DNA from: a virus
Length of the DNA: 64,000 nucleotides
Strand: one strand, 5' to 3'
Virus record (IMG/VR): IMGVR_UViG_3300042863_000214
Location: 1 to 64,000 of that record
Part shown: piece by piece, positions 1 to 64,000 of the stretch
Numbering within the stretch: the stretch's first letter is position 1
How the letters are laid out: the number at the start of each line of letters is the position of its first letter
Translations under genes and position numbers: made by a program
The notes under the pieces: model-generated
Database searches by the model: none
What the model was told of the DNA's origin: nothing
Seen by the model: the letters and a program-made list of their open reading frames with translations, nothing else

Positions 1-357
1 GTTAACAGCTCGTGCTACTGTGGCTAATCCACCACCTACAGCACCAGCTAAGGCATTCAGTGCAGTTCTACTGTCACCAGCTTCTAATGCATCAGCGGCA
101 GCGGCTATAGCTTTGATCAGTCGAGTCTGTGGAATAATGTCAGTTACCTTGTCTAATAAGGGATACTGTTTCATCCAACCGTTCAGCTTGTTTAACAAGG
201 TTTGTGGTTGTTCTTTTTGGGGGTCTATGGTACCTATGAGTGCCTGTATGTCAGCTACATCTTTTGGTGTGGGAGTTGGCTCTACTGTATCTGTAGGTGA
301 TGCCATTACTTCTGCACCTATTTGTGGCTGTGGTGTGACTAGTTCTTTTATTAGCAT
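1..357 (-). CDS. Hypothetical protein, 3' part outside the window
   Basis: The minus strand is open from an ATG at 357 to the left edge of the window, 119 codons without a stop, so only the N-terminal part is visible. The visible protein starts MLIKELVTPQ, has a Pro/Thr-rich stretch at about residues 20-32, and then a helical, Ala- and Leu-rich segment ending in an Ala/Gly-rich patch. I do not recognise the family. A late-promoter-like motif ends four bases upstream of the ATG, suggesting late expression and so a virion role. The plus-strand ORF covering the same bases is judged to be a shadow. Confidence 0.6.
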   Translation of the reverse strand, partial: MLIKELVTPQPQIGAEVMASPTDTVEPTPTPKDVADIQALIGTIDPQKEQPQTLLNKLNGWMKQYPLLDKVTDIIPQTRLIKAIAAAADALEAGDSRTALNALAGAVGGGLATVARAVN

Positions 358-361
358 TGAC

Positions 362-369
362 TATTTATC
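362..369 (-). promoter_or_regulatory. Late-promoter-like motif GATAAATA
   Basis: Read on the minus strand this is GATAAATA, one base from the T4 late consensus TATAAATA. It is followed by GTCA and the ATG of the leftmost gene. The spacing puts the predicted transcription start at or next to the start codon. Confidence 0.5.
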
Positions 370-427
370 AGGTTTGCCTTGTCTATTATCCCAATGGGAT
401 ACATATGCATACTAACAGGAGCTAACT

Positions 428-466
428 ATGACTAAAATACCCAACGGTACAGAGATTAACTGCTAA
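428..466 (+). other. Tiny plus-strand ORF (12 codons) with a strong ribosome binding site
   Basis: AGGAG at 417-421 is followed six bases later by ATG and 12 sense codons (MTKIPNGTEINC) before TAA. No plus-strand gene follows, so it is not an obvious leader peptide. It may be the remnant of a decayed gene or chance. Confidence 0.25.
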
Positions 467-491
467 CATAATTGATTTAAAAATCTGTTTT

Positions 492-512
492 GGCGCTGCG
501 CCGCTTCGCGGC
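492..512. repeat. GC-rich overlapping palindromes
   Basis: Two short inverted repeats overlap: GGCGC-T-GCGCC (492-502) and GCCGC-TTC-GCGGC (500-512). They can form alternative stem-loops. On the minus strand they follow the stop of the gene ending at 530, and a run of Ts comes about ten bases later, so this may act as a terminator. The very GC-rich composition contrasts with the AT-rich surroundings and resembles bacterial intergenic palindromes. Confidence 0.4.
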
Positions 513-529
513 TACGACTCTGGTGGCCG

Positions 530-955
530 TTATTCGTAGAGGTAGTTCACTGTGGTCTCGTTATCAGCTAACATGCTAGCACCGTTACTCATGTGGAATC
601 TACGAGCCATTTCAGTCTTGGGGCTCAAGGTCACATAGGTCTTGATAGTGGGGCGGTTCTGTGCTATGTGTATGCGAGCAGCTCGAATCATTCTGCGTCC
701 CGCACCCGTTTGGTATGACCATATGGTATAGAATGCAGCCACATTGTCCCCAGTTTTTCCCAGTTCAGTTTCCGTAGTGGGCACAGCATCTAAGTAGGCC
801 ACACATACCACTGCGGCTGGCTTGTCATCTTCCATCAATACTAGTATTTCAGCGTGATCATGTATGCGACTAGCAGTGGGAATGGCCGGACGTACAGGGT
901 CATCCTTGACCAAGTCGATAAGTGGATCGTGGAGATCTTGGATTACTTTTAACAT
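530..955 (-). CDS. Conserved phage protein, GNAT-acyltransferase-like
   Basis: A 141-residue protein. The pattern of a strand-rich middle (PAAVVCVAY), a VAAFYTIWSY segment, a GAGRRMI turn that could be a pyrophosphate-binding loop, and a C-terminal segment (TLSPKTEMARRFHMSNGA) resembles small GNAT-like proteins of T4-like aquatic phages. The N-terminus is helical. Substrate and activity are unknown. The start has an AAGG ribosome binding site and a GATAAGTA motif 32 bases upstream. The fold assignment is inference from motif layout only. Confidence 0.55.
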   Translation of the reverse strand: MLKVIQDLHDPLIDLVKDDPVRPAIPTASRIHDHAEILVLMEDDKPAAVVCVAYLDAVPTTETELGKTGDNVAAFYTIWSYQTGAGRRMIRAARIHIAQNRPTIKTYVTLSPKTEMARRFHMSNGASMLADNETTVNYLYE

Positions 956-987
956 GATTCGCTACCTTGTTGAGTTTTATATACACG

Positions 988-995
988 TACTTATC
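988..995 (-). promoter_or_regulatory. GATAAGTA promoter-like motif
   Basis: The minus strand reads GATAAGTA here, 32 bases before the start of the gene ending at 955. The same eight bases occur in both arms of the divergent promoter at 42103-42154 and just before the terminase small subunit gene, suggesting a variant of the late promoter. Confidence 0.35.
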
Positions 996-1026
996 TTTTA
1001 TTGATAAAAATCATGTTACAGTAAGA

Positions 1027-2526
1027 TTAAATGTCGTCCGAAGGTAGTTGATTCAGCAGTTGTCTAAGTTTACTTGACTCTACCTGTGCGGTATTCTTCT
1101 TAATGGCAATGCCCGCTAGTGGATCATGTCCTTCTCGGGGTTGTCCACGTGCCCAACCTTCTGTGCTAGTTCCACCTGTAGTACTAGATCTCTGGAGACT
1201 GTTAAGGATTTGATTGCCCTTGCTCACTGGAGCACCGCCTGAATCATTACCATACTCGCCCTGCCCTTCTTCTCCTGGATCTGTAATACGTAGAGTATCA
1301 ATGTTAAAGTCCAAATCAATCTTCATGCCCACACCCGAACTACTACGAGTTTTCATCAGCTGGATTTGATACTTGCCACGTTCACGCATGGCCCTTGATG
1401 TAAAGATACCAAACACGTTGTCCGCAGTCTGTATCTTACTTAATCCACCCGAAATGTGACTGTGATCAAACTCAACTTCTTCCACAGCACCACGATTCAA
1501 CTGTGCAGCCGTTACCAAGACACACTGCTTCTCCACTGCTAGGTTACGCAATTCTTCACTTACGTACTTGTCCTTAATAAACAGGTTCTCCGCTGAAATC
1601 TTCTTGGAGATTGGCATCAGCAAGTCCAAGTAGTCTACTAACAAGATGTCTACTTTACGTCCTAGTTTAATCTCATACTCTTTCAAGTAACTACGCACAT
1701 CATTAGATGTTTTACCCGATGGCATGTACTTGACTTGATATGTGCCGCTCTTCTTGCCAATTACCTTAACCTTCATCTCAACATCATCAATATTCTTAAA
1801 AATGTCTCTGCTAGGTATATCAGTTATCATACTATCCACACGCATTGATACTAGTTCTTCACTTAATTCTAGAGTTAGATACACTACATTAAATCCCTGT
1901 AGTGCCCAGTTGACTCCTAAGTTTGCTAGGAATAGACTCTTGCCCGCACCCGAACCGCCTGCAAAGATATTCAGCTCTCCTCGGTTAAACCCCCCAAACA
2001 ATCGTTTGTCCACAGTGTCCCAGCCAGTCTTTAACTGCCCGTTGTTGCTTTTGATCTTCATCAAGCGACCACGTGGATCTGCAAAGTAGTCAGTGCCTAG
2101 ATCTTTGGTTAAGCCAACTTGCACTGCCTTCTTAACTAGTTCTTCTACAGGACCGTACTCACCTTTTTCCAACAAGTCAGCTGAGGCTAGAATAGCTCTC
2201 TCAAGACCTTTGTGTCGAATAAATGTTTCAAAGTCACTGAGTAGCCAATCATAGTGTGCATCTTTAAGATCTGTAGTTTCTTTAAAGGTTGATCCAGTGG
2301 CCGCATTAACAATGTCATATGTGGGCAGTACATTATGATCTACTACATAGTCATTTAAGAACTTGGCACTTGCTTGTAGCTTGCGATCAAATAGTTCGTG
2401 ATCAAAGATGCTTTGGCAGCGTACAAATGTTTCTGCATCAGATAGCATCATTTCTAAATAAAGACGTTGTATATCGTACCCGTAGTCTACGTTTTGTCTT
2501 GCTTTATCGTTATTATAATCGTTCAT
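1027..2526 (-). CDS. 41: Replicative DNA helicase, DnaB-like (T4 gp41)
   Basis: A 499-residue hexameric helicase that unwinds the lagging-strand template at the fork and works with the primase encoded just upstream. The N-terminal helical domain spans about residues 1-150. The RecA-type ATPase follows, with Walker A GGSGAGKS at 190-197 and a Walker B-type strand ending ILLVDYLDLL. The C-terminus is a disordered Gly/Ser-rich tail. It is last in the operon primase, 36-residue protein, carbamoyltransferase homologue, SGNH protein, helicase, and starts three bases after the preceding stop. Length fits the family (T4 gp41 is 475). Confidence 0.95.
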   Translation of the reverse strand: MNDYNNDKARQNVDYGYDIQRLYLEMMLSDAETFVRCQSIFDHELFDRKLQASAKFLNDYVVDHNVLPTYDIVNAATGSTFKETTDLKDAHYDWLLSDFETFIRHKGLERAILASADLLEKGEYGPVEELVKKAVQVGLTKDLGTDYFADPRGRLMKIKSNNGQLKTGWDTVDKRLFGGFNRGELNIFAGGSGAGKSLFLANLGVNWALQGFNVVYLTLELSEELVSMRVDSMITDIPSRDIFKNIDDVEMKVKVIGKKSGTYQVKYMPSGKTSNDVRSYLKEYEIKLGRKVDILLVDYLDLLMPISKKISAENLFIKDKYVSEELRNLAVEKQCVLVTAAQLNRGAVEEVEFDHSHISGGLSKIQTADNVFGIFTSRAMRERGKYQIQLMKTRSSSGVGMKIDLDFNIDTLRITDPGEEGQGEYGNDSGGAPVSKGNQILNSLQRSSTTGGTSTEGWARGQPREGHDPLAGIAIKKNTAQVESSKLRQLLNQLPSDDI

Positions 2527-2529
2527 TTA

Positions 2530-3309
2530 TTACTTGTATCCATTTTTAAACTTTAAGTATGCTGGTACACACAATTCTTCATTTGCCCATTCATTGTCGT
2601 GCAATGATTTTTTTGATATTAGTTTTGTATGAAAACCTTGAGTAAGATCTAGACTCTGGTTGTCTACTAACGTATTATATATTTTGTTGCTTAAAACATC
2701 GTGATTTCTAAGGCACAAATGATTATACCTTGGATCTGATCCTTTGAAAAGATGTCCATTTGGTTCTACTTCAGGTTCACTTATATTATCTGTAAGATTA
2801 CCGTTACTGAGAATTAAATTAGGATACTTGCTACAACTTAATGTAAATTGAAAAAATCCAAAAATTATTAAAGGAGGTTTCCAGCCGTGCGTTACAGCCA
2901 TATGATTTAGCCATCCTAATCTTAATGTAGAATGTAAAATATCTAGCTGAGGTCGTTGTAGGTATTTAAAATACATTTCTGCAACCCTAGCTCTATCTTT
3001 TCCAATAAGTTTTTCTGTGTTTTTCGTATTGGTAAAAATGACATTAGGGTTTGTTATCTCTGGTAGATCTTCAAAAAACCAAAATCTGCCAGGACTAGTT
3101 GACACAATTATAACTTGGTCGTCTTGGGAGATGTCGCTGGCATGATCTGCTAGCATCTGGCAAGGGAAATCTTGACTACAACCTAACATACTTATATTTT
3201 TTAATTTATAATTAAGTTTTTTGGCTAACTGATTAATCCATACCCGATCGTGATCAAATAGACTTGTATCAGCATAACTGTCCCCAAATATCCATAAAGT
3301 TTTAGACAT
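2530..3309 (-). CDS. SGNH/GDSL-hydrolase-like protein
   Basis: A 259-residue protein whose N-terminus reads LWIFGDSYAD, matching block I of SGNH hydrolases with the nucleophile Ser in GDS. A C-terminal NHLCLRNHDVLSNKI segment sits where the family carries its catalytic Asp/His block, although the exact Asp is not clear. Family members are esterases or acyl hydrolases acting on carbohydrate esters, lipids or peptidoglycan; the substrate here is unknown. It is inserted between primase and helicase genes with a carbamoyltransferase homologue. Its own sigma70-type promoter sits directly upstream, with the -10 only five bases from the ATG. Confidence 0.65.
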   Translation of the reverse strand: MSKTLWIFGDSYADTSLFDHDRVWINQLAKKLNYKLKNISMLGCSQDFPCQMLADHASDISQDDQVIIVSTSPGRFWFFEDLPEITNPNVIFTNTKNTEKLIGKDRARVAEMYFKYLQRPQLDILHSTLRLGWLNHMAVTHGWKPPLIIFGFFQFTLSCSKYPNLILSNGNLTDNISEPEVEPNGHLFKGSDPRYNHLCLRNHDVLSNKIYNTLVDNQSLDLTQGFHTKLISKKSLHDNEWANEELCVPAYLKFKNGYK

Positions 3310-3314
3310 TATCT

Positions 3315-3343
3315 ATTATACTCTCTTTATACGTTAATTGCAA
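3315..3343 (-). promoter_or_regulatory. Sigma70-type promoter for the SGNH gene
   Basis: Minus strand: TTGCAA (3338-3343), a 17-base spacer, then TATAAT (3315-3320), then five bases to the ATG at 3309. It overlaps the end of the upstream carbamoyltransferase homologue. The predicted mRNA would be essentially leaderless. Confidence 0.6.
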
Positions 3344-4271
3344 TGTGTTTGACTGGTGACCAGTTGCGGTATATCCGTTGTTTATTGTGATAAGCAACTG
3401 CCCCTATGCTACTACTCGGATCACCCGGATTTGGCAATGACCAGCGATACTTAAATGCGGGTTCTACAAACCGTTTGTTAGCATCCGAATTCATAGCACA
3501 GCCGCCCATATAAACTAGGCAATCGGTGTTGATTAATTTTCTAGCTTCTAGCATAACCATACCAATTTGACCTTCAAATGCATCTTGTACTGCGGCCGCA
3601 ATGTCACATTGATCTTGCAGTGTTTCAATCGGGTAAGGCCAGTTTAATACACCTCGATGTAGGTTGTATTTTAGATTAACTGTGTTGCTGACATAGTTAT
3701 TAACTTCTTTAAAATACCGTTGTTTGTCGCCCTGTGCTGCCATCTTCTGTAATAGGTATTCATCTTTAATTGGAGTAAGTCCAATTAATTTTGTAAATGC
3801 TGAATAGAACAAGCCTAAACTATGTGGATAACTTCTGCTCCATACTTTCTTCATTTCACCGTACTTGGCTTCCCATATGGTAGCCGATTCAAATTCACCT
3901 ATTGCATCTAGTACAACAATGGCACAGTGATTAAACGGACTAGAGTAGTACCCAGCGGCAGCATGACTTGCATGGTGCGGCGTGTAAGTAACTGGGGCAT
4001 AGTGAACTCTTATTTTATTCAAATATCGTTTAGGTAACACCGACATGTCTAATGCTGTCGCATATTGCCCAGCATATACTTGTCTTGCTTTTTTAAGCCA
4101 AGGACGTTCATACCAAAAAATACGATCCGGAGCACCTCGATGTAGTGCATCAGTAATAAGTAATGTGTCTATTTCGTTATCTTTACACGTAACCCATGAT
4201 AGTAGTTCGCTATCCTTAAACACCGCTAGACTACTGCCGTGATTGAGAGCGTTTATTCCCCACTGTATCAT
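3327..4271 (-). CDS. Carbamoyltransferase homologue, N-terminal domain only
   Basis: A 314-residue protein matching the N-terminal (Kae1-like) domain of NodU/CmcH/TobZ-type O-carbamoyltransferases. It has the metal-binding HHASHAA motif at about residues 100-106, followed by a VVLDAIGEFES strand and a later YMGGCAMNSDANKRF segment and NPGDPSSSIGA turn typical of the nucleotide-binding core. The family moves a carbamoyl group from carbamoyl phosphate, through carbamoyl-AMP, to a hydroxyl. The C-terminal domain present in classical members and in the second copy at 36512-38335 is absent. Its ATG overlaps the stop of the 36-residue gene. Activity of a one-domain form is uncertain. Confidence 0.8.
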   Translation of the reverse strand: MIQWGINALNHGSSLAVFKDSELLSWVTCKDNEIDTLLITDALHRGAPDRIFWYERPWLKKARQVYAGQYATALDMSVLPKRYLNKIRVHYAPVTYTPHHASHAAAGYYSSPFNHCAIVVLDAIGEFESATIWEAKYGEMKKVWSRSYPHSLGLFYSAFTKLIGLTPIKDEYLLQKMAAQGDKQRYFKEVNNYVSNTVNLKYNLHRGVLNWPYPIETLQDQCDIAAAVQDAFEGQIGMVMLEARKLINTDCLVYMGGCAMNSDANKRFVEPAFKYRWSLPNPGDPSSSIGAVAYHNKQRIYRNWSPVKHIAINV

Positions 4272-4378
4272 TTGTAAATAAATGGATCGCGTTTACGCAG
4301 TTCTTCAAGACGCTTATTAAATGCTTTGCGTTCCTGCCAGCGTCTGTAGGGCGTTAGTAGCCAATTAATAAATTTCAT
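4268..4378 (-). CDS. Small basic protein, 36 residues
   Basis: A short ORF starting MKFINWLLTPYRRW and ending KRDPFIYK, rich in Lys, Arg and aromatic residues, probably one amphipathic helix. Its ATG overlaps the primase stop (ATGA) and its stop overlaps the start of the carbamoyltransferase homologue (ATGA), so it is translationally coupled at both ends, strong evidence that it is a real gene. Function is unknown; the position suggests a co-expressed small accessory protein. Confidence 0.75.
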   Translation of the reverse strand: MKFINWLLTPYRRWQERKAFNKRLEELRKRDPFIYK

Positions 4379-5364
4379 TCTTCTTCCTTCTTAAACCATT
4401 TACGTGCTTGTAACTGTATTTTTAAATTGTTAGATTCTTTTGAGCTTATGATACTGTATAGTGTATATAATTTTCCGTATTTGATAACTGCGTCATTTAC
4501 GTCTTTAACGCCTTCGGTCCATTCAGGAAAAGCTACACTCCATCCATATTCTAGTGCCTGTTCAACCATCCTATAACCAGCGTCATCTCTATCTGCTACC
4601 ACTATAACTTCACGCTGTAGTTGACTAATTAGTGCATGTTGGCTTACGCCGATCTCAGCACTCATTACAGCAACACCGTCTATACAGATAGCATCAATAG
4701 GGCCTTCTGTTACTATGACATATTTACGTTCGTAATGTTGTCTGTCTAAATTAAACACATATCCGGGCTGTTGTTCACTTATGTACTTGGGTTTACCAGT
4801 TGTAATCTTACGGGCAGTATATCCAACTAGCCTATGTTCGTGATAAAAAGGAATAATTAGTCTATTGCTAAATCCATCTTCATCAGTCCAATGCCAAGGA
4901 TAATCATCTACGTATAGGTTGCGGCTGGCTAGGTATTCCAATACTGGTACTAGCTCGTCTGAGGGATGTTTAATCCATTCTGTTAAAGGCTTAGTGCCAA
5001 TAGGCAAGGCTTTGTCAATAAATGTGGGTATAAGACCTTGCTCACCTTTGTATGAACTGTCTTCTTCGATGCGCATAGCCTCTAGACTACATTTGGTAAT
5101 GGTATCGTCTGCAACACCTAGCCATTGCATAAGACGTTTTAATTTAACCGATACTTTGCGACCTGGTTGCCAACTGGCTTTGAATCCACAGTTAAAGCAA
5201 TGATAGCTAACACCTTCATTAACCATAATGCCGCCACGCTGTCTATTGTCAGCTGATGTCCCGTTATGGTGACAGCATACCGCATTGAAGCTGACCCAAC
5301 CACTCGGGGTTACTTTACGTTTTGCAGGGAGGTATGACTGTACTGTATCTATGATTAAACTCAT
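4375..5364 (-). CDS. 61: DNA primase (T4 gp61-like)
   Basis: A 329-residue primase making RNA primers for lagging-strand synthesis with gp41. An N-terminal zinc-binding domain is visible: Cys30/Cys31 and neighbouring His residues paired with Cys56 and Cys59 in the HCFNCGF knuckle. A TOPRIM core follows, with VTEGPIDAICIDG giving the catalytic Glu and VVADRDDAGYRM giving the metal-binding Asp pair. Length is close to T4 gp61 (342). It is first in the operon ending with the helicase. It has a near-perfect sigma70 promoter with the start codon six bases past the -10 and no ribosome binding site. Confidence 0.93.
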   Translation of the reverse strand: MSLIIDTVQSYLPAKRKVTPSGWVSFNAVCCHHNGTSADNRQRGGIMVNEGVSYHCFNCGFKASWQPGRKVSVKLKRLMQWLGVADDTITKCSLEAMRIEEDSSYKGEQGLIPTFIDKALPIGTKPLTEWIKHPSDELVPVLEYLASRNLYVDDYPWHWTDEDGFSNRLIIPFYHEHRLVGYTARKITTGKPKYISEQQPGYVFNLDRQHYERKYVIVTEGPIDAICIDGVAVMSAEIGVSQHALISQLQREVIVVADRDDAGYRMVEQALEYGWSVAFPEWTEGVKDVNDAVIKYGKLYTLYSIISSKESNNLKIQLQARKWFKKEEE

Positions 5365-5370
5365 AGTTAC

Positions 5371-5399
5371 ATTTTACAGTATTGCTGTTACTTTGTCAA
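5371..5399 (-). promoter_or_regulatory. Sigma70-type promoter of the primase operon
   Basis: Minus strand: TTGACA (5394-5399), a 17-base spacer, TAAAAT (5371-5376), then GTAACT and the primase ATG. It overlaps the 3' end of the structural gene at 5374. Consensus -35 and ideal spacing make this one of the clearest promoters in the window; it predicts a leaderless mRNA. Confidence 0.7.
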
Positions 5400-6195
5400 T
5401 TGTTCCGGTAGTATTTGCCTGGGCCGTGTAGGAGATTCTCAGCCAATTTGTATCAGGGTCAATAGTGTATGTTTTTGTTACAGTAGTGGTTGCTGTGGTT
5501 ACATTAAATGTTTCTACACTAGTCCAATTAGTAGCAGTACTTACTATATCGCCAGTGGTAGTTTGTACAGTAATAGGCGCAGCCAATGAACTAAAAGAAA
5601 ACGTTAACTCAACTTCTCCAGATCCAACGCCGTCATTTACTGGATTGATTTCGATTGATTCGCTGTAATAATTTCGAGTTTGCCAAGTAGGGTCATTTAC
5701 ATCAATTTCATATATAAAAGTTTTTATGATTTTAACAGGCAGACCGGTTGGCATTGCGCCGCCTAACAAATCCATAGTTCCCGTAACACCAAACTGAGTA
5801 TCACCGTATACAGGAGTTTTAGTAGTATCTTGATTAAGGATGTATACTGTGTATTTTAGGAATTGAGGGGTAATAGTATCTAAGGCCAGCGCCGGGATAA
5901 CCATCAATCCAATGCCTTTTTTACCTGTTGCAGTGTTAACATTACCTGCATATACTTCTTGATTAAGTTGATCCATAATGACGAACTTCAATGCATAAGT
6001 AGTAATGTCGATACGTTTTTGTTCGGCATTTTTTACATCAAGTTCTAGTACATTGTCTAGGCCTTGATAGATTTTAAATTTACGTTGATACACGATTCTC
6101 CACTCCAAAGGTGATGCAGCCAGATTGACAACTGCTTGGATTCTGTTTGAATATAAATAACTTGAAATTTTTTGCATTTGGTTTAAAGGCCTCAC
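5374..6195 (-). CDS. Putative virion structural protein
   Basis: A protein of 273 residues if it starts at the GTG at 6195, or 267 from the ATG at 6177. It is rich in beta-strand-forming Thr, Val and Ile with few charged clusters. Residues about 30-130 look like one beta-domain; the C-terminal third (TTTGDIVSTATNW, FNVTTATTTVTKTYTI) looks like a second. A consensus late promoter TATAAATA ends three bases before the GTG, supporting late, structural expression and making a leaderless GTG start possible. The family is not recognised beyond resemblance to structural proteins of aquatic T4-like phages. Confidence 0.65.
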   Translation of the reverse strand: MRPLNQMQKISSYLYSNRIQAVVNLAASPLEWRIVYQRKFKIYQGLDNVLELDVKNAEQKRIDITTYALKFVIMDQLNQEVYAGNVNTATGKKGIGLMVIPALALDTITPQFLKYTVYILNQDTTKTPVYGDTQFGVTGTMDLLGGAMPTGLPVKIIKTFIYEIDVNDPTWQTRNYYSESIEINPVNDGVGSGEVELTFSFSSLAAPITVQTTTGDIVSTATNWTSVETFNVTTATTTVTKTYTIDPDTNWLRISYTAQANTTGTIDKVTAIL

Positions 6196-6198
6196 TAC

Positions 6199-6206
6199 TA
6201 TTTATA
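6199..6206 (-). promoter_or_regulatory. Late promoter TATAAATA
   Basis: An exact T4 late consensus on the minus strand, facing the structural gene at 5374-6195. It overlaps the first base of the divergent plus-strand gene at 6206. Confidence 0.65.
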
Positions 6207-6586
6207 TGGTTAAATTAAGAGATAACATACAAGAACACTTACCGTTTATAAGCGTATTACACTACGGCGAGGCCGAATTCGTAGGTATTATTATAAATCA
6301 AGATCAGTTCGTAACTAGCTTCTACGACTTATCTATTATTAAAACACCCGAAGAAAAGACGATATTTTTAGATATTGGAGAGACTTGGTGGTGGGAATCA
6401 AATAGACAGATACCTATCAATATCTTTCTGCGCACAGAAATTTCGCCGTTTAAGTATGCAATAAAGACATTTAATAGTAAGGATGTTCGAATACTATTAG
6501 GACCAGTTGTTAATTTAATGAACTTAACGTTAAAAAGAGTCAAACGTAAAAGTGTACAATTGGTTCGACCTATACCTAAGAATTAA
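6206..6586 (+). CDS. Conserved hypothetical protein of T4-like aquatic phages
   Basis: A 126-residue protein with the segment FLDIGETWWWESNRQIPINI, which I associate with a small conserved protein of T4-like cyanophages and relatives, and a basic C-terminus (LKRVKRKSVQLVRPIPKN). The N-terminal half looks beta-rich. Function is unknown. It is the only plus-strand gene in the first 27 kb and faces away from the late promoter at 6199-6206. No good ribosome binding site is visible. Confidence 0.75.
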   Translation: MVKLRDNIQEHLPFISVLHYGEAEFVGIIINQDQFVTSFYDLSIIKTPEEKTIFLDIGETWWWESNRQIPINIFLRTEISPFKYAIKTFNSKDVRILLGPVVNLMNLTLKRVKRKSVQLVRPIPKN

Positions 6587-6599
6587 CTAAATCTGTACC

Positions 6600-7217
6600 T
6601 TATTGTCGTAAGTACATTCGAAAATTACTAATAGTATATCTTCCCCATCCTGAGAATTTTTCTGTTGTATTTAAAAATTTAACAGGGGTAACTCCATGTA
6701 CTGCCCAACTTGGAAAAATAATCATCCTATTATTTTCTAACGGAATTGTATAGCCATCTTCACCCAACAACAAATCTCCACCGACAAATGCTTTAGGGTC
6801 TTTATATAGGTTAACTAGTACTGTATATATAGACACATCTTTATGTGGAAGGTAATTATCATTATCATCATAATAACTTAACAAAAAAGATTCATCAGTA
6901 AGCTCAGTAAACCATTTAAATATCATATGTTTAGAAGCTACTTCTTCACAGAATTGTCTAGTAAACACATTAGTCATTGATCGATAGATATCTGAAATAT
7001 TAGGAGTTTGGTATATATCATGTAAGAAAACTCCGTGGTTGTTTTTAACCGTATTGCCGTTAGGTGATATTGCCGATTGTGTAATTGTTGGTGATAACAG
7101 TTTGTCTGGATGTGTTAAGAATGCTAATTCTTTCCAAACATTTTCTAAATCATTAGTATTAAATATGTTTCTAACAATTATATGGGGCACTGGAGTTTCA
7201 AAATATTCTATAGTCAT
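6600..7217 (-). CDS. 2-oxoglutarate/Fe(II)-dependent oxygenase, HxD type
   Basis: A 205-residue prolyl-4-hydroxylase-like oxygenase. The iron triad is visible: HKD in NYLPHKDVSIYTVL (about residues 119-121) and the distal His in SWAVHGVTPV (about 174), with the 2-oxoglutarate-binding Arg in GRYTISNF. A GGDLLLGEDG turn sits between, as in P4H-like enzymes. Family members hydroxylate protein side chains, nucleobases or small molecules; the target is unknown. Its ATG overlaps the stop of the DnaE-like gene (ATGA), so it belongs to the small-gene operon, not the island at 33.7-44.1 kb. Confidence 0.85.
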   Translation of the reverse strand: MTIEYFETPVPHIIVRNIFNTNDLENVWKELAFLTHPDKLLSPTITQSAISPNGNTVKNNHGVFLHDIYQTPNISDIYRSMTNVFTRQFCEEVASKHMIFKWFTELTDESFLLSYYDDNDNYLPHKDVSIYTVLVNLYKDPKAFVGGDLLLGEDGYTIPLENNRMIIFPSWAVHGVTPVKFLNTTEKFSGWGRYTISNFRMYLRQ

Positions 7218-7795
7218 GTATATCCGTAACTGATACTTTCACAGATTAAATTCATCTGTACTACCACTGCCATTGCGTATGCTACCGCATGAGCTTTCTT
7301 AAAGTAGTACTCACCATCCTCGGGCTTTGTCCAAATCGTCTCCATCACCGTCGTCCAGGTCTCTCCAATCAAATGCCTCTTTGCGGGTCTTATCATAGCC
7401 AAAACGGCCGCTAGTTGGAGTATACTCGTCGGCTTCATCTGTCTCAAAATGCTTCCGTGTCCGTTGACGTGAAATAGTAAACTGCTGAAATCGTCCTGCG
7501 CTAAAAGGTCCCATAGTGGTTCAGTCTCCATTAAAGTTTTGAGATGCTCTTCATCCCGTACATCTTTATAGATACTAACATTTAGAAAGTCTAGTTTAAA
7601 ATAGCCTCTTTCTTCTGCTTCTTTGTAGTCTACGTTGGATAAGTTATTTACAGGATTGTACGGGATAGGTGTACAATATACGCCAGTATTGTGCTTTTTA
7701 AAAGTACCAGTTGTATCCTTAATAGCCGCAGGTATATGTTTGATAAATTTAAGGGCGTGATCTCTGTCAGCAAAGTCAATATCAATATCTGGCAT
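7214..7795 (-). CDS. Miniature DNA polymerase III alpha (DnaE)-like protein
   Basis: A 193-residue protein starting MPDIDIDFADRD, identical in pattern to the active-site PDIDIDF motif of bacterial family C polymerases. Further DnaE-like segments are RGYFKLDFLNVSIYKD (where DnaE carries a KxDxLG motif), IRPAKRHL (compare the ALYRPG region) and FKKAHAVAYAMAVVVQMNLI (compare the FxKSHAxxYA helix). The PHP, finger and beta-binding domains are absent, so this is not a complete polymerase. Homologues are conserved in T4-like cyanophages. Role unknown; regulatory or structural use of a degenerate palm is possible. It starts at the stop of the zinc-finger gene. Confidence 0.75.
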   Translation of the reverse strand: MPDIDIDFADRDHALKFIKHIPAAIKDTTGTFKKHNTGVYCTPIPYNPVNNLSNVDYKEAEERGYFKLDFLNVSIYKDVRDEEHLKTLMETEPLWDLLAQDDFSSLLFHVNGHGSILRQMKPTSILQLAAVLAMIRPAKRHLIGETWTTVMETIWTKPEDGEYYFKKAHAVAYAMAVVVQMNLICESISYGYT

Positions 7796-8490
7796 TATAG
7801 GCTCGATTCTTTAACAATAGTTCTCACAAGTTCCATGTCAAACTTTTGAGTTTTAAACTTCTTAACCCATACCTGCGGATCAATAACATTGCCAATGGCA
7901 CTCAACTGATCATCACGGAAATTGCCCAGCATAGCTTTGCCACTAGCACAGTTAAGAATTAGCCACGGGCTCACTTTACCATCCTTGACATCAAATACAG
8001 CTCGATTAGTACTAACATACTTAAAGTAATGATTCCACAGGGCATTATTATCAGTGGCCCAGGATTGCATGTGTGCAACACTTCTCTCTAATGCGGTCTC
8101 GACAGATTCAGTATGAATTAAGTTAATAACATATTTCTCATATAATTCATCTCTACACCAGTGATCTAATTTAACACCACTGCGTACTACATAGTCGATA
8201 AATTTGTCAGGGTATAGGGGCTTTGTGTTATTAACAAAACTTCCAAACTTTACCATAGCATTATAATATGGGCTACGTGCAAAGTCGTCATAGGTTTTGT
8301 CAACACCTAGTTGTTGCGTAATTCTATAAAATTTATTATAGGTTTGATATCCTATAAAAACATGTTTTTCATCCTTGGCCAAGTAACGTCTTTTCTGCTC
8401 GCACATGTGTACTGCAAGAGTTCTTTCTTGCATAAATTTTGATTTGCAAAACTGACAGGCGTAAGGTTTATTCACACTTAATTCTAACAT
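7795..8490 (-). CDS. Conserved phage protein with N-terminal C2H2 zinc finger
   Basis: A 231-residue protein. Residues about 10-30 form a C2H2-type finger (CQFCKSKF then HMCEQKRR). The remainder is mostly helical, with conserved aromatic segments such as FARSPYYNAMVKFG and LDHWCRDELYEKYV. I recognise the family as a conserved, uncharacterised protein of T4-like cyanophages that travels with the DnaE-like protein. Nucleic acid binding is likely from the finger but unproven. Its stop overlaps the start of the DnaE-like gene, suggesting co-translation. Confidence 0.75.
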   Translation of the reverse strand: MLELSVNKPYACQFCKSKFMQERTLAVHMCEQKRRYLAKDEKHVFIGYQTYNKFYRITQQLGVDKTYDDFARSPYYNAMVKFGSFVNNTKPLYPDKFIDYVVRSGVKLDHWCRDELYEKYVINLIHTESVETALERSVAHMQSWATDNNALWNHYFKYVSTNRAVFDVKDGKVSPWLILNCASGKAMLGNFRDDQLSAIGNVIDPQVWVKKFKTQKFDMELVRTIVKESSL

Positions 8491-8492
8491 AG

Positions 8493-8963
8493 TTAAAACA
8501 TTTTAGCAATTTGTTTATCATCAAAACCATGTGTTTGTGCTAATTTTTTAGCGTCAGCAGTAGTCATTAATTGACTCATCATTTCAATTTCATCTTGTTT
8601 TTTGTTTGGGTATATTTCTAATAAAAACTTAGATAGTTTGTTATTGCCTTGTTTTTTCTTAAAGCCAATCCATTGATGAAAAAATATCTTTTGACTTTCA
8701 TGCCCGCACATACAAAGCAATTGCCATAACAATTTTGGATGCTTCTGTAGAATATTCCAGTGCTTGTTAAAGTATTCATTAACAGTTAAAATAAAATGTT
8801 CCTGAATTTCTCGATTGCCTTGGGCATTGCTAATGTATCGATTTAAAATAAACAACTCACTCTTAAGTGCCTTCTGTTGTTCAGCATCTAACTCGTCCCA
8901 CAGGCCTTTGTAGTTCATATCAACGGCTGCAAGTTTATCTTTTAGTTCAACCTTTTCACTCAT
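8493..8963 (-). CDS. Conserved hypothetical protein of the T4-like replication block
   Basis: A 156-residue, helix-rich protein. I chose the ATG at 8963 (MSEKVELKDK) over an in-frame ATG at 8987 because AGAGG lies at the right distance before it and it overlaps the upstream stop by only eight bases. Segments LFILNRYISN, NEYFNKHWNI and HPKLLWQLLCMCG are the likely core. It vaguely recalls the clamp-loader small subunit gp62, but gp44 and gp45 are not adjacent and the match is not convincing, so no function is assigned. Confidence 0.7.
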   Translation of the reverse strand: MSEKVELKDKLAAVDMNYKGLWDELDAEQQKALKSELFILNRYISNAQGNREIQEHFILTVNEYFNKHWNILQKHPKLLWQLLCMCGHESQKIFFHQWIGFKKKQGNNKLSKFLLEIYPNKKQDEIEMMSQLMTTADAKKLAQTHGFDDKQIAKMF

Positions 8964-9261
8964 TATCATCCTCTGGAATTGTACCATTACTATGGCGCAT
9001 ACGACGAATTTCTGTTTCTTGGAACATGCGTTTTTCTTGTGCAGTTAATTCGTGCCATAGCTTACGAGGATTACCACATAGCATACATCCGGGATTACCG
9101 CAGTCCATAGCATGGTGTTTTTCTAAGCGGTGCGGTTCCTTAACTGCTTTATCTTTATCAGTTAGACCGTGTGCTTTAGCAATTTTTACTTGTTTCTTTA
9201 CAGCGTTTTCGTTCCGTTGAAGACGTTTGCTATGATTAAATTTATCTGCGTCTGTACTCAT
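8956..9261 (-). CDS. Conserved small phage protein with Cys/His motif
   Basis: A 101-residue protein with a strongly patterned centre, HHAMDCGNPGCMLCGNPRK, offering His and three Cys as a probable zinc site, flanked by a basic N-terminal half and an acidic C-terminus. Similar proteins with CGNPxCxxCGNPRK are common in T4-like cyanophages, without known function. It overlaps both neighbours by a few bases, consistent with a translationally coupled operon. Confidence 0.75.
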   Translation of the reverse strand: MSTDADKFNHSKRLQRNENAVKKQVKIAKAHGLTDKDKAVKEPHRLEKHHAMDCGNPGCMLCGNPRKLWHELTAQEKRMFQETEIRRMRHSNGTIPEDDNE

Positions 9262-9527
9262 AATGGTTTGTCCTTGCTTAGTCTATATATCATTATAGCA
9301 CGGTCCAGTGCCTTTTGTAAAGCGGGATTGGTAGGAGCCATTCGACGAATTTCACCCCACATTTTGTCTTCTATTATATGGTCGTGTGTGCTCCGCTTGC
9401 CGCTGACAGGATCCCAATTGTATCCAATTAATTTTCGTGTACTTGGGTCAGCCCCAACTTCTCTGGCATATACTTCGCCAGCGTTGCGTTCGTAAATGTA
9501 CGTTGCACCTGGTGTAAGTTTTCCCAT
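9258..9527 (-). CDS. Conserved small hypothetical protein
   Basis: An 89-residue protein (MGKLTPGATYIYERNAGEVY...) with a beta-rich N-terminal half and a helical C-terminal half. Its stop overlaps the start of the next gene, and it begins one base after the preceding stop. I associate it with uncharacterised proteins of marine T4-like phages; no motif suggests a function. Confidence 0.7.
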   Translation of the reverse strand: MGKLTPGATYIYERNAGEVYAREVGADPSTRKLIGYNWDPVSGKRSTHDHIIEDKMWGEIRRMAPTNPALQKALDRAIMIYRLSKDKPL

Positions 9528-9528
9528 A

Positions 9529-10035
9529 TTACAATAGTCTATCTAATAAAATTATTTCACTTTGACGTGATATTTCTTTAACAAAATATGCACATAACGT
9601 CTTTGGTTCATTATTTAACGGTACTGCAAGCAATTGATTATTTTTCATTTTTGGAAAATACCATTTAACATCATTATAAAAATTTACAATTTCGATCTTC
9701 TTAAATTCTAATCTAAAACTACTTAATGGGTTAAAACAGAATGCTTCAAATCCGCGATCGTTTAAGCTAGTAAGTGGCAGTATTTCAATATCACTCGCAG
9801 TAGAACTATCGCCGACTGCAATCGACCAATCAATGGGCATAGTAACTTCATCGTTACCAATTTTAAGTACCATTGCTGGACTATTAAAACTTTCTAAGAA
9901 AATTAATGGCTGAAAGAAAAAGTCAGGACTTTGTGCATCACTGTTATCTAATACAGCAAATCTCATGCTGTCATCTACCTCATCAGGTAAATTATTCAAG
10001 TCAAATGCTTGATTGTCTAAGGTTAGTATTTGCAT
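9529..10035 (-). CDS. Conserved hypothetical protein downstream of uvsW
   Basis: A 168-residue, acidic, beta-rich protein starting MQILTLDNQAFDLNNLP, with hydrophobic segments FFFQPLIFLESF and a C-terminal CAYFVKEISRQSEIILLD. No catalytic motif is visible. It is separated from uvsW by ten bases and reads in the same direction, so it is probably co-transcribed. Similar proteins sit beside uvsW in T4-like cyanophages. Confidence 0.65.
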   Translation of the reverse strand: MQILTLDNQAFDLNNLPDEVDDSMRFAVLDNSDAQSPDFFFQPLIFLESFNSPAMVLKIGNDEVTMPIDWSIAVGDSSTASDIEILPLTSLNDRGFEAFCFNPLSSFRLEFKKIEIVNFYNDVKWYFPKMKNNQLLAVPLNNEPKTLCAYFVKEISRQSEIILLDRLL

Positions 10036-10045
10036 ATTTTTGTTA

Positions 10046-11506
10046 TTATTTCCAGTCTATTTTCTCGATCGTGAACGGGTACTTAGCGTCCTTGTAAAAC
10101 TTCTTACGTTGCGTGAGATGGCGCTTGGCGTATTTGCAGGTACTTGTAACGTCCCAGATTTGGACAAAGTCTTTGTCGTCTGCACGTCTAATGCCTCGCC
10201 CAATGCTTTGTATAACCCTTGTAAAGCTCTTTCCGGACTCCACCATAACCAGATTAAAAATACGGGGGATATTAATACCCACAGCGGCCACACCGTAAGT
10301 CGCCACAATAATCTTGTTATCAACAGTTTTAATTTCATCGTATTCACTCTTTCTATCTTTAGTTTTTACTTCACCTGAAATAAAGACACTATCTGGAATT
10401 TCGTTAACAATGAATTTACCTGTCTCTATTCGATTTACCAGTACAAGGGTATTACCACTATTACTAATGCCATTTACTAGTTTTGATATAAAAATCATCC
10501 TGTCTTCATCAGTGACAAGATACTTGTATTCTTCTGCATATGACTTAAATTCAGGTAAGTCAATAAGTTGTGTTATGTTTACATGGCAGTCACTTAAAAC
10601 ACCTTGTGCTTGTAATTCATGTGCGTGAACTTCGTGTACACAGGGTCCAAGACTTACAAAAATTTGCTGTGCTTCAAAATCTTCTTTAGGTACAGTGCCA
10701 GTTAAACCCCAACGAATAGGAGCATTGTTAAAGTTCTGTGTCAGCAAATTTCTCAACACAGTAGCTTTAGCCATGTGTACCTCGTCTACCATAATTGTAG
10801 TAACACCGTCAAGAAATTCTGCAAGTGTTAATATGTCTTGCTCGTGATTTTTACTTTTCTTGTCGAGTATATTAAGACTCTGCCAAGTGGCAATAGTGTG
10901 AGTTTTATAGAGATCTTTGCGATCACCATAGTACACACCTACATCAAGGCCGCAGTTGATAAAATCTTCTTCTGTTTGTTCAACAAGACTTTTATTAGGT
11001 ACAATAGTAAATGTTCGACCGTAAGGTTCACAAATCTTTGCTAATGTTGCTGTGGTTATTGTCTTGCCAAAGCCAGTGGCAATTTCCTGTAAACACTGAG
11101 GATTTTCAAGAAATTTATTTACTACTTCAACTTGATCTTCACGCAGTCTAATTGGCTGACCTGCAAATCTGTGTCCAACAGGCCAGCATTGATCTCCCCA
11201 AAAGTCTGCTTCTACTTTAGGAAACTGCAAATTAATGGCTGCACGATTGTCGATAATTTCTGTTATCTCAACGCCGCTTTTTTCCAGTACTTCTAAGATC
11301 TTTGGCAGCTGGCTTAGGTAGCCGTTACCACCTAATCCAAATAATGTAATTGCTCCATCCCACCTACCTAACTTATATGCTGGACGATAACGAGCAGTAG
11401 GGTCCTCATACTTAAATGTATTTGCTAACTTACGTCGAATTTCAACAGGAAGTCCTTCTACCTTAAGATTTACCTCATCTTGAATGATCAATTTACACGA
11501 TGGCAT
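10046..11506 (-). CDS. uvsW: UvsW helicase
   Basis: A 486-residue superfamily 2 DNA/RNA helicase that, in T4, remodels stalled forks and Holliday junctions and removes R-loops, ending origin-dependent replication. Visible motifs: N-terminal domain of about 110 residues, Q-motif-like IRLREDQVEVV, Walker A TGFGKT (144-149), motif II DEVH, motif III LTGT, and motif VI QSIGRGIRR. Length matches T4 UvsW (about 500). Its start overlaps the upstream gene by 14 bases, so it is expressed from the promoter at 12675-12703 or further up. Confidence 0.95.
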   Translation of the reverse strand: MPSCKLIIQDEVNLKVEGLPVEIRRKLANTFKYEDPTARYRPAYKLGRWDGAITLFGLGGNGYLSQLPKILEVLEKSGVEITEIIDNRAAINLQFPKVEADFWGDQCWPVGHRFAGQPIRLREDQVEVVNKFLENPQCLQEIATGFGKTITTATLAKICEPYGRTFTIVPNKSLVEQTEEDFINCGLDVGVYYGDRKDLYKTHTIATWQSLNILDKKSKNHEQDILTLAEFLDGVTTIMVDEVHMAKATVLRNLLTQNFNNAPIRWGLTGTVPKEDFEAQQIFVSLGPCVHEVHAHELQAQGVLSDCHVNITQLIDLPEFKSYAEEYKYLVTDEDRMIFISKLVNGISNSGNTLVLVNRIETGKFIVNEIPDSVFISGEVKTKDRKSEYDEIKTVDNKIIVATYGVAAVGINIPRIFNLVMVESGKSFTRVIQSIGRGIRRADDKDFVQIWDVTSTCKYAKRHLTQRKKFYKDAKYPFTIEKIDWK

Positions 11507-12668
11507 CTACCCCTCCTAAGGGACGTTTATCATTGTAGTATACTATCAAATCAACTGAATTGCAATAGACACTGGTTTTATTGCTTTTAAAATTATTTGA
11601 GAATGATACTACACTTGATGGATACCAACCATTTTTTAGCATGAATTTTGGTAATTTATTATTTGCAATACCTGCTACCTGTGTCTGTTGATTTAATTTA
11701 GAGTTGTAATCTAATTGTGAAATTAAAGAATTAAATTCTTTGTTATTATCACTGCCACTATCAAATCTAAAATAAATCCCGATCTTATCAAGGTCACTAT
11801 TTTTCAGTGATTTTTCCAATTTTTTGAGGTTTTGTAAACACTCTTTAGAGTCATGACCGTTGAACACAAATAGTACAGGTAATCGATTTAATTTGTATAG
11901 TGCCGTAACTAACTCATCAAGTGGGGTAGTGTTACTATCAATCCATACTCGAGGTGACGGCCTGTTAGCCAGTGAATTTTTCAGTGAAATTTCTGGATTT
12001 TTTGGAAAAATTGTGAATTGAAATTTCAAGCTTCGATCGTTTAACATAATCAAATTGTCGTCTGATATCTGACCAATTTCATTATGCACCGCGGTAATTA
12101 ATTTTTCATTAGTTAAATTAAACACATCAAACTGGGTTGACTTTCTTGAGCGAATTTCTGAAATTTCTTGGTAAAATTTCATAATAATTGGATCTACTTC
12201 GAACCCATGTGATTTGAACACTGCGACTATCTGGTAGAGATTTTTTTCAGTTAGTGGTACACTATACTGCCTGTTATTAATCGACAGCATCTGACCTTCG
12301 ATGATTTTATTGAGGTCAGTGATTTGCTGTCGTAGACGTTTATTATGGGTAAATTCCACTATGATTCGGCCATCGTGGTCTTTGGATAAGAAAATTTTTC
12401 TAACCTGTTCAATCACTCTAAAGGGGTGTGTCCATGTGGGATTATCAACAACAGTGCGAGTGGTAGACGTTGGATCAAAAATATGTTGATCGTTTTCTTT
12501 GAGAATTTTTATCAGTAATTTTGACTGATTTTCAGTCAAAAATTGACCCGATGTAATTTGCCTAGCAAGACTGATTAAAACTTTTTTATCTCTGTTGGCA
12601 ATCTGAGAACTTAAGGTTTCAATGCCTTGACGGGACAGCTCTATGAGCAATGTGTCTACTGTTATCAT
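11493..12668 (-). CDS. Uncharacterised protein encoded next to UvsW
   Basis: A 391-residue protein with a helical N-terminus (about residues 1-60) and a long alpha/beta remainder; the segment around residues 245-300 (VWIDSNTTPLDEL, LPVLFVFNGHD) resembles a Rossmann-like domain. The C-terminal segment KFMLKNGWYPSSVVSF is distinctive. No Walker or metal motif is evident. Position between uvsY and uvsW suggests a recombination-linked role, an inference from context only. A consensus sigma70 promoter lies immediately upstream with six bases between the -10 and the ATG. Confidence 0.75.
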   Translation of the reverse strand: MITVDTLLIELSRQGIETLSSQIANRDKKVLISLARQITSGQFLTENQSKLLIKILKENDQHIFDPTSTTRTVVDNPTWTHPFRVIEQVRKIFLSKDHDGRIIVEFTHNKRLRQQITDLNKIIEGQMLSINNRQYSVPLTEKNLYQIVAVFKSHGFEVDPIIMKFYQEISEIRSRKSTQFDVFNLTNEKLITAVHNEIGQISDDNLIMLNDRSLKFQFTIFPKNPEISLKNSLANRPSPRVWIDSNTTPLDELVTALYKLNRLPVLFVFNGHDSKECLQNLKKLEKSLKNSDLDKIGIYFRFDSGSDNNKEFNSLISQLDYNSKLNQQTQVAGIANNKLPKFMLKNGWYPSSVVSFSNNFKSNKTSVYCNSVDLIVYYNDKRPLGGVDAIV

Positions 12669-12674
12669 AGTTAG

Positions 12675-12703
12675 ATTATACTAGAGTATAAGTTAAAAGT
12701 CAA
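12675..12703 (-). promoter_or_regulatory. Sigma70-type promoter before the uvsW operon
   Basis: Minus strand: TTGACT (12698-12703), a 17-base spacer, TATAAT (12675-12680), then CTAACT and the ATG at 12668. The promoter fills the gap after uvsY, and the predicted transcript starts at or next to the AUG. Confidence 0.7.
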
Positions 12704-12712
12704 GTTTTATGA

Positions 12713-13168
12713 TTATAACGTGGCATCTTCCATGCCAGCTACTCTAAGTTTAACAATGTTGGTTAATTGCCATTGTTTTTGATCTAATGCTTTAGTAATG
12801 CCTAGCCACTTGTTTCTCAGCAGGGCAAACTCATTGATAATTTTTTCAAAGTCAACCACATCAGACTCGCCTTCAACAAATTTTTCACAATCTCTTGATG
12901 ACAGAGCCCTTTGATAGTTTTCTAAATATTTACGGAAGTGTTGACTCTTAAGTCGTCTAAGTTCAATATTCAAATATTCCAAAATTGCTTCAATTTCTTG
13001 TAGCTGACCAAATCGTTCTTCCACAATGCCTGGCATCCTGGCAGCGGCCTTTTCAATGTTCCCCGCTATGCGAGCATCTGTCTTTGCTGCCTGTAATTCA
13101 AGTTCATAGTGTGCTACAGCATCGGGAATATACGAAATATCTTTTGAAACTTTTGTATACCAAGTCAT
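12713..13168 (-). CDS. uvsY: UvsY recombination mediator
   Basis: A 151-residue protein that in T4 helps load UvsX on gp32-covered single-stranded DNA. Recognisable by its all-helical layout and the segment FRKYLENYQRALSSRDCEKF, typical of UvsY in aquatic T4-like phages, with a C-terminal helix KQWQLTNIVKLRV. T4 UvsY is 137 residues. It lies three bases downstream of the small acidic gene that follows uvsX, giving a compact gene 32-uvsX-uvsY recombination operon. Confidence 0.9.
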   Translation of the reverse strand: MTWYTKVSKDISYIPDAVAHYELELQAAKTDARIAGNIEKAAARMPGIVEERFGQLQEIEAILEYLNIELRRLKSQHFRKYLENYQRALSSRDCEKFVEGESDVVDFEKIINEFALLRNKWLGITKALDQKQWQLTNIVKLRVAGMEDATL

Positions 13169-13171
13169 AGA

Positions 13172-13420
13172 TTATTCATCATCTTCATAAGAATCTAAAT
13201 CTTCGTCGTCGAGTTCTTCCTCGTCACTTGTTTCATCTAGATAAAAGTCAATAGCATTATCAAGGTCATCGTCAACACCAGAGGCGCCAGCCATAACCTT
13301 ATCGCTGACACCGTGATCTGCTAACAAATCAACATATCGTTCTGCTAATACGTCAAGTACTTTTTTGTCAACGTACTCTTTAAACAACATCCAAATATCA
13401 CCAATATGATTTTCGTTCAT
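13172..13420 (-). CDS. Small acidic protein between uvsX and uvsY
   Basis: An 82-residue protein. The N-terminal half is helical (IWMLFKEYVDKKVLDVLAERYVD) and the C-terminal 35 residues are almost entirely Asp and Glu. The acidic tail could mimic DNA or contact recombination proteins; this is speculation. It has a GGAG ribosome binding site and overlaps the uvsX stop by four bases. Confidence 0.7.
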   Translation of the reverse strand: MNENHIGDIWMLFKEYVDKKVLDVLAERYVDLLADHGVSDKVMAGASGVDDDLDNAIDFYLDETSDEEELDDEDLDSYEDDE

Positions 13421-14496
13421 TCTATAATTTCTCCAGTTTCTTCATCAATAGCAAGTTGTACTGTAGGAACTGGGCGAACATTATTAAATTCAAGCATGAC
13501 TTTATCAAGACATCCATCTTCATTACGTTCCCATTCCTTACGATACAATTTAATCTCTGTACCATCTGTAGAAACGTATTTAAGTCTGTTGCCATCTTTT
13601 GTAAGCAAACCTTTTGCCTCACACAGATCAGTAAGACCACTGTATGGACTCATGCCTGTTGCATAAGGAATCTCAACTTGTACTGATTCAAATGGCTTTG
13701 CATAGCGTGTTTTCATGATCTTACAAGCGGCACGGATACCATTTACTGTGGTAGTCTTGTTGCCATCGGCATCAGTTTTCAATTTCAGTTTACGCATGGC
13801 AATAACAATACTACTTGCATAAATGAAACCTTGTCCACCTGAAATTTTGTCATCTGGATCAAACATGTCTTGACTTGCGTAGGTGTGATTTGTACAAACC
13901 AATCCAACATTGTAGCTGCCAAACATGTTTACACAATTACGAACTAATGAAGTAAGTGCCTTAGGCTTACGGCCCATGTCACCTTTCATTTCGCCTGCTT
14001 CAAACTGATTAACGTCTGTTGGAGTTAACAACATACCTAATGAGTCAATGACAAACAATACTTTAGGACGAGTTGCTTCATCCATTGTTTTGTACTCTTT
14101 CATGAATTCACTAATGGTCTTTGCCACGTCGTCAATCATGGCCATATTGAGTTTTAACAATTTTTGTTCACTTGTATCTACGCCAAGTGCATGAAGCCAT
14201 TTCTCATCAAGAGCATTTTCACTGTCAACTAACACTACATAAATGCCTTGTTGTTGAGCGGCTTTGATAAGATTGCCAGAACAGATATAACTCTTACCTG
14301 CTCCTGATTCACCTGCAAGGACTGTCACTTTACCAAGTGGCACACCTTTGTTAAAATCTGAACTAATCAAATAGTTTAGAGCATAGTTGCCTGTTGAGAT
14401 CCAATCTGTAGGATCATTAAAGCCAACACCTAAGCCATCGATGCTCTTGGTTAGGGTTTTGCGGAATTTAGATAAGTCAAATGCTTTTGTTGCCAT
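13417..14496 (-). CDS. uvsX: UvsX recombinase (RecA-like)
   Basis: A 359-residue strand-exchange protein. Walker A GESGAGKS at 62-69, a Walker B-type strand VLFVIDSLGML, and the RecA-type loop GGQGFIYASSIVIAM are all visible, with an Asp/Glu-rich C-terminal tail. T4 UvsX is 391 residues. It lies downstream of gene 32 and a 63-residue gene, and upstream of uvsY, matching the usual functional grouping of these proteins. Confidence 0.96.
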   Translation of the reverse strand: MATKAFDLSKFRKTLTKSIDGLGVGFNDPTDWISTGNYALNYLISSDFNKGVPLGKVTVLAGESGAGKSYICSGNLIKAAQQQGIYVVLVDSENALDEKWLHALGVDTSEQKLLKLNMAMIDDVAKTISEFMKEYKTMDEATRPKVLFVIDSLGMLLTPTDVNQFEAGEMKGDMGRKPKALTSLVRNCVNMFGSYNVGLVCTNHTYASQDMFDPDDKISGGQGFIYASSIVIAMRKLKLKTDADGNKTTTVNGIRAACKIMKTRYAKPFESVQVEIPYATGMSPYSGLTDLCEAKGLLTKDGNRLKYVSTDGTEIKLYRKEWERNEDGCLDKVMLEFNNVRPVPTVQLAIDEETGEIIE

Positions 14497-14498
14497 GA

Positions 14499-14690
14499 TT
14501 AATTATCCAAGTCCATTGCGACCCACTCTTTGATCACTGCAATAAGTTCTTCTTCTGTATTGCACATGACCTTAGCGGTCTTCCATTCTTCTTTCTTATC
14601 GCGACCACTAACTTCTATCATGAAGCCGTTGTCATAACGATTAAGACTGATATTTTCATTTACTTTTGCGAGTTTGTTTAGTTTAGCCAT
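14499..14690 (-). CDS. Small conserved protein between gene 32 and uvsX
   Basis: A 63-residue protein (MAKLNKLAKVNENISLNRYD...). The ATG at 14690 is preceded by AGGAG at ideal spacing, which is why I prefer it to a longer in-frame reading that would start inside the hairpin. The fold looks like a small beta-sheet with a C-terminal helix (EEELIAVIKEWVAMD). Unknown function; expressed with the recombination genes. Confidence 0.75.
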   Translation of the reverse strand: MAKLNKLAKVNENISLNRYDNGFMIEVSGRDKKEEWKTAKVMCNTEEELIAVIKEWVAMDLDN

Positions 14691-14714
14691 AGTTATTCTC
14701 CTAATAGTGGCGAG

Positions 14715-14740
14715 AAGTACAGGGCGCAAACCCTGTACTT
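14715..14740 (-). promoter_or_regulatory. Perfect 10-bp hairpin after gene 32
   Basis: AAGTACAGGG and CCCTGTACTT pair perfectly around a six-base loop, 10 bases after the gene 32 stop and 24 before the next ATG. There is no run of Ts, so it is unlikely to be an intrinsic terminator. An mRNA processing or 3'-end stabilising element that sets gene 32 expression apart from uvsX is plausible. Confidence 0.6.
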
Positions 14741-14750
14741 ACTCTAACGC

Positions 14751-15761
14751 TTACTGCTTGTTACGATTGCGAATCATAGCAAGAATGTCTTCTGCACGAC
14801 CGCCACTGGCAGCTGGTGCTGATTCTTGCTTAGGTGCTGAGAATGATTTCTCAGCTGTAGCAACTTCTTCTTCCCAAGGTGCTGCATCTTCTGCGGCAGG
14901 TGCTGCTACTGGTGCAGGACGAGCAACAGGAGTTGCCTTAGGCGCAGAGTTAGGATCACCAGTTGCCTGGCCCATACCTGCTGGCTTAAAGTACTGTCCC
15001 CAGCGATCCATATCAAACGGCTCGCCATCAACACTTGCTTCAAACATTTCTTTCATAACTTTGACTTCAACGTCAGTTGGCTTCTTAGGCAAGTAATCTT
15101 TAAGATTGAACAAGCCATGTGTTTCCAAGTTAGCAGTTTCTGTACTATCCAATGGACGAGTACGGCGGCTCCACTTGCTAGTAGAGTAGTCAGCATAACC
15201 ACCTTTTGAAGTTTTGATCAACTTGAAGTCAACACCGTTGACTGGATCAGTTGGCATGTCATCCATTTCTGGATCAAGCAATGCACCCTTGATCAATTGG
15301 AAGATCTGTGGTCCGATAATAAATCGACGATTTGCATTTTCCGGACGATTTTCTTCTTTAAGACCGTCTTCAACAACGTATCCTTGGAAGATGTAGCTAC
15401 GTTTCTTCCAATACTTACGACCCATATCTTCCAATGCTGGATCTTTAAACCAACCACGTACTTCGCTCAAGATTGGACAAGCTTCGCCATACATTTCCAT
15501 GCAGGGGACATTGACGGTTACAGACTTGGAGTCAGTAGAACCTTTAACGCCGGCGAATGGCAATTTGATCATTGCACGTTCGACCCAGAAAAATGTATTG
15601 TCGGGATTTCCGTCAGGTAAAAAACGGACTGTTGATTCGGAACCTTCTTTTAAGTTCCAGAAAGGGTAAATGGAATTATCTCCACCGGTACGTTCACCGC
15701 CACCCTTTGAATTACCTTCTTGCTCTTTGAGCTTTGCTCTGATTTCAGCTAATGATGCCAT
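14751..15761 (-). CDS. 32: Single-stranded DNA-binding protein (T4 gp32)
   Basis: A 336-residue SSB that coats replication and recombination intermediates and contacts UvsX, UvsY and the replisome. It has a basic N-terminal segment (LAEIRAKLKEQE), an OB-fold core with characteristic IYPFWNLKEGSESTVRFLPDG, a Lys/Arg-rich region, an Ala/Pro-rich linker from about residue 270, and an acidic-to-basic C-terminus ending AEDILAMIRNRNKQ. Only two Cys are present (87 and 95), so the His-Cys3 zinc site of T4 gp32 is not complete. AGGAG precedes the ATG. Confidence 0.93.
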   Translation of the reverse strand: MASLAEIRAKLKEQEGNSKGGGERTGGDNSIYPFWNLKEGSESTVRFLPDGNPDNTFFWVERAMIKLPFAGVKGSTDSKSVTVNVPCMEMYGEACPILSEVRGWFKDPALEDMGRKYWKKRSYIFQGYVVEDGLKEENRPENANRRFIIGPQIFQLIKGALLDPEMDDMPTDPVNGVDFKLIKTSKGGYADYSTSKWSRRTRPLDSTETANLETHGLFNLKDYLPKKPTDVEVKVMKEMFEASVDGEPFDMDRWGQYFKPAGMGQATGDPNSAPKATPVARPAPVAAPAAEDAAPWEEEVATAEKSFSAPKQESAPAASGGRAEDILAMIRNRNKQ

Positions 15762-15820
15762 GATTATCTCCTATTGTTAGCCTAAGTTGTTTTGCATTTC
15801 TGCTAGTTTTGCCTATATCT

Positions 15821-15840
15821 ACTTTACACCATTGTAAAGT
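15821..15840 (-). promoter_or_regulatory. Perfect 8-bp inverted repeat in the gene 32 leader
   Basis: ACTTTACA-CCAT-TGTAAAGT forms a perfect stem-loop, abutting the terminator hairpin at 15841. It would lie in the 5' leader of gene 32 transcripts starting upstream. T4 gp32 represses its own translation through a leader structure; an equivalent role here is possible but not shown. Confidence 0.45.
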
Positions 15841-15873
15841 AAAAAGTGCATATATGTTATTATACGCACTTTT
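15841..15873. terminator. Intrinsic terminator between the 724-residue protein gene and gene 32
   Basis: An AAAAGTGC...GCACTTTT stem extended by TATA pairing, with A/T runs on both flanks, allowing termination in either direction. For minus-strand transcription it follows the gene ending at 15924. Confidence 0.7.
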
Positions 15874-15880
15874 ATTTATC
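15873..15880 (-). promoter_or_regulatory. Late-promoter-like GATAAATA overlapping the terminator
   Basis: The minus strand reads GATAAATA immediately before the terminator stem. A transcript starting six or seven bases downstream would lack part of the 5' arm of the stem and could escape termination to express gene 32 late in infection. This reading is inference. Confidence 0.35.
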
Positions 15881-15883
15881 ATT

Positions 15884-15899
15884 GCAAGAGATATCTTGC
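15884..15899 (-). repeat. Short inverted repeat GCAAGA-GATA-TCTTGC
   Basis: A 6-bp perfect stem with a four-base loop, 25 bases after the stop of the gene ending at 15924. It is the first of three stem-loops in this 160-base gap, which otherwise holds no gene. Confidence 0.4.
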
Positions 15900-15923
15900 T
15901 TAAATGTGATTTATTTTTGCCAA

Positions 15924-18098
15924 TTATCTAAACATAGAATTGAAGCGTTTGAACATTTCAGAAACATCAGCTTGTGGCTTTTGTAGTCCATGCTCAGTAA
16001 TGCCAGCAAGTTGGCGCATACGTTTTGATTCGTATACTTGTGATAGCTCACTGATTACACTGTGTGCCATCTTGGCTGCATCTTCACCAAATTGTTTTTC
16101 AACTGCTAATAATACACCAGTTTCTCCCTTTGGAAAATTACCAGTTGTCTCATCATACATTGATTTAACAAATTCAATTACTTCGTTTTGTTTACCAGCG
16201 CCTTCAAAGAATTCTTCAACATCCATTCCAGCCTTAGCAATAGCTTCACCTAGGCTCATTTCACCTGAACCAAAGTTAACCATAGTCTCAGCAGTGGCAC
16301 CAGCTTTCTTGGCTTTAGCGATAGCGGCGGCCATACCTTTCTTAGCAGCGTGGCGAGCAGGATTCTTAACAACATTACCAAACTGATCTTTGTTGTCGCC
16401 TGGCTTTTTGTAAGGACCATCAAAAGGAGGATCTTCTTTTTCTTCAGCTACTGGTGCAGGTGCCGCAGGTACTGCTGCTGGATCAACTGGGGTCGCTACT
16501 GGAGCAGGCGCTGACGCAACAGGTTCGGCTGGAGGTGCTGCCGGAGCAGGCTCAGTGGGTGCAGGAGTAGTAGAATCAAAATTAATCTTACTGGCAATGT
16601 CTGTACCGTTTTCTTCGTCGTGCTTCTCTAGGTAACTCTTTAGGAATTCTCTAATGTCCATTTCTGGATTTACCTTACCTAGTTGTTTAATTGCATCGAC
16701 AAATTCTTGATCGTCAATTACACCTTGCAAACTTTGAATAGCATTGGTACCATCTACACCTGCTGGGAATTCTTGTGCAATTAGTTGATTTAATGTTTGT
16801 ATTGATGCACTTTGACTTTCTTCGTCAGTGTTAAACAAATCACTTTCTTCACTGACTAGATTATTTAAGAATGCTTCGAATTGATCTTCTTGATCTAAGT
16901 TGGCATACTTTTTATAACGACTCTTTTCGTCTTTGTGTCTAAACGCAACTTTTTCACCGTCATCGTAATCAGTCTTTTCATGCTTAACACCGTGAGCAGT
17001 CTTAGTAACCTTACCGCCTTTGTGTGTAGTACCAGTTTCTTTATCGCCGTCAAAAACTTCATCAAGTAAATCATCTGCTGTTAGTTCTTTGATAACATCA
17101 ACTTCTTCGCCTACTAGTTTGTAAATGTATGGGAATACATTTTTTAGTTCTTCATTAAAACTGCGAATAGTTAAACGATCAATCCAATCATTAACTACAT
17201 CTTCTGGAATCTCTTGTGCTTCATTAACCACAAACGATTCTGCAAATGATTCGTAATAGCTTTGATTTTGTAAGCTACGGATTTCTTTCTTAACTTGATC
17301 AATACGCTCGTATACCTTAGTTTGTATCGTGCCCATTGCTTCGCTAACCATAGAGTTGCGATCAACATAGCCTTTGAACATGCGTAGTTTGTTTAGTTCT
17401 TCACTTAGACCAGTAATGTGCTGACCAATACCATCATATGGTGTACCACCGTGTGCTACATGAGTAGCTAGGGCGCGAGCACCATTCAAATGCTTCACTG
17501 GATATTTAAAACGTTCACCCTGACTGTTCTCAACATGGATGCTTTCAATGTGTAGTGTACGACCAGCTGCATGGGCATAGTTTACAGGTTGGGTGTGTCT
17601 AACAATTAGTTTAGCTTCGCCCATCTGTTGATAACTAGTCTTAGATGTGCCCCATAGTTTACTTTCAGTCATACTGCCGTCTCCGTTATTCTTGGCTAAA
17701 TGTTGATAATCTCGTTTATCTAAATTCTTTTTTGTGATGTCACGTATAGAAAAATGCATCATCTTTTGTTTGGCAAATTCTCTAAGTTCCCTTAAAAAAT
17801 TAAACCATTGTCTTTTTACACTATCGGGTTGATCGTCAGTTATGTCATTACTGTACATAACAACCATTCCGTCATTGTCAGCTAGGTCGTCTTCAGCCGC
17901 CTCACTTTCAGCATCGGCAATGCTGATGCTGATAGATCCTAAATTCTTTCCGTTTTTTACAAAATCAAATTCGAAAAAACGAGCGTCGTTAGGGCGATCA
18001 GTTACGTCACTATTTGCATCACCAAGTTTAATTTTTGGAAATTGTGTGCGAATTTTTCCAAATAGTTCTTTAGCGATTGGTTCGAGATTCTTGTCCAT
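15924..18098 (-). CDS. Large uncharacterised late protein
   Basis: A 724-residue protein. Residues about 1-170 look folded, with the conserved-looking stretch FLRELREFAKQKMMHFSIRD; about 300-500 is helical and acidic; about 506-560 is a Pro/Ala/Val-rich linker; the last 160 residues are helical with an Ala/Lys segment and a C-terminal KRMRQLAGI motif. Similar proteins occur in uncultured aquatic T4-like phages; I cannot assign a function. Its late promoter motif and position after the terminase gene favour a virion or packaging role. It starts five bases after GATAAATA, without a ribosome binding site. Confidence 0.7.
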   Translation of the reverse strand: MDKNLEPIAKELFGKIRTQFPKIKLGDANSDVTDRPNDARFFEFDFVKNGKNLGSISISIADAESEAAEDDLADNDGMVVMYSNDITDDQPDSVKRQWFNFLRELREFAKQKMMHFSIRDITKKNLDKRDYQHLAKNNGDGSMTESKLWGTSKTSYQQMGEAKLIVRHTQPVNYAHAAGRTLHIESIHVENSQGERFKYPVKHLNGARALATHVAHGGTPYDGIGQHITGLSEELNKLRMFKGYVDRNSMVSEAMGTIQTKVYERIDQVKKEIRSLQNQSYYESFAESFVVNEAQEIPEDVVNDWIDRLTIRSFNEELKNVFPYIYKLVGEEVDVIKELTADDLLDEVFDGDKETGTTHKGGKVTKTAHGVKHEKTDYDDGEKVAFRHKDEKSRYKKYANLDQEDQFEAFLNNLVSEESDLFNTDEESQSASIQTLNQLIAQEFPAGVDGTNAIQSLQGVIDDQEFVDAIKQLGKVNPEMDIREFLKSYLEKHDEENGTDIASKINFDSTTPAPTEPAPAAPPAEPVASAPAPVATPVDPAAVPAAPAPVAEEKEDPPFDGPYKKPGDNKDQFGNVVKNPARHAAKKGMAAAIAKAKKAGATAETMVNFGSGEMSLGEAIAKAGMDVEEFFEGAGKQNEVIEFVKSMYDETTGNFPKGETGVLLAVEKQFGEDAAKMAHSVISELSQVYESKRMRQLAGITEHGLQKPQADVSEMFKRFNSMFR

Positions 18099-18103
18099 AT
18101 TGA

Positions 18104-18111
18104 TATTTATC
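18104..18111 (-). promoter_or_regulatory. Late-promoter-like GATAAATA, five bases from the ATG
   Basis: The minus strand reads GATAAATA-TCAAT-ATG into the gene at 15924-18098. It sits right at the 3' end of the terminase gene. The spacing predicts a leaderless transcript. Confidence 0.55.
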
Positions 18112-18112
18112 T

Positions 18113-19705
18113 TTAATTAGTTGAAACAAAGATAGGCATTGGCAGTTCGTAGTCTTCATTACCTGCGTCATCATTACTACTAAAACTATCAAATACCCTT
18201 GAATCCCAGTCTGCAAGCACTTGACTCATACGGACTATCAGTAATAATGCACTGACTAGATCGTCCTCTTCTCCGCTTTTTGCTTTGAAGCTAACACCTG
18301 TAACAATGAATGCCTTAAGCTCTGATATTAGGGGTTTACTGCTAATCTTCATTTTGTTAGATTCGATTAGGTGTTTTAATCTAGCAGCCGCTGATATTTT
18401 AGTCTTGTGTGTAGTATTAAATCCCTTACGGAATTTACGCACATGGCCTTTTCTAATTGGCTCGCTTACAAATAGTCCTGGAAATTGATCTTCCCCAATG
18501 TCTCGAATACAAACTAGTCCTGCTTCACCTATGTTATTATTTTCAACAGACCAGTATATATTTCCGCTGTTGTCACTGCCTATGCACTCTTGTATATAGG
18601 TTAGTATTTCTTTTAGAATTCGAATTTGTCCTTGTATAGGAGTTAAATTATGATGCCATTCGCCTACTTGCGTAAACGAAGGTAATTCAAATATTTGTAT
18701 AGCTGCCGAGTTGCCACCTGTACCTAGACTAGGATCAAGACTAATAGCATAAATGTTATCTTTACTGAGTTCTTTGTACCAGCGAGTTTGCCCCATGTTC
18801 ATTATAGGTTGCTTGCCTTCCATTCCGGCAAGGTGAATACTGTTGATTAGTGTTTCATCATAGACTAAGAATTCACAGTTGTATTCACGACGGAATCGTT
18901 CTTCTCCAATACGCCCACGTTCAGTTGTTGCCCATACATCATCACGGTCCGGATGTTCACTCCACGCACAGGTAAAGGGGAAGAAACCATTGATACCTGT
19001 TAGTTGTTCATTGCCAAACTCATCAAACTTCTTATTGGCTTCTTTCCATATAATAGCAAATGTATCTTCATCACTGTTAGGTGTTGATGTTAGAATTGCT
19101 CGACCACCAGTTGCTAGTGTCGGGGAAATTGAAGTCCAAAACTCATCGGCGATATTTGGAGGTACGAAAGCAAACTCGTCACAGTATAGTAGGGAAATAG
19201 ACATACCACGACCTGTGTTGCCAGTAGTAGTTGTAGAGACAATACGTGATCCATTATCAAACTCAATAGAGCCCTTGTTATAGTTTACCACTCCTGAACG
19301 AATATGATCAGGACATAGTTCATATGCGTATCGAATACGCTGCATAATTTCCTGTGAGCCAGTAAATTTATGCGCTGAAATAAGAATAGTTTGGTCTGGA
19401 TGAAACATGGCAAACCATAGTAAATAGCCAGCGGCACAGGTAGTCTTACCCATCTGACGAGGCAACATGTTTACATTAAATCGATGATTATGATATGCAT
19501 CTAACAGTCTAGTTTGGAAATCAAATGGTGCAAACAACATTTTACCTTTAACCGGATGCTGTATGTAAAAATAGTTCTTACAGAAATAATGATATCCTGT
19601 AGTGGGGTCAGAACATGCGATTAAATCTTCAATGTGTCGCTCAGTGAAGGTTTCTCGAGTATGCGCCTTTTTGGTAAGGACGCCGTCTAGTGATTTAGTT
19701 GCCAT
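18113..19705 (-). CDS. 17: Terminase large subunit (T4 gp17)
   Basis: A 530-residue packaging motor that pumps DNA into the prohead and cuts concatemers. ATPase: Walker A LPRQMGKTT (81-89), Walker B SLLYCDEF (171-178, catalytic Glu177), coupling motif LTSTPN. Nuclease: a C-terminal RNase H-like domain starting ISLDPSLGTGGNSAAI with its metal-binding Asp. T4 gp17 is 610 residues. A terminator separates it from the upstream gene, and TGTAAATA lies five bases before its ATG, so it has its own late promoter and probably a leaderless mRNA. Confidence 0.96.
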   Translation of the reverse strand: MATKSLDGVLTKKAHTRETFTERHIEDLIACSDPTTGYHYFCKNYFYIQHPVKGKMLFAPFDFQTRLLDAYHNHRFNVNMLPRQMGKTTCAAGYLLWFAMFHPDQTILISAHKFTGSQEIMQRIRYAYELCPDHIRSGVVNYNKGSIEFDNGSRIVSTTTTGNTGRGMSISLLYCDEFAFVPPNIADEFWTSISPTLATGGRAILTSTPNSDEDTFAIIWKEANKKFDEFGNEQLTGINGFFPFTCAWSEHPDRDDVWATTERGRIGEERFRREYNCEFLVYDETLINSIHLAGMEGKQPIMNMGQTRWYKELSKDNIYAISLDPSLGTGGNSAAIQIFELPSFTQVGEWHHNLTPIQGQIRILKEILTYIQECIGSDNSGNIYWSVENNNIGEAGLVCIRDIGEDQFPGLFVSEPIRKGHVRKFRKGFNTTHKTKISAAARLKHLIESNKMKISSKPLISELKAFIVTGVSFKAKSGEEDDLVSALLLIVRMSQVLADWDSRVFDSFSSNDDAGNEDYELPMPIFVSTN

Positions 19706-19710
19706 AATGT

Positions 19711-19718
19711 TATTTACA
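19711..19718 (-). promoter_or_regulatory. Late-promoter-like TGTAAATA before gene 17
   Basis: Minus strand TGTAAATA-ACATT-ATG. It lies directly after the terminator at 19722-19745 and so restarts transcription for the terminase gene. Confidence 0.5.
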
Positions 19719-19721
19719 ATA

Positions 19722-19745
19722 AAAAAGAGGCCACCAGGGCCTCTT
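19722..19745. terminator. Intrinsic terminator upstream of gene 17
   Basis: AAAGAGGCC and GGCCTCTTT form a perfect 9-bp stem with a short loop. On the minus strand the stem ends in a run of Ts, so it terminates the transcript of the gene ending at 19764. Confidence 0.85.
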
Positions 19746-19763
19746 TGAGTAGCTTATAGCTGA

Positions 19764-20369
19764 TTAACGACTTTTAACTTCTTGATACAAAGAACTAAGT
19801 CTTGGAATTAAACTTTCCGCGGCTAAGGCATAAGGATTTCCGCCACCATTTACTTTAGGTCTTTCATTACCACCTTTGCTGTGTATGTCATTGCCTTGTG
19901 GAAAGGCTGCACTTGCCGGAGCTATCTGTGGATCAGGAGTTGTACTAGCTTGATCAAATCCGCCAGCTTCTGCCTCGTCCATACCAAGTAATGGTTCTGG
20001 TTTGTCCATTCCGCCAATTGCAATGGCCATGTCGTGTTCATCACTGCCAGGTGTACTATCACCATTTTCAATGTTACGTAAGATTGACATAAGGTCACGT
20101 ATACCACCAGTGCCACTGGCATTCATACTGATGTTTGCACTGATAGAATCTTGTTGTGCAGGATTTCTCATACCCATCATACCATTGGGCATGTCTCCGC
20201 ACTCTCCGACAAGTTCTTCATCAACTTTCTTATCACGTAGATCTTTTAGATCATCAGCTTCGATGTCGCCATCTTTGTCAACATCAAGATTCTTTTGGCC
20301 GCCTTTTAATTCTTCTGCAACAGGAGCGTCGAGCTCTCTCATTTTTTGGAATAGTTCGTTAAAGTTCAT
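19764..20369 (-). CDS. Hypothetical protein with EF-hand-like calcium loop
   Basis: A 201-residue protein of low complexity, rich in Gly, Asp, Met and Asn. Residues about 29-41 read DVDKDGDIEADDL, matching the DxDxDG calcium-binding loop of EF-hand and dockerin sequences, followed by LKDLRDKK. The rest appears disordered apart from a C-terminal helix (ALAAESLIPRLSSLYQEVKS). It is encoded between the small and large terminase genes, so a packaging or capsid role is possible. An AGGA ribosome binding site precedes the start. Confidence 0.65.
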   Translation of the reverse strand: MNFNELFQKMRELDAPVAEELKGGQKNLDVDKDGDIEADDLKDLRDKKVDEELVGECGDMPNGMMGMRNPAQQDSISANISMNASGTGGIRDLMSILRNIENGDSTPGSDEHDMAIAIGGMDKPEPLLGMDEAEAGGFDQASTTPDPQIAPASAAFPQGNDIHSKGGNERPKVNGGGNPYALAAESLIPRLSSLYQEVKSR

Positions 20370-20371
20370 AA

Positions 20372-20971
20372 TTATTTTCCTTTAGCAGAACCAATTGGAC
20401 TTTTGCCAGCAACAGGTTTAGCTTGTTCTTGTGATTTTTCTTTAGGGGCTTTCTTTGCTAGGATAGCATCATTCACACCTTTGTACTGTACATGTTCTTT
20501 TCTAACCTTAGCTAGATCTTTTAGGAAGTTGCTAATGCCTTTGTCACCTACAATATTTTGATTATTTTCTTTTTTGTATTCTTGAGTCAATAATGCTTTA
20601 GCATCATCTTCGTCAATATGTTCTGCATTTAATTCTGCTTCCGCGTCTTCTGCAGGGCTACGCACTTTGATGCGTTCAGCAGTTAGACCAGTTTGCTCTA
20701 ACATGTAACTTGTAAGTACTGCGCTGGTAGTTGGGTATTCTAGTTCAATATCAAAGATGCTAACTTGTGAGTTTTCCATAGTAGGAAAGTCACGTAGTTT
20801 AGCCTGTATAGGTGTAGTCTTAGTTTTAACAAACTTAGCTACTTGGTATTTTTGTAAAGCAGTTTCCATAACATCTTCACAGTTCTCTGGAAGATCTCCG
20901 GCGATTTTAATTTTAAAAGAGTATTTCTTCTCTTCTTTGCTTTCCATTAAGTATTCTGTAAACGATTTCAT
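20372..20971 (-). CDS. Uncharacterised protein, possibly packaged in the head
   Basis: A 199-residue protein. Its N-terminus MKSFTEYLMES resembles the capsid-targeting leaders of T4 internal head proteins (Met-Lys-Thr-Tyr/Phe ... Leu/Ile-x-Glu, cut after Glu by the prohead protease). Residues about 20-110 look like two alpha/beta repeats (KIKIAGDLPENCEDVMETAL; SIFDIELEYPTTSAVLTSYM), and the C-terminus is Lys/Ala-rich and disordered. An AATAAATA late-type motif lies upstream at 20990-20997. The head-targeting idea is inference. Confidence 0.65.
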   Translation of the reverse strand: MKSFTEYLMESKEEKKYSFKIKIAGDLPENCEDVMETALQKYQVAKFVKTKTTPIQAKLRDFPTMENSQVSIFDIELEYPTTSAVLTSYMLEQTGLTAERIKVRSPAEDAEAELNAEHIDEDDAKALLTQEYKKENNQNIVGDKGISNFLKDLAKVRKEHVQYKGVNDAILAKKAPKEKSQEQAKPVAGKSPIGSAKGK

Positions 20972-20988
20972 AGTCTAGTCCCGATGTA

Positions 20989-21468
20989 TTATTTATTCAT
21001 ATTTTTTAGTTTTTCGATCAAACTATTGCGGTCTGATACAATTACACCTGTACCAGTAACATCTATTCCGTTGTCGTCATGCCCGGCATCTTGATCAAGT
21101 TTTTGTTTCTTAAGCTGTAGTTCAATCATCTTAAGTTTCTTATCAATTTTGGCAGCTTTGGCATCAATAGCATTTTTTAACATGCCGCCTGCTACTTCAA
21201 AAATACGTCCACTGTATCGTGCTTCTACGTTCATGCCTAGGTCCATTAGGTCGTCATAGGCATCAGTTGCTCGTTGTGCGAGCGCATCAAACTCACTGTC
21301 ACTAGCATCGCCAAGACCTTTAACTGCAGGTAGTGCAGCCGCTATTTTGTCAAATTCTGACATGTCGCGAAGAAAAGGTTGTGCAACTTCTGCTGCCTTT
21401 TCCTTTTCAGCTTTTTTGATAGTCTTTTTGCTTTCAGGCAAATTTAGGATTTCTTCAAGTTTTTTCAT
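20989..21468 (-). CDS. 16: Terminase small subunit (T4 gp16)
   Basis: A 159-residue, mostly helical protein that regulates gp17 and recognises DNA for packaging. The central segment (DAYDDLMDLGMNVEARYSGRI followed by FEVAGGMLKNAID) and the long coiled helix (KIDKKLKMIELQLKKQKL) match the central domain of gp16 in aquatic T4-like phages. T4 gp16 is 164 residues. It lies two genes upstream of gp17. GATAAGTA lies five bases before its ATG on the minus strand, a possible promoter. Confidence 0.8.
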   Translation of the reverse strand: MKKLEEILNLPESKKTIKKAEKEKAAEVAQPFLRDMSEFDKIAAALPAVKGLGDASDSEFDALAQRATDAYDDLMDLGMNVEARYSGRIFEVAGGMLKNAIDAKAAKIDKKLKMIELQLKKQKLDQDAGHDDNGIDVTGTGVIVSDRNSLIEKLKNMNK

Positions 21469-21476
21469 AATAATAC

Positions 21477-21914
21477 TTATCTCACTTTGCCATTGTGAAA
21501 TAAGTCTTGTTCATTTAATACTCTAAATTTTATACCTTGTTTAGCACACCAGGCGTATGCTGCTCGCCACTTGACTTGATTCTTAGCATACTGTAATTGG
21601 TTATGTCGATTCTTTCCCACTTTCTCAAATACTGTTTGATTTTGCGGCTTTACTTCAATCAGTTCAACTTGCATTTTACCCTTGGCATCTGCGTATTGTA
21701 TAAAGAAGTCAGGAACATACACTGTACCTTTGCCGGTAAAGGGATCTTTGTAGGGGATTTTAATGGCTTCACTGGCCCATTTCATTATGCGAGGATCTTG
21801 GTCACAGAATCGCATAAAGTGCCATTCCCAAGAGCTACGATATGTTGGAAGTTTATTTCCTACATACTTGTCTGGGTTGGTTAGTGTAAATTTACCTTGA
21901 GCAAAGCGACTCAT
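21477..21914 (-). CDS. 4: Head completion nuclease-like protein (T4 gp4)
   Basis: A 145-residue protein. The pattern RSSWEWHFMRFCDQDPRIMKW, YVPDFFIQY and ELIEVKPQNQ gives the Glu, Asp and Glu-x-Lys residues of a small PD-(D/E)xK-like nuclease fold, as in T4 gp4 head completion proteins. In T4 this protein is needed to finish DNA-filled heads. Its start overlaps the stop of the upstream gene by one base. Confidence 0.88.
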   Translation of the reverse strand: MSRFAQGKFTLTNPDKYVGNKLPTYRSSWEWHFMRFCDQDPRIMKWASEAIKIPYKDPFTGKGTVYVPDFFIQYADAKGKMQVELIEVKPQNQTVFEKVGKNRHNQLQYAKNQVKWRAAYAWCAKQGIKFRVLNEQDLFHNGKVR

Positions 21915-22291
21915 TACGGTTTAATATTTCGACTTTCTATAGTTTCTTCTATTTGTATAATTTTGAAACCCAGCGCCGAAGATTTTTCTCGGTATATGTT
22001 TAGTACTTCAGTAACCACTTGGCTTAGCTGGACATCAGTCAGTCCCTTTAAGGTATCTAACAATTGAAATACTGGAATGTTGTCAATACGAGCTTGATTT
22101 AGTAAAACAATACTTGTACTTTTTGCAGCTTCTTCTTGAAAGCCACGTTTTAAAAAGTATCCTAATACTGCATCAATTTGATTGCTAGGAAAAGTAACTT
22201 GATGCTGAAAATATCGATCAAAGAAATTTTTAACTTGATCGGCACTGTCATTACTGGTGGTTACTTTAGGTAAATTTAATGTAGTACTCAT
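21914..22291 (-). CDS. Conserved hypothetical structural-module protein
   Basis: A 125-residue, helix-rich protein. Segments FFDRYFQHQVTFPSNQIDAVLG and RGFQEEAAKSTSIVLL are typical of an uncharacterised protein encoded beside gp4 in T4-like cyanophages and their relatives. It overlaps the neighbouring genes by single bases at both ends, so it is translationally coupled with gp4 and the tube-like protein. No function can be assigned from motifs. Confidence 0.75.
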   Translation of the reverse strand: MSTTLNLPKVTTSNDSADQVKNFFDRYFQHQVTFPSNQIDAVLGYFLKRGFQEEAAKSTSIVLLNQARIDNIPVFQLLDTLKGLTDVQLSQVVTEVLNIYREKSSALGFKIIQIEETIESRNIKP

Positions 22292-23373
22292 TATGGTCCT
22301 AGATTTCTCGGTGTTGCTACAGTATTTACAGCACCACCATTGTTAACTGGGAATGAAAAATTAGTTAATCCGCTAATTGGTTGGTTTACAATAGTTCTAG
22401 CACCAGTAACGGCTGCATTGTATCCAGCGGTGCTTAATTCATTCCTTACACCGGCGGCGTTAAGATTTCTTGCACTGTTGTACGTGTTAATAGCCTGTGT
22501 ACCAGTTCGTAATATATCGTTAATAGTAATATTACTCGGATCTGCCAACATGCTCGATACTGCACCAAATACTGACTCGGCGCCGGCTAACACACCTGCT
22601 GGGCCAAATAAATTATTACTGGAGCCACCTGCTAACTTTAACGGACTTGGCAATGTATCATAATGATCTTCAGCAAAGCCTGGAGGATCGCCTTGACGCA
22701 CATATCCAGTACCGTATGTTACTGCTTCGTATGCCACAGTCATAGATTGTTCAGCAGGTATGCTTGATCCATAATCTAAGGTGTCATGATTCCATGCTGT
22801 AATAACTGGATTGACTAATGTATAGCTGGCATATTGCTTGTTAGCCATTTGATAAATTGTAATCTTTTGAAAAAATGGTATACTGCTATTATTGTCAAAC
22901 CCGTAAGGTGTTTTAATAAAAGACGAACCTGCCATTGCTGTTCTGTTGTATGAGCCTGCTTGCTTTGCTACTGTAGAGTCTGCGTAATAATACGCAAAAT
23001 AATTTTCCCATAGCTGACGTGTAACTCCTAATCTATCATCATGAAATGAAATATTAATAGGAGTGTAATCAACTTTGTTCTGTACAATCTTTTTTCTGTT
23101 GTATTGATTTAATGTTTCTGTGGCAATAGTAAATTTAGGTAGGTCACATTTCTTAACCAACATGTTAATTTCGTTTCTATGACGATAATCAAAATTTAAA
23201 CTTTTTAATGCTCTTGTATCAATACTAAAAGATACATGATAGTTAAACTTGCTTTTAGGTGCCAGTCTAAAACTATCATCAACAAACAATCGTGATGCAT
23301 GACGGAAGTCTGCAACATTGCCTTTGGGGTTACTTATGTCAGTAATGAACTGACCAAATGATTTGTCTGCCAT
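22291..23373 (-). CDS. Tail tube-like / baseplate-tube junction-like protein
   Basis: A 360-residue protein. Residues about 38-240 show the alternating beta pattern of tail tube-fold proteins, including the segments KFNYHVSFSID, KKCDLPKFTIATETLNQYNR and YTPINISFHDD. The last 120 residues are Ala/Gly/Asn-rich. T4 uses tube paralogues gp48 and gp54 to nucleate the tube on the baseplate; this protein could be such a tube initiator. The exact counterpart is not certain. It follows gp19 after a terminator and starts five bases after a GCTAAATA motif. Confidence 0.7.
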   Translation of the reverse strand: MADKSFGQFITDISNPKGNVADFRHASRLFVDDSFRLAPKSKFNYHVSFSIDTRALKSLNFDYRHRNEINMLVKKCDLPKFTIATETLNQYNRKKIVQNKVDYTPINISFHDDRLGVTRQLWENYFAYYYADSTVAKQAGSYNRTAMAGSSFIKTPYGFDNNSSIPFFQKITIYQMANKQYASYTLVNPVITAWNHDTLDYGSSIPAEQSMTVAYEAVTYGTGYVRQGDPPGFAEDHYDTLPSPLKLAGGSSNNLFGPAGVLAGAESVFGAVSSMLADPSNITINDILRTGTQAINTYNSARNLNAAGVRNELSTAGYNAAVTGARTIVNQPISGLTNFSFPVNNGGAVNTVATPRNLGP

Positions 23374-23378
23374 ACTAA

Positions 23379-23386
23379 TATTTAGC
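23379..23386 (-). promoter_or_regulatory. Late-promoter-like GCTAAATA, five bases from the ATG
   Basis: Minus strand GCTAAATA-TTAGT-ATG into the tube-like gene. It follows the strong terminator at 23417-23447 and so would reinitiate late transcription. Confidence 0.5.
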
Positions 23387-23416
23387 CAATTAAATTAACT
23401 GGGTAGATAATCAAGT

Positions 23417-23447
23417 CACAAAAAAAGCAACCGAAGTTGCTTTTTGT
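23417..23447. terminator. Strong intrinsic terminator after gp19
   Basis: On the minus strand an AAAAAGCAAC stem closes with a TTCG tetraloop and GTTGCTTTTT, followed by more Ts. It ends the tail tube transcript. The flanking A run makes it workable in both directions. Confidence 0.9.
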
Positions 23448-23461
23448 GCTTATTAAATAAA

Positions 23462-24085
23462 TTAAGCGCCTGTAGCTAAACCGCCTGGACGTGCGCCTAA
23501 GAAGCCCACGTTAGTGCCAACGCCTGTACCTTGAGCTGTTTGTTGTGCATTATCAAACTTAATTGTTAGTGCAATAGTAGCAGCTTCGTTAGCATTGTAT
23601 GCTACGTTGTTATAGTTAGCAGCCTTCAAGTAGCAGCCATATAGTTCCCATGTTTCAAGAACATTAGGTGTAAATGCACCGTTGCCACCGTCTAAAATTT
23701 CACAAACTGTAACGAACTTATAGTCGTTAGCACTGGCTGCAGATGACATTTCAAAGAAGTCGAATTGTTTCTGTAGCTGTTCGCCTACTAACTTAGTTAC
23801 GCCGCCGTTAGCGTCATCACGGACGTTTAGAGTAGCATCACTCCATGTATGCTTGCCAGCCATGAAGATCTTGCTGTTATATGTGTCTAGGGTGATATCA
23901 TCAAATGTGATAGTTGGACGAGTAAAGTCCACTACCATTTTAGTGATTTCAGTAGTATTGCCGCCAACACCAAAGTTTTGCAAAGTAACGCGGAAGCGAT
24001 ACTTTAACTTTGGCATCAACATACCCTGGTTCTGTGGAGAACCAGCTAGGGGTACTGAAAATTTGTTTAGTGTTGCGATTGCCAT
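23462..24085 (-). CDS. 19: Tail tube protein (T4 gp19)
   Basis: A 207-residue tube subunit. Features typical of gp19 in this phage group: N-terminal LNKFSVPLAGSPQNQGMLMPKLKYRFRV-like strand region, a central VDFTRPTITFDDITLDTYNS beta-hairpin, and a WELYGCYLKAANYNN segment before the C-terminal strand. T4 gp19 is 163 residues. It follows the sheath gene directly and has its own late promoter and an AGGAG ribosome binding site, as expected for a major virion protein. Confidence 0.92.
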   Translation of the reverse strand: MAIATLNKFSVPLAGSPQNQGMLMPKLKYRFRVTLQNFGVGGNTTEITKMVVDFTRPTITFDDITLDTYNSKIFMAGKHTWSDATLNVRDDANGGVTKLVGEQLQKQFDFFEMSSAASANDYKFVTVCEILDGGNGAFTPNVLETWELYGCYLKAANYNNVAYNANEAATIALTIKFDNAQQTAQGTGVGTNVGFLGARPGGLATGA

Positions 24086-24103
24086 ATTATAGCTCCTGTA
24101 TAG

Positions 24104-24111
24104 TATTTATA
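24104..24111 (-). promoter_or_regulatory. Late promoter TATAAATA of gene 19
   Basis: An exact late consensus on the minus strand, 18 bases before the gp19 ATG, with AGGAG between. The predicted leader is about a dozen bases and carries the ribosome binding site. Confidence 0.8.
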
Positions 24112-24114
24112 GGA

Positions 24115-27100
24115 TTAACCTAATGCGGCGATTTCGCCAGTGTTCTTCAAACGTAATGGAATGTAGATAAATTCAATGGCCTTAACTGGCTCAATAGCAA
24201 TATCAATCCATAACTCATTACGGTCAATTCTTGAAGGTGTGTTATTAGATTCGTCACATACTACTACATAATCAAATAAAGCACGTTGTCCAACTAGTTC
24301 AAGCATTAATCCATCAACTGCATTCTTGATTTGATCTCTTGTTACTTTGTCGTTTGGCTCAAAGATATAAGGCTTAGCTAATGCACTTAGTTGTCTACGT
24401 AGGTATACAACTAGACGAGCTACGTTAATACGATCCAAGCTACTTGCTGCGCGAGCACGTGTCTTTTGACCATAGTTAACCAAGCCAGTACCTGTTAAGA
24501 ATGTAATAGGATTGATCTTTGATTCATACAATGTATCACGTTGTCCAGTGTTTAGTGCAACTGATTTAAATTCGCCTTCGCCTGTAATATAACCAACTGC
24601 TGTTGCGTTAGTAATACCGCCACGACGTACACCAGCAGGTGCAAACCATGGATAAGCAACTTGATCGTTTAGAGCAATAGTTCTTAAGATCATGTGGCTT
24701 GGAGGAATAGCAACATTGTTACCAAAGTTGTCACTTGAAAAGCCCCATGGATAGAACATACCCATGTATTCGTCAAAGCTAGCAGCACCAATATCATTAT
24801 CTTCTAATGCGCCATTTAAGTTGTTGCCCCATGCTAATAAGCTAGTTGCATCAGCTGTTAAACGAGCAGGTGTATCACCAACTACAAACGCTGTTAAACC
24901 ACGATCATAGTTTAATGTGATTAACTCACCAATTAGTTCAGGATATCCTGGGCAAGCAATCAAGTTGAACACACGGCTTTCTTCGTCACGGATGTCTTGG
25001 TTGCTGTTAACTGTGGCTTGTAGAGCTTGTACAACTACTGCACGCTGTGCCTTGCGACCAAATGTACCAGAACCGTCAGCTTGGTTAGCACTTTCAGTTA
25101 CCCAACGATGTGGGTAGTAAGCAGCCATTGATGCGCCACCTTGACGACCGTTGTCGCCAGCTAGGTCAACGTAGTTACGTACAAATTTCTTAACGTTGAA
25201 TCCACTACGGCGTAGGTTCCATAACAACATACCACGTGGATATAGTGCAGGATCTGGAGCATCAAAGTCTAAGAAGGCGCTATCTAGCAATTCAATAATA
25301 GTTGAGTCAGGATATGCAGTAGCTGAGCCACCGTTGGCGCCTGCGCGAGCATCTGCAAATAAGATGCCATCTTCTGTTGATTGATCAGTCTTATCAACTA
25401 ATACCCAACGTTGACCTACTGCTAAGTCTGCGTTGTATTTGTAAATTGTTGGGAAGTTTTCAATGTCGCTAGTGTCAATCCATAGATCGCCAGTAACTAA
25501 TGTTGAGTCATCGCTTTGTGTTTCTGGTGCAGTTGCACTAACTAACGGACCTGCTGGATCTGTGCCAGTAACACTAGCGTAGCCAACCCATGTTGTACCA
25601 TTGTGAACCATGATATCAATTTCATCAATTACTGAACTATACCATAGTGCGCCGTCTGCTGCCAATGCCATAGGAGCATCTGCACCTGCTGTATAACTTA
25701 GTGGTTCCCAGTTACTGGCTACATAATCGTGTGTAGTTGACTCTGTTGGAGACGCATAAAAATTAGTTGTGAATCCAGCATCGGCAAAAATAGTACCAGC
25801 AGTTTGATCAATTTGAATGTCGCCACCTTTAGTGTGAGTAATTACCACTCGGTTGCTTGCATCAACTGATGCTTGAACATTTACTAGGCCGGCAGTGTTA
25901 ATTGCTGCGGCAAATACATCTGCATCGCCTGCTGCACCAGCACAGTTAACTGTTATAGTGGCAGATGCAGCTGAAATTGCTTCTTGACCTACAATACTTT
26001 CCCGTAGGGTAAATGTATAGTCAGGAGTAGCGTCAAAAGTGGTGCTAGTAATAACTGCTGAAGTAATTGTAGTTGCACCGCCTGCTTTACGACGGTATAC
26101 TACAAAATCAGCTTCTGAAGTACTGATGTCAGTTGAATTGGATTTAGTAAACAATGTACCAACGGCTAGGTTTAAACCGCCGCCAGCTGTGTCTAATCCC
26201 TTCAATGCTGATGCTGCCGTTCCGTAGATTGGAGCTTCAGCTGCTTCCCATAATGCTGTACCTGCGTTGAAACGTTTGACTCTCCAACGTGCGCCTGCGT
26301 TCGGCTCAGTTGTCTTGATCCATACAGAACCTGTTGCTGCAACGTTTGCCGCATTAGATGCATGTTTCCACTGCGGAACTGCTGTATGCTTGTCAATTGC
26401 TAACTTAGGTGCTTGATACACTCCAGCAGTTAGTCCAAGATTAGCTAATGTTGCTGTACCGGCTGCAATCGTCACTGCTACACCTGTTGAATAAATTTGA
26501 ATTCTATTACCAGTTGTTGATTTAACTGCACTGATACCAGCAATGGCTGCATTGTTGATGTCTTCAATTACGCCATCAATACCGCTTGCACCGCCTGCGC
26601 TAATTGCAATGCTGTTAGTATTGATAAGGAATGTTTCAGTATTTGTAGCTGATACAAAAGCGTCACCTGTTACTGTAGGTATGCTTTCTTGCCAGTCGTT
26701 GCTACCAACTTTGACCCAATCGCCTGCTGTGTTTTTGTAGAATGCAGAGACCGGAGTAGCTGTTGCATCTATTGCATAGTTACCAATTGCACCAACTGAC
26801 GTTTTTGGTAATTGTCCCGCAGTGCCGTATCCACTAATTTGATTTTGATCAGTAATAACAATCGGTGTTTTTGCAACAAACATCTGACCGCCAGCAGTTG
26901 CTGCGGCATCGTTCCATTCAAAAATACCAAATGCTGTATTTTGTGTATCTAACCAATATGTACCGTTTGCTGGATTAGCTGACGGTGCATCTGCGCTGGC
27001 ATTTAGTTGATCAAGATCAACATTTGCTCGCACTACAAATGCACGATTGCTAACACCTAGTAAACTGTAGGCTGCTTGCAAACCGTATTCGTTTTGCTCG

Positions 27101-27360
27101 CCTGCATGGATAGGATTGTTATTAGAGTCAGTCTTGAAAACTGGGTCTCCAAAAGTATCTGCTAGGTCTTTCTGACTTGTTAGCAAATACACTGTTCCGT
27201 CGTTGGCAACTTGTGTTCCCGGGGCGATGCCGGTGCCTCCGCCGTTTTGTTTGTTCTCAGCTGTCGCTACCACAATCAATGGGACTGTGCCAGGTTCTGC
27301 TGGTGTATAAAATGATTCGTCAATTACGCTGACTTGTACGCCTGGTGAACTTAATGCCAT
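24115..27360 (-). CDS. 18: Tail sheath protein (T4 gp18), enlarged
   Basis: A 1081-residue contractile sheath subunit. The N-terminal strand SSPGVQVSVIDESFYTPAEP and the C-terminal third are clearly sheath: about residues 710-1081 include WNLRRSGFNVKKFVR, LITLNYDRGLTAFVVGD, GYITGEGEFKSVALNTGQR, and ending in the IDIAIEPVKAIEFIYIPL core strand. T4 gp18 is 659 residues, so the middle (roughly 120-690) carries large extra domains with repeated Ala/Thr-rich beta segments and TGDLWIDT or YWLDT turns, probably exposed on the tail surface. Late promoter and AGGAG lie upstream. Confidence 0.95.
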   Translation of the reverse strand: MALSSPGVQVSVIDESFYTPAEPGTVPLIVVATAENKQNGGGTGIAPGTQVANDGTVYLLTSQKDLADTFGDPVFKTDSNNNPIHAGEQNEYGLQAAYSLLGVSNRAFVVRANVDLDQLNASADAPSANPANGTYWLDTQNTAFGIFEWNDAAATAGGQMFVAKTPIVITDQNQISGYGTAGQLPKTSVGAIGNYAIDATATPVSAFYKNTAGDWVKVGSNDWQESIPTVTGDAFVSATNTETFLINTNSIAISAGGASGIDGVIEDINNAAIAGISAVKSTTGNRIQIYSTGVAVTIAAGTATLANLGLTAGVYQAPKLAIDKHTAVPQWKHASNAANVAATGSVWIKTTEPNAGARWRVKRFNAGTALWEAAEAPIYGTAASALKGLDTAGGGLNLAVGTLFTKSNSTDISTSEADFVVYRRKAGGATTITSAVITSTTFDATPDYTFTLRESIVGQEAISAASATITVNCAGAAGDADVFAAAINTAGLVNVQASVDASNRVVITHTKGGDIQIDQTAGTIFADAGFTTNFYASPTESTTHDYVASNWEPLSYTAGADAPMALAADGALWYSSVIDEIDIMVHNGTTWVGYASVTGTDPAGPLVSATAPETQSDDSTLVTGDLWIDTSDIENFPTIYKYNADLAVGQRWVLVDKTDQSTEDGILFADARAGANGGSATAYPDSTIIELLDSAFLDFDAPDPALYPRGMLLWNLRRSGFNVKKFVRNYVDLAGDNGRQGGASMAAYYPHRWVTESANQADGSGTFGRKAQRAVVVQALQATVNSNQDIRDEESRVFNLIACPGYPELIGELITLNYDRGLTAFVVGDTPARLTADATSLLAWGNNLNGALEDNDIGAASFDEYMGMFYPWGFSSDNFGNNVAIPPSHMILRTIALNDQVAYPWFAPAGVRRGGITNATAVGYITGEGEFKSVALNTGQRDTLYESKINPITFLTGTGLVNYGQKTRARAASSLDRINVARLVVYLRRQLSALAKPYIFEPNDKVTRDQIKNAVDGLMLELVGQRALFDYVVVCDESNNTPSRIDRNELWIDIAIEPVKAIEFIYIPLRLKNTGEIAALG

Positions 27361-27392
27361 TTTGGAATCTCCTAAGGTTCTTGTTCTACATG

Positions 27393-27400
27393 TATTTATA
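27393..27400 (-). promoter_or_regulatory. Late promoter TATAAATA of gene 18
   Basis: An exact late consensus on the minus strand, 32 bases before the sheath ATG, with AGGAG nine bases before the start. It is one of a divergent pair with the plus-strand motif at 27458-27465. Confidence 0.8.
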
Positions 27401-27457
27401 GCATTTGGTTAAAAATAGCTGCTAATACACCTAAGAAAAGGGGGCAAAAAGGTCCGG

Positions 27458-27465
27458 TATAAATA
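27458..27465 (+). promoter_or_regulatory. Late promoter TATAAATA before the HNH gene
   Basis: An exact plus-strand late consensus. It overlaps one possible ATG (27465) and ends five bases before the next (27471), so the downstream ATG is the better start and its mRNA would be leaderless. Confidence 0.65.
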
Positions 27466-27470
27466 TGTGT

Positions 27471-27812
27471 ATGACAAGACCTCTGTGTATTTGCGGTTTA
27501 AGACCCGCTGCCGTTAACTATGTTAAGAACGGACGTATATATTATCGTAAACGATGCGAAGCATGTCTGCATCACGGCGGAATACGCAGTGGAGAACCTA
27601 AGTGGTATAGGGACGGTTATCGAATGAAGTCAGACTGTGATAAGTGTGGATATAAAAGCAAACACCGAGAACAGTTTAACGTATTCCATGTGGACGGAAA
27701 TCTAAACAACTCCCGCCCTGCTAATCTCAAGACAGTGTGTGCAAACTGTCAGAGGACTCTTCACAAGGAAGGGTTTCAGTGGAAGCAGGGTTCTCTAAAA
27801 CCAGACTTTTAA
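27471..27812 (+). CDS. HNH endonuclease-like zinc protein
   Basis: A 113-residue protein from the preferred ATG at 27471 (an ATG two codons earlier lies inside the promoter). N-terminal CICG and CEACLHHGG and central CDKCGYKS with VCANCQRT give two zinc-knuckle pairs; FNVFHVDGNLNNSRPANLKTVC has the His-Asn arrangement of HNH nucleases. Such proteins are homing nucleases or packaging-related nicking enzymes. The last 86 bases overlap the 3' end of the convergent gene 1. Single-gene plus-strand insertion between gp18 and gp1 fits a mobile nuclease gene. Confidence 0.8.
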   Translation: MTRPLCICGLRPAAVNYVKNGRIYYRKRCEACLHHGGIRSGEPKWYRDGYRMKSDCDKCGYKSKHREQFNVFHVDGNLNNSRPANLKTVCANCQRTLHKEGFQWKQGSLKPDF

Positions 27813-28422
27813 CCTGTGCAAACAAGTCATCAATAGTAGCATTGTTATCAAGTACTAGGTCAAACTTAGTTCCAACCCAGGCAGTTTCGCTAGCATGAAT
27901 GCCTAATCTTTTAAGTTTGTCGGTGCTTAATAACCAACTCATATTGCCACGGCCTTCGTTTACGTTTATTGCATCTTGATACCATTCTGGCTCTGGACCT
28001 CGATGAACACGTACTACAATACCACCTGCATCTTTAATTGATTTAATTTCGTTAGGAAAGCGGCAATCGCTAATAACAATATCGTCGGTACTATTACGTA
28101 GTTTATTTTCTAGCGAAGCAATCCATATATCGTCATGGAAACTTTTGCGGCACACTTCTGTACCCCAATACTGCAATACCCAACGCGGAGTAAGATTAGG
28201 CATATTTAAACGTTCACTCCACCACGGATCTACTTGTTCGCGCCATTCACGTGCAGATTTAGTGCGGCCTTCTAACATGGTTCGATCCCAACCAAACACA
28301 TGGGCTACCGCATCTTTTAAACTGTTGGCAAATGATTCTCGTCGGAAGCCATGAAAATTTGTAAGATAGTCAGCAACCGTATCTTTGCCAGACCCGATAA
28401 ATCCGCATACACCTATAATCAT
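27727..28422 (-). CDS. 1: Deoxynucleoside monophosphate kinase (T4 gp1)
   Basis: A 231-residue nucleotide kinase that phosphorylates dNMPs for phage DNA synthesis. P-loop GFIGSGKDT at 7-15; LTPRWVLQYWGTEVCRKSF and IVISDCRFPNEIKSIKDAGG match the substrate-binding and core strands of phage dNMP kinases; T4 gp1 is 241 residues. The C-terminal 28 codons are antisense to the HNH gene. An AAGGA ribosome binding site precedes the start. Confidence 0.92.
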   Translation of the reverse strand: MIIGVCGFIGSGKDTVADYLTNFHGFRRESFANSLKDAVAHVFGWDRTMLEGRTKSAREWREQVDPWWSERLNMPNLTPRWVLQYWGTEVCRKSFHDDIWIASLENKLRNSTDDIVISDCRFPNEIKSIKDAGGIVVRVHRGPEPEWYQDAINVNEGRGNMSWLLSTDKLKRLGIHASETAWVGTKFDLVLDNNATIDDLFAQVKSLVLENPASTETLPCEESSDSLHTLS

Positions 28423-28430
28423 AAAAGTCC

Positions 28431-28946
28431 TTAAATAAAATTTAAATTTAATACAACACGAAATTGTTGATCAGTACAGGTAGTACCGCTGTGTCGATCA
28501 TCTGCTGAGAATATTACCATTCGATTAGCCACACTATTAATTTTTTCACCGTCTTTTTCGAATATAGTAAAGCCATTGTTGCTGTTAATATATAACACAG
28601 CAGTTTTTGATATCGCAGTCACGTCAGACCACGGTACGTCACAGTGATACCCATGTATTTTAATTTTTTCGGCTCGTGGATTTAAATTTACTTTTGCTTT
28701 TAACAGTACACGGAGATCCGGTTGAAGTCTAGCTATAATTGGTTCTATCAATCTAAATGAAGGTGAGTAATGCCGTGGATGATAAAACGAATGTACTAGT
28801 TGCCAGTTGTCTAAAACGTCAACTAATTTAGGAATATCGTAGTTCAATACCGTGTCTAGATGCCACGGGAAAAAATCACTTATTATCTCTGATTGAAATG
28901 CTTTGAATTCATCAGTTGGCAAAAAATTATCAATTATTTGTCTCAT
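28431..28946 (-). CDS. 2-oxoglutarate/Fe(II)-dependent oxygenase-like protein
   Basis: A 171-residue protein with HCD in HGYHCDVPWSD (about residues 120-122), a distal His in DDRHSGTTC (about 153), and an Arg in FRVVLNLNF for 2-oxoglutarate: a complete HxD...H...R set. The middle strand AVLYINSNNGFTIFEKDG fits the jelly-roll core. Substrate unknown. It lies upstream of gene 1 and has its own consensus sigma70 promoter with the ATG five bases past the -10, so it is probably expressed before the late phase. Confidence 0.8.
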   Translation of the reverse strand: MRQIIDNFLPTDEFKAFQSEIISDFFPWHLDTVLNYDIPKLVDVLDNWQLVHSFYHPRHYSPSFRLIEPIIARLQPDLRVLLKAKVNLNPRAEKIKIHGYHCDVPWSDVTAISKTAVLYINSNNGFTIFEKDGEKINSVANRMVIFSADDRHSGTTCTDQQFRVVLNLNFI

Positions 28947-28951
28947 AATCT

Positions 28952-28980
28952 ATTATATAACAAATAGATTACATGGTCAA
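28952..28980 (-). promoter_or_regulatory. Sigma70-type promoter before the oxygenase gene
   Basis: Minus strand: TTGACC (28975-28980), a 17-base spacer, TATAAT (28952-28957), then AGATT and the ATG. An inverted repeat AATCTATT/AATAGATT (28947-28954 and 28963-28970) overlaps the -10 and could be an operator. Confidence 0.7.
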
Positions 28981-28985
28981 GAGAT

Positions 28986-29363
28986 TTATACGCCGTATTT
29001 GTTCGTTTTAATCTTAGCAACTGGACTAGTTTTATTAGTGCTGTCCAATTCTCTGCTTTGCATGTCACCGTGATTTAAATCAGTGTAGTCTGCGCCCACT
29101 GCTTTAGCAGCTTGAACAAACATATCTTGCTCTTCTTTGGTATATGGATGTACTGTTTTCTTTTTACCAAACCAACTTTTGGCATCGATGTCTGGCTTAG
29201 TTTTGCCGTCGGTGCAGGCCATTGCTTGCCCTAATTTAAATGACACATAGGTGCTGTCAGCCTTTTCTTTATCGCCGTAGATATTCATACCTTTACTAGA
29301 CTGACTTTGACGTTTAGTTGGCTTAGGTTGAGCTACTTCTGTAATAATGTCGTAGACTTTCAT
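28986..29363 (-). CDS. Hypothetical protein with possible capsid-targeting leader
   Basis: A 125-residue basic protein starting MKVYDIITEVAQ. This leader is nearly the same as in the gene just upstream (MKVYEIISESAA) and resembles T4 capsid-targeting sequences cut after an Ile/Leu-x-x-Glu-type site. The body (SKGMNIYGDKEKADSTYVSF, WFGKKKTVHPYTKEEQDMF) has no motif I recognise. It overlaps the upstream gene by four bases. A role as an internal head protein is inference. Confidence 0.6.
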   Translation of the reverse strand: MKVYDIITEVAQPKPTKRQSQSSKGMNIYGDKEKADSTYVSFKLGQAMACTDGKTKPDIDAKSWFGKKKTVHPYTKEEQDMFVQAAKAVGADYTDLNHGDMQSRELDSTNKTSPVAKIKTNKYGV

Positions 29364-29656
29364 TCTTCACAATTCCATTTTCTTAGTGCCAGTGCTTTAC
29401 GAGTTGGTTTGCCGTTGGGCTTTTTCATTGGACCGTCAACACCTCCCATTCTAGCACAGAATGATTTACGACGTTTGGCTGCTTTGCTGCCTGCTTTTAA
29501 TTTACTAGGTTTAGTAGTAACTGCTGTCTGTAGTTTGCTACCTGGGTTCTCACGACGATAGCTGGCTACACCTTTGGCATTAAGTCCACCCTTTTTACTC
29601 TTGCCTTCTTTGCGTCTCCACGCAGCTGACTCTGAAATAATTTCGTATACTTTCAT
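29360..29656 (-). CDS. Small basic DUF6321-like protein with the same leader
   Basis: A 98-residue, very basic protein starting MKVYEIISESAA. Its body GGLNAKGVASYRRENPGSKL and KAAKRRKSFCARMGG matches a widespread phage and bacterial family of unknown function (I believe DUF6321). Strong positive charge and an internal-protein-like leader suggest DNA association inside the head, by analogy with T4 internal proteins. It lies between the neck gene and the sister leader gene. Confidence 0.7.
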   Translation of the reverse strand: MKVYEIISESAAWRRKEGKSKKGGLNAKGVASYRRENPGSKLQTAVTTKPSKLKAGSKAAKRRKSFCARMGGVDGPMKKPNGKPTRKALALRKWNCEE

Positions 29657-29658
29657 AA

Positions 29659-30420
29659 TTAACCTATAATAAAAGCATAACCAGTGCCACCACTGATTAA
29701 GGTTTCTAATTCTTTGTCTAATGCGGCTAGTTCTTCTTTACCAGCCGACTTTAAGTCATTACCATTTAGCGCACCGCCACCTTGTGGTCCAGCGATAGAT
29801 GCAAATTTAGAGCGTGCCTCACCTAACATCATTTTACAGTTAGCTAGTGAATAGTCACGTATCCATTGTTTAGCATAAATGTCGTCAATGATAAGATAAT
29901 CTGGTCTAAAATTCTGTGTGCGTAGACCTATTACTTCGCCTTCACTAAATGGACGTTGTAGTATTCTTAGTGTGCGGCTTGTAGGAATCCATTGGAATTC
30001 AATGTATGCTCCGAACATTTTACCAATCATTTCTTGATAACTAGCAAACATAAAGTAGGTAGCAATACCACCCAGCATGGTGCTGTTTAACAGATACGTG
30101 TTAGTGTACGCAAGATTGAAAGGCTCAAAGTTTGTTCCAGTTCCACCTCCAGTTCTTGATCCCAATGTTCTTCTAAAAACAGACTGAACATTAATAATTT
30201 CTGCAGGCAGTATGTAATCATTTTTATCTTTCTCAAGTGTTAAGAAACTGTAGCTTTCTTCTACTGCATTTGGACTACGTTGGCGGAATCGTGTTAGCGC
30301 ACGATCTAATGCTGTTTCATAATGAATTGGATCAAGCTCAACGTCAATCATACCGTCACCTAGCATGGCGCGGCAATAATCAAAAACTTGCTGTTTAACC
30401 TGTTGTGGATTGTCTGACAT
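29659..30420 (-). CDS. Neck / head-tail connector protein (gp13-like)
   Basis: A 253-residue protein. The N-terminal segment VFDYCRAMLGDGMIDVELDPIHYETALDRALTRFRQ-type helix pair, the strand DYILPAEIINVQSVFRR and the C-terminal DYSLANCKMMLGEARSKFASI helix are typical of T4-type neck and connector proteins in aquatic phages. I judge it to be the gp13 counterpart because gp14 and gp15 lie next to it on the opposite strand. T4 gp13 is 309 residues. A late-promoter motif and GGGAG lie upstream. Confidence 0.7.
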   Translation of the reverse strand: MSDNPQQVKQQVFDYCRAMLGDGMIDVELDPIHYETALDRALTRFRQRSPNAVEESYSFLTLEKDKNDYILPAEIINVQSVFRRTLGSRTGGGTGTNFEPFNLAYTNTYLLNSTMLGGIATYFMFASYQEMIGKMFGAYIEFQWIPTSRTLRILQRPFSEGEVIGLRTQNFRPDYLIIDDIYAKQWIRDYSLANCKMMLGEARSKFASIAGPQGGGALNGNDLKSAGKEELAALDKELETLISGGTGYAFIIG

Positions 30421-30435
30421 TTGTATCTCCCATCT

Positions 30436-30443
30436 TATTTATC
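30436..30443 (-). promoter_or_regulatory. Late-promoter-like GATAAATA (leftward)
   Basis: Minus strand motif 15 bases before the gp13-like ATG, with GGGAG in between. One half of a compact divergent promoter with the next entry. Confidence 0.55.
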
Positions 30444-30451
30444 GCTAAATA
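30444..30451 (+). promoter_or_regulatory. Late-promoter-like GCTAAATA (rightward)
   Basis: Plus-strand GCTAAATA followed by seven bases and the gp14 ATG at 30459. No ribosome binding site fits between, so a leaderless transcript is predicted. Confidence 0.5.
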
Positions 30452-30458
30452 TTGTACT

Positions 30459-31760
30459 ATGCCACGTTTATCCCTTTACAAGCCCGAGAAAGGCAATGAT
30501 TACAAATTTCACGATCGCAGTATATCTGAGATGTTTCAGGTAGGCGGTACTGACATATATCTGCACAAATACTTAGGACCTAAAAATCCCCTAACAGGTG
30601 AAAGTACTGCGGATATGCCTATGTACGATGCTGTAAAAGAAACAAATATACAAGATTTATTGTTCCTTGAAAATCGTGATAGAAAGTATGACAGCTCAAT
30701 TTATACAGTACGTGGCGTTTATAACGTATCTGACATTGACTTTAACCTAAGTCAGTTTGGTTTGTTCATTGACAATGACACAGTTTTTATGACTGTGCAT
30801 ATTAATGATTTTATCAAGTTAGTGGGACGTAAACCGCTAGCAGGTGATGTGGTAGAACTGCCGCACTTACGCGATGAGTTTGCACTTAATGATGCTGACC
30901 AAGCCCTTCCGAGATTCTTTGTTGTTAGTGAAGTTGGACGTGCCGCCGAAGGATTTAGTCGCACATGGTACCCACACCTATACAGATTAAAATTAGGCAA
31001 GATTGCTGATCAACAACAGTACTCAGACATTCTTAAAACTCCTACAGATAAAGATGCTAACTTTACAGGAGATTATAGTCCAACAACAACATATGCAGTT
31101 GGAGAAATTATTCGCTATCAAGGCACACTGTATCAAGTTACCGCAGCTACTACAGGCAGAGCTCCGCCAAATGCCAGTTACTTTAGTGTATACTCTGGCG
31201 CCACTATACAAAGCATTTTAAGTACACAGACAAAAAGTCTTGAGATCAATGATGCTATTCTTGACCAAGCAGAAGCCAATGCTCCTAAGAGTGGTTATGA
31301 AACCCAACAATTTTATTCACTATCTGCTGACGAGTTTGGTAACCCTGCACTTATCACAGTAGACGATGCAACAACTCCGCCAGATGCTTCTAGTATGCAG
31401 ATGGATGCAAGTAGAATCGGGGCTAGACCAAATCGTACTGGCTATAGCGGATACTTGTTAGGTGATGGCATTCCCCCTAATGGTGTTGATTTTGGGCACG
31501 GAATTGCCTTTCCTGCAGGTGCTATTGACGGCGACTTCTTCTTAAGAACTGACTTTTTACCCAATAGATTATTTAGATATGACGGATCACGTTGGGTTAA
31601 ACGTGAAGATGCGATTCGTACTACCTTGTCAAATACCGATACTAAACAAACTTTCAGAACTGGGTTTATTAATAATACAGCAACTGATAACATCGCTGGT
31701 GAGAATGTTGCAGAACGTCAAGCATTGAGTAAAGCACTTAAACCTAAGGCAGATTTATAA
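30459..31760 (+). CDS. 14: Neck protein (T4 gp14)
   Basis: A 433-residue neck protein that seals filled heads and joins them to tails. I chose the ATG at 30459 (MPRLSLYKPEKGND) because it matches the conserved gp14 N-terminus; an upstream in-frame start would lie in the divergent promoter. Conserved segments: FQVGGTDIYLHKYLGPKNP, IQDLLFLENRDRKYD, GVYNVSDIDFNLSQFGLF. Residues about 207-240 (YSPTTTYAVGEIIRYQGTLY...) resemble the carbohydrate-binding-like modules of the giant fibre and look like an inserted decoration. Confidence 0.88.
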   Translation: MPRLSLYKPEKGNDYKFHDRSISEMFQVGGTDIYLHKYLGPKNPLTGESTADMPMYDAVKETNIQDLLFLENRDRKYDSSIYTVRGVYNVSDIDFNLSQFGLFIDNDTVFMTVHINDFIKLVGRKPLAGDVVELPHLRDEFALNDADQALPRFFVVSEVGRAAEGFSRTWYPHLYRLKLGKIADQQQYSDILKTPTDKDANFTGDYSPTTTYAVGEIIRYQGTLYQVTAATTGRAPPNASYFSVYSGATIQSILSTQTKSLEINDAILDQAEANAPKSGYETQQFYSLSADEFGNPALITVDDATTPPDASSMQMDASRIGARPNRTGYSGYLLGDGIPPNGVDFGHGIAFPAGAIDGDFFLRTDFLPNRLFRYDGSRWVKREDAIRTTLSNTDTKQTFRTGFINNTATDNIAGENVAERQALSKALKPKADL

Positions 31761-33340
31761 TGCAATATTTTTATGACGGCCAGATACGCCGATACTTATT
31801 ACAGATAGTTAGACTACTAAGCAATTTTGTTGTTAGATACGGAGATGGTACACTAGTGCGTGTGCCGGTTATGTATGGCGACCAGGACCGTCAAGCAGCG
31901 ACTATTGTTAATCAAAACTCAGAAAATACTTTACAAAGTGCTCCGAGGATTGCAATATACATTACTGATCTTGATCTTGACAATACTCGTTTAGGAGATG
32001 CAACACTGGTTAGTAAGATGCATATTCGTGAACGCGACATTGACGAAAATGGAAACTATACTAGCACCCAAGGACAAAACTATACTGTTGAACGACTAAT
32101 GCCAACTCCATTTAAGTTATCAGTTAAAGCAGACATCTGGTCAACTAGTACAGAACAAAAATTACAAATTCTTGAACAAATCCTAGTATTGTTTAATCCG
32201 AGTTTAGAAATACAAACAACTGATAACTTTGTTGACTGGACATCATTAACCGTTGTTGACCTTGGTGATGTTAGTTTTAGTAGTCGCACAGTTCCGATGG
32301 GTACTGCTACGCAGATTGATGTTGCTACACTAACACTTACTACTCCTATATGGATTACTCCTCCTGCAAAAGTTAAGAAGTTAGGCGTTGTTACTAATAT
32401 TATTTCAAGCACATTTGATAGTTCTGGAATGAGCGATTCATACATTGACGGATTAGGTGTGTATGTTGATGCAGGGCAATCATATCCAGCAAACTCTATT
32501 GCAAGTGCAAAGACTACACTGGGTAACTTTGACATTGTTGTATCAGAAGGCAAAATTAAATTAGTCAGTAGTACGCAACCCGGAGTATGGTTAAATTGGC
32601 AGGTGATACTACAACAGCATCCTGGAAAATATACTGCTGGACTAGCAAAGATTTATTTGTTGCAACCTGACGGCAGTGAAGTTGTTGGCTACCTAAGTAT
32701 AAATCCGTTAGATGAATCTGAAATGATAGTTAACTGGGATGACGGCACATTTCCCACTAATGACATGGTTGCTGGCCCTACTAGATTATCGGGTCAATGG
32801 GGTAGTTTTGACGCAGTAATTGACCCTACAACTACAGGTCCAAGCAATTTAGTACTTGGTACTAGATACTTAATTATTGACAATATTGGTGGCGGTGTCC
32901 GTGATACGTTTGTTACTGGATTAAAAATACAAAGAATTAGTACATCAGTTGAGTTTGATAAAGTAAATGATTGTCATGTGTTCGTCAACGGAGTTGAAGT
33001 AGGTTTGATTACGCCTATAGAAAGAGATGGTAATTATGTTATTATTCTTGCTGCATTTATACCTGTAGGTAGCACAGTTACCTATGTATTAAATCTAAAT
33101 GAAGACGGTCCAGATGCTTGGAAAAATGATGACGGCACTGACTTTATTGCAGAAGCAAACGATATTATTGAATGGGATGGCAATAAATGGTGGGTAGTAT
33201 TTTCAGCAGGCGAAAACTCAGAAAACTTGATTTATCAAACAAACATCTATACACTAGTACAATACAAATGGAATGGCGTTAATTGGGTGAAAAGTTTTGA
33301 CGGTGACTACAGACGCGGAAGTTGGAGGTTAGAATTATAA
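31760..33340 (+). CDS. 15: Tail sheath stabiliser / completion protein (gp15-like)
   Basis: A 526-residue protein starting at the gp14 stop. The segments MQYFYDGQIRRYLLQIVRLL, SKMHIRERDIDENGNYTST, TVERLMPTPFKLSVKADIWS, EQILVLFNPSLEIQTTDNFV and TPIWITPPAKVKKLGV are typical of gp15 in cyanophage-type T4-like phages, which cap the tail and hold the sheath. The protein is much longer than T4 gp15 (272), as I expect for this phage group. C-terminal NDIIEWDGNKWWVVF continues the family pattern. Confidence 0.85.
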   Translation: MQYFYDGQIRRYLLQIVRLLSNFVVRYGDGTLVRVPVMYGDQDRQAATIVNQNSENTLQSAPRIAIYITDLDLDNTRLGDATLVSKMHIRERDIDENGNYTSTQGQNYTVERLMPTPFKLSVKADIWSTSTEQKLQILEQILVLFNPSLEIQTTDNFVDWTSLTVVDLGDVSFSSRTVPMGTATQIDVATLTLTTPIWITPPAKVKKLGVVTNIISSTFDSSGMSDSYIDGLGVYVDAGQSYPANSIASAKTTLGNFDIVVSEGKIKLVSSTQPGVWLNWQVILQQHPGKYTAGLAKIYLLQPDGSEVVGYLSINPLDESEMIVNWDDGTFPTNDMVAGPTRLSGQWGSFDAVIDPTTTGPSNLVLGTRYLIIDNIGGGVRDTFVTGLKIQRISTSVEFDKVNDCHVFVNGVEVGLITPIERDGNYVIILAAFIPVGSTVTYVLNLNEDGPDAWKNDDGTDFIAEANDIIEWDGNKWWVVFSAGENSENLIYQTNIYTLVQYKWNGVNWVKSFDGDYRRGSWRLEL

Positions 33341-33771
33341 ACGAACTAATTGATTGTTCCGGTGCGTTAATTTGCGCACGAACAACAAAAAGATTTTTAT
33401 TGCTGCAAAAGTCTGAAGGTAAACATGCAGGACGTTGGGGGTTAGTCGGGGGTACTAATCATTCTAACGAATCTGCGTGGCAGGGTCTACAACGAGAAAT
33501 TGAAGAAGAATTAGGTGCAATGCCTGATATTAAAAAGACTATTCCACTTGAACGATTTGTTAGCAATGATAGTATGTTTAATTTTCACACATACTTCTGT
33601 ATTGTAGATGAAGAATTTATCCCCAAACTCAGCGACGAGCACGTTGCATGGGGATGGTTTAATTTAGAAAGTTTACCTAAACCTGTGCATAAAGGACTAG
33701 ATCTTAGTTTGCGAAATCGAATTATTCAAAGCAAGATACAAACAGTTACTGATATCATTGACTTGATTTAA
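33322..33771 (+). CDS. Nudix hydrolase
   Basis: A roughly 145-149-residue Nudix enzyme hydrolysing a nucleoside diphosphate linked to another moiety. The Nudix box Gx5Ex7REUxEExGU is complete in GGTNHSNESAWQGLQREIEEELG-type sequence (two Gly, then Glu, then REIEEELG). There is no ATG start. GGAGG at 33324-33328 points to ATT at 33334 or ATA at 33337; TTG at 33322 is the alternative. It overlaps the gp15 end, and its 3' end overlaps the convergent halogenase by 17 bases. The substrate cannot be predicted. Confidence 0.85.
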   Translation: MEVRIINELIDCSGALICARTTKRFLLLQKSEGKHAGRWGLVGGTNHSNESAWQGLQREIEEELGAMPDIKKTIPLERFVSNDSMFNFHTYFCIVDEEFIPKLSDEHVAWGWFNLESLPKPVHKGLDLSLRNRIIQSKIQTVTDIIDLI

Positions 33772-35236
33772 TGTAATCAATCCATTGTTTGTGATTAACT
33801 GCGTGTTTTCTTAAATCTAATTTAATTTTCTTTATTTGTTCCGATGCATGTTTAGCATGTTGCATCATGTGTTTAGACGTTAGATATCTTTCAATTCCTT
33901 GTTTCGTAAATCTTCCGTGGCCGTACCCAATAGATGTATAGCTGCTAGAACCAAACATTCCTATCTTAGGGAAATCTCGGGGCCCCGGAAATGCATTTAA
34001 TAACTTAGTATCTAAATCTTGTAACCATTTTGGTGTATTGTTAGTTAAATATTTCCAAAATTCAGAGTCGGTTCTTTTTGTATGATAAAAAAACCTAATA
34101 TACTCAACACTGTTTTCATACATACGTGTTGAAAATATATTATAAGCATCGGAATCAATTTGACATTTAATTAATGAATGCGTACTAGTTATAGTATCTA
34201 ATTGACTGTATGTATTATGCAAACTAGTTGCTTCAAGAGGTTCTACAAATCCGCTTGCTAATCCAATAGCAATACAGTTACCGATCCATTGTTCCTTCCA
34301 GTATCCGTTATTAAACTTAATAACTCGATCACTTGCTAATTCAGTACCGTGTGTTTTTAATAGCCATTGGTTAAAGTCTTTTTTAGCCTCTTCGTCGGAT
34401 GTAAATTCTGACGAATATACATATCCAGTACCTCGTCTATTAGATAATGGAACATCTAGTATCCATCCGTTCTTTGTTGCGTCAGCCGTAGTATAAGGGG
34501 GAATATAATCAAAATCTTTAAACAATGGGTTAGGGATTGTACGGTTAGTTGGTAGCTGATCAGTTACGTCAATCCATTCTGGATTTAAATGTTTAATTAG
34601 TGCATACTCTAAACCAGATGCATCTATGAACAAATCACTAGTAATAGTATCGCCCGATGCTAATACTAAATTTGTAATTTCTCTATGTTCAACATTAACT
34701 TGTTGCACAATGCCGTCAACAATATTAATTTTATCTTTGAATTTTGATTCAATATATCTTCCAACAAGATTAGCATCTATGTGCATGGCATGTCTATAAG
34801 ACAAATTATCTACCCCGAATATTAAATTATTATCATAGTAAAAACTATCATAGTTGTATGAATTTTCATATTGGTCGTGCAATATATCATACGCATCTAC
34901 TGCATTAAAGTCTGCAATTGTAGGATCAGTAGCATTAATTGCTTGATTAATTGGAAAGCTATGATGCCACTCGCTGCCTTCGTGCGTCCAGTTTTTAAAT
35001 TTTAAACCTAGTTTAATAGTTGCATTGCAGTTCTGTATCAGCTCAACGGTGGTTATGCCAACTGTTTTTAAATAGTTGTCAAAAATAGGAGTCAGACTTT
35101 CGCCAACACCTATTCCGGGTTTCTTATGATCATATATCATAGTAACATCAACTAGGTCGCCCCAATAAGACTTGAAATATGTTGCTGCCATAACACCGGC
35201 GGTGCCTCCGCCTACTACTGTAATTTTATAAGTCAT
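33755..35236 (-). CDS. Flavin-dependent halogenase homologue (tryptophan halogenase family)
   Basis: A 493-residue protein of the PrnA/RebH family, which uses FADH2, O2 and halide to halogenate aromatic carbons. N-terminal GxGxxG: GGGTAG (9-14); second flavin-binding GVGES (43-47); the conserved lysine that activates hypohalous acid is probably Lys75 in NATIKLGLKF. The signature WxWxIP appears as WILDVP (258-263), with the second Trp replaced by Leu. A FVEPLEATSLHNT segment carries the expected Glu. It is last in the leftward island operon and abuts an oxygenase gene with no gap. Confidence 0.88.
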   Translation of the reverse strand: MTYKITVVGGGTAGVMAATYFKSYWGDLVDVTMIYDHKKPGIGVGESLTPIFDNYLKTVGITTVELIQNCNATIKLGLKFKNWTHEGSEWHHSFPINQAINATDPTIADFNAVDAYDILHDQYENSYNYDSFYYDNNLIFGVDNLSYRHAMHIDANLVGRYIESKFKDKINIVDGIVQQVNVEHREITNLVLASGDTITSDLFIDASGLEYALIKHLNPEWIDVTDQLPTNRTIPNPLFKDFDYIPPYTTADATKNGWILDVPLSNRRGTGYVYSSEFTSDEEAKKDFNQWLLKTHGTELASDRVIKFNNGYWKEQWIGNCIAIGLASGFVEPLEATSLHNTYSQLDTITSTHSLIKCQIDSDAYNIFSTRMYENSVEYIRFFYHTKRTDSEFWKYLTNNTPKWLQDLDTKLLNAFPGPRDFPKIGMFGSSSYTSIGYGHGRFTKQGIERYLTSKHMMQHAKHASEQIKKIKLDLRKHAVNHKQWIDYIKSSQ

Positions 35237-35863
35237 TTATTGGGCATCCTTTGCCATTCCGTAGGCAATATTTATTATTACGCGACGATCTACATCGTTG
35301 GGAGTCGCGCTCGCATGATAGTGTCCGCCATCAAACCCTAACAATCTATTTCGTTGAGGAGTTACAGTTTGTAATACCGTTTCCTTTCCTAGATAATTTT
35401 CTTTAAAATATTCAAAACTTGCTGAAGCAAAATCTTCATATTTTGATTTGTCTAAATTAAAATCGTATTTTTCGTTATATATTACTGTAGGAGAATTTGA
35501 ATCAGTTAGATATAATATTCCCACTCGATGAGGAAATGGTAGATCAATATGCGGATCGTTAGTATATTGGCCGCAAGTACGCGGCTGTAGTACTACTCGC
35601 ACTCTAAATATTTGATCTGCAGGTTGCCCTATTTTATCTATACAGTCAAACAGTATAGGTTGTAGTAATACTCCGATGTCATTCTGAGTTTGTCCGTCAA
35701 TAATTGGATAATTTGTAAAATTAAAAGGGTGAGGATTGGTACTAGTAAGTTTTCCAAAAGGATACGTAATTGGACTATAGTGCCAAGGAAAGTCATATTC
35801 TAAAATTTTATTTTCTAATAAATTAAGAACTGACAGGGAAAGTGCGTTGTCTATTATTTTCAT
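35237..35863 (-). CDS. 2-oxoglutarate/Fe(II)-dependent oxygenase-like protein, HxD type
   Basis: A 208-residue protein with HID in NDPHIDLPFPHR (about residues 104-106), distal His in GGHYHASATP and Arg in DRRVIINIAYG, a full iron and 2-oxoglutarate set on a jelly-roll pattern (VGILYL, SPTVIYNEK). It ends exactly where the halogenase begins and starts inside the stop of the next oxygenase (ATGA), so the three are co-translated. It could hydroxylate or otherwise oxidise the same substrate as the halogenase. Confidence 0.82.
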   Translation of the reverse strand: MKIIDNALSLSVLNLLENKILEYDFPWHYSPITYPFGKLTSTNPHPFNFTNYPIIDGQTQNDIGVLLQPILFDCIDKIGQPADQIFRVRVVLQPRTCGQYTNDPHIDLPFPHRVGILYLTDSNSPTVIYNEKYDFNLDKSKYEDFASASFEYFKENYLGKETVLQTVTPQRNRLLGFDGGHYHASATPNDVDRRVIINIAYGMAKDAQ

Positions 35864-36522
35864 GGTAGCACCGACCTAACATTTCCGGCCACGGATATCC
35901 TGTAACCGTCACTTGTGTAAAAAGGATTTACACTGTGATTTAATTTTGACGGGAATAATATAATTGTCCCTTCGTGATTCTTATCTACTTCAATCATAAA
36001 ATGTCGGTGTTGCCCCATTAAATTTGAATAATGAAATGTAAATTTAGATGTTCTATTAGCGTTGGGGCCGCCGCTAACTATAGGAAAATATGCTTCTTCA
36101 GCTGCTAAGTCATATGGAATATTGATCCATATAACAAAACTTGCAATGCCCGTATGCTCATGGGGAGGATTAAATTCGTGTTTTTTTTGAATGTTTACCC
36201 ATAAATCTGTTAATTTTAGATACTTAACTATGCTACTGCCAGAGTCGTCGTAATGTTCAAGCAAATTCCATTGTTGATCATACATATTAACTAAATTTAA
36301 AATATAAGGTTCAATTCTAGAAATACAATTAGATAGATCGTATTCATGTTTCATATGGCCGAGCAACTTATGGTTGAATTGTTGCTGTGATTTAAAATCA
36401 CTTGTGATTAGTTCTTGTATTTCTAAATTTAACATGGCTAGCATATCAGTCGGAACTTGATCCGACAACACACCAATATTTGGAAGTTCGTTATATCTTA
36501 CCTTAGACATATTATCTGACAT
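35860..36522 (-). CDS. 2-oxoglutarate/Fe(II) oxygenase-like protein, HxH type
   Basis: A 220-residue protein with PPHEHTGIASFVIWINIP (about residues 118-135) and a C-terminal LNHSVNPFYTSDGYRISV giving distal His and Arg. The near motif is HxH rather than HxD, as in the putative oxygenase family I know as 2OG-FeII_Oxy_5/TIGR02466. Structural core strands are visible on both sides. AGGAAAGAG precedes the start, which overlaps the carbamoyltransferase stop by 11 bases. Confidence 0.72.
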   Translation of the reverse strand: MSDNMSKVRYNELPNIGVLSDQVPTDMLAMLNLEIQELITSDFKSQQQFNHKLLGHMKHEYDLSNCISRIEPYILNLVNMYDQQWNLLEHYDDSGSSIVKYLKLTDLWVNIQKKHEFNPPHEHTGIASFVIWINIPYDLAAEEAYFPIVSGGPNANRTSKFTFHYSNLMGQHRHFMIEVDKNHEGTIILFPSKLNHSVNPFYTSDGYRISVAGNVRSVLP

Positions 36523-38335
36523 AGTTATTCTCTTTCCTGTGATTTATTTTTACTGTAATTAATTTATTAAATTCTGGCAGAAACAAATATTCAATATCAG
36601 AATTTTGTAATGTCCAAATAGCATCTTCTAGTGTTTCAACTAATGGCTCTCCTCCTAAGTTAAAACTAGTATTAAATATAATAGGACATCCAGTTTGATT
36701 ATAGAATTCTTTAATTAAATTATAGTAATGAAAATTTTGTTGTTCTGTAACAGTTTGTATGCGGCAACTACCGTCAACATGAATAATACTAGGTATCTTT
36801 TCTGCAATGCCAGGTCGACAATTTACTGCATACATCATATGTGGGCTGCTATCCATACCTCTTAGATCAAACCACTCGTGTGCGTATTCATGTAAAATAC
36901 TGCCAGCAAAAGGACGGAAGTATTCTCTATGTTTAACTTCATTAACATAGTCTTTACCGTCAACAAATCGCGGATCAAATAGCACACTTCGATTACCTAG
37001 CGCACGTGGGCCGTTTTCAGATTGCCCTTGATAAATTGTTACAATATTTTTGTTAATTAATAGATTAACTACATCACTATAATACGCATCAATAATTTCT
37101 ACATCACTAGCATGTGCTGTGTCTATAACATAATCAACAGTATAATTATGTTTAGGTCCTAAGTATAAAGTTTCAAATTTTCTAATAGTCGTATCTTGGC
37201 TTACATGGCGCCATAAAAACATAGCAGCACCCATTGCAGTGCCAGCATCATTGCTAATTGGCTCTACATAAATTTCGATACCATCATCTTTTAGTGCATC
37301 AAGATAGTGATAGTTAGCAACACAGTTTAAGCCGTAGCCGCCACTGATTACTACACGCTTATTACCTGTCATACTAACTGCTTTCTTAATTAGCTTAACA
37401 ACTTCAGCTTGAGTTTGAATTTGTGTAGCATATGCCACATCTCGTCTATTTTGAAGTAAACTAACATCTTCGTCTGCAACAGCTATGTTGTCTAAATAAG
37501 GGGCTGCAAGTTTATTAATTTTTGCTCCGGCCGGATAAGTTGGTATAACTAAATTTCTATTAGATAATGACCTAGGGCCTTCATCAATAAATAGTGCAGG
37601 AATTTCAGTAGATGGCTGTCCGTATGGAAATAACCCCATAGTTTTTCCAGCTTCAATTTCTTGAAATCCGCAATACAGCGATGCAGCCTCGTACACTTTT
37701 ACAATACCTGCCCTGTCTGAAAACAATGCCTCGTATGTATTTCCGGGCTCGCTAATCCACTCACTGTCCATTGCAGGTTCTAATTTTGGAATAATGTTAA
37801 ATTTAGTAGCATGGTGTTTGTAGTGCGTTTTAATTTCTGCAGGATACTTACAACTAAAAATTGATTCTGTTTCCCAAGTGGTAATATCTATATTATCAAT
37901 AACTGTAGGGAAAAATGTTCCAGCGCCGTCTACTACTAATGCAGTGGCAGACTCCCATCCAGATCGATAAAATGCACATGCAGCATGTAATTTATGATGT
38001 ATATTACACATGTCAATAACTTGAGGATGTTTACCAAAATTATGTGCCCTGCTAATTAATCCTAGTTTTCTAGCAAACCCAACATATATATTATCCCCAG
38101 TAAATTCTATATTACCTGCGGTGTCTAAGGGAGTAGTGTGAGAAAACACCATATAATCAAGTTTATCAGTGTACTCTAAAATTTTAAGTATACTAGCAAA
38201 CGGACCTCCGTCGTATTTGCATCTAGTAAGCCTTTCTTCTTCTACAGAAAATACAATTTCACCATCTTTTAACAAACACACCCCGGCGTTATGTCCTCTG
38301 GCAAATCCTGCAATCCATACTGGTTGTTTATTCAT
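36512..38335 (-). CDS. O-carbamoyltransferase (NodU/CmcH/TobZ family), full length
   Basis: A 607-residue enzyme predicted to transfer a carbamoyl group from carbamoyl phosphate to a hydroxyl of a sugar or other metabolite. N-terminal Kae1-like domain: GHNAGVCLLKDGEIVFSVEEER-type opening, metal site HHKLHAA (113-119), VVDGAGTFF. C-terminal domain: SENGPRALGNRSVLFDPR, KHREYFRPFAGSIL and FNTSFNLGGEPLVET, all family hallmarks. It lies in the middle of the island operon, flanked by HxH oxygenases three bases upstream and overlapping downstream. Length matches bacterial enzymes (about 570-610). Confidence 0.93.
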   Translation of the reverse strand: MNKQPVWIAGFARGHNAGVCLLKDGEIVFSVEEERLTRCKYDGGPFASILKILEYTDKLDYMVFSHTTPLDTAGNIEFTGDNIYVGFARKLGLISRAHNFGKHPQVIDMCNIHHKLHAACAFYRSGWESATALVVDGAGTFFPTVIDNIDITTWETESIFSCKYPAEIKTHYKHHATKFNIIPKLEPAMDSEWISEPGNTYEALFSDRAGIVKVYEAASLYCGFQEIEAGKTMGLFPYGQPSTEIPALFIDEGPRSLSNRNLVIPTYPAGAKINKLAAPYLDNIAVADEDVSLLQNRRDVAYATQIQTQAEVVKLIKKAVSMTGNKRVVISGGYGLNCVANYHYLDALKDDGIEIYVEPISNDAGTAMGAAMFLWRHVSQDTTIRKFETLYLGPKHNYTVDYVIDTAHASDVEIIDAYYSDVVNLLINKNIVTIYQGQSENGPRALGNRSVLFDPRFVDGKDYVNEVKHREYFRPFAGSILHEYAHEWFDLRGMDSSPHMMYAVNCRPGIAEKIPSIIHVDGSCRIQTVTEQQNFHYYNLIKEFYNQTGCPIIFNTSFNLGGEPLVETLEDAIWTLQNSDIEYLFLPEFNKLITVKINHRKENNYVR

Positions 38336-38338
38336 ATT

Positions 38339-38947
38339 TTATCCTAACTCTAAATCTGCGCCAGACCATTCAGCTCTAATATTGCCTTTAACAAATGTAT
38401 TAAATGCAATAGAAATTCGTTCATTCAAAGTTACATTTTTTTTCACATAGTGAAAACATTGTGATGGAAAAATAACAATACAATTATCTTCAACAGGTAA
38501 TTCCCATTCTAATGAATTAAAAAAATTGTATTCGCTTGCGTTTACATTTAGTAGTAATGGCGGAGTTAATCTACAAAATGTAATTGACGGAGTACTATCT
38601 TTAGTTTTTATGTACAATACTCCGGACACTATGCTGTTATTATGATTATGTGCATTGTGAGATTGATTTTCTTGCGTTACATTTAACCAAGAGTTTGTCA
38701 TATGCAATTTATAATCGTATTTCATAACTTCGGTGTAATATATTTGAGCATGATCTAAACAAACTTTCTTCAACCTAGAAAATACTGGATTATCTAATAA
38801 TCTACTATCAAATGATGTATTATTACCCAATGCCTGTAAATGCATATCGGTTGAGTAAATAGCATTTAATTCTGGCTGTGTAAGTTCAAATGCAAGATTT
38901 TTTTTATATATTACTGACGGAAAGAGTGGAAATATTTCATAGTCCAT
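38339..38947 (-). CDS. 2-oxoglutarate/Fe(II) oxygenase-like protein, HxH type
   Basis: A 202-residue protein of the TIGR02466/2OG-FeII_Oxy_5 type. It starts with the family pattern IFPLFPSVIYKKNL, has NSWLNVTQENQSHNAHNHNN followed by SIVSGVLYI, and a C-terminal PSQCFHYVKKNVTLNERISI with distal His and Arg. It is clearly related to the 202-residue protein at 39897-40505; both have the same length and layout. GAGGA ribosome binding site; three-base gaps to both neighbours. Confidence 0.78.
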   Translation of the reverse strand: MDYEIFPLFPSVIYKKNLAFELTQPELNAIYSTDMHLQALGNNTSFDSRLLDNPVFSRLKKVCLDHAQIYYTEVMKYDYKLHMTNSWLNVTQENQSHNAHNHNNSIVSGVLYIKTKDSTPSITFCRLTPPLLLNVNASEYNFFNSLEWELPVEDNCIVIFPSQCFHYVKKNVTLNERISIAFNTFVKGNIRAEWSGADLELG

Positions 38948-38950
38948 ATG

Positions 38951-39892
38951 TTATTCCTCTATATTTGTTTTAACAGATTGTACAACTTGGTTAAGTTGAT
39001 CAGTAGTTAATTTCATAATCGATTCGTTAGTTAAATCTGCAACTTCATCATTGCACAATCTTATAGGAGAGTAAGTTTTTTTACCTTCTCCAAAATCTAA
39101 AATATCAAACCCGCCGTAATCAGGATATGATACATTTTCTTTAAATGTGCTGCCTAGTATAACTGTTGCTTTTTTATTTAGACCAAATGCCGCATGTTGT
39201 CCCACACTATCGCATCCTAAAAAATAATCCGATGCATTAATAATGGCAAACCACTGACGCAATGATAACCCTGTAATCTGGGCTGTATCTACATTTTCGT
39301 AACCTGCTTCTTTAAAGTTAATGTCGTGCTCACACATCAACACAACTATATACTGTTGTTGCAACGATCTAATAATTGTTGCTACATCTCCTATGAAAAA
39401 TGATTTTCCAAAAGTATCTACACCTATGCCAGTATTGTGCAGATTTGTGCCTCTACCAAATGGCTGAAATACTATTGTTTTTTTATTTCCTTTGTCTTTT
39501 TTAATAAGATTAATTGTTTCTATAGACCCAGTTAGTTCACTATTAGATAATACAATAGTAGGTGGTAACAACTTCCTTACTCCCTTGTTGTTTATAGCAA
39601 TATCAAATGCTTGCGAAATTGTGGCTAAATTATTATAGTATTCCCATACTTGATAAGGTTCTGGGAATTTATAGACTCGATCTTTAATTTTATCATGAAA
39701 TAAATTTTTATGATGAAACTCAAAACATCGCTTGTATAGTGTTGGATGTCCTTTAAAAAAATTTATCCCGTGTTCGACAATTATAACAAAATCATCGTTA
39801 GGATTTTCTTGTTCGTATAACTCTAATGCAGGAATTGAACATAATACCCTTCCTGCACCTCCATTAATTAAAAATACTGTTGATCGTTTCAT
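38951..39892 (-). CDS. Glycosyltransferase, family 9-like
   Basis: A 313-residue protein resembling the ADP-heptose:LPS heptosyltransferase family (GT9). N-terminal Rossmann half: STVFLINGGAGRVLCSIPAL and DDFVIIVEHG; C-terminal half: VVLMCEHDINF and FLGCDSVGQHAAFGLNKKA followed by TVILGST, the usual donor-binding pattern with Asp-Ser and His. Substrates cannot be read from sequence. It is embedded in the halogenase operon between two related oxygenases, suggesting that the modified target is, or carries, a sugar. Confidence 0.75.
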   Translation of the reverse strand: MKRSTVFLINGGAGRVLCSIPALELYEQENPNDDFVIIVEHGINFFKGHPTLYKRCFEFHHKNLFHDKIKDRVYKFPEPYQVWEYYNNLATISQAFDIAINNKGVRKLLPPTIVLSNSELTGSIETINLIKKDKGNKKTIVFQPFGRGTNLHNTGIGVDTFGKSFFIGDVATIIRSLQQQYIVVLMCEHDINFKEAGYENVDTAQITGLSLRQWFAIINASDYFLGCDSVGQHAAFGLNKKATVILGSTFKENVSYPDYGGFDILDFGEGKKTYSPIRLCNDEVADLTNESIMKLTTDQLNQVVQSVKTNIEE

Positions 39893-39896
39893 ATAA

Positions 39897-40505
39897 TTAT
39901 AGTTTTAAATAGGTCAAACCTTTTTCAGTTCCAAATTCACCGCGAGCAAATACATTAAACGCAATACTTACTCGTTCGTATTCAGTTTCATTCTTATCAA
40001 CACTATGATAGAGCGGCGACGGAAATAACACAATTGAGTTATTTTTTACCTGCACTTTCCAAAAGTCACTATTCCATATGTTGAAAGAACTTCTCTCCAT
40101 ATTTAATAGGGCCACTTCAGATCTTCTATGAAAAACAATATTGTCATTATCGCTAGTTTGTAAATAAAATGTGCCACTAATAATGCTATTATAGTGGTAA
40201 TGTATATGATGTTCGGTATCTTTTGGGTTAACATTAACCCACGACTGTGTAATATAAAATTCGTTAGAATCCCACATCATTATATTTTTAGTATAATGAT
40301 TAATTTCGGTTTGTATCAACTCCCTAATTTCTGCAAACATTGGTTCAGACAAAATGTCTCGATTGTGGCTTGCAAAATTGTGGCCGGCGTTTTGATAAAA
40401 TTTTAATTCTTTACAATAATTAAGAACGTGCTGAAATTTCTGCTCCGGAATATCAAGAGTTGTTGTATATACAGGAACTGAAAATAACGGAATTATTTCA
40501 CTCAT
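39897..40505 (-). CDS. 2-oxoglutarate/Fe(II) oxygenase-like protein, HxH type
   Basis: A 202-residue protein with family opening IIPLFSVPVYTTTL, QSWVNVNPKDTEHHIHYHYN followed by SIISGTFYL, and C-terminal PSPLYHSVDKNETEYERVSI. The HYH motif stands where classical enzymes have HxD. It is a sister of the protein at 38339-38947. The start overlaps the halogenase stop by eight bases, pairing this oxygenase with that halogenase. Confidence 0.78.
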   Translation of the reverse strand: MSEIIPLFSVPVYTTTLDIPEQKFQHVLNYCKELKFYQNAGHNFASHNRDILSEPMFAEIRELIQTEINHYTKNIMMWDSNEFYITQSWVNVNPKDTEHHIHYHYNSIISGTFYLQTSDNDNIVFHRRSEVALLNMERSSFNIWNSDFWKVQVKNNSIVLFPSPLYHSVDKNETEYERVSIAFNVFARGEFGTEKGLTYLKL

Positions 40506-42087
40506 TATGTATGTTTGTTTTTAAATATTGAAATAACGAAGGCAGATTTTTTGCAACATCTTGCCATTTTGTCTGAAGATTGCGTCGTCTAGAAACAAAG
40601 GTATCTACTTGTGATTTAACATCAGTTCTAAAAACATGTGATGCAAAAATAGTATTAAGTTTACTCATAACAAAAAAATGCATACCAGTTGCTACACAAT
40701 GTATTCCGCCAAAATCTCCATGATTGAAATAAAACATTTTTCTATTTGCTAGATCATGGAACCCTTTTCCAAGAGTTGGTATTAGTTTTGTCATCTTTGG
40801 ACTAAATGTTTTATTGGAAATTGTTCTCCAATATTCTGTATCATCTCTAATACTTAATGCATAATGCATTGCTACAAATTCTGCAAAATTGTTATATAAT
40901 TCCAAGGTTGCAGAATTATATACATCTCGATCCCATTGTGTTACGTATCCTTCTCGATCCAATGTTGCAACTACTTTAAATAGGAATTCATGTACAGTAA
41001 ATAATCCGTTACTTTCAAGAGGTTCAATAAACCCTGCACTTAATCCAATTGCAACTACATTTTTAACCCAAGTGCGTTCGTGGATTCCAATACGCATAGT
41101 AATATCTTTATAAGTTAACGCTTCTACCTGCTCTTTAGTTCGTGGCACAGTCATTTTGTCGCTCATTAGATACTGTTTAAATTCTTCCTTAGCATCTTCA
41201 GGGCTAACAAATTTATCACTGTAAACATACCCGGTACCAAGTCTACTCCATAACGGAATATTCCAACACCATCCGTTATTGATAGCCGTACAATTTGTGT
41301 AGGGTTCTAATTCTTTTTCAATTTCTACGTAGGGAACTTGCACAGCCCATGCACGATTGTTAGGTAACATATCTGCATAAGAAATAAAAGGTTCCGCTAG
41401 TGCTTCGCCTAATAGCATACTTTTCCATCCAGTGCAGTCAACAAACAAATCAGCAACTATTTCGTCACCATTCTCCATAATTAATTTTTCTATGCCAGAG
41501 TCTGAAGTTTTAATGTTGGAAACAGTATCTTGAATACGGATTACGCCGCGGGGAATACAATAATGATCACATAACCATTTACCAAATAGAACTGATTCAA
41601 AATGATATGCTACATCTGTGTCAGGTCTATAATTATCAAAGCCGGTGGGATCATTAGTAAATTTATTATTTTCTATGATTGGCATTGTTGAAAAATACGT
41701 TCTGCAATAATCTTCAACTGGGGTTTCAGGATAAAATACCTTTTTAGCCTGCCAATCTTTTACACCGCCTCCTACGTCATCTCCCACAGGAGTACCAAAC
41801 GGGTAGTGAAATGACCCTGCATCCTTATTATAAAAATCGGTAAATTTAATGCTCATTTTATAAGAAGCGTTAGTATACTTCATAAAATCTTGTTCGTCTA
41901 TTCCTAAGGCATGCATCCAATGCCTAATACCGCCTAGTGTGCTTTCACCAACACCTACAATTGGAACATCTGGACTTTCTATTACTGTTATTTTCTTATT
42001 TGGAAAAAAGTTAATTAAGGTGGCAGCAGTCATCCAACCTGCGCTGCCGCCGCCAACTACTACAATATTTTCGATTTTTTTAGGCAT
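40498..42087 (-). CDS. Flavin-dependent tryptophan halogenase family protein, canonical motifs
   Basis: A 529-residue protein with every family hallmark: GGGSAG (12-17), GVGEST (45-50), the lysine region NASYKMSIKF (Lys77 and Lys81), WCWNIP (273-278, exact WxWxIP), and GFIEPLESNG with candidate Glu355/Glu358. Length is close to PrnA and RebH (about 530-540). It is expected to need a flavin reductase, probably from the host; none is visible here. A viral member, VirX1, is known from a cyanophage. It is first in the leftward operon, with GAGGA and a GATAAGTA promoter motif upstream. Confidence 0.93.
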   Translation of the reverse strand: MPKKIENIVVVGGGSAGWMTAATLINFFPNKKITVIESPDVPIVGVGESTLGGIRHWMHALGIDEQDFMKYTNASYKMSIKFTDFYNKDAGSFHYPFGTPVGDDVGGGVKDWQAKKVFYPETPVEDYCRTYFSTMPIIENNKFTNDPTGFDNYRPDTDVAYHFESVLFGKWLCDHYCIPRGVIRIQDTVSNIKTSDSGIEKLIMENGDEIVADLFVDCTGWKSMLLGEALAEPFISYADMLPNNRAWAVQVPYVEIEKELEPYTNCTAINNGWCWNIPLWSRLGTGYVYSDKFVSPEDAKEEFKQYLMSDKMTVPRTKEQVEALTYKDITMRIGIHERTWVKNVVAIGLSAGFIEPLESNGLFTVHEFLFKVVATLDREGYVTQWDRDVYNSATLELYNNFAEFVAMHYALSIRDDTEYWRTISNKTFSPKMTKLIPTLGKGFHDLANRKMFYFNHGDFGGIHCVATGMHFFVMSKLNTIFASHVFRTDVKSQVDTFVSRRRNLQTKWQDVAKNLPSLFQYLKTNIHNE

Positions 42088-42102
42088 TTGTATTCCTCTA
42101 TG

Positions 42103-42154
42103 CAGTTACTTATCACGATGTTAACAAGGAGTGAGAATTCCTGATAAGTAACTG
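42103..42154. promoter_or_regulatory. Divergent promoter/operator: 13-bp perfect inverted repeat
   Basis: CAGTTACTTATCA (42103-42115) and TGATAAGTAACTG (42142-42154) are perfect inverse copies around 26 bases. Each arm reads GATAAGTA facing outward, one toward each halogenase operon, and each is followed by a ribosome binding site (GAGGA leftward, AAGG rightward). The spacer also contains GTTAAC and AAGGAG. It may be two promoters, an operator, or both. Confidence 0.6.
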
Positions 42155-42174
42155 TACAACAAGGCTACGTTATT

Positions 42175-42903
42175 ATGAATGGTACTGTACGAGATAGTAA
42201 TTGGAAATTCTCAGAATTTAAAAGCAAACCTCCTAAGAGTCCGTTTGCCCCAATTTACCATTATATATTTGCTGAAAACTTTATTGAGGGTATAGATTTT
42301 AAAAAAATTGCAAATATAATCTTAGAAAAAGAAAAGATAATTATTAACACAACTCCGCCAACAACTGCTGCGTATACCGGATTAGGTAATGATAGTTTAA
42401 CCTCGCGCTGGAAGTCATTTAATGTGTTTTCATGGACAGAACCAGAGATAGAAAAATTAAAAGTTCAAATACATGAGAAATATTTAGAATTTCTTCAAGC
42501 ATATAATGTGCCTAGATCAAATGTTATGATACAATGCTGGGCCAATGTAATGCGAGAAAGTGAAGAAATGTGTCCGCATATCCACTCAACCGATGAATGG
42601 TCATATTTAGGCGGGCACGTGACAGTGCAATGTGAAGATACTAGTACAGTTTATATAAATCCAATAAATCAAATTAACGATCCAGAAATATATGTTAGTT
42701 ATAATCGGATAGGAAAAATTACACTATTTCAACATAATATTCCGCACTACACTACTCCGCATCATAGTACAACTAACTCCGAACGAATTACCCTTGCTTT
42801 CGATATTTCTCTGTCAGAATTTGTTAATTTGTTTGAGCATAATGATCACCCCGAGTGGCATAATTATGTAATCTTTGATAACCCAACTGGAAAAGAATTA
42901 TGA
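42175..42903 (+). CDS. 2-oxoglutarate/Fe(II) oxygenase-like protein, HxH type
   Basis: A 242-residue protein. The segment MIQCWANVMRESEEMCPHIH followed by STDEWSYLGGHVTV is the counterpart of the SWLNV...HxH...SGVxY core, and FQHNIPHYTTPHHSTTNSERITLAF gives the distal His and Arg. It is more distant from the 202-residue sisters. First gene of the rightward two-gene operon; AAGG lies ten bases before the ATG. Its stop overlaps the next start (ATGA). Confidence 0.72.
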   Translation: MNGTVRDSNWKFSEFKSKPPKSPFAPIYHYIFAENFIEGIDFKKIANIILEKEKIIINTTPPTTAAYTGLGNDSLTSRWKSFNVFSWTEPEIEKLKVQIHEKYLEFLQAYNVPRSNVMIQCWANVMRESEEMCPHIHSTDEWSYLGGHVTVQCEDTSTVYINPINQINDPEIYVSYNRIGKITLFQHNIPHYTTPHHSTTNSERITLAFDISLSEFVNLFEHNDHPEWHNYVIFDNPTGKEL

Positions 42904-44069
42904 AAATAGCTGTTATAGGTGTAGGTACTGCTGGTATAACCTCATTGAGTCATGCACTTCGTTGGCTAGGTAATGAGGATGACACTGTTACTGCAATATA
43001 CGATCCGAATGTAAAAATTCTAGAAATAGGTGAATCGATGGATCCAGGATTTCCTACAGTGCTGTTCGAAGGCGCTGGCTTTACACTACTAGAAGATGCA
43101 GACAAGCTAGATGCTACACTAAAATTAGGAGTTACTTGGAAGAATTGGAGAGATACAGACTTTACTTCCCTAATGCATCCACCGCAATATGCTATGCATT
43201 TTAACAATGGTAAATTAAAAAATTTTTGTTTTGGTCGATTTAAAAAAATATGGGGCGATAGATTTAAAACAATAGAAGGATCAGTTACTGATCTTACTAG
43301 TACTGTTAATCTAGCAACTGTTACTGTTGACAATGTCAGCCACCATTTTGATTTTGTAATCGACTGTAGAGGAACTCCAAAAGACCTAACAGATTACAAT
43401 GTCATTAATGATCCTGTTAATCACTGCTTAGTAAACGTCATAAATGAACCAGGCACATGGGGAACTACAATTCATCAAGCACATGCCAACGGTTGGATGT
43501 TTGGTATTCCGTTAACTACTAGACAAGGTTGGGGTTACTTGTATAACGATAAAATTACTTCAAGAGAAGATGCAGTAGCGGATATTGAAAAAATCTTTAA
43601 TACTACAGATTTAAATCTAAAAGAGTTTAAATTTAACAGCTACTATGCAAAAAGTTTTTTTAATGGACGCATAATTAAAAATGGTAATGCCGCATTGTTC
43701 TTTGAACCGATGGAGGCGCTATCCGGCTATTTTTACAGTACAGTTATGAGAAACTTAACTGATTACATTTATGGGCAATGTTCAATAGATGATGTTAACT
43801 ATAGACTAACTGAAGCTGCACAGGATATTGAAAATTTTATTAATTTTGCATATCACGGTGGCTCAACTTTTGATAGTGAATTTTGGAAAACTACGGTTGC
43901 TACTACTACTAATAAATTGCAAACTGATCAACGATGGGCTGAGACTGTTAAAGATATAAAATCATGTATTTCTAATGGAAAAATTATTCAAGAAAGGTCT
44001 GTTGCAAGATGGTACATTAGACACTGGATTAACTGGGATAAAAATTTAGGGTACAAATATTTTTCTTGA
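42900..44069 (+). CDS. Divergent, short flavin-dependent halogenase homologue
   Basis: A 389-residue protein, about 100-140 residues shorter than the other two. It keeps GVGTAG (7-12), IGES (43-46), a lysine in DATLKLGVTW (Lys75) and a FFEPMEALSGYF segment carrying the expected Glu. The signature is WMFGIP (199-204), with Phe for the second Trp. The substrate-side segments are reduced, so it may act on a different or larger substrate, or be a non-halogenating flavin enzyme. Translationally coupled to the oxygenase upstream; a terminator follows. Confidence 0.78.
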   Translation: MKIAVIGVGTAGITSLSHALRWLGNEDDTVTAIYDPNVKILEIGESMDPGFPTVLFEGAGFTLLEDADKLDATLKLGVTWKNWRDTDFTSLMHPPQYAMHFNNGKLKNFCFGRFKKIWGDRFKTIEGSVTDLTSTVNLATVTVDNVSHHFDFVIDCRGTPKDLTDYNVINDPVNHCLVNVINEPGTWGTTIHQAHANGWMFGIPLTTRQGWGYLYNDKITSREDAVADIEKIFNTTDLNLKEFKFNSYYAKSFFNGRIIKNGNAALFFEPMEALSGYFYSTVMRNLTDYIYGQCSIDDVNYRLTEAAQDIENFINFAYHGGSTFDSEFWKTTVATTTNKLQTDQRWAETVKDIKSCISNGKIIQERSVARWYIRHWINWDKNLGYKYFS

Positions 44070-44073
44070 TCAT

Positions 44074-44102
44074 AAAAAAACGGACTATACAGTCCGTTTT
44101 TT
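44074..44102. terminator. Bidirectional intrinsic terminator
   Basis: An AAAAAACGGACT-ATAC-AGTCCGTTTTTT stem between convergent genes. It ends the rightward halogenase operon and the leftward fibre operon. Confidence 0.92.
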
Positions 44103-44110
44103 ATTAATAA

Positions 44111-44665
44111 TTATACCGGTTCTACTGGTGGTATTATTAGTGCAAGTGGATCCAATCTTGGTAGCGGTGGTGGAGCTATTGCATACTTGGTATCTTTTGA
44201 CGGTTTTGTCGGCGGCTCTGGCCAGGGTACATCAATTCTATCTTTTAAGATATCAATATCAGTAGTATCGGTAATGTTCCTGAGAGCTGCTCGATAAATT
44301 GTCCATTGTGCCCTTTCTTCATCACTAATTGGAGCATCAGGGAGTTGAGTCCAGTCGCAAGATATTAAGTAATATTCTCGTGGGCCTAGAATCCATCTTC
44401 TTATTTTTTCTTCTCGTGAAATTTCCGTAACAGACCACATCTGCTCAATTTTACCTTGGGCGTTTTTAACAATTTCACCTTTTGTAACTTCGGTGTATGT
44501 TTCAAGTGCGGGCATTTCAGAATTATTAACTACAGAAAACCCTTGCGTCAAGGCAAATTCGTCATCCCAGTCGGTACCCATTCCAAAGACATGATTTAAA
44601 TTTTCTTGGGTTATTGGGTATGATGCAGGATCTCCATTCTCATCAATCTTTACATATATTTTCAT
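44111..44665 (-). CDS. Tail fibre / tail assembly chaperone-like protein
   Basis: A 184-residue protein. The segment REYYLISCDWTQLPDAPISD followed by WTIYRAALRNITD matches the phage tail assembly chaperone family (Phage_tail_APC type), whose members sit next to and help fold fibre proteins. The N-terminus is beta-rich, and the last 35 residues are Pro-rich (PWPEPPTKPSKDTKY, PPPLPRLDPL). It lies 23 bases downstream of the glycine-rich fibre gene, with GAGGA before the start. Confidence 0.8.
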   Translation of the reverse strand: MKIYVKIDENGDPASYPITQENLNHVFGMGTDWDDEFALTQGFSVVNNSEMPALETYTEVTKGEIVKNAQGKIEQMWSVTEISREEKIRRWILGPREYYLISCDWTQLPDAPISDEERAQWTIYRAALRNITDTTDIDILKDRIDVPWPEPPTKPSKDTKYAIAPPPLPRLDPLALIIPPVEPV

Positions 44666-44688
44666 TAGTAATTATCCTCGTTATTCTA

Positions 44689-46761
44689 TTATTGATTAGC
44701 TGTACCAGTGCTTGGATATGATCGGCCCGGTCCCCAAATGATACGGACTGCACCTTTGCCGCCCCAGCCGCCGCCTTGGCCGGTTCCGCCTCCGCCTCCG
44801 CCGCCACCATAGTTGCCACCGCAGGCAAATCCGTTACCCTGACCGTTTGAATATGGTTCTCCGTATTTGCCACAAGTTCCGCCGGATCCACCTTGGCCGG
44901 CACCGCCTGATGTACCATGGCCTGTGCCGGGATTGCCACATGCACCGTCTGTACCTTGGCCAAGGATGCCTGTGCCGCCACCGCCTCCTGTGCCGTGAGT
45001 TGATGAGTGGTGGCTGGTTGCGCTGCCACCACCGCCGTAGCATCCTCGATATCCAGAAGTGGCTGCATTACAGTTAGTTGGGCCATAACCGCCAGCGCCA
45101 CCGCCACCTCCGGCTGTATCTGGATACGCTACCATACCACTACTACCGCAGGCAGCAGTGTACGAACCGCCATAGGCGCAACATCCTTGGCAACATCCGC
45201 AACGACCGCCGCCGCCCATAAAGTTTGGAAAACATGAATATCCGCCACCGTTGCCGCTCCAGCAGCCACCGTCTCCAACTTGAACTGTGTAACTGGACCC
45301 TGGGGTGACAGGTATTCCTGCTCCCCATGCCATGCCGCCGCCTGATCCGCCGCACACAGCCCACCCATAATAGCCGCCACCGCCTGCGCCAATTACAGCC
45401 ACACTCACTGTGGAAACACCAGCAGGTGCAACCCATGTATATGCTGTTACACCGCCATTGGTACCGCTTTGAGATCCTTCATACAAAATTTGGCCTACTG
45501 GAGGCGGTATTATAAGATAAAAGGTAAATGCCCTATCAACGTTTTGCGTAGGCGATCCGCCAGTTGCTCGTAAAGTAAACGTGTAAGTAGTATTTGATGT
45601 TGCAGACGGAGTCCCACTAAGAAGACCATTTGATGCTAGGCTCATGCCTGCTGGTACTGAACCAGATATTAAACTATATGAAACTGAATCTCCAGCAATG
45701 TTGCCCGCTGCAAAAGCATAGGACATTGAACCAGTCGTTTTAGTAAGATAAATTGTTGAAGGTGTTGACCAAGAAATTTTAGTATCAACATAGTTTTTAG
45801 ATGCTGCGTGAGTTGAACTTGATGGTTCAGGTACAATGATAGTACTAGAAAAAGTAGCTGCACCCGACATTGTAATTGTTGAGTTAGCTGCTAATGTAGT
45901 AAATGCTCCTGCTGCTCGAGTAGTACCACCAATTGGGGTATTTTGTATGCCGCTGGATGCTGATGTAATTGTACCGCCAACGTTTAAATTTTCACTGACA
46001 CCTACACCGCCTGTTACAACTACTTGACCAGTGCCAGTAGTAGTACTGGTTGTGCCACCAGTCATGGTCACTTGTGCATTTGAACCTAGTGTGGTAAATG
46101 CGCCTGCGGCCCGAGTAGTACCACCAATGTTTGTGTTATTAATGTTACCGGTAGTAGCAGGACTCATTGCTACTGTACCAGTACCAGTTGGACTGATTGT
46201 TACAGTAGCATTTGATGGGCTTAATCCCACTGCTGCATTAGCATCTAGTGTAGTAAAATTACCGGCGCCTCTAGTAGTGCCGCCAATTGCTACATTATTG
46301 ATTGTACCAGCAGTTGCTGGAGCAATAGTAACAGTACCAGATCCTGTTGGACTAGCTGTTACGTTTGCGTTTGCCGGACTTAACGATACTGTACTGTTTG
46401 CAGTTAATGCACCACTAAATGTACCAGCTGTAACCGAAATTGGACCACCTTGATTATTAGTAATAATATAATCTGTGCCATTTGATGTTAGAGTATAAGT
46501 GGTATTATTTGGAATAATTTGAGTAGTAGCAGCCGTAAATCCATTACCAATTATATTTCCAGCTGATGTTTGAATAGTTACATTGCCACCTGTGGAGTTG
46601 TATATACTTTGAATTGTGCCCGGAAATGGTACTGGGGTCGATAATGTTAAGGTGTAACCTGCTGTGCCGGATAATAAAATTGTAGACTTATCAAGTACGT
46701 AGGTTAGTGTAGTAGCCTCCGTTACTGAAATTGTCGATTGTGTAGTGTTAAAACGTGCCAT
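44689..46761 (-). CDS. Tail fibre / adhesin with Gly-rich, Cys-rich tip
   Basis: A 690-residue virion adhesin. About 1-130: beta-rich N-terminus. About 130-320: tandem repeats with IGGTTRxAGxFTTL seen three times. HAASKNYVDTKISW at about 320 is a common fibre motif. About 340-410: putative Ig-like domain (SVPAGMSLASNGLLSGTPS). From about 430: a polyglycine region with many Cys (RCGCCQGCCAYGG) ending GGKGAVRIIWG. Polyglycine-rich tips are known in T4-like adhesins such as gp38 of phage S16, where loops between glycine helices bind receptors. Downstream chaperone gene fits. Confidence 0.85.
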   Translation of the reverse strand: MARFNTTQSTISVTEATTLTYVLDKSTILLSGTAGYTLTLSTPVPFPGTIQSIYNSTGGNVTIQTSAGNIIGNGFTAATTQIIPNNTTYTLTSNGTDYIITNNQGGPISVTAGTFSGALTANSTVSLSPANANVTASPTGSGTVTIAPATAGTINNVAIGGTTRGAGNFTTLDANAAVGLSPSNATVTISPTGTGTVAMSPATTGNINNTNIGGTTRAAGAFTTLGSNAQVTMTGGTTSTTTGTGQVVVTGGVGVSENLNVGGTITSASSGIQNTPIGGTTRAAGAFTTLAANSTITMSGAATFSSTIIVPEPSSSTHAASKNYVDTKISWSTPSTIYLTKTTGSMSYAFAAGNIAGDSVSYSLISGSVPAGMSLASNGLLSGTPSATSNTTYTFTLRATGGSPTQNVDRAFTFYLIIPPPVGQILYEGSQSGTNGGVTAYTWVAPAGVSTVSVAVIGAGGGGYYGWAVCGGSGGGMAWGAGIPVTPGSSYTVQVGDGGCWSGNGGGYSCFPNFMGGGGRCGCCQGCCAYGGSYTAACGSSGMVAYPDTAGGGGGAGGYGPTNCNAATSGYRGCYGGGGSATSHHSSTHGTGGGGGTGILGQGTDGACGNPGTGHGTSGGAGQGGSGGTCGKYGEPYSNGQGNGFACGGNYGGGGGGGGTGQGGGWGGKGAVRIIWGPGRSYPSTGTANQ

Positions 46762-46774
46762 ATTATCTCACCTA

Positions 46775-47107
46775 TTATACTGTTGAAGTTTCGATGCCAT
46801 ATACTGTACACCCAACATTTGCAGCATCTGAATATACCACTATATTTAGTCCGTAATTTAATACCAGACCAGTTCGCTCGAACACACCGCCTGGCACAAC
46901 AATAGTATCATATTCTAACCATTCTTGTGGGTTTGGTGTTGGCGTAGCGCCACCCGAAGTTGTCATTGCTACTCGAATCCTAACTGCTGTTGCGTTTCGA
47001 TTCACTAACGTCACATTACAAACTGTGTAGAATCCCGCCGGCACGGTGTATGCCGTTGCGTTAGTTGCCACACCTACCGCAATATTACCTAATCTTCCTG
47101 TTGCCAT
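46775..47107 (-). CDS. Small virion-associated protein
   Basis: A 110-residue beta-rich protein (MATGRLGNIAVGVATNATAY, EWLEYDTIVVPGGVFERTGL, NIVVYSDAANVGCTVYGIE). It looks like a single small beta-sandwich, perhaps a fibre-associated or decoration protein. Encoded between two fibre genes in the same direction with a GGAG ribosome binding site, so probably part of the fibre complex. No named family is certain. Confidence 0.7.
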   Translation of the reverse strand: MATGRLGNIAVGVATNATAYTVPAGFYTVCNVTLVNRNATAVRIRVAMTTSGGATPTPNPQEWLEYDTIVVPGGVFERTGLVLNYGLNIVVYSDAANVGCTVYGIETSTV

Positions 47108-47124
47108 TTTTTATTTCTCCAAAA

Positions 47125-50100
47125 TTATCGTTGTAAAAAGAATCCCAATGCTACTGGAGCACCGTCAATTCCACCTGTAAAATTCATTTTTGCTTTTATA
47201 TTTAACTGACCGCCACTGGTTGTTGAAATAGAATCATTAGCAATATACACAACACCTGCTGTTAGGGTATTTACATTTAATGAGCTCTGTCCGCCACCAA
47301 TCTGGGCTGTAATATAAGATTTAATTGCTCGCTGTGTAGGTACAATATTATCACTGTTTGCAGTAAAATACGGATCTGTACTAAACTGTGTAATAATTGC
47401 TGATCCAACACCAATATTCAATGCGCCTAACTGTAAGGATTGTAATCCCGATAAGTTAAACGCATCGGCGTTCAATGTAGCAGTACCGGTTGACTGTTGA
47501 ACTCCAAACAAGTTACCAACGTTAAAGTTTCCGTCTTGGTCAGTACTTGTAAAGAACACACGCCCTCCACCTGAACTATTAGTTTGCGCCGCAATACTAG
47601 CAGTAGTAGGGTCAACAAACGGATAGTTAGTCTGTGCTTGATTTCCAGTACCAATATACAAGAAGTCATGTCCAGTTAAACGAACTTGACTATACTTAAT
47701 AGTAGTAGTTATTAAATCTGCATCAATTGGCGCTTCTAATACACTAATTCCTGGGCTAATTTGGAATGTAGCAGTATACTCTCCAGCATTGCCTAGAACA
47801 TTTGTTGCTGCAACTAATTTATACCAGGTACTTGGTAAAGAACCAAATACCACATTTGACCCAGCTGCTGGTACTCTGTGTAAGTTTCTAACGGCAATAA
47901 ATGTACTAGGCTGATATAGATCAGCATTACCGTCACCTGCAGATGTACCAGTTGCTGTGGTAAACGTGTTTCCTCTATTGTAAAAACTTGGGTTAGCCAG
48001 TACACCGTTGCCAGTGCGTGGGTTTAGTGATGCTGTTATAACCTTGTTAGGATCAAACTGTGTTATAATCGGTCCAGCTTTATAAGTACCAGTTAACCCA
48101 GTAGCTGAGGTTAATACCACTGCTGTGCTACTTCCTGCCACTAGACTAACCTTAAATTGTGTGCTAGTTACAGTTGATCCAATTACATAATATAATTTTT
48201 CAGTTACAATGCCACTGCCGTTACAATTTGAAAATACAATTGGTTGACTATCAATCAAGTTTTCTGTAGTATCTGCAGTAATCAAGTTAGTAATATCAGT
48301 AGTTGCTGTTACAGTTCCCTGAGGATATGCACTGCCCGGTTCAACCATTCTAACCTCAGTCATTGTGCCCGATGCTACAGCTATACGTCCTAGTGCTTGT
48401 GCTCCGGTATTAATAGAAGCTGCATTTTGTCCACTAGTTGAACTCATAGCAATCCATAACGGTCTAGAGTTTATATTACCAAATGATAGTGTTGACCAAG
48501 TAGACGAGCTACCTGGCATAGTACGTAGTGTCCAGTTGATACCGTCTGGGCTTGTAGCACATACTGTACTACCTGTAGCAATTGCTATAAATTGTCCTTG
48601 ACCATATTTAATTTTGGACCATGTCTGTGTAGATGGTAATCCAACACCGTAGCTTCTCCATGTAGTACCGTTGTCAATACTGTAGGCAGTTGCTGTTCCA
48701 GATGCTGAACAAATTGCTACAAAACGTCCATTACCGTAGGTAATGCTTGTACCAGTAGTAAATCCTGATGGCAAGTTACCTCCGGCTACCCATGTAGTGC
48801 CGTTTGTGCTTGTTGCGGTTGCTAGGGTAGAACCTGTTGATATTGCTACAAACTGTCCGTTACCAAAAGCCACTGCTGAGTAGTTACCAGATCCTAATGT
48901 TGGCAATGAACGTGTAGTCCAAGATATTCCAGTTACACTAGAAGCTGCTGAACTAGATCCGGTTCCGCCTACTACTACATATGTGCTAACTCCGTTAAGA
49001 ACTCCATATGCAATTCCTGTCATAGTAGATGTAGGTAAATTATTGCCTGCTGTCCATGATGCGGTGTTAGCTGAGCTAGCTAGCAAATATGCAGCATCAA
49101 CTGATCCGCTGCCTGAAATTGCAACAAACTTAGCAGAAGTATCTACTACAGAAATTGTAGGTGTACTTGTATAACCCTGCCCCGGTTCTGTTATAGTTAT
49201 GCTGCTTACGCCAGAATTAGTCAAAACAGCAGTTCCAGTTGCTAAGGTTCCTACATAAGTTAATGCAACACCGTATGTTCCGCTTGCGCCAGTTCCTGTT
49301 TGGAATGTAGGTGCTACTGAGCCAAACGTGCCTGTGGCACCTGCTTGGTAGTAGTTAGTTGTTGTTACTAAACCAACTACGTTAGCATGAGAATAGTAAT
49401 TGCCGCTGGTTGCGGCATCACCACTAGACCATGCAGTAGCACTGACTGGTGCGCTTACTGTAACAGTTGGCGGAGTTGTATAGTTTCTTCCCCACTGGCT
49501 TGTTATCATCTTAGTAATTTTACTAGAATCTGCAGTTACAATAGGAGGAGAATTATAACCTGAACCGTTACTAGTGCCTGGATAACCTACGTTATCAATA
49601 TAGATTGCATCAATTTTTCCATTTAACACAGTACACACTGCAACTGCCCCCAGGCCGCCATTTGTTGGAGTAAACACAATTGTTGGAGCAGTTGTATAGT
49701 TTCGGCCACCGTCGACAATAGTGACTCCGACTACTTGGTCAGCGCCCGGCAGTCCAATGCTGTTAGCAGTTCCCATAATAGGTGTTAAGATTGCTCCGAC
49801 ACCGCCTAAACCACCTACTGTGATCGAAGCTACTACACCAGATCCGCCACCAAAGATAACATCTCCCCAGTTGGCACTGACTGGCAATACTCCGCCCGAT
49901 GCCCATGTTTTTCCATCTAGGCTATAGGCTGTAGCAGTGCCAGTGTTGCCAATTGCAACAAATTTATTATTACCAAATGTTGAGCCAATGTATGTATTAG
50001 CAGGTACTGTTCTTGTAGTTGCAGTATATCCAGGAGCAGTATAGCTAATACGCGGTTCGATAATATAACTAGAAGTTAAGTCAATTGCATTAGAAACTGT

Positions 50101-53100
50101 TGTTCCTGGAACAGCATGATCCCATCCTGCGGCGTACAACGGAATAGTTAATCCGCTAGCAGTAGTTGTAGTAATAGTTACTGCGGTTCCTGCAGCGCCT
50201 GTTAAACTTACAGAGAATTGCGTACTAGAGAAGTTAGCAGTTCTGACGTAATACAAAGTGTTATCAGTTAGTCCGTTAACTGTTGTGCCTAAGTAAATTG
50301 ACATTCCTGCAAATAATGTAGCAGTACTTGCAACCGTTAAAAGATTGTTGGTAACAGCAGTGCCAGTAACAGTTAACGTAGCAAAACTATCTTTATAAAT
50401 TTTTACTAGTTTGGTACCGTTGTTGTAATCTAAGATATTAGCATATTGACCAACACCTGTACCAGCAGTTATCATAATTCTCATAGTAGGATATGCGGTT
50501 GCTAATGCAACATCAGAGTTAGCAATAGTTAACTCACCTAGAGAACCACCCTGTGCAGCATTAATAGCATTTACATAGTTTGATCCGCCATACCCTGGAT
50601 AGTCTGCTGTAGCACTACCATCATTAGGATCAAAAATTCTAGTATTGAATACACCACCATCACGGAATTCGTTAGTGATTGTTACTACATTAATGCCATC
50701 GCCACTAATTCCAATATCTGCATTAGTATGATTAACGCCGGCATTAGAGTACTCTACACGAAGAATTGTCCCTAAAACACCATTTACTACAACATTGCTT
50801 ATAACTGCATCTTGTTGTCTATTGTCAACGACTGCAAAAATTGGTTGTTCGTAAGTGTCAGTTCCTTCAGCTATGGTACCGTACGTACCATATGAGCTGT
50901 TACCATTAGTAGCACGGATACGACCGCCTAGCTCTGCTAAGTACCCTGCATATCCGTAGTAGTTAAACACTGAAACTAATTCAGTTAATGAATTAGCACC
51001 CGTAACCCATACGCCCAATCCGTCGCTTAGAATTGTTGTAAAGTCGTTTTTAACCATGCTTCGATTGCCACCGGCATGTATTGCGCCGTCAATCTTAGCA
51101 CCACTACATCCGGTACCAAACATAGTAACGTTTTGTGAATAGTGTGATCTTGTTTGAACCCATACATTGCTATCATTTGGGCCAAATCCTGGATTTAATG
51201 CAACATATGCGCCTGCAGTTGGTCGTTTAGTTCCGTATTCATTTTCTTCTGTTAGTGTTCCGTTTAATCCGGTTAATGTACAGTTTCTTAAACCTGTACC
51301 GTTGCTAACATAGAACATATTAGCGAGTGTCGATCCGCTTACTGCGTTGTTATACAATTCTGCAGCACGTAATGAACGATAGTTACCAGTATAACTTAAA
51401 TCATAGATGATACCATCGATGTATTCTTTCATGTCTCTCTTACAAGAAGTTACATCAAACGCATAATTTACAGTCATTGAGCCGCTTCCGTTAGCAGTTA
51501 CGTCAACTGGAATAGGAAGAGTTTGTGATGTACTTAGTGTAAACGTAGTAGCAGAAGGTGTTGTTAATACATAATATGTAGTATTCTGCGTTACTCCGCT
51601 ACTTGTAATAATAGACCCAGTGAATCTAATAGGGTCGCTTACTATTAGATTGTGCGCTGAGCTAGTAGTAAACAGGTTAGTAGTTGCAGTAGTTGTTGTC
51701 ACAGTTCCGCCAAAGTTTGCACTAATCCATGACGTAGCTTCGCTTGCTAAGAATTCTTTATTCAATCTTAGAGACTCTGCTGCGTTATACAATCCAATAT
51801 TATTTTTATAAGTTATGGTACCAGTTACTTCTGATGTAGAACCTATACCATTTAACATTGTGTTGATAATGATATCCATCAGCACTTTAATTTTTCGAGT
51901 TGCTGTAGCATCATTAGCTACAACTGTTAGTAATAAAGTTTTTAGATATCTATAAGATGCAACAGTTGCTGTTTTTTGTGCTCCAACTACTAGCGAGGCC
52001 TGGGCTCTAAAATAGCTTCTTGCTGAGGTTATTGTTAGATAGTTACTGTCAAACATCATATCGTAGGCAATGTAGTCAACAATCAAGCCAACGTCTCTTT
52101 CACATGTTGAAGAATTGTATACTAACGTAGTATAGTTAGTAGCAATATATTGTGTAATCTGATTTTTAATAGTTGCTTTATTTGATTGTAATGCATTACG
52201 TAAAGTAACTAAAGATGCAGATACCCAACTTGTACTTGGTAAGTTGTTAATCTCAGCAGCGATAGTTAATCCTGTACCGTTAGTAAAGGTAGTAATTGCG
52301 GCACCGCCTTGATATGCAGCCAATGTAAATGTTGTGCCTAACGGTGTAGATGCAACATAGTATCTTGTTCCGCTAACTAGGCCAAATCCACCGTTACCTG
52401 TAGTTGGAGTAGATTGTGGTATAACAACATCTCCTACTGCAAGGTTATGTGTTCCGCTAGTAAATGTTGTGCCGCCAGCAACCGCAGAAATAGTTATCTG
52501 AGGAACACCGGTTGTAAGACCGTTGGTAATTATATTGGTGATAACATCAACCAATGTGCCTACAGATGTAGCAGTAGCAACTGACCCAACTGTCTGGCCG
52601 GTAACTGCTCTTACTTGAGATACAGAATTACCTGCACTTGGAGTTACTGCGGTGTCTTGAACTACACTCTGTGCAACAGCCTTTAATCTGTTATAAGCTG
52701 CAATTGTAGCTGTTGAGTCGCCTGAATCTATTTGTAATACGCTTGTTAGTGCAGAGTAATATGCTTTACCTGCAATCAGTGTAGCAATTTTACCAATATT
52801 ACCAACACCGTAACCATAGGTTAAATCGTATACTAGTGCTTCAATAATTAAACCTACATCTCTTTCGCAAGCTGATCTGCTGAATTGTAATCCAACAAAT
52901 CCAGAAGCGTTGGCCGCAATTTGTACATTGATCCATGCTGTGATTTCTGCTTGAATAAATGGTGCATTGTCTCTTAACAATACGGTCGCAGCAGCATATG
53001 CACTGGTAATCGTTGATGGATTAGTCCATTGTACTCGAGGAATTGCTCCGCCATTAATAAATCCAGTCACATCAGAAACAATTGCATTAATCTGTGCTAC

Positions 53101-56100
53101 TGCGCCCGAGGCTGCAATATGCTTAACTTTATATTTGATAAAATTAACTGAACCTAATTCAGCTTGCCGCTGTACTGTTGCTACCACTTGGGCCGACGGT
53201 GTTGCACGTTGATAACTTCTTCCTGCTGTGATTGCAGCAAAGTTACTGCCAAATACTAAGTCATAACTTAGCGCATCAACAATATAGCCCGCGTCTCTAG
53301 AACATAAATCAGCATTAAAGTTTAAGTTTTGATAATTCTTGTAGACCCACCATAGCGTATCAGCTTGTATCTCAGATCTCTTTGCTTGAACTTCTGCAAA
53401 TGCTGTTTGTAGTGCAGAACTAGCCCAAGCAATACTTGGCGTAATAGTTGCATTAGCGTAACCGTTGCTAACCCAATCAATAACGTCTTGTACCCGATCT
53501 TGAGCAAAGGTTGCAGCGGTACCTACTAGGTCACCGGTACCGCCTAAATATTGTGAAGGACCACTATAACCCACAGTAGGTGTTACTGTTTGACGTTGTG
53601 CAATTTGTCCAACGATTGTTTTAATTCTAGTGTAGGCCGCAACTGTTGCAGTAAGCTCACCAGACCCAATAGCTAAAACGTAATTTGAATAGTATGCACT
53701 ACCTACAATTAGTGATTGTAAGTTACCACCGTAGGTAATATCATAGCGTACTCCGTCTAAGATGTAGCCAATATCTCGAGCACATCCTGCCTGGCCAGTT
53801 GCACCAAGTGCTACCCAAACAGCATTATAGTTAACATTTAGATATTGAGCAATTTCAGCTTTGATGAATGCGTAGTTTTCTACAATTTGTTGTCGGGCAT
53901 TTAAATAATTGCTGTCATATGCATTGCCGGTGCCGCCAGTTGGTGTTGGTAATACTAGTGTTGGTATAGATCCTAACCCGCTAGCAATAATATCATACAT
54001 AGTATTGGCACTAGTCTCTACTCTCGAAACAGCTAATGTGCTACCAACTGAGCCAGATTGACCGGTTGTTATTTGTCTAATCGCTGTGTCAATATATGTT
54101 ATAGTATCTAATGTCGCTGCTAGTTGGTTTGCAATTACATACTGTGCAGATGCTGTTGCTCTATAGTAACTTCTACCAGCCGTAATAGATCTAAAATTAC
54201 TACCAAACATTACATCGTATGCTACAGCATCAACCATATAGCCAACATCTCGAGAACAAGTGACTGTGTTGTATGTTAATGTTGGATACTTTGTACTAAT
54301 GTACTCAATTGCTCCAGCTTGTATGCCAGCCTTTAAATTTGTAATTGCTATTTTAGCTAGAACAAGATCATTGCTAACCCAACTAGTCGGAGGTTCAATT
54401 GTATCTGGAGTTACCCCTGTGTCAATTGTATTGTATATTTCTTGGATACGTGCTTGTGCAAATGCGCCCGCTGGTACAGATCCGTGTGGTAACGAATCAT
54501 CCTGGTTAAGTGCATTGCCTACAGACTTAGTCCAGCCTGAATTATCTCCGACGGCAATATTATCAATGATACTCTTAATACGATTTTGTACTGCTAACGC
54601 ACGAAGCTTTGAAGCAGAGTCACCAACATATGATCCATAAGAATAGTATGCTCGAGCAGCTACAATAGTTTCCAAGTTCCCGCCATAGGTTAAATCGTAT
54701 CGTAGAGCATCGACAATATACCCTACATCTCGTTCACAGTTTGTTTGATCAGTGCCACCATAAGTGAATCCAACAAACGGAGCAATATTACCTGCTATTT
54801 GTACATTAATCCATGCACTAATTTCTGCTTGTAAGAATGCCTTGTTAGCTACAACTAATCTACGTGCATTTAAATATCCAGCATCATATCCGGCAGGATC
54901 TGAAATTACAGTTGATGGAACTGAGCCAAGGCCGCCTGATAAAATTGTTGATATAACAGTAGTTTTTGCTCCAACAGCAGTTGATGTTGTTCCACTACCC
55001 GCATATCCGCCGACATAATATTGTGTTTCAGTATTTCCTACTGTAGGAGTTACTACGATGTTTTGCACAATATCGCCGGCTACTGAGGCAATACGATTCA
55101 ATGCTGATGTAGTTTTTGCTTTATCAGTAGCTAACAATGGATTTGCAGTAGCTGGTTGAATAACTGAACTACGTAATTCATCTCCTACTACCGCAGTATA
55201 TGGAGAAATCACAATTGGTAGCACTTCTGTGAACGTTCCAGTTTTAACTGAAATAGTAGTATTAGGATAAATTGCAACAGGTATAGCGGTTACTGACCCT
55301 GCAAGAATGCCGTTTGTAATAATTGACAGTAATTCAGCTGCTGTGATAGAAGTGCCTGCTTCGGCAGTAAATGAAGTATCAACTATTTGAATTACACCTG
55401 ATGTAATTCCATTCATTGCTTGGTAATTTCTCCAAGCAATATTGCCAAGGATTTTTTCTACTAGGGTACTTAGATAAGTGTATGCTGCAACGGTTTGTGT
55501 AGTTTGTGCACCAAAATTGTTATTAATGTAAGCGTTACCTGCGGCAGTATAGTATGCTTTTGCGGCAGCAGTAATTTTGCCGGTGCCTCCGTGTGTAATA
55601 TCATGAATTAATGCGTCAACAATTAATCCAGTATCTCGTTCGCAGAACGCATAGTCATACACCAATGATCCAGTCATTGTGCCCGAGCCGGTAGTTAACT
55701 GACGTAATGTACCTCCAGACAAGTCTGAAATTGTAAATGTTGTACCGTTAACAATAGTTTTAACATAATAAGTTACACCTGCTGTAACTCCTCCAATTGT
55801 TCCAGTAAAACTAATAGGCATATTTACTACTAGATTAACAGTAGTGATACAGGTGAATATGTCGTCTAAGGAATCAGCGGCTGAAATTCTAACAGTATAA
55901 GTATAATTTACCCAGTTGGTAATTTCTTTCATCATAAACTGTTTGTTTTTAACTAACAGCATCTTAGCTTGCGGATTTAAGTATCCTTCTTCAACTTGTT
56001 TAGCTGCATACCTTACACTTTTCCAAGGTTGGTCAATCGTTGAGCCAGCATCAGGGTAAGCAACATCTCGGCCCAATGGTCCTACAAACACTAAGTTATT

Positions 56101-57933
56101 AATTAATCCGTAGTTGGCCCAGACTGGAACGCCGTCTTGGCTTCGTAACACTTGGCCGTTTGTTCCAACCGGCAGTCTTTCAGGGCCGTTGTCGCCGTAG
56201 TATACTAGATCACCTGTGGTTGTAAGAATATTATATTCTGAACCAGCTGTTAACAGATTCCAATAGTCTCCCTGTGCGTCAGCATCTGGTCTGTTTAGTG
56301 AACTTGAAGTATGTGCATCAATGCAGATATAACTATTCGCACCAAATGATGCAGTGTCGCCTAATAAGTAATCTGTGTCAACTGTCCAGGTTACTGATCG
56401 ACCAGATGCTGTAAATGTTGCAACTGCGCTAGTTGAAACTGTTACAACAGTAATTGTAATATCATTGGCTGGACTAATGCCGCCGAGGTTGCTGCCAAGA
56501 ATTTTAATTCGATCAAGAGCCGCATAATTTATTCCAGCCTGTCCTGAAGTTAGCGTAACATTATACACAGTGCCAGTGCGAGTAACATCAAATTTAGCAC
56601 CGCTACCTACTCCGGGTAACACAGCAACTGAATCAACTGCTAGATAAGTTTCAGGTGTGTTAGTCCAGCGTAATCCACTATTCAATCTTGCCCAGTAAGT
56701 AGTTGCTGATACAGGGGTTTGCGCTAAACTATCAAGTCTAGCAATATATGTGTATGCACCGTTACGAATAAGATCGCCAACTCGATAATTAGTAGTTTCA
56801 TCATATTCACCTACAAAATTAATACCCGTAGTAAATACAGCCCAGTCACTAGGATTACTAGTTGGTTGTTTGTTGGTATGATTTGTTTTAGCAATATACG
56901 AATAGCCGCCGTACGTTATTGTATCTCCTATTTGATATACTGTTGAATTATTCCAACTATTTTCAAATTGGAATCCATTAACAAACACACTAAACTTACT
57001 AGTGTCTATTGTTGCTCCGGTTGACGTATGTGGGGTTATACAGATCCATAGATCTGCTCCCCATTTTACAATATCGTTTTGCTTATATCTAACATTGGCT
57101 CCGCCTGGAAGGCTTGCAGAATTCCAATCTCCTAGATAGGTAATTCCTTGATTAAACGTATCCCATTTTGCTGCGTCAAGTTCTAATCCCAACTGGCTTG
57201 TTCCGGATACAGTACCTAATACCGAATTAGTATATGTACCTGTTAGCGCAAATGTTAATTGGGTTGTAGTGCAGGTTAATACAGTAAAGGTTGTATTAAT
57301 ATTATTTGCTGGAGAAGTAGTAGCTGCTGGACTAAAGCCTGCTAAGGTAATTGTTGCTCCTACAGCATATGGTGCAACTACTTTTGATGCAAATGTTAGG
57401 GTAGCAGTTCCGGCAAGGACTGTAAAATTAGTTGCCGTTATGCTTGCTGAGATTGCAGCAGAAATATGCGGAGTATTACATACATAGGTAGTGCCGCCGT
57501 AAACTACAAAATCATTAAGTCTATATCGAGTAGCAGTTGTCCAAGTGCCTTCCCAGCTAAATGAAGTAGCAAACAATTCCCAGTTTACTTGATCGTCTTC
57601 TAGTCCCAAATAAGTAGGTGCTACATATGTAGCCGATGTGTGACCAGTTTTACAAATATAAACTAATGCACCGTATTTGACAACTGCACCCGGATTGTAA
57701 TATGTCTCTGGTTCCCAGTTGCCATTCCATTGTGTTCCGTCGGCGACAATTTCCCATCTTGGTACTCCTGGATAGTCCAAATCAGTATCGAAAAGACTAG
57801 AAGCAGTGTGATTTACAACACAAATATAACTCTTTCCGCCGTTGCTTACCACGTCATCTATTAGATATGGAGTTCCAACGGTCCACTGACCTTTCCATAC
57901 AAATCTAATTCTACCTAGTTTAAATTCAGCCAT
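47125..57933 (-). CDS. Giant multidomain tail fibre/adhesin, 3602 residues
   Basis: Modules in order: residues about 1-560 contain seven copies of a W..W....Y..gD.V.y.g..Y.C...HT module like chitin-binding CBM5/12; about 620-760 a pectin-lyase-like opening (GSTIDQPWKSVRYAAKQVE); about 760-2170 eight repeats of CxRDxGxIVDAxxYD; about 2200-2440 a predicted right-handed beta-helix (NGTGLRNCTLTGLNGTL; GGRIRATNGNSSYGTYGTI); about 2650-3160 Asp-box-like repeats (YSLDGKTW, YSIDNGTTW, SPDGINW) suggesting a beta-propeller; C-terminus STDQDGNFNVGNLF and IVPTQRAIKSYI. Carbohydrate binding is likely. Late promoter and AAGGA upstream. Confidence 0.88.
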   Translation of the reverse strand: MAEFKLGRIRFVWKGQWTVGTPYLIDDVVSNGGKSYICVVNHTASSLFDTDLDYPGVPRWEIVADGTQWNGNWEPETYYNPGAVVKYGALVYICKTGHTSATYVAPTYLGLEDDQVNWELFATSFSWEGTWTTATRYRLNDFVVYGGTTYVCNTPHISAAISASITATNFTVLAGTATLTFASKVVAPYAVGATITLAGFSPAATTSPANNINTTFTVLTCTTTQLTFALTGTYTNSVLGTVSGTSQLGLELDAAKWDTFNQGITYLGDWNSASLPGGANVRYKQNDIVKWGADLWICITPHTSTGATIDTSKFSVFVNGFQFENSWNNSTVYQIGDTITYGGYSYIAKTNHTNKQPTSNPSDWAVFTTGINFVGEYDETTNYRVGDLIRNGAYTYIARLDSLAQTPVSATTYWARLNSGLRWTNTPETYLAVDSVAVLPGVGSGAKFDVTRTGTVYNVTLTSGQAGINYAALDRIKILGSNLGGISPANDITITVVTVSTSAVATFTASGRSVTWTVDTDYLLGDTASFGANSYICIDAHTSSSLNRPDADAQGDYWNLLTAGSEYNILTTTGDLVYYGDNGPERLPVGTNGQVLRSQDGVPVWANYGLINNLVFVGPLGRDVAYPDAGSTIDQPWKSVRYAAKQVEEGYLNPQAKMLLVKNKQFMMKEITNWVNYTYTVRISAADSLDDIFTCITTVNLVVNMPISFTGTIGGVTAGVTYYVKTIVNGTTFTISDLSGGTLRQLTTGSGTMTGSLVYDYAFCERDTGLIVDALIHDITHGGTGKITAAAKAYYTAAGNAYINNNFGAQTTQTVAAYTYLSTLVEKILGNIAWRNYQAMNGITSGVIQIVDTSFTAEAGTSITAAELLSIITNGILAGSVTAIPVAIYPNTTISVKTGTFTEVLPIVISPYTAVVGDELRSSVIQPATANPLLATDKAKTTSALNRIASVAGDIVQNIVVTPTVGNTETQYYVGGYAGSGTTSTAVGAKTTVISTILSGGLGSVPSTVISDPAGYDAGYLNARRLVVANKAFLQAEISAWINVQIAGNIAPFVGFTYGGTDQTNCERDVGYIVDALRYDLTYGGNLETIVAARAYYSYGSYVGDSASKLRALAVQNRIKSIIDNIAVGDNSGWTKSVGNALNQDDSLPHGSVPAGAFAQARIQEIYNTIDTGVTPDTIEPPTSWVSNDLVLAKIAITNLKAGIQAGAIEYISTKYPTLTYNTVTCSRDVGYMVDAVAYDVMFGSNFRSITAGRSYYRATASAQYVIANQLAATLDTITYIDTAIRQITTGQSGSVGSTLAVSRVETSANTMYDIIASGLGSIPTLVLPTPTGGTGNAYDSNYLNARQQIVENYAFIKAEIAQYLNVNYNAVWVALGATGQAGCARDIGYILDGVRYDITYGGNLQSLIVGSAYYSNYVLAIGSGELTATVAAYTRIKTIVGQIAQRQTVTPTVGYSGPSQYLGGTGDLVGTAATFAQDRVQDVIDWVSNGYANATITPSIAWASSALQTAFAEVQAKRSEIQADTLWWVYKNYQNLNFNADLCSRDAGYIVDALSYDLVFGSNFAAITAGRSYQRATPSAQVVATVQRQAELGSVNFIKYKVKHIAASGAVAQINAIVSDVTGFINGGAIPRVQWTNPSTITSAYAAATVLLRDNAPFIQAEITAWINVQIAANASGFVGLQFSRSACERDVGLIIEALVYDLTYGYGVGNIGKIATLIAGKAYYSALTSVLQIDSGDSTATIAAYNRLKAVAQSVVQDTAVTPSAGNSVSQVRAVTGQTVGSVATATSVGTLVDVITNIITNGLTTGVPQITISAVAGGTTFTSGTHNLAVGDVVIPQSTPTTGNGGFGLVSGTRYYVASTPLGTTFTLAAYQGGAAITTFTNGTGLTIAAEINNLPSTSWVSASLVTLRNALQSNKATIKNQITQYIATNYTTLVYNSSTCERDVGLIVDYIAYDMMFDSNYLTITSARSYFRAQASLVVGAQKTATVASYRYLKTLLLTVVANDATATRKIKVLMDIIINTMLNGIGSTSEVTGTITYKNNIGLYNAAESLRLNKEFLASEATSWISANFGGTVTTTTATTNLFTTSSAHNLIVSDPIRFTGSIITSSGVTQNTTYYVLTTPSATTFTLSTSQTLPIPVDVTANGSGSMTVNYAFDVTSCKRDMKEYIDGIIYDLSYTGNYRSLRAAELYNNAVSGSTLANMFYVSNGTGLRNCTLTGLNGTLTEENEYGTKRPTAGAYVALNPGFGPNDSNVWVQTRSHYSQNVTMFGTGCSGAKIDGAIHAGGNRSMVKNDFTTILSDGLGVWVTGANSLTELVSVFNYYGYAGYLAELGGRIRATNGNSSYGTYGTIAEGTDTYEQPIFAVVDNRQQDAVISNVVVNGVLGTILRVEYSNAGVNHTNADIGISGDGINVVTITNEFRDGGVFNTRIFDPNDGSATADYPGYGGSNYVNAINAAQGGSLGELTIANSDVALATAYPTMRIMITAGTGVGQYANILDYNNGTKLVKIYKDSFATLTVTGTAVTNNLLTVASTATLFAGMSIYLGTTVNGLTDNTLYYVRTANFSSTQFSVSLTGAAGTAVTITTTTASGLTIPLYAAGWDHAVPGTTVSNAIDLTSSYIIEPRISYTAPGYTATTRTVPANTYIGSTFGNNKFVAIGNTGTATAYSLDGKTWASGGVLPVSANWGDVIFGGGSGVVASITVGGLGGVGAILTPIMGTANSIGLPGADQVVGVTIVDGGRNYTTAPTIVFTPTNGGLGAVAVCTVLNGKIDAIYIDNVGYPGTSNGSGYNSPPIVTADSSKITKMITSQWGRNYTTPPTVTVSAPVSATAWSSGDAATSGNYYSHANVVGLVTTTNYYQAGATGTFGSVAPTFQTGTGASGTYGVALTYVGTLATGTAVLTNSGVSSITITEPGQGYTSTPTISVVDTSAKFVAISGSGSVDAAYLLASSANTASWTAGNNLPTSTMTGIAYGVLNGVSTYVVVGGTGSSSAASSVTGISWTTRSLPTLGSGNYSAVAFGNGQFVAISTGSTLATATSTNGTTWVAGGNLPSGFTTGTSITYGNGRFVAICSASGTATAYSIDNGTTWRSYGVGLPSTQTWSKIKYGQGQFIAIATGSTVCATSPDGINWTLRTMPGSSSTWSTLSFGNINSRPLWIAMSSTSGQNAASINTGAQALGRIAVASGTMTEVRMVEPGSAYPQGTVTATTDITNLITADTTENLIDSQPIVFSNCNGSGIVTEKLYYVIGSTVTSTQFKVSLVAGSSTAVVLTSATGLTGTYKAGPIITQFDPNKVITASLNPRTGNGVLANPSFYNRGNTFTTATGTSAGDGNADLYQPSTFIAVRNLHRVPAAGSNVVFGSLPSTWYKLVAATNVLGNAGEYTATFQISPGISVLEAPIDADLITTTIKYSQVRLTGHDFLYIGTGNQAQTNYPFVDPTTASIAAQTNSSGGGRVFFTSTDQDGNFNVGNLFGVQQSTGTATLNADAFNLSGLQSLQLGALNIGVGSAIITQFSTDPYFTANSDNIVPTQRAIKSYITAQIGGGQSSLNVNTLTAGVVYIANDSISTTSGGQLNIKAKMNFTGGIDGAPVALGFFLQR

Positions 57934-57955
57934 TTGCTTTCGTCCTTTTACATTA

Positions 57956-57963
57956 TATTTATC
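57956..57963 (-). promoter_or_regulatory. Late-promoter-like GATAAATA of the giant fibre gene
   Basis: Minus strand motif 22 bases before the ATG at 57933, with AAGGA in between, giving a short ordinary leader. It lies in the 49-base gap between the two giant genes. Confidence 0.65.
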
Positions 57964-57982
57964 TTAGTTTAATATTTCAATT

Positions 57983-60900
57983 TTATTGATCAGCACTTCC
58001 TGGGGCAAAGGACATTTGAAAGAATGCCATTGCCATTCCGTCGCCATCCCAGCCGCCAGCGCCGCCGCCGTTCCCGTCATTTACACCCGTTACATCGACT
58101 GTATTTGGCATGTTTATATGCCATCCATCGTTACCTTCAACAATAGTACTGGCAATCTTATCAGGTCCGCCGACTAACACAGTACCAGCAATTAATTGCC
58201 CGGTAAATGTATTAGATCCACCCTGTGTTAATTTTGCACCTAAGTATGCCTTAATTGCTTTTTGTGTTGGCACAATGCTATTAGAATTTGCAACAAACGT
58301 AGAGTCTGTACTAAACTGTGTAATAATAACACTGTTGCCGCCGACTGCAACGCCACCAATTTTAAGTTCATTTAGTCCGCTTAGTCCAAATTGACTAGCA
58401 CTTAGCGTAATAATACCAGTAGCCTGCTCAACCGCAAATAGTTTACCAACTCGGAAGTTACCGTCTTGGTCTGTTGAAGAATAAAACACACGGCCATAGT
58501 TAGCATCAACTGCCTCATTCTCTTGCGACAATACTGTGCTTGCTGGTAGCAATGGATAATTTGATTCTTCAAAGTTTCCGTATCCAATGTTCAAGTAGTC
58601 ATGATTAGTTAATCGTACTTGACTGTATTTTGTCCTGATTGATACAGGCACTCCCTGATTAGGTGATAAGCCAACTGTTATTTCAGGTGACACAAATACT
58701 TCAGCAATAATGTTTGGAGTAATTGATCCATCTAATAGTGTTGCAGACGTTACTTTATAGATTGTGTCGTTCCCAGCGATTGCAAGATTATCACCGGCTA
58801 CTGGCAATACTATCAAATTGCTAATAATGATTCCTAGACCAGTTTGAAAACGTTCAGCATACCCATCTCCTGTAATTGTAATAGTAGTAGTATTAGTATT
58901 ATATCCTGTGCCTCGATTAATAAATGTAGGATTTCCTAATACACCAGAGCCAAGTAGTGGCGACGTTGCTGTTAAAACTGTAGCATTAGCATCGACTATG
59001 GTTACTGTTGGGGAATTTATATAATTTGAACCTGGATCCCATTCGTTAATCTCTATAATTTTTCCACCAGCAACACTGGCTCTTGCTTTAGTCTGACTGC
59101 CTGCAGTAATTACCATTGCCGTATCCTGGCCACTAACTGATGCAAATCTTCCGTTTACACCATATAATCCATACACCATTCGTCCAACACCCGGAACGAC
59201 TGCTGTTTTGGTCCATACAATTCCATCTTCGCTTGTATAACAAAATGGGTCATCTCCTGCTAAAATAAATACTCCGTTTCCATAGGCAATATTAGTTCCG
59301 AGCACACTGTATAATGATTGACTCCATGTAATCCCATCTAGGCTATATGCTGCTTTAGATAAAGTTGATGACACTGCAACGAATCTTCCGTTTCCATACG
59401 CAACGCCCGACCATGCAGTTGAATTAGGTAATGTGCTAGATGCCCATGTAATTCCATCAGTACTTCTTGCAGCCTGAGTTCCGCCTGTTGCTACTGCAAC
59501 AAATGTGCCAGCGCCATATGTTAGTCCTGACCATGTAGTATTAGGTAATCCTGTGCCTGCTACCCAAGTAGCGCCAAAATTTAATGAGTACGACGAACTT
59601 GCAGAATTGCTTGTGATAGCAACAAATTTTCCGTTTCCGTACGCTACTTTACTCCAATTTCCAATACTTGGCAAGTAGGATGTTTTCCATGTTGCTAAAT
59701 TGCTATTTGAGTATAATACTTTAGAGCCAGAAATACCACTACCCCCGGATGATATAATCACCCAATAACTGCTTCCGTAAGCAATACTAGACCATGTTGC
59801 AGAAGATGGTAATGATTGTGGTGTCCATAGTACTCCATCTTCACTAACTGTTAATGTCGAATCAGCATTAGCAAGTCCGGTAAATTTACCGCCGCCGTAT
59901 CCTATATCAACATAAGAAACCCCAACTGCTTGTGTAGTAGCTAATGAGCTAGTTGATGTAAAATTGGGTTTAGAATATATAATTCGTGGCTCAATACTGT
60001 ACACAGATGTGGAGTCAAACGATGCTACTAATGGTGTTCCTGGATTTATATGATCCCAGCCTATCTGCCCTATCTTCATAGAACCTACTGTATCTGTTAG
60101 TGTTACATTAGTCCCGCCGCCACTTGTAGCTGTTATTGTAAATGTATTTGATACACCCGGTGTAATAGTACGGACGTAGTAGGTGATTCCTTGAGTAATA
60201 CCACCAAGTATAGGTACACTAAAAGTACCTACCATAGAGCCTGCATCACTAGTGAATTGTTTCTTTACGGTAGTTGATGTACCGGTTAATAGGCCCGTAG
60301 CAGTTGATAAAGTGATTGTTGAGCTGGTTGTCCTAACAATACACAGCCCAATTGCAGAAGTTAATAATACTGGACTAGCACTAGCCCTAGTAGTTCCAAT
60401 CATCGAACCAGTTGCTGTAGTTACTGTAGTATTTACTGCAGGAGTTCTTGCTGTAATACTTCCGGTGCCGGCCGTTAATACCACTGCTGATCCAGTTGGC
60501 GTTGTACTAATTGTAAAGTCTGTGGGTGAGTTAACTGCAGAAATATAGTATAATTGCCCTGAAACTATACCACCAAATGATACTCCTCCAAATATTATTG
60601 GGTTGCCTGCAACAAATCCGGCAGTAGACTCGACATGTATTAAGTTAGAGGTTGCTGATGTTTCAATTGCAGTTACTGAAATAATCGAATTAGTAATTGA
60701 TATACGAGTTGAGTCATAAATCCTACTTATAAAATACGTAGTACCTGCTGTGATACTTCCAAATGTAGTCCCTGAAAATGTTACAGGATACATTGGTGTT
60801 AAATTACTCGATGATATCAATGTTAAAACATTATTGTAGACGGTTCCACTAATGTTGATGCTAGTTGATGTATTAGTTGCAGTAATAGATAATGCCGACG

Positions 60901-63900
60901 ACGATGAACTAACGATTAGTGATGTAGCGTTATTAATGTACGAAATATAATATATTCGATCGTTAACAATACCGCCGAACGTAGTTCCTGTAAATTTAAT
61001 TGCATTTCCAATAGCAAATCCAGTAGTATCTCCAACTGTTATTAACTCTCCTTCATTTTGAGTAGCAGTTGCAGTAGTAGTTAATGTACCGAGAGAAATA
61101 GTAATGTTTGTAGAGTCAACAATGTGGTTTATATAATACTTAGTGCTTGGTAAGATTGAGCCGAATGCAGTTCCTGCAAATTTAATAGGATTTAACGGAA
61201 CTAACGTATCACTTGTATCTACAGTAACGGTATTACTAATAGCTGTGGTGCTTGTAGCAGTAGGAGTTACTAACGTGTCTGATATAGTAAAATTATTAAT
61301 GTCAATGACATCATTAATGAAATAATCAGTACTAGCTTCGATCTCTGACAATACTGCGCCTGTAAAATATATTGGCAAATTTATATCCATATTAGTAGTC
61401 GGCGCACCTAAATACCCAGTATTTGACGGATAGTTTAATGACATGCTGCCGTCATCATTATTTAAGAAGATAGCTATGCCGCCTACTGTTAAGCCTAATT
61501 GAATTTCATTTTCGTTAAGGATTGCAATTATATAATATGTGAAATTTGAAGTTACGCCACCATAGGTTATTCCTGAAAATGTTACCGGCATGTTAACAGT
61601 CAGCTGCGCTGTGCTGGTCACATACATAGTATTAGTTTGACCTCCTATTGTACTAGTTGCCTCTACTGAACTTTGTCCTACCAATGTTACAATAGTGTCG
61701 TAGGTAGTAGGAACAAATTGTACTGGTTGATTATTATATAATGAATACACATCAGCACTTGGTGCTAACGTAAAAATATTACCAATACTTGAACTTGTTG
61801 TTATTTCTAATTGAGTAAAAGATTCTTTTAATACTGATGCAATTTTTAATTCTGCGTCAAACGCTGAAATTGCTCCATATTGGCCTGCTCCTAAGCCGCT
61901 ATTAACAAATACTCGCATTCCAAGATAGTCCTTAGGGCCGGCAATATCTGAACCAGCAATAGTAATTGTTGAGTCAGTGCCTGCTTGTGCATTATTAGTA
62001 GATAGTCTATGTCCAACTCCGCCGGTAACTCCGTTAACTTCTAATATACGAGTTTGATATATGCCACGGTCTCTAATTTCGTCTGCAACTAAATCAACTC
62101 CGGATCCTGCTCCTACAACGTCATAATTTGCATACGCTGTATATCTTCCAGTAGTTGTTTCTTGATAAAACCCGGTGCGGGTGCCTAATTCTAACTGTGC
62201 TCCGTATATTAGTGTATAGCTGCTATTACCTAGTTGCGATCTTGGGTAGATTGTCAATTTAAGAGTATTGTTTAATCCGGATACATCATAGAATCTAAAT
62301 GATAATCTAACCCATCCAGGATTAGTTGATATAGGCGTTGCAGAAAATACAACAGGAGTCATGCCGCCTGTTGCACTACCCGGAGTTATAGTATTTGTGT
62401 TAAAGTTGTAACTGATACTACTCGATGCTGCAGAATAACCACTAAAGGTAGCTACAAGATCAAACGTAGTTGATGTGCCCTGTTTGCAGAAAATGCTTGC
62501 AGTATATGGTTGTACACTACCAATCTGTACTACTCCAATTGAGGTAATTGTCGTAATAGTAGTTCCTGATAGTTCAGTAACTGTAATAATTAGATCATTA
62601 ACTCCGGAAATTCCGCCTAGTTGAGAGCCAAGTATACGAATCTGATTTGTTGCAACATATCCAGTACCTCCATTGTTAATAGTCACTGTATATTGCGTAC
62701 TAGTTACTATAATATCAAATGTTGCTCCTAAGCCACCGCCGGTAATATTAATACCAGCAATGTTAGTATATATTTCTCCCGATGGTGCAATAGTAATTGA
62801 TTTTGAAAAATAGCTACTGTTAGTTCCAGAGGTATTACCGGTTGCAATCCATGCATCTGATTGATTAGCAAACGGGGATAGTATTGACTGGATTAGGGTA
62901 ATATTACCGTCACTTGTCCAGTTAGTAAATGAATTACTATATTGTAGCAAGTTAGTTGTTGATGTTATATATTCCTGCCCAGCATGACTGTATTGAAGCT
63001 TCAAAATGTTAGCAGTTGCGCCCAATGCACTAATAGGAGTTGCACTGGCTTCGTAGTATCTATTAAATACCGTGCCAACTGATGGGATTTCAGTAGTATC
63101 AAATCCTTCAGCAATAACTCCAAAGTTACCATATGAGCTGTTGCCGTTAGTAGCACGTATACGGCCGCCTGCTTCGGATAAGTATCCAGCATATGCATAA
63201 TATGAAAATACTGACACTGCTTCGCAAAGTGCGCCGGGTCCAGTGCAGTATATACCAACTCCGTCACTTACAATTTGTGTAAAGTCGTTACACACTATAG
63301 ACTTGTTGCCAAGGGCGTGCAAGCTGCCGTCGATTTTTAAACCAACACATCCTGTACCAAAAGTCGTTACATTTTGAATATATGGACTTCTTCTGTAAAT
63401 ATGAGCTGTGGTATCGGCTATGCCGGTTCCGGGATCTAAACTTACAAAACTTCCACCAGTCGGACGACGTGTAGTAAATGAATTTGGTGCTGTAAGTGTG
63501 CCTAGCAGCCCAGATAATGTCATGTTTCTAATACCTGAACCATTTTGAACACGGAACATGTCCTTTAATGCATCGCCGCCAAATACTTTCATTTGACTAG
63601 TAGCATTTGATAGCGTAACTGGAGGGCCGCCTGGAATTGCACTTACTGAAAATTGAGTGCTTGTGATGGAGCTGCCAATTACATAATAAGTTGTTCCGGC
63701 AACAACTCCGCCGAATACAGTATTAAATCCGGACACTGGATTAACTGATACAAACTGAACTGCGGTATTGTTAATCATTCCTTCTGTTGTATTTACTCTA
63801 AATAAATTTGTTGCGGAAAATGATCTAGTTGCAATAGTATTAATAATTGTCTTCGGGTAAACTATTACACCCCTGAGTTCATCTCCATTAAGTGCTGTAT

Positions 63901-64000
63901 TAGCGGGAATTACAATTGGTAATTCTTCATGGTAGGCTCCGGTCTTAACCATTAAAGTTGCAGTAAGACCTTGATTTCGAGCAGGTATACTGTTGATATT
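57983..64000 (-). CDS. Second giant tail fibre/adhesin, 5' end outside the window
   Basis: Open on the minus strand through the right edge: 2005 residues visible, with no stop above the internal ATG at 63952, so the real start lies beyond 64000. Modules: beta-helix (63550-63010) and C-terminus (58500-58200) paralogous to the 3602-residue fibre; a lectin-like jelly-roll candidate (about 62950-62130; SFTNWTSDGN, YGAQLELGTRTGFYQ); at least six roughly 50-residue repeats with PIxFxGTxFGxI and YYI (61700-60450); Asp-box-like repeats (59900-59150; SEDGVLW, STDGITW, YSLDGITW); a Gly/Asp-rich end. Host-surface binding is the likely role. Confidence 0.87.
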   Translation of the reverse strand, partial: NINSIPARNQGLTATLMVKTGAYHEELPIVIPANTALNGDELRGVIVYPKTIINTIATRSFSATNLFRVNTTEGMINNTAVQFVSVNPVSGFNTVFGGVVAGTTYYVIGSSITSTQFSVSAIPGGPPVTLSNATSQMKVFGGDALKDMFRVQNGSGIRNMTLSGLLGTLTAPNSFTTRRPTGGSFVSLDPGTGIADTTAHIYRRSPYIQNVTTFGTGCVGLKIDGSLHALGNKSIVCNDFTQIVSDGVGIYCTGPGALCEAVSVFSYYAYAGYLSEAGGRIRATNGNSSYGNFGVIAEGFDTTEIPSVGTVFNRYYEASATPISALGATANILKLQYSHAGQEYITSTTNLLQYSNSFTNWTSDGNITLIQSILSPFANQSDAWIATGNTSGTNSSYFSKSITIAPSGEIYTNIAGINITGGGLGATFDIIVTSTQYTVTINNGGTGYVATNQIRILGSQLGGISGVNDLIITVTELSGTTITTITSIGVVQIGSVQPYTASIFCKQGTSTTFDLVATFSGYSAASSSISYNFNTNTITPGSATGGMTPVVFSATPISTNPGWVRLSFRFYDVSGLNNTLKLTIYPRSQLGNSSYTLIYGAQLELGTRTGFYQETTTGRYTAYANYDVVGAGSGVDLVADEIRDRGIYQTRILEVNGVTGGVGHRLSTNNAQAGTDSTITIAGSDIAGPKDYLGMRVFVNSGLGAGQYGAISAFDAELKIASVLKESFTQLEITTSSSIGNIFTLAPSADVYSLYNNQPVQFVPTTYDTIVTLVGQSSVEATSTIGGQTNTMYVTSTAQLTVNMPVTFSGITYGGVTSNFTYYIIAILNENEIQLGLTVGGIAIFLNNDDGSMSLNYPSNTGYLGAPTTNMDINLPIYFTGAVLSEIEASTDYFINDVIDINNFTISDTLVTPTATSTTAISNTVTVDTSDTLVPLNPIKFAGTAFGSILPSTKYYINHIVDSTNITISLGTLTTTATATQNEGELITVGDTTGFAIGNAIKFTGTTFGGIVNDRIYYISYINNATSLIVSSSSSALSITATNTSTSINISGTVYNNVLTLISSSNLTPMYPVTFSGTTFGSITAGTTYFISRIYDSTRISITNSIISVTAIETSATSNLIHVESTAGFVAGNPIIFGGVSFGGIVSGQLYYISAVNSPTDFTISTTPTGSAVVLTAGTGSITARTPAVNTTVTTATGSMIGTTRASASPVLLTSAIGLCIVRTTSSTITLSTATGLLTGTSTTVKKQFTSDAGSMVGTFSVPILGGITQGITYYVRTITPGVSNTFTITATSGGGTNVTLTDTVGSMKIGQIGWDHINPGTPLVASFDSTSVYSIEPRIIYSKPNFTSTSSLATTQAVGVSYVDIGYGGGKFTGLANADSTLTVSEDGVLWTPQSLPSSATWSSIAYGSSYWVIISSGGSGISGSKVLYSNSNLATWKTSYLPSIGNWSKVAYGNGKFVAITSNSASSSYSLNFGATWVAGTGLPNTTWSGLTYGAGTFVAVATGGTQAARSTDGITWASSTLPNSTAWSGVAYGNGRFVAVSSTLSKAAYSLDGITWSQSLYSVLGTNIAYGNGVFILAGDDPFCYTSEDGIVWTKTAVVPGVGRMVYGLYGVNGRFASVSGQDTAMVITAGSQTKARASVAGGKIIEINEWDPGSNYINSPTVTIVDANATVLTATSPLLGSGVLGNPTFINRGTGYNTNTTTITITGDGYAERFQTGLGIIISNLIVLPVAGDNLAIAGNDTIYKVTSATLLDGSITPNIIAEVFVSPEITVGLSPNQGVPVSIRTKYSQVRLTNHDYLNIGYGNFEESNYPLLPASTVLSQENEAVDANYGRVFYSSTDQDGNFRVGKLFAVEQATGIITLSASQFGLSGLNELKIGGVAVGGNSVIITQFSTDSTFVANSNSIVPTQKAIKAYLGAKLTQGGSNTFTGQLIAGTVLVGGPDKIASTIVEGNDGWHINMPNTVDVTGVNDGNGGGAGGWDGDGMAMAFFQMSFAPGSADQ

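Follow-up and report, generated by a model that had tools for sequence, protein, structure and literature searches.

The window analyzed here is 64,000 nucleotides long, positions 1 to 64,000 of IMG/VR record IMGVR_UViG_3300042863_000214, a 98-kb fragment that encodes T4-type structural and replication genes (PHROGs and Pfam matches). By its sequence the source phage is a T4-like and probably jumbo myovirus and a member of a large uncultured group; its own record spans 98 kb, and a genome size above 200 kb is suggested by relatives of 354 to 365 kb. The nearest isolates by terminase are PA5oct/Rak2-like jumbo myoviruses (41 to 56% identity). The record encodes a gp55-type late sigma factor (L003:13679-14500, minus strand; phrog_12791, E = 5e-76), and of 11 records searched 10 have a gene of this type.

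Seven late-type (TAARTA) and four sigma70 promoters in the window end 4 to 7 bases (the gap) before an ATG that lacks a Shine-Dalgarno (SD) site. The four sigma70-like promoters are all present as described in the initial annotation; they lie on the minus strand and have 17-base spacers, with 5, 6, 6, and 5 bases between the −10 end and the ATGs at 3309, 5364, 12668, and 28946. TTGACA and TAAAAT (5371..5399) precede a predicted leaderless DNA primase gene (4375..5364; phrog_47, E = 1.6e-39), and TTGACT and TATAAT (12675..12703) precede a gene, also predicted to be leaderless, for a 391-amino-acid protein with no annotated function (11493..12668), which had no match in PHROGs and matched DUF2624 only below Pfam's cut-off. 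TTGACC and TATAAT (28952..28980) stand before a possibly leaderless gene matching the PHROGs family “DNA endonuclease V” (28431..28946; phrog_274, E = 3.8e-43), and TTGCAA and TATAAT (3315..3343) stand before the ATG at 3309.

Six of the late-type promoters carry TAAATA, ending 4, 5, 5, 5, 5, and 7 bases before the ATGs at 357, 18098, 19705, 23373, 27471, and 30459. Four are on the minus strand: 362..367, before a gene that runs off the window; 18104..18109, before a virion structural protein (gp20-like) gene adjoining the terminase (15924..18098; phrog_13484, E = 1.5e-15); 19711..19716, before the large terminase (gp17-like) gene (18113..19705; phrog_36964, E = 5e-121); and 23379..23384, before a second tail-tube-like protein gene, tube2 (22291..23373; phrog_13438, E = 2.7e-17). 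A terminator hairpin (19724..19746, minus strand) lies directly upstream of the terminase promoter. On the plus strand, TAAATA at 27460..27465 precedes an HNH-endonuclease-like gene (27471..27812; phrog_2255, E = 5.6e-6), and TAAATA at 30446..30451 precedes a virion structural protein gene (30459..31760; phrog_11591, E = 3e-85), whose product we read as a likely neck protein because the gene is positioned before a gp15-like gene. The last five of these six genes are predicted to be leaderless, as is a gene overlooked by the initial annotation, a possible small terminase subunit (20989..21468, minus strand; phrog_16202, of unknown function, E = 2e-14; phrog_445, terminase small subunit, E = 5e-6). 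Its upstream motif, GATAAGTA, contains the variant TAAGTA (21474..21479) at gap 5, and this variant is also seen in other terminases. The late box is TATAAATA-like with no required −35 element, as in a T4-type late promoter.

The same late motif also occurs farther from start codons. On the minus strand, TAAATA at 30436..30441, divergent from the 30459 promoter, is followed at gap 15 by a short SD leader to the ATG at 30420, and SD leaders also follow TAAATA at 24104..24109 (gap 18 to the tail tube ATG at 24085) and at 27393..27398 (gap 32 to the tail sheath ATG at 27360). In relatives, 30420 keeps a gap of 15 to 20 in 47 of 48 unique upstreams, all with an SD; 24085 has an SD in 43/43 relatives; and 27360 has both an SD and a gap of 27 to 35 in 27/27. 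Across the record, 21 called starts have a late motif 14 to 45 bases upstream and 16 of these have an SD match, which bears out the earlier observation that more distant promoters go with a ribosome binding site. ATAAATA is preferred in both the leadered and the leaderless set, with similar flanks around the motif.

Two start codons were rejected. The initial annotation had listed GTG 6195 among the leaderless starts, but relatives begin at ATG 6177 (MQKISSYLYPNR), 21 bases downstream of TAAATA (6199..6204, minus strand), making this gene leadered; the motif stands 16 to 25 bases upstream in the window and most relatives (60 unique upstreams, 11 near and 49 far). Six of the seven late motifs first proposed are present as described, at gaps of 4 to 7. 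At 6195 the true start lies farther downstream; for eight genes the promoter-proximal ATG was confirmed. ATG 27465, which opens the longest open reading frame at its locus, gives way to the conserved start at 27471 (gap 4 to 7 in relatives). The alternative, uncalled starts that we dropped from the leaderless list are 6195 (gap 3), 8475 (sigma70, score 9 of 12, gap 5), L002:19393 (TAAGTA, gap 7, apparently coding), and, in L003 coordinates, L003:7628 (gap 2).

Tight spacing is far more frequent than in shuffled sequence. TAAATA occurs at gap 3 to 7 at 5 of the 84 starts examined in the record, while 500 dinucleotide shuffles average 0.67 and none reaches 5; this count leaves out 27471 because the gene caller did not call its gene. 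A strong sigma70 promoter occurs at gap 4 to 8 at 4 of the 84 starts (shuffle mean, 0.07; maximum, 1).

Eight of the 11 tight promoters could be tested in relatives, where we counted conservation over clusters whose upstream regions are <70% identical. Tight spacing is kept in 40/55 such clusters for terminase, 35/48 for 18098, 25/30 for 21468, 20/20 for 23373, 24/25 for 27471, and 15/16 for 30459, and for the sigma70 promoters in 24/28 (primase) and 21/28 (12668); shuffle expectations for the same eight counts are 0.1 to 1.0. The distance to the ATG is mostly 6 bases from the −10 end and mostly 5 from the late motif. N-terminal residues of all eight genes are conserved from the ATG (for 30459, P1.00 R0.94 L1.00 S1.00 L1.00), usually with an in-frame stop just upstream.

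Gene by gene, 58 of the 66 unique primase upstreams have a sigma70 promoter at gap 5 to 8, among them relatives with as little as 53% protein identity, and 56 of these 58 have no SD; at 12668 the promoter is near in 27/35 unique upstreams. Of 80 relatives read at the terminase, 78 have a near promoter, and a terminator stands upstream in 71 of its 106 leaderless-type unique upstreams, with 24 distinct stems. For tube2, the promoter is tight in 41/41 relatives and a terminator lies upstream in 31/44 unique upstreams. The promoter is likewise tight in 161/168 homologs of 21468, in 27/27 relatives at 27471, and at gap 4 to 7 in 50/51 unique upstreams at 30459. For the gp20-like gene, the gap is 8 or less in 76/78 relatives, exactly 5 in 72 of these. 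A loose SD pattern is matched in 22 of these 76 tight upstreams, and in the rows inspected such matches overlap or precede TAAATA and would fall outside the transcript. Three promoters lack such a record. For 357, no homologous start was present among the relatives' loci compared; the promoter at 28946 occurs only in its own copy (L168) and is absent from three other starts (37 to 42% identical). None of the 13 homologous starts of 3309 (10 unique, the best 37% identical) has a sigma70 promoter, so relatives lend its proposed membership in the class no support. Where an ortholog has lost the tight promoter, an SD leader often takes its place (e.g., L081/L253 and L239). The terminase has changed mode repeatedly (the tree shows at least 10 label changes), so leaderless mode is not essential to this gene.

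Genome-wide tallies in three near-complete relatives (354 to 365 kb) recovered 23 to 28 tight late starts each (TAARTA, gap 4 to 7), versus 3 to 5 by chance, and 8 to 14 tight sigma70 starts, versus 0.2 to 0.3. In the relative G001, distances from promoter to start, a tally the initial annotation had called for, are bimodal: the late motif lies 0 to 8 bases away at 33 starts, 9 to 13 at 2, and 14 to 45 at 69, and the sigma70 promoter lies 6 to 7 bases away at 9 starts, 0 at 1, at none at 8 to 16, and 17 to 35 at 25. SD matches occur at 0/33 near versus 43/69 far late starts and at 0/10 near sigma70 starts versus 21/25 at 17 to 35; as first proposed, such short gaps (here 4 to 8 bases) leave no room for a ribosome binding site. 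In the far class, 26 of the 69 leadered late starts lack a recognized SD, and therefore SD absence alone is not diagnostic. In a motif control, TAAATA occurs at gap 5 in 12/458 starts, while its 14 letter permutations occur there 0 to 2 times each. The class described earlier as widespread is thus genome-wide in all three relatives, but it comprises only about a tenth of genes (40/414 in G001, where the gene count is 414 or 401 depending on the codon model). Codon scores in G001 are lower for leaderless late genes (median, 0.197; n = 31) than for SD late genes (0.248; n = 43; p = 0.009), a contrast that is only suggestive of a lower dose from leaderless starts, since long genes served to train the score.

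Taken together, these patterns very probably reflect two translation-start modes, set by promoter position, across a large, uncultured group of T4-like jumbo myoviruses, as first proposed for the primase, terminase, and neck genes. We infer leaderless transcription from the promoter geometry. In the leaderless mode, the promoter would be positioned so that RNA polymerase starts at, or 1 to 2 bases before, the A of the ATG, using a host sigma70-type promoter for early genes such as primase; for terminase, tail-tube-like, neck, and other genes it would be a late promoter of the gp55 type (RATAARTA). The ribosome would then begin on the 5′-terminal AUG without SD contact. For leadered genes, these promoters would sit about 14 to 45 bases upstream and the transcript would carry an SD leader; SD starts are found at the genes for the major capsid protein, sheath, main tail tube, and gp32-like protein. 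We favor the two-mode reading because each gene retains its spacing even where the flanking sequence has diverged, because two unrelated promoter types each sit at the gap needed for a transcript starting at or next to the A of the ATG, and because all three near-complete relatives show the class genome-wide, while T4, PA5oct, and Phosso lack it as a class.

An alternative that we consider improbable is that the promoters are real but translation proceeds mainly from longer read-through transcripts, or that the transcript begins a few bases within the gene, the tight promoters then acting for genes farther downstream. Several leaderless-type genes do lie in one-strand gene clusters, and we found no terminator upstream of the gp20-like gene, 30459, or primase, so read-through transcripts with longer leaders may occur there. 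However, promoters serving downstream genes would not need spacing tied to the ATG within a few bases across diverged clusters, 30459 and 27471 have no nearby upstream gene on their own strand, and terminators precede terminase and tube2. Less probable still is that the AT-rich TAARTA is a translation signal (an A/U-rich standby site) on an mRNA beginning further upstream. AT-rich bases ahead of start codons aid initiation in some bacteria, and the leadered late starts without a recognized SD fit such a role, but the sigma70 class has, in the same register, a −35 element about 30 bases upstream with no role in translation, permuted hexamers show no peak, the identical motif lies 14 to 45 bases upstream of other genes, and terminase and tube2 have a terminator directly ahead of the motif. 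Almost no probability remains for chance in an AT-rich genome: TAAATA is a common motif, with 92 copies on the two strands of the record, and, ignoring genes, only gap 5 stands out (7/92, weak alone), but the shuffle controls, the conservation, and the tallies in three relatives refute chance for the class as a whole, vindicating the earlier judgment of excessive regularity, though single cases such as 3309 may still be due to it.

Leaderless mRNAs are common in Deinococcus and mycobacteria, and in known leaderless genes the promoter −10 lies a few bases from the ATG. Such mRNAs, for which PMC9031893 names lambda cI and Deinococcus deserti as examples, have no SD and begin at, or right beside, the AUG. 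The same features are predicted here from promoter geometry, but for a minority of genes, early and late, that form a conserved class in lytic T4-like jumbo phages, with a leadered class beside it under the same promoters. A TAAATA box and a gp55-type sigma are shared with T4, whose late box precedes the start site by roughly one turn of the helix (PMC2988020). Unlike in these relatives, TAARTA stands at gap 4 to 7 in 0/284 T4 starts, and in a 45-kb T4 region 13 of 14 starts with a late motif at gap 9 to 28 have an SD. Terminase, primase, and the 30459 gene are common to our phages and the PA5oct-/Rak2-like myoviruses (PA5oct, Phosso, Atu_ph07, CBB, GAP32, and 121Q), but PA5oct (3 late and 1 sigma70 candidates, the two best being starts at 144985, late with gap 5, and 158242, sigma70 with gap 7) and Phosso (1 late and 2 sigma70) have no leaderless class genome-wide. 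Phage transcripts are said in passing to be often leaderless in PMC5312081; our search, confined mostly to open-access literature, brought up no description of such a class in either T4-like or jumbo phages.

Unusual translation initiation has been noted in huge phages (PMC7162821). Like the huge phages that lack SDs and carry S1- or S21-like ribosomal proteins, all three relatives of >350 kb have a bS21 gene, but about 40 to 50% of starts here still have an SD. We rejected bS21 as the cause of the leaderless class, which it does not track, being present in 5/7 isolates tested, including PA5oct; no IF3 gene was found in the 10 relatives searched. It is possible, if rather unlikely, that leaderless genes form a regulated class, in which promoter position would decide, for each early or late gene, between 5′-AUG and SD initiation, and output would shift from one class to the other as the state of the ribosomes changes during infection (through phage-made bS21, the levels of initiation factors, or a larger pool of free 70S). 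Orthologs that have moved between predicted leaderless and SD starts while keeping the same promoter offer a natural experiment, in which any benefit of leaderless initiation is testable gene by gene.

If the two-mode reading is correct, leaderless gene use would be systematic and conserved in lytic T4-like phages, and the host must translate 5′-AUG messages well enough for terminase and primase, a clue to its identity. The bS21 of G001 best matches Burkholderiales (43 to 44%) in a scan that is pattern-biased, and we therefore name no host; sigma70 promoters and frequent SDs argue against Bacteroidetes. Key gene starts in these phages would also be misplaced by standard gene callers and by start prediction that relies on SD sites; for terminase, 12668, 28946, and 30459, the codon-based caller used here did not find the true start.

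The window covers bases 1 to 64,000 of a 98,432-base record with the gene set of a T4-like myovirus: primase, DnaB-like helicase, UvsX, single-strand binding protein, and large terminase, along with a tail tube, sheath, and gp15-like stabilizer and, beyond the window, a late sigma factor of the gp55 type as well as a major head protein. PA5oct-like phages are the nearest isolates by terminase (56% identity). Because related contigs reach 364,554 bases, this record probably represents only part of a jumbo phage genome. Two very large genes (47125 to 57933 and 57983 to 63952; 3602 and 1989 codons) lie in the window, as do one tryptophan-halogenase-like and two carbamoyltransferase-like genes (33755 to 38335 and 3327 to 4271).

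All eleven promoters from which the initial annotation predicted widespread leaderless mRNAs are present. The sigma70 promoters have -10 boxes that stop 5 or 6 bases short of the ATGs at 3309, 5364 (primase), 12668, and 28946, and the late motif TAAATA ends 4 to 7 bases before those at 357, 18098 (gp20-like), 19705 (terminase), 23373 (a second tail-tube-like protein, tube2), 27471, and 30459 (likely neck protein); 357 and 28946 are candidates from their own sequence. The GTG at 6195 was wrongly taken as a leaderless start, though TAAATA does end 3 bases before it, and at 3309 the tight sigma70 promoter stands but a leaderless start is unsupported. A further late promoter, the variant TAAGTA, ends 5 bases before the ATG at 21468 (gene 20989 to 21468). 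Across the record, TAAATA falls 3 to 7 bases before 5 of 84 starts (shuffled mean, 0.67; none of 500 shuffles reached 5), and strong sigma70 promoters fall 4 to 8 bases before 4 of 84 (shuffled, 0.07). In the contrasting leadered class, late motifs lie 14 to 45 bases upstream of 21 called starts, 16 with a Shine-Dalgarno (SD) match; at L003, the starts at 13633 and 14500 (the latter of the late sigma gene) have an SD and a strong sigma70 promoter, at distances of 20 and 19 bases, respectively.

The genome-wide distance tally proposed as a check proved bimodal in the relative G001 (364,554 bases, 414 genes tallied). Late motifs occur at 0 to 8 bases in 33 starts (16 exactly at 5, none with SD), at 9 to 13 in 2, and at 14 to 45 in 69 (43 with SD); sigma70 promoters occur at 6 to 7 bases in 9 starts and at 0 in 1 (none with SD), at 8 to 16 in none, and at 17 to 35 in 25 (21 with SD). 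TAARTA at 4 to 7 bases marks 28 of 458 starts (mean of 200 shuffles, 4.3; maximum, 9), and TAAATA exactly at 5 marks 12 (letter permutations, 0 to 2). With one method and 40 shuffles per genome, observed/expected late counts at 4 to 7 bases were 28/4.8, 23/3.5, and 28/3.1 in G001 and two other large relatives, G004 and G005, and sigma70 counts at 5 to 8 were 8/0.33, 9/0.25, and 14/0.23. Neither a late excess (3/6.4, 1/1.2, and 0/1.8) nor a sigma70 class (1/0.40, 2/0.07, and 0/0.35) appeared in PA5oct, Phosso (first 318 kb), and T4. The tight-promoter class is a feature of these uncultured phages. Neither leaderless mRNAs nor late promoters of the T4 type are new in themselves; searches of an open-access library with limited coverage of subscription journals turned up no description of a conserved leaderless class among T4-like or jumbo phages.

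Tight spacing is conserved gene by gene. TAAATA directly precedes the terminase ATG in 78/80 relatives despite indels and base changes (L071 lacks it; L081 has it ∼25 bases upstream with SD) and is tight at gp20-like in 76/78 (72 exactly at 5); tight late promoters occur in 41/41 relatives at tube2 and 27/27 at 27471. Among unique upstreams, primase has sigma70 promoters at 5 to 8 bases in 58/66 (39 at 6; 56 without SD), 12668 has tight ones in 27/35, and 30459 has the late motif at 4 to 7 in 50/51. Its divergent neighbor 30420 keeps 15 to 20 bases with SD in 47/48; the 38 bases between them hold two divergent late promoters, the minus one with a minimal SD leader and the plus one predicted leaderless, both kept. 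Opposite patterns mark sheath (27 to 35 bases with SD, 27/27), 20971 (16 to 22 bases, 70/70), and gp32-like (SD, 43/43). After near-copies were thinned to one upstream region per group (<70% identity), tight late spacing remained for terminase (40/55), gp20-like (35/48), 21468 (25/30), tube2 (20/20), 27471 (24/25), and 30459 (15/16), and tight sigma70 spacing for primase (24/28) and 12668 (21/28), against shuffled means of 0.10 to 1.02 and a single-shuffle maximum of 3. Some of the misses are plainly leadered, with an SD (L239, L253); others have altered sequence or, as in L130, keep the -10 in position but have a -35 element too weak for the promoter rule.

In T4, the late TATA box is described as lying roughly one turn of the helix upstream of where transcription begins (PMC2988020). 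At that distance, a late box ending 5 bases before an ATG would start transcription at or beside the A. By textbook geometry, a sigma70 -10 box ending 6 bases before an ATG would do the same. The leadered and predicted leaderless sets share the same late box and preferred flanks. Terminators, with many different stem sequences, lie directly upstream of the promoter in 71/106 unique leaderless-type terminase upstreams and 31/44 for tube2, so a leader from read-through is not easily supplied there; none was found in the upstreams examined for gp20-like, 30459, and primase. Genes of highly made proteins (major head protein, sheath, main tube, gp32-like) carry SD, and leaderless late genes in G001 score slightly below late SD genes in codon usage (P = 0.009), which together suggest, without showing, that leaderless starts, as predicted from promoter geometry, suit lower doses.

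On a quickly built terminase tree (79 representatives, some long branches), the leaderless label dominates, with at least 10 changes versus a shuffled mean of 17.9 (0/500 that low), and SD-type terminases (e.g., L253, L352, and L347) nest within leaderless groups. Of 80 terminases from the family's PA5oct side, 39 have tight TAAATA; 30 lack TAAATA, many of those listed having TAAGTA at 4 to 5 bases. The TAAGTA of the 20989 to 21468 gene recurs at this same spacing in many PA5oct-side terminases. In PA5oct itself, the gene directly upstream of primase (144985; L248:46986) has TAAATA at 5 bases without SD, a single leaderless candidate testable in a cultured phage.

Phage bS21 is present in the three relatives >350 kb but also in 5/7 isolates. 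In a related isolate, Vibrio phage 2.275.O (L250:31702 to 32933), adjoining genes with IF-3, bS21, and L7/L12-like annotations form a putative translation-takeover cluster.

Follow-up and report, generated by a model that had tools for sequence, protein, structure and literature searches.

A compact island of ten genes at 33755–44069 of a 64,000-nt stretch of viral DNA (the window) encodes enzymes whose probable target is the receptor-binding tip of the phage's own tail fibre, a reading that gene linkage, protein fold and sequence motifs suggest with a probability of roughly two in three. Gene content, protein families, catalytic residues, the fold of a GT9 glycosyltransferase and a conserved linkage of tip, chaperone, GT9 and carbamoyltransferase (CT) genes were computed; the core of the system is the GT9–CT pair beside a Gly/Cys-rich tip and its chaperone, not the halogenases. 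Since sugar and carbamoyl genes neighbour a comparable tip gene in about 90 other viral sequences, the enzymes probably decorate the part of the phage that grips the host. The initial annotation, noting that no scaffold synthase was present, had deduced a pre-existing macromolecule or a host metabolite as the substrate; none is found among the ten genes, and the deduction of a macromolecule is supported and can be sharpened to the neighbouring fibre-tip protein as the likeliest substrate.

The ORF listing of the window confirmed the ten island genes and their tight packing, with overlaps of 4–11 bases or gaps of 0–4 bases between ORFs and a sole wide, divergent gap of 87 bases (42088–42174). 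As first annotated, the island lies between neck and fibre genes: genes for a T4-type sheath stabiliser (gp15) and for gp13 flank it on the left, and a tail-assembly chaperone gene followed by fibre genes flanks it on the right. The features are as follows.

31760..33340, plus strand: gp15-type tail sheath stabiliser, left border (PF16724, E 8.9e-23)
33322..33771, plus strand: NUDIX hydrolase, by gene order adjoining the island in several relatives too (PF00293, E 3.3e-16)
33755..35236, minus strand: HALa, flavin-dependent halogenase homologue, 493 aa (PF04820, E 1.9e-85; equivalents of PrnA K79, E346 and W272 kept)
35237..35863, minus strand: OXb, probable 2OG-type oxygenase (HxD...H...R motif; phrog_274, E 1.3e-32)
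35860..36522, minus strand: OXc, 2OG-FeII_Oxy_5 family (PF13759, E 3.9e-11)
36512..38335, minus strand: CT, full-length O-carbamoyltransferase, 607 aa (PF16861, Carbam_trans_N, E 6.9e-57; PF02543, Carbam_trans_C, E 8.6e-27)
38339..38947, minus strand: OXd, 2OG-FeII_Oxy_5 family (PF13759, E 2.9e-18)
38951..39892, minus strand: GT9, heptosyltransferase-like glycosyltransferase, 313 aa (AlphaFold pLDDT 91.5; fold matches; Pfam matches of homologues)
39897..40505, minus strand: OXe, 2OG-FeII_Oxy_5 family (PF13759, E 8.6e-20)
40498..42087, minus strand: HALb, VirX1-like flavin-dependent halogenase, 529 aa (VirX1 6qgm, E 5.5e-102; WxWxIP, K79 and E346 kept)
42175..42903, plus strand: OXf, divergent 2OG-oxygenase-like protein (phrog_81, E 1.6e-18; Pfam just below cut-off)
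42900..44069, plus strand: HALc, short halogenase homologue, 389 aa (PF04820, E 2.9e-29; catalytic Lys, Glu and Trp positions kept)
44111..44665, minus strand: APC, tail fibre assembly chaperone (PF16778, E 1.7e-12; phrog_4912, tail fiber assembly)
44689..46761, minus strand: ADH, fibre protein with a Gly/Cys-rich C-terminal tip domain at about residues 420–690, the proposed substrate (alignment A1; predicted fold)
47125..57933, minus strand: long tail fibre gene, 3602 aa, right border region (ORF; homologues adjoin the cassette in relatives)

The neck genes are of T4 type, but the description of the phage as T4-like holds in a wide sense only, because its terminase is nearest to those of the jumbo phages PA5oct, Phosso and Atu_ph07 (50–56% identity); judged by this sequence, the phage is a relative of PA5oct/Atu_ph07-like jumbo phages and not a cyanophage. 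A promoter and terminator scan returned signals no commoner than in shuffles.

In line with the initial annotation, PF04820 (Trp_halogenase) is matched by all three halogenase homologues (E values 2e-85, 6e-102 and 3e-29), which are mutually divergent (25–29% identity). The catalytic lysine (PrnA K79), glutamate (E346) and first tryptophan are conserved in each, the lysine of HALc being the first of FKAAIKF, while the complete WxWxIP motif occurs in HALb only (WILDVP in HALa, WMFGIP in HALc). Family profile and catalytic residues place the three proteins among the flavin-dependent halogenases, with putative halogenating activity. The closest solved relative of HALb, with shared motifs, is VirX1 from cyanophage Syn10, and in syn9, a near relative of Syn10, the gene adjoins fibre genes; in the window, by contrast, three divergent halogenases occur together with GT9 and CT.

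Four of the five proposed 2-oxoglutarate (2OG) oxygenase-like proteins proved to be of the PF13759 type, OXc, OXd and OXe above the gathering cut-off and OXf below it (25.7 versus 27 bits). The fifth, OXb, gave no match in the Pfam search and is accepted as a probable oxygenase on its motif only; the presence of this motif makes the phrog_274 label, 'DNA endonuclease V', doubtful for this protein. The metal site is HxD in OXb, whereas HxH replaces HxD/E in OXc–OXf, with the distal histidine and arginine kept; the HxH site of OXe is also found in PDB entries 2rg4 and 3bvc.

The single GT9-like glycosyltransferase and the single full-length carbamoyltransferase were likewise borne out. The window GT9 protein alone has no Pfam match, PF01075 being matched by eight of 14 homologues, but the predicted structure is of the WaaC/WaaF-like GT-B fold and a CDSxGQH motif is present. 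The top folds for the model are 3tov, 1psw (WaaF), TibC and WaaC, and its best 26 structure matches are all GT9 or ADP-heptose transferases, TibC included. TibC heptosylates an adhesin, and the TibC/BAHT protein heptosyltransferases, which have adhesin substrates, form dodecamers with iron. The phage GT9 resembles TibC/AAH-type enzymes in its fold, its implied ADP-heptose donor and the adjacent adhesin gene; it differs in being shorter, with about 10% identity, in its candidate target, a Gly/Cys-rich fibre domain, and in its pairing with a carbamoyltransferase. Genes for ADP-heptose (an HldE-like kinase and adenylyltransferase and an HldD-like epimerase) adjoin GT9–CT in 17 of 78 contigs and also in P-SSM2, S-CAM3 and S-SSM7; none was seen within the 64-kb window. 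CT has the N- and C-terminal domains of NodU/TobZ-type enzymes, aligns to the solved enzymes PDB 7xb6, 9s2t, GdmN and TobZ and falls within the GT9-linked CT set in a tree.

The families are linked in related phages, in keeping with the initial annotation, and the linkage is centred on the GT9–CT pair. Among 78 viral contigs retrieved by GT9, CT lies at most three genes from GT9 in 77 and a Gly/Cys-rich tip ORF at most ten genes away in 72, the remaining six being only 8–11 genes long; these counts are not independent, because the contigs share descent. A generic search for a nearby Gly-rich ORF is a weak test, because Gly-rich virion proteins are numerous; requiring Cys as well as Gly sharpens it, although this criterion was picked after the data had been seen, and a second collection, in which tip, GT9 and CT follow the same order in nine of nine contigs (with the chaperone in several), is an independent repeat. 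Every one of the 16 isolate records with a match to a tip protein has a GT9 match as well, the tip lying approximately 2–4 kb upstream in those inspected. Tip-like ORFs make up 15 of 1795 genes in ten large records (98–345 kb), and in all six of the large records with GT9 they lie 2–6 genes from it. In distant phages the cassette adjoins fibre genes and not always neck genes. Most contigs carry the GT9–CT pair without a halogenase, nearly always beside fibre genes. The linkage of halogenases to the tip is looser than that of GT9–CT: in seven of eight halogenase records a copy lies no more than two to three genes from a Gly-rich ORF, further copies in these eight records lie 8–106 genes away, and the halogenases of HTVC008M and Campylobacter phage IBB_35 do not adjoin fibre genes. 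Tips of halogenase-bearing loci have higher His and lower Phe, and their enrichment in Trp or Tyr is not significant.

ADH and APC resemble the Gly-rich adhesin type of Pam3 gp24–gp25 and S16 gp38 in their distal Gly-rich domain and adjacent assembly chaperone, with a weak fold match: the low-confidence model of ADH (pLDDT 51) has the Pam3 tail fibre 7ypx as its best match (E 2.5e-3), followed by the ALK glycine-rich domain. The tip sequence found no match in a PDB sequence search, and an IMG/VR search with the tip alignment, saturated by low-complexity patterns, returned only four loci. The available part of the Pam3 study holds that the Gly-rich domain binds the receptor and that the chaperone is required, and reports no modification enzymes (PMC9608196); the ADH tip is, in addition, Cys-rich.

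A scheme is proposed that covers the substrate, the order of steps, heptose as the donor used by this phage and the benefit. As the tip protein (44689–46761) folds with its chaperone (44111–44665) in the cytoplasm of the host, GT9 would attach heptose or a comparable sugar to the tip, drawing on an ADP-activated donor, and CT would next add a carbamoyl group to this sugar. The 2OG-type oxygenases may hydroxylate side chains, some possibly serving as sugar acceptor sites, and the halogenases may add halogens to aromatic residues such as Trp and Tyr, both being add-ons to heptosylation and carbamoylation. The open active site of VirX1, which accepts large substrates (PMC8407142), speaks for this reading. 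The outcome would be a chemically diversified receptor-binding surface; candidate benefits concern how strongly the phage binds, which hosts it can use, or the protection of an adhesin unusually rich in Cys and aromatic residues. Against the scheme, the linkage might reflect an insertion hot spot common to these genes, or their late expression, instead of a pairing of enzyme and substrate; the looser linkage of the halogenases, the Trp and Tyr content of the tips and the lack of ADP-heptose genes in the window also count against it. Whether this extends to a widespread, undescribed system of carbamoylated heptose on Gly/Cys-rich tips, with hydroxyl and halogen groups in some phages, is evenly balanced.

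An alternative target is the host surface: during infection the enzymes might change LPS or a different surface glycan, so that receptors are masked or superinfection is excluded. LPS loci classically include GT9 and ADP-heptose enzymes, and the P-SSM2 genes have been read as 'LPS biosynthesis' clusters in at least part of the literature (PMC2984593). However, the genes lie within the fibre locus, flanked by the tip or chaperone gene and the following fibre gene, linkage with the Gly/Cys tip protein is bidirectional, no surface-glycan transport or ligase genes were seen beside GT9–CT, and halogenases and oxygenases are ill-suited to LPS, which makes this alternative unlikely. Still less probable is small-molecule tailoring, in which the enzymes would modify a metabolite of the host or produce a signalling compound or an antibiotic; such a role has been suggested for PrnA of cyanophages. 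The families are typical of natural-product tailoring, and VirX1 iodinates small aromatics in vitro (PMC8407142), but the ten genes lack a carrier protein and an exporter as well as a scaffold synthase, and in most contigs GT9–CT occurs without a halogenase, nearly always at fibre genes. Of the natural-product or glycan tailoring first envisaged, the natural-product framing is thus weaker than modification of the fibre tip.

It is very improbable that carbamoyl, glycosyl, hydroxyl and halogen groups are placed on hypermodified genome bases. A homologous carbamoyltransferase of the same Carbam_trans family, also in phages, makes 5-carbamoyloxymethylcytosine from 5-hydroxymethylcytosine, and a dNMP kinase is encoded at 27727–28422. 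The known enzyme, however, is linked to a thymidylate synthase homologue, whose co-occurrence marks modified contigs (PMC8670742), while no member of the thymidylate synthase/hydroxymethylase family (PF00303) was found in seven cassette records, most of them possibly incomplete. Furthermore, the GT9-linked CTs are compatible with a single clade apart from the ThyX-linked CT of S-RIM44 (p-AU 0.706), and the cassette tracks fibre genes, not replication genes. Just as improbable is that the genes are passengers without a substrate in common, gathered at a hyperplastic site close to the fibre genes. Variable gene content among relatives and halogenase copies elsewhere in the same genomes favour this, but GT9–CT order and tip adjacency are too constant for a random hot spot.

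The implication that no comparable phage cluster exists is not borne out, since similar runs occur at the same place in public genomes: S-SSM7 carries GT9, two carbamoyltransferases, 2OG oxygenases, a halogenase and ADP-heptose genes, syn9 two halogenases and several oxygenases, and S-CREM1 one halogenase with seven genes annotated as 2OG oxygenase and one JmjC nearby. Single genes are already known in cyanophages, where they are read as LPS or metabolic genes. The 'LPS biosynthesis' or AMG clusters of P-SSM2, S-SSM7, S-CAM1 and S-CAM3 share the GT9–CT–ADP-heptose block beside tip genes, but are annotated as hypothetical protein, Nol-like carbamoyltransferase and heptose genes, and the available portions of their descriptions draw no link to the fibre. 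The accessible part of Sullivan et al. 2010 (PMC3037559) tabulates separate gene families and does not treat the clusters as one system, and no description of the tip–GT9–CT module was found in the open-access literature searched.

Relatives of GT9 occur in at least 578 IMG/VR stretches, and the system is therefore common. If fibre tips are indeed modified, the adhesin would gain chemistry beyond the twenty amino acids, and phages would rely for host recognition on post-translational chemistry that is invisible to sequence-based host-range prediction and to which recombinant tail-fibre work is likewise blind. Viral halogenases such as VirX1 would acquire a natural substrate, and 'orphan' viral halogenases, Nol-like carbamoyltransferases, 2OG oxygenases and ADP-heptose genes would share a common purpose, replacing the loose 'auxiliary metabolism' labels that they carry in marine and freshwater phages.

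All ten ORFs of the island reported in the initial annotation (33755-44069) were located, lying, as claimed, between neck and fibre genes:

left flank: gp13, gp15 and a NUDIX gene
36512-38335: O-carbamoyltransferase (CT)
38951-39892: heptosyltransferase-like glycosyltransferase (GT9)
44111-44665: tail-assembly chaperone (PF16778)
44689-46761: 690-aa protein with a Gly/Cys/aromatic-rich end (the tip protein)
farther right: very long fibre genes

The full record is a virus contig of 98,432 bases, and its terminase is closest to those of the jumbo phages PA5oct, Phosso and Atu_ph07. Pfam and PHROGs upheld the three halogenases, the two-domain CT and four of the five proposed oxygenases (PF13759-type oxygenase-like proteins), whereas recognition of the fifth depends only on its HxD...H...R motif, and the name its PHROG carries, 'DNA endonuclease V', is probably mistaken. 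Another gene for a phrog_274 protein, with HxD and a distal H...R, is located beyond the island, flanked by gp13 and a dNMP kinase gene (28431-28946, minus strand); the members of this family look like 2OG-type proteins that have been misannotated. The GT9-like assignment was borne out by homologues matching PF01075 and by the fold of the AlphaFold model (pLDDT 91.5), for which the first-ranked structure matches are GT9 enzymes (WaaF, TibC and WaaC among them). The halogenases share 25-29% identity and are therefore not recent copies; all three conserve the catalytic Lys and Glu, and HALb, one of them, is VirX1-like. Elsewhere in the window, a 314-aa protein near a DnaB-like helicase gene (3327-4271, minus strand) matches only the N-terminal half of a Nol-like carbamoyltransferase (phrog_1601). 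In five contigs (L058-L062) CT is broken into three overlapping ORFs with the same boundaries; the cause could be frameshifts or some unusual element, or the enzyme may be a split one.

Near relatives confirmed the linkage of these genes: the island is identical in a 120 kb contig, and further contigs at 73-92% retain all or most of the run. In more distantly related contigs, of which one measures 345 kb, a halogenase-oxygenase-GT9-CT cassette adjoins tip and chaperone genes with no neck genes nearby, and thus the cassette tracks the fibre locus. Versions occupy the fibre-to-gp13 gap of the cultured cyanophages S-SSM7, Sf-CH11, Sf-FS3, S-RIM44 and S-CAM3 and adjoin fibre genes in syn9, S-CREM1, P-SSM2 and S-SRM01, the halogenase of the last being flanked by a tail fibre gene and a gene annotated as adhesin tip. 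Distant GT9 relatives (27-31% identity) lie beside tail genes in the N4-like Vibrio phage SBP1 and Aeromonas phage HJ05 (L171:8001-8735 and L170:7995-8918), with neighbours of about 4% Cys.

When 78 further contigs were collected through GT9 instead of the halogenase, CT lay within three genes of GT9 in 77, while halogenases were present in only five and oxygenases in 12. Most contigs have Gly/Cys-rich ORFs matching PF21722 or phrog_4205, usually three of them, on the upstream side of GT9 at a distance of two to seven genes; the examples inspected contain about 15-20% Gly and 9-11% Cys. In 72 contigs such an ORF lies within ten genes, the remaining contigs being only 8-11 genes long. The same order recurs in all nine contigs from genome assemblies (all metagenome bins), and every isolate record with a matching tip protein (16/16) also has GT9. 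Tip-like ORFs make up 15 of the 1795 genes in ten large records, and in each of the six that bear GT9 they are 2-6 genes away from it. In marine contigs L091 (9128-9961 and 10929-11861) and L109 (11002-12825) a CN_hydrolase (nitrilase-like) gene immediately precedes GT9; there, GT9 and CT are separated by one or two genes unassigned to a family, which have FGCS close to the start and look SGNH-like by eye. The halogenase is more loosely linked to the tip: in 7/8 records a Gly-rich ORF lies 2-3 genes from a halogenase copy, but other copies are far off. Campylobacter phage IBB_35 (L082) encodes a divergent halogenase at a distance from its fibre genes, with DNA ligase and tail sheath genes on either side.

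At least two ADP-heptose genes accompany 17 of the 78 GT9-fetched contigs. For neighbouring genes of S-SSM7 and of two contigs, the top-scoring NCBIfam families are an HldE-like kinase, an HldE-like adenylyltransferase and an HldD-like epimerase, with scores below the curated cut-offs; in the one contig examined, a gene annotated as phosphoheptose isomerase weakly matches a HAD-type capsule biosynthesis phosphatase. Alongside ADP-heptose genes lies a cupin bearing the annotation 'cysteine dioxygenase' (L104:15904-16281; L005:23368-23769), which might fill the place of the missing sugar isomerase or have the Cys-rich tips as its substrate.

Certain glycine and aromatic positions are invariant in the tip alignment. 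The predicted tip structure, confident in its first half only, best matches in the PDB the tail fibre of cyanophage Pam3, followed by the ALK glycine-rich domain. In Pam3, receptor binding is attributed to the Gly-rich domain, which folds with a chaperone (PMC9608196).

Modification of LPS, the prior reading of the P-SSM2 genes (PMC2984593), is a possible alternative function, and a shared hot spot whose genes have no common substrate retains some residual probability. Modification of phage DNA is disfavoured, since no thymidylate synthase family genes were found in seven cassette records, most of them perhaps incomplete, and a CT tree with several long branches allows the GT9-linked CTs to form a single clade.

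The gene families, taken singly, are already known in phages, as an earlier report indicates (PMC3037559); a search of open-access papers turned up no description of fibre-tip modification by a tip-GT9-CT module. On the basis of linkage, families, fold and motifs, we propose that the island enzymes modify the tip: GT9 would heptosylate the protein, CT would carbamoylate the sugar, and the tip could optionally be hydroxylated and halogenated by the oxygenases and halogenases. In S-CAM8 (L266:3477-6243) and S-SSM5 (L267:3480-6257), CT without GT9 directly adjoins proteins that are 30-34% Gly and nearly devoid of Cys, and therefore CT may also act in the absence of the sugar.
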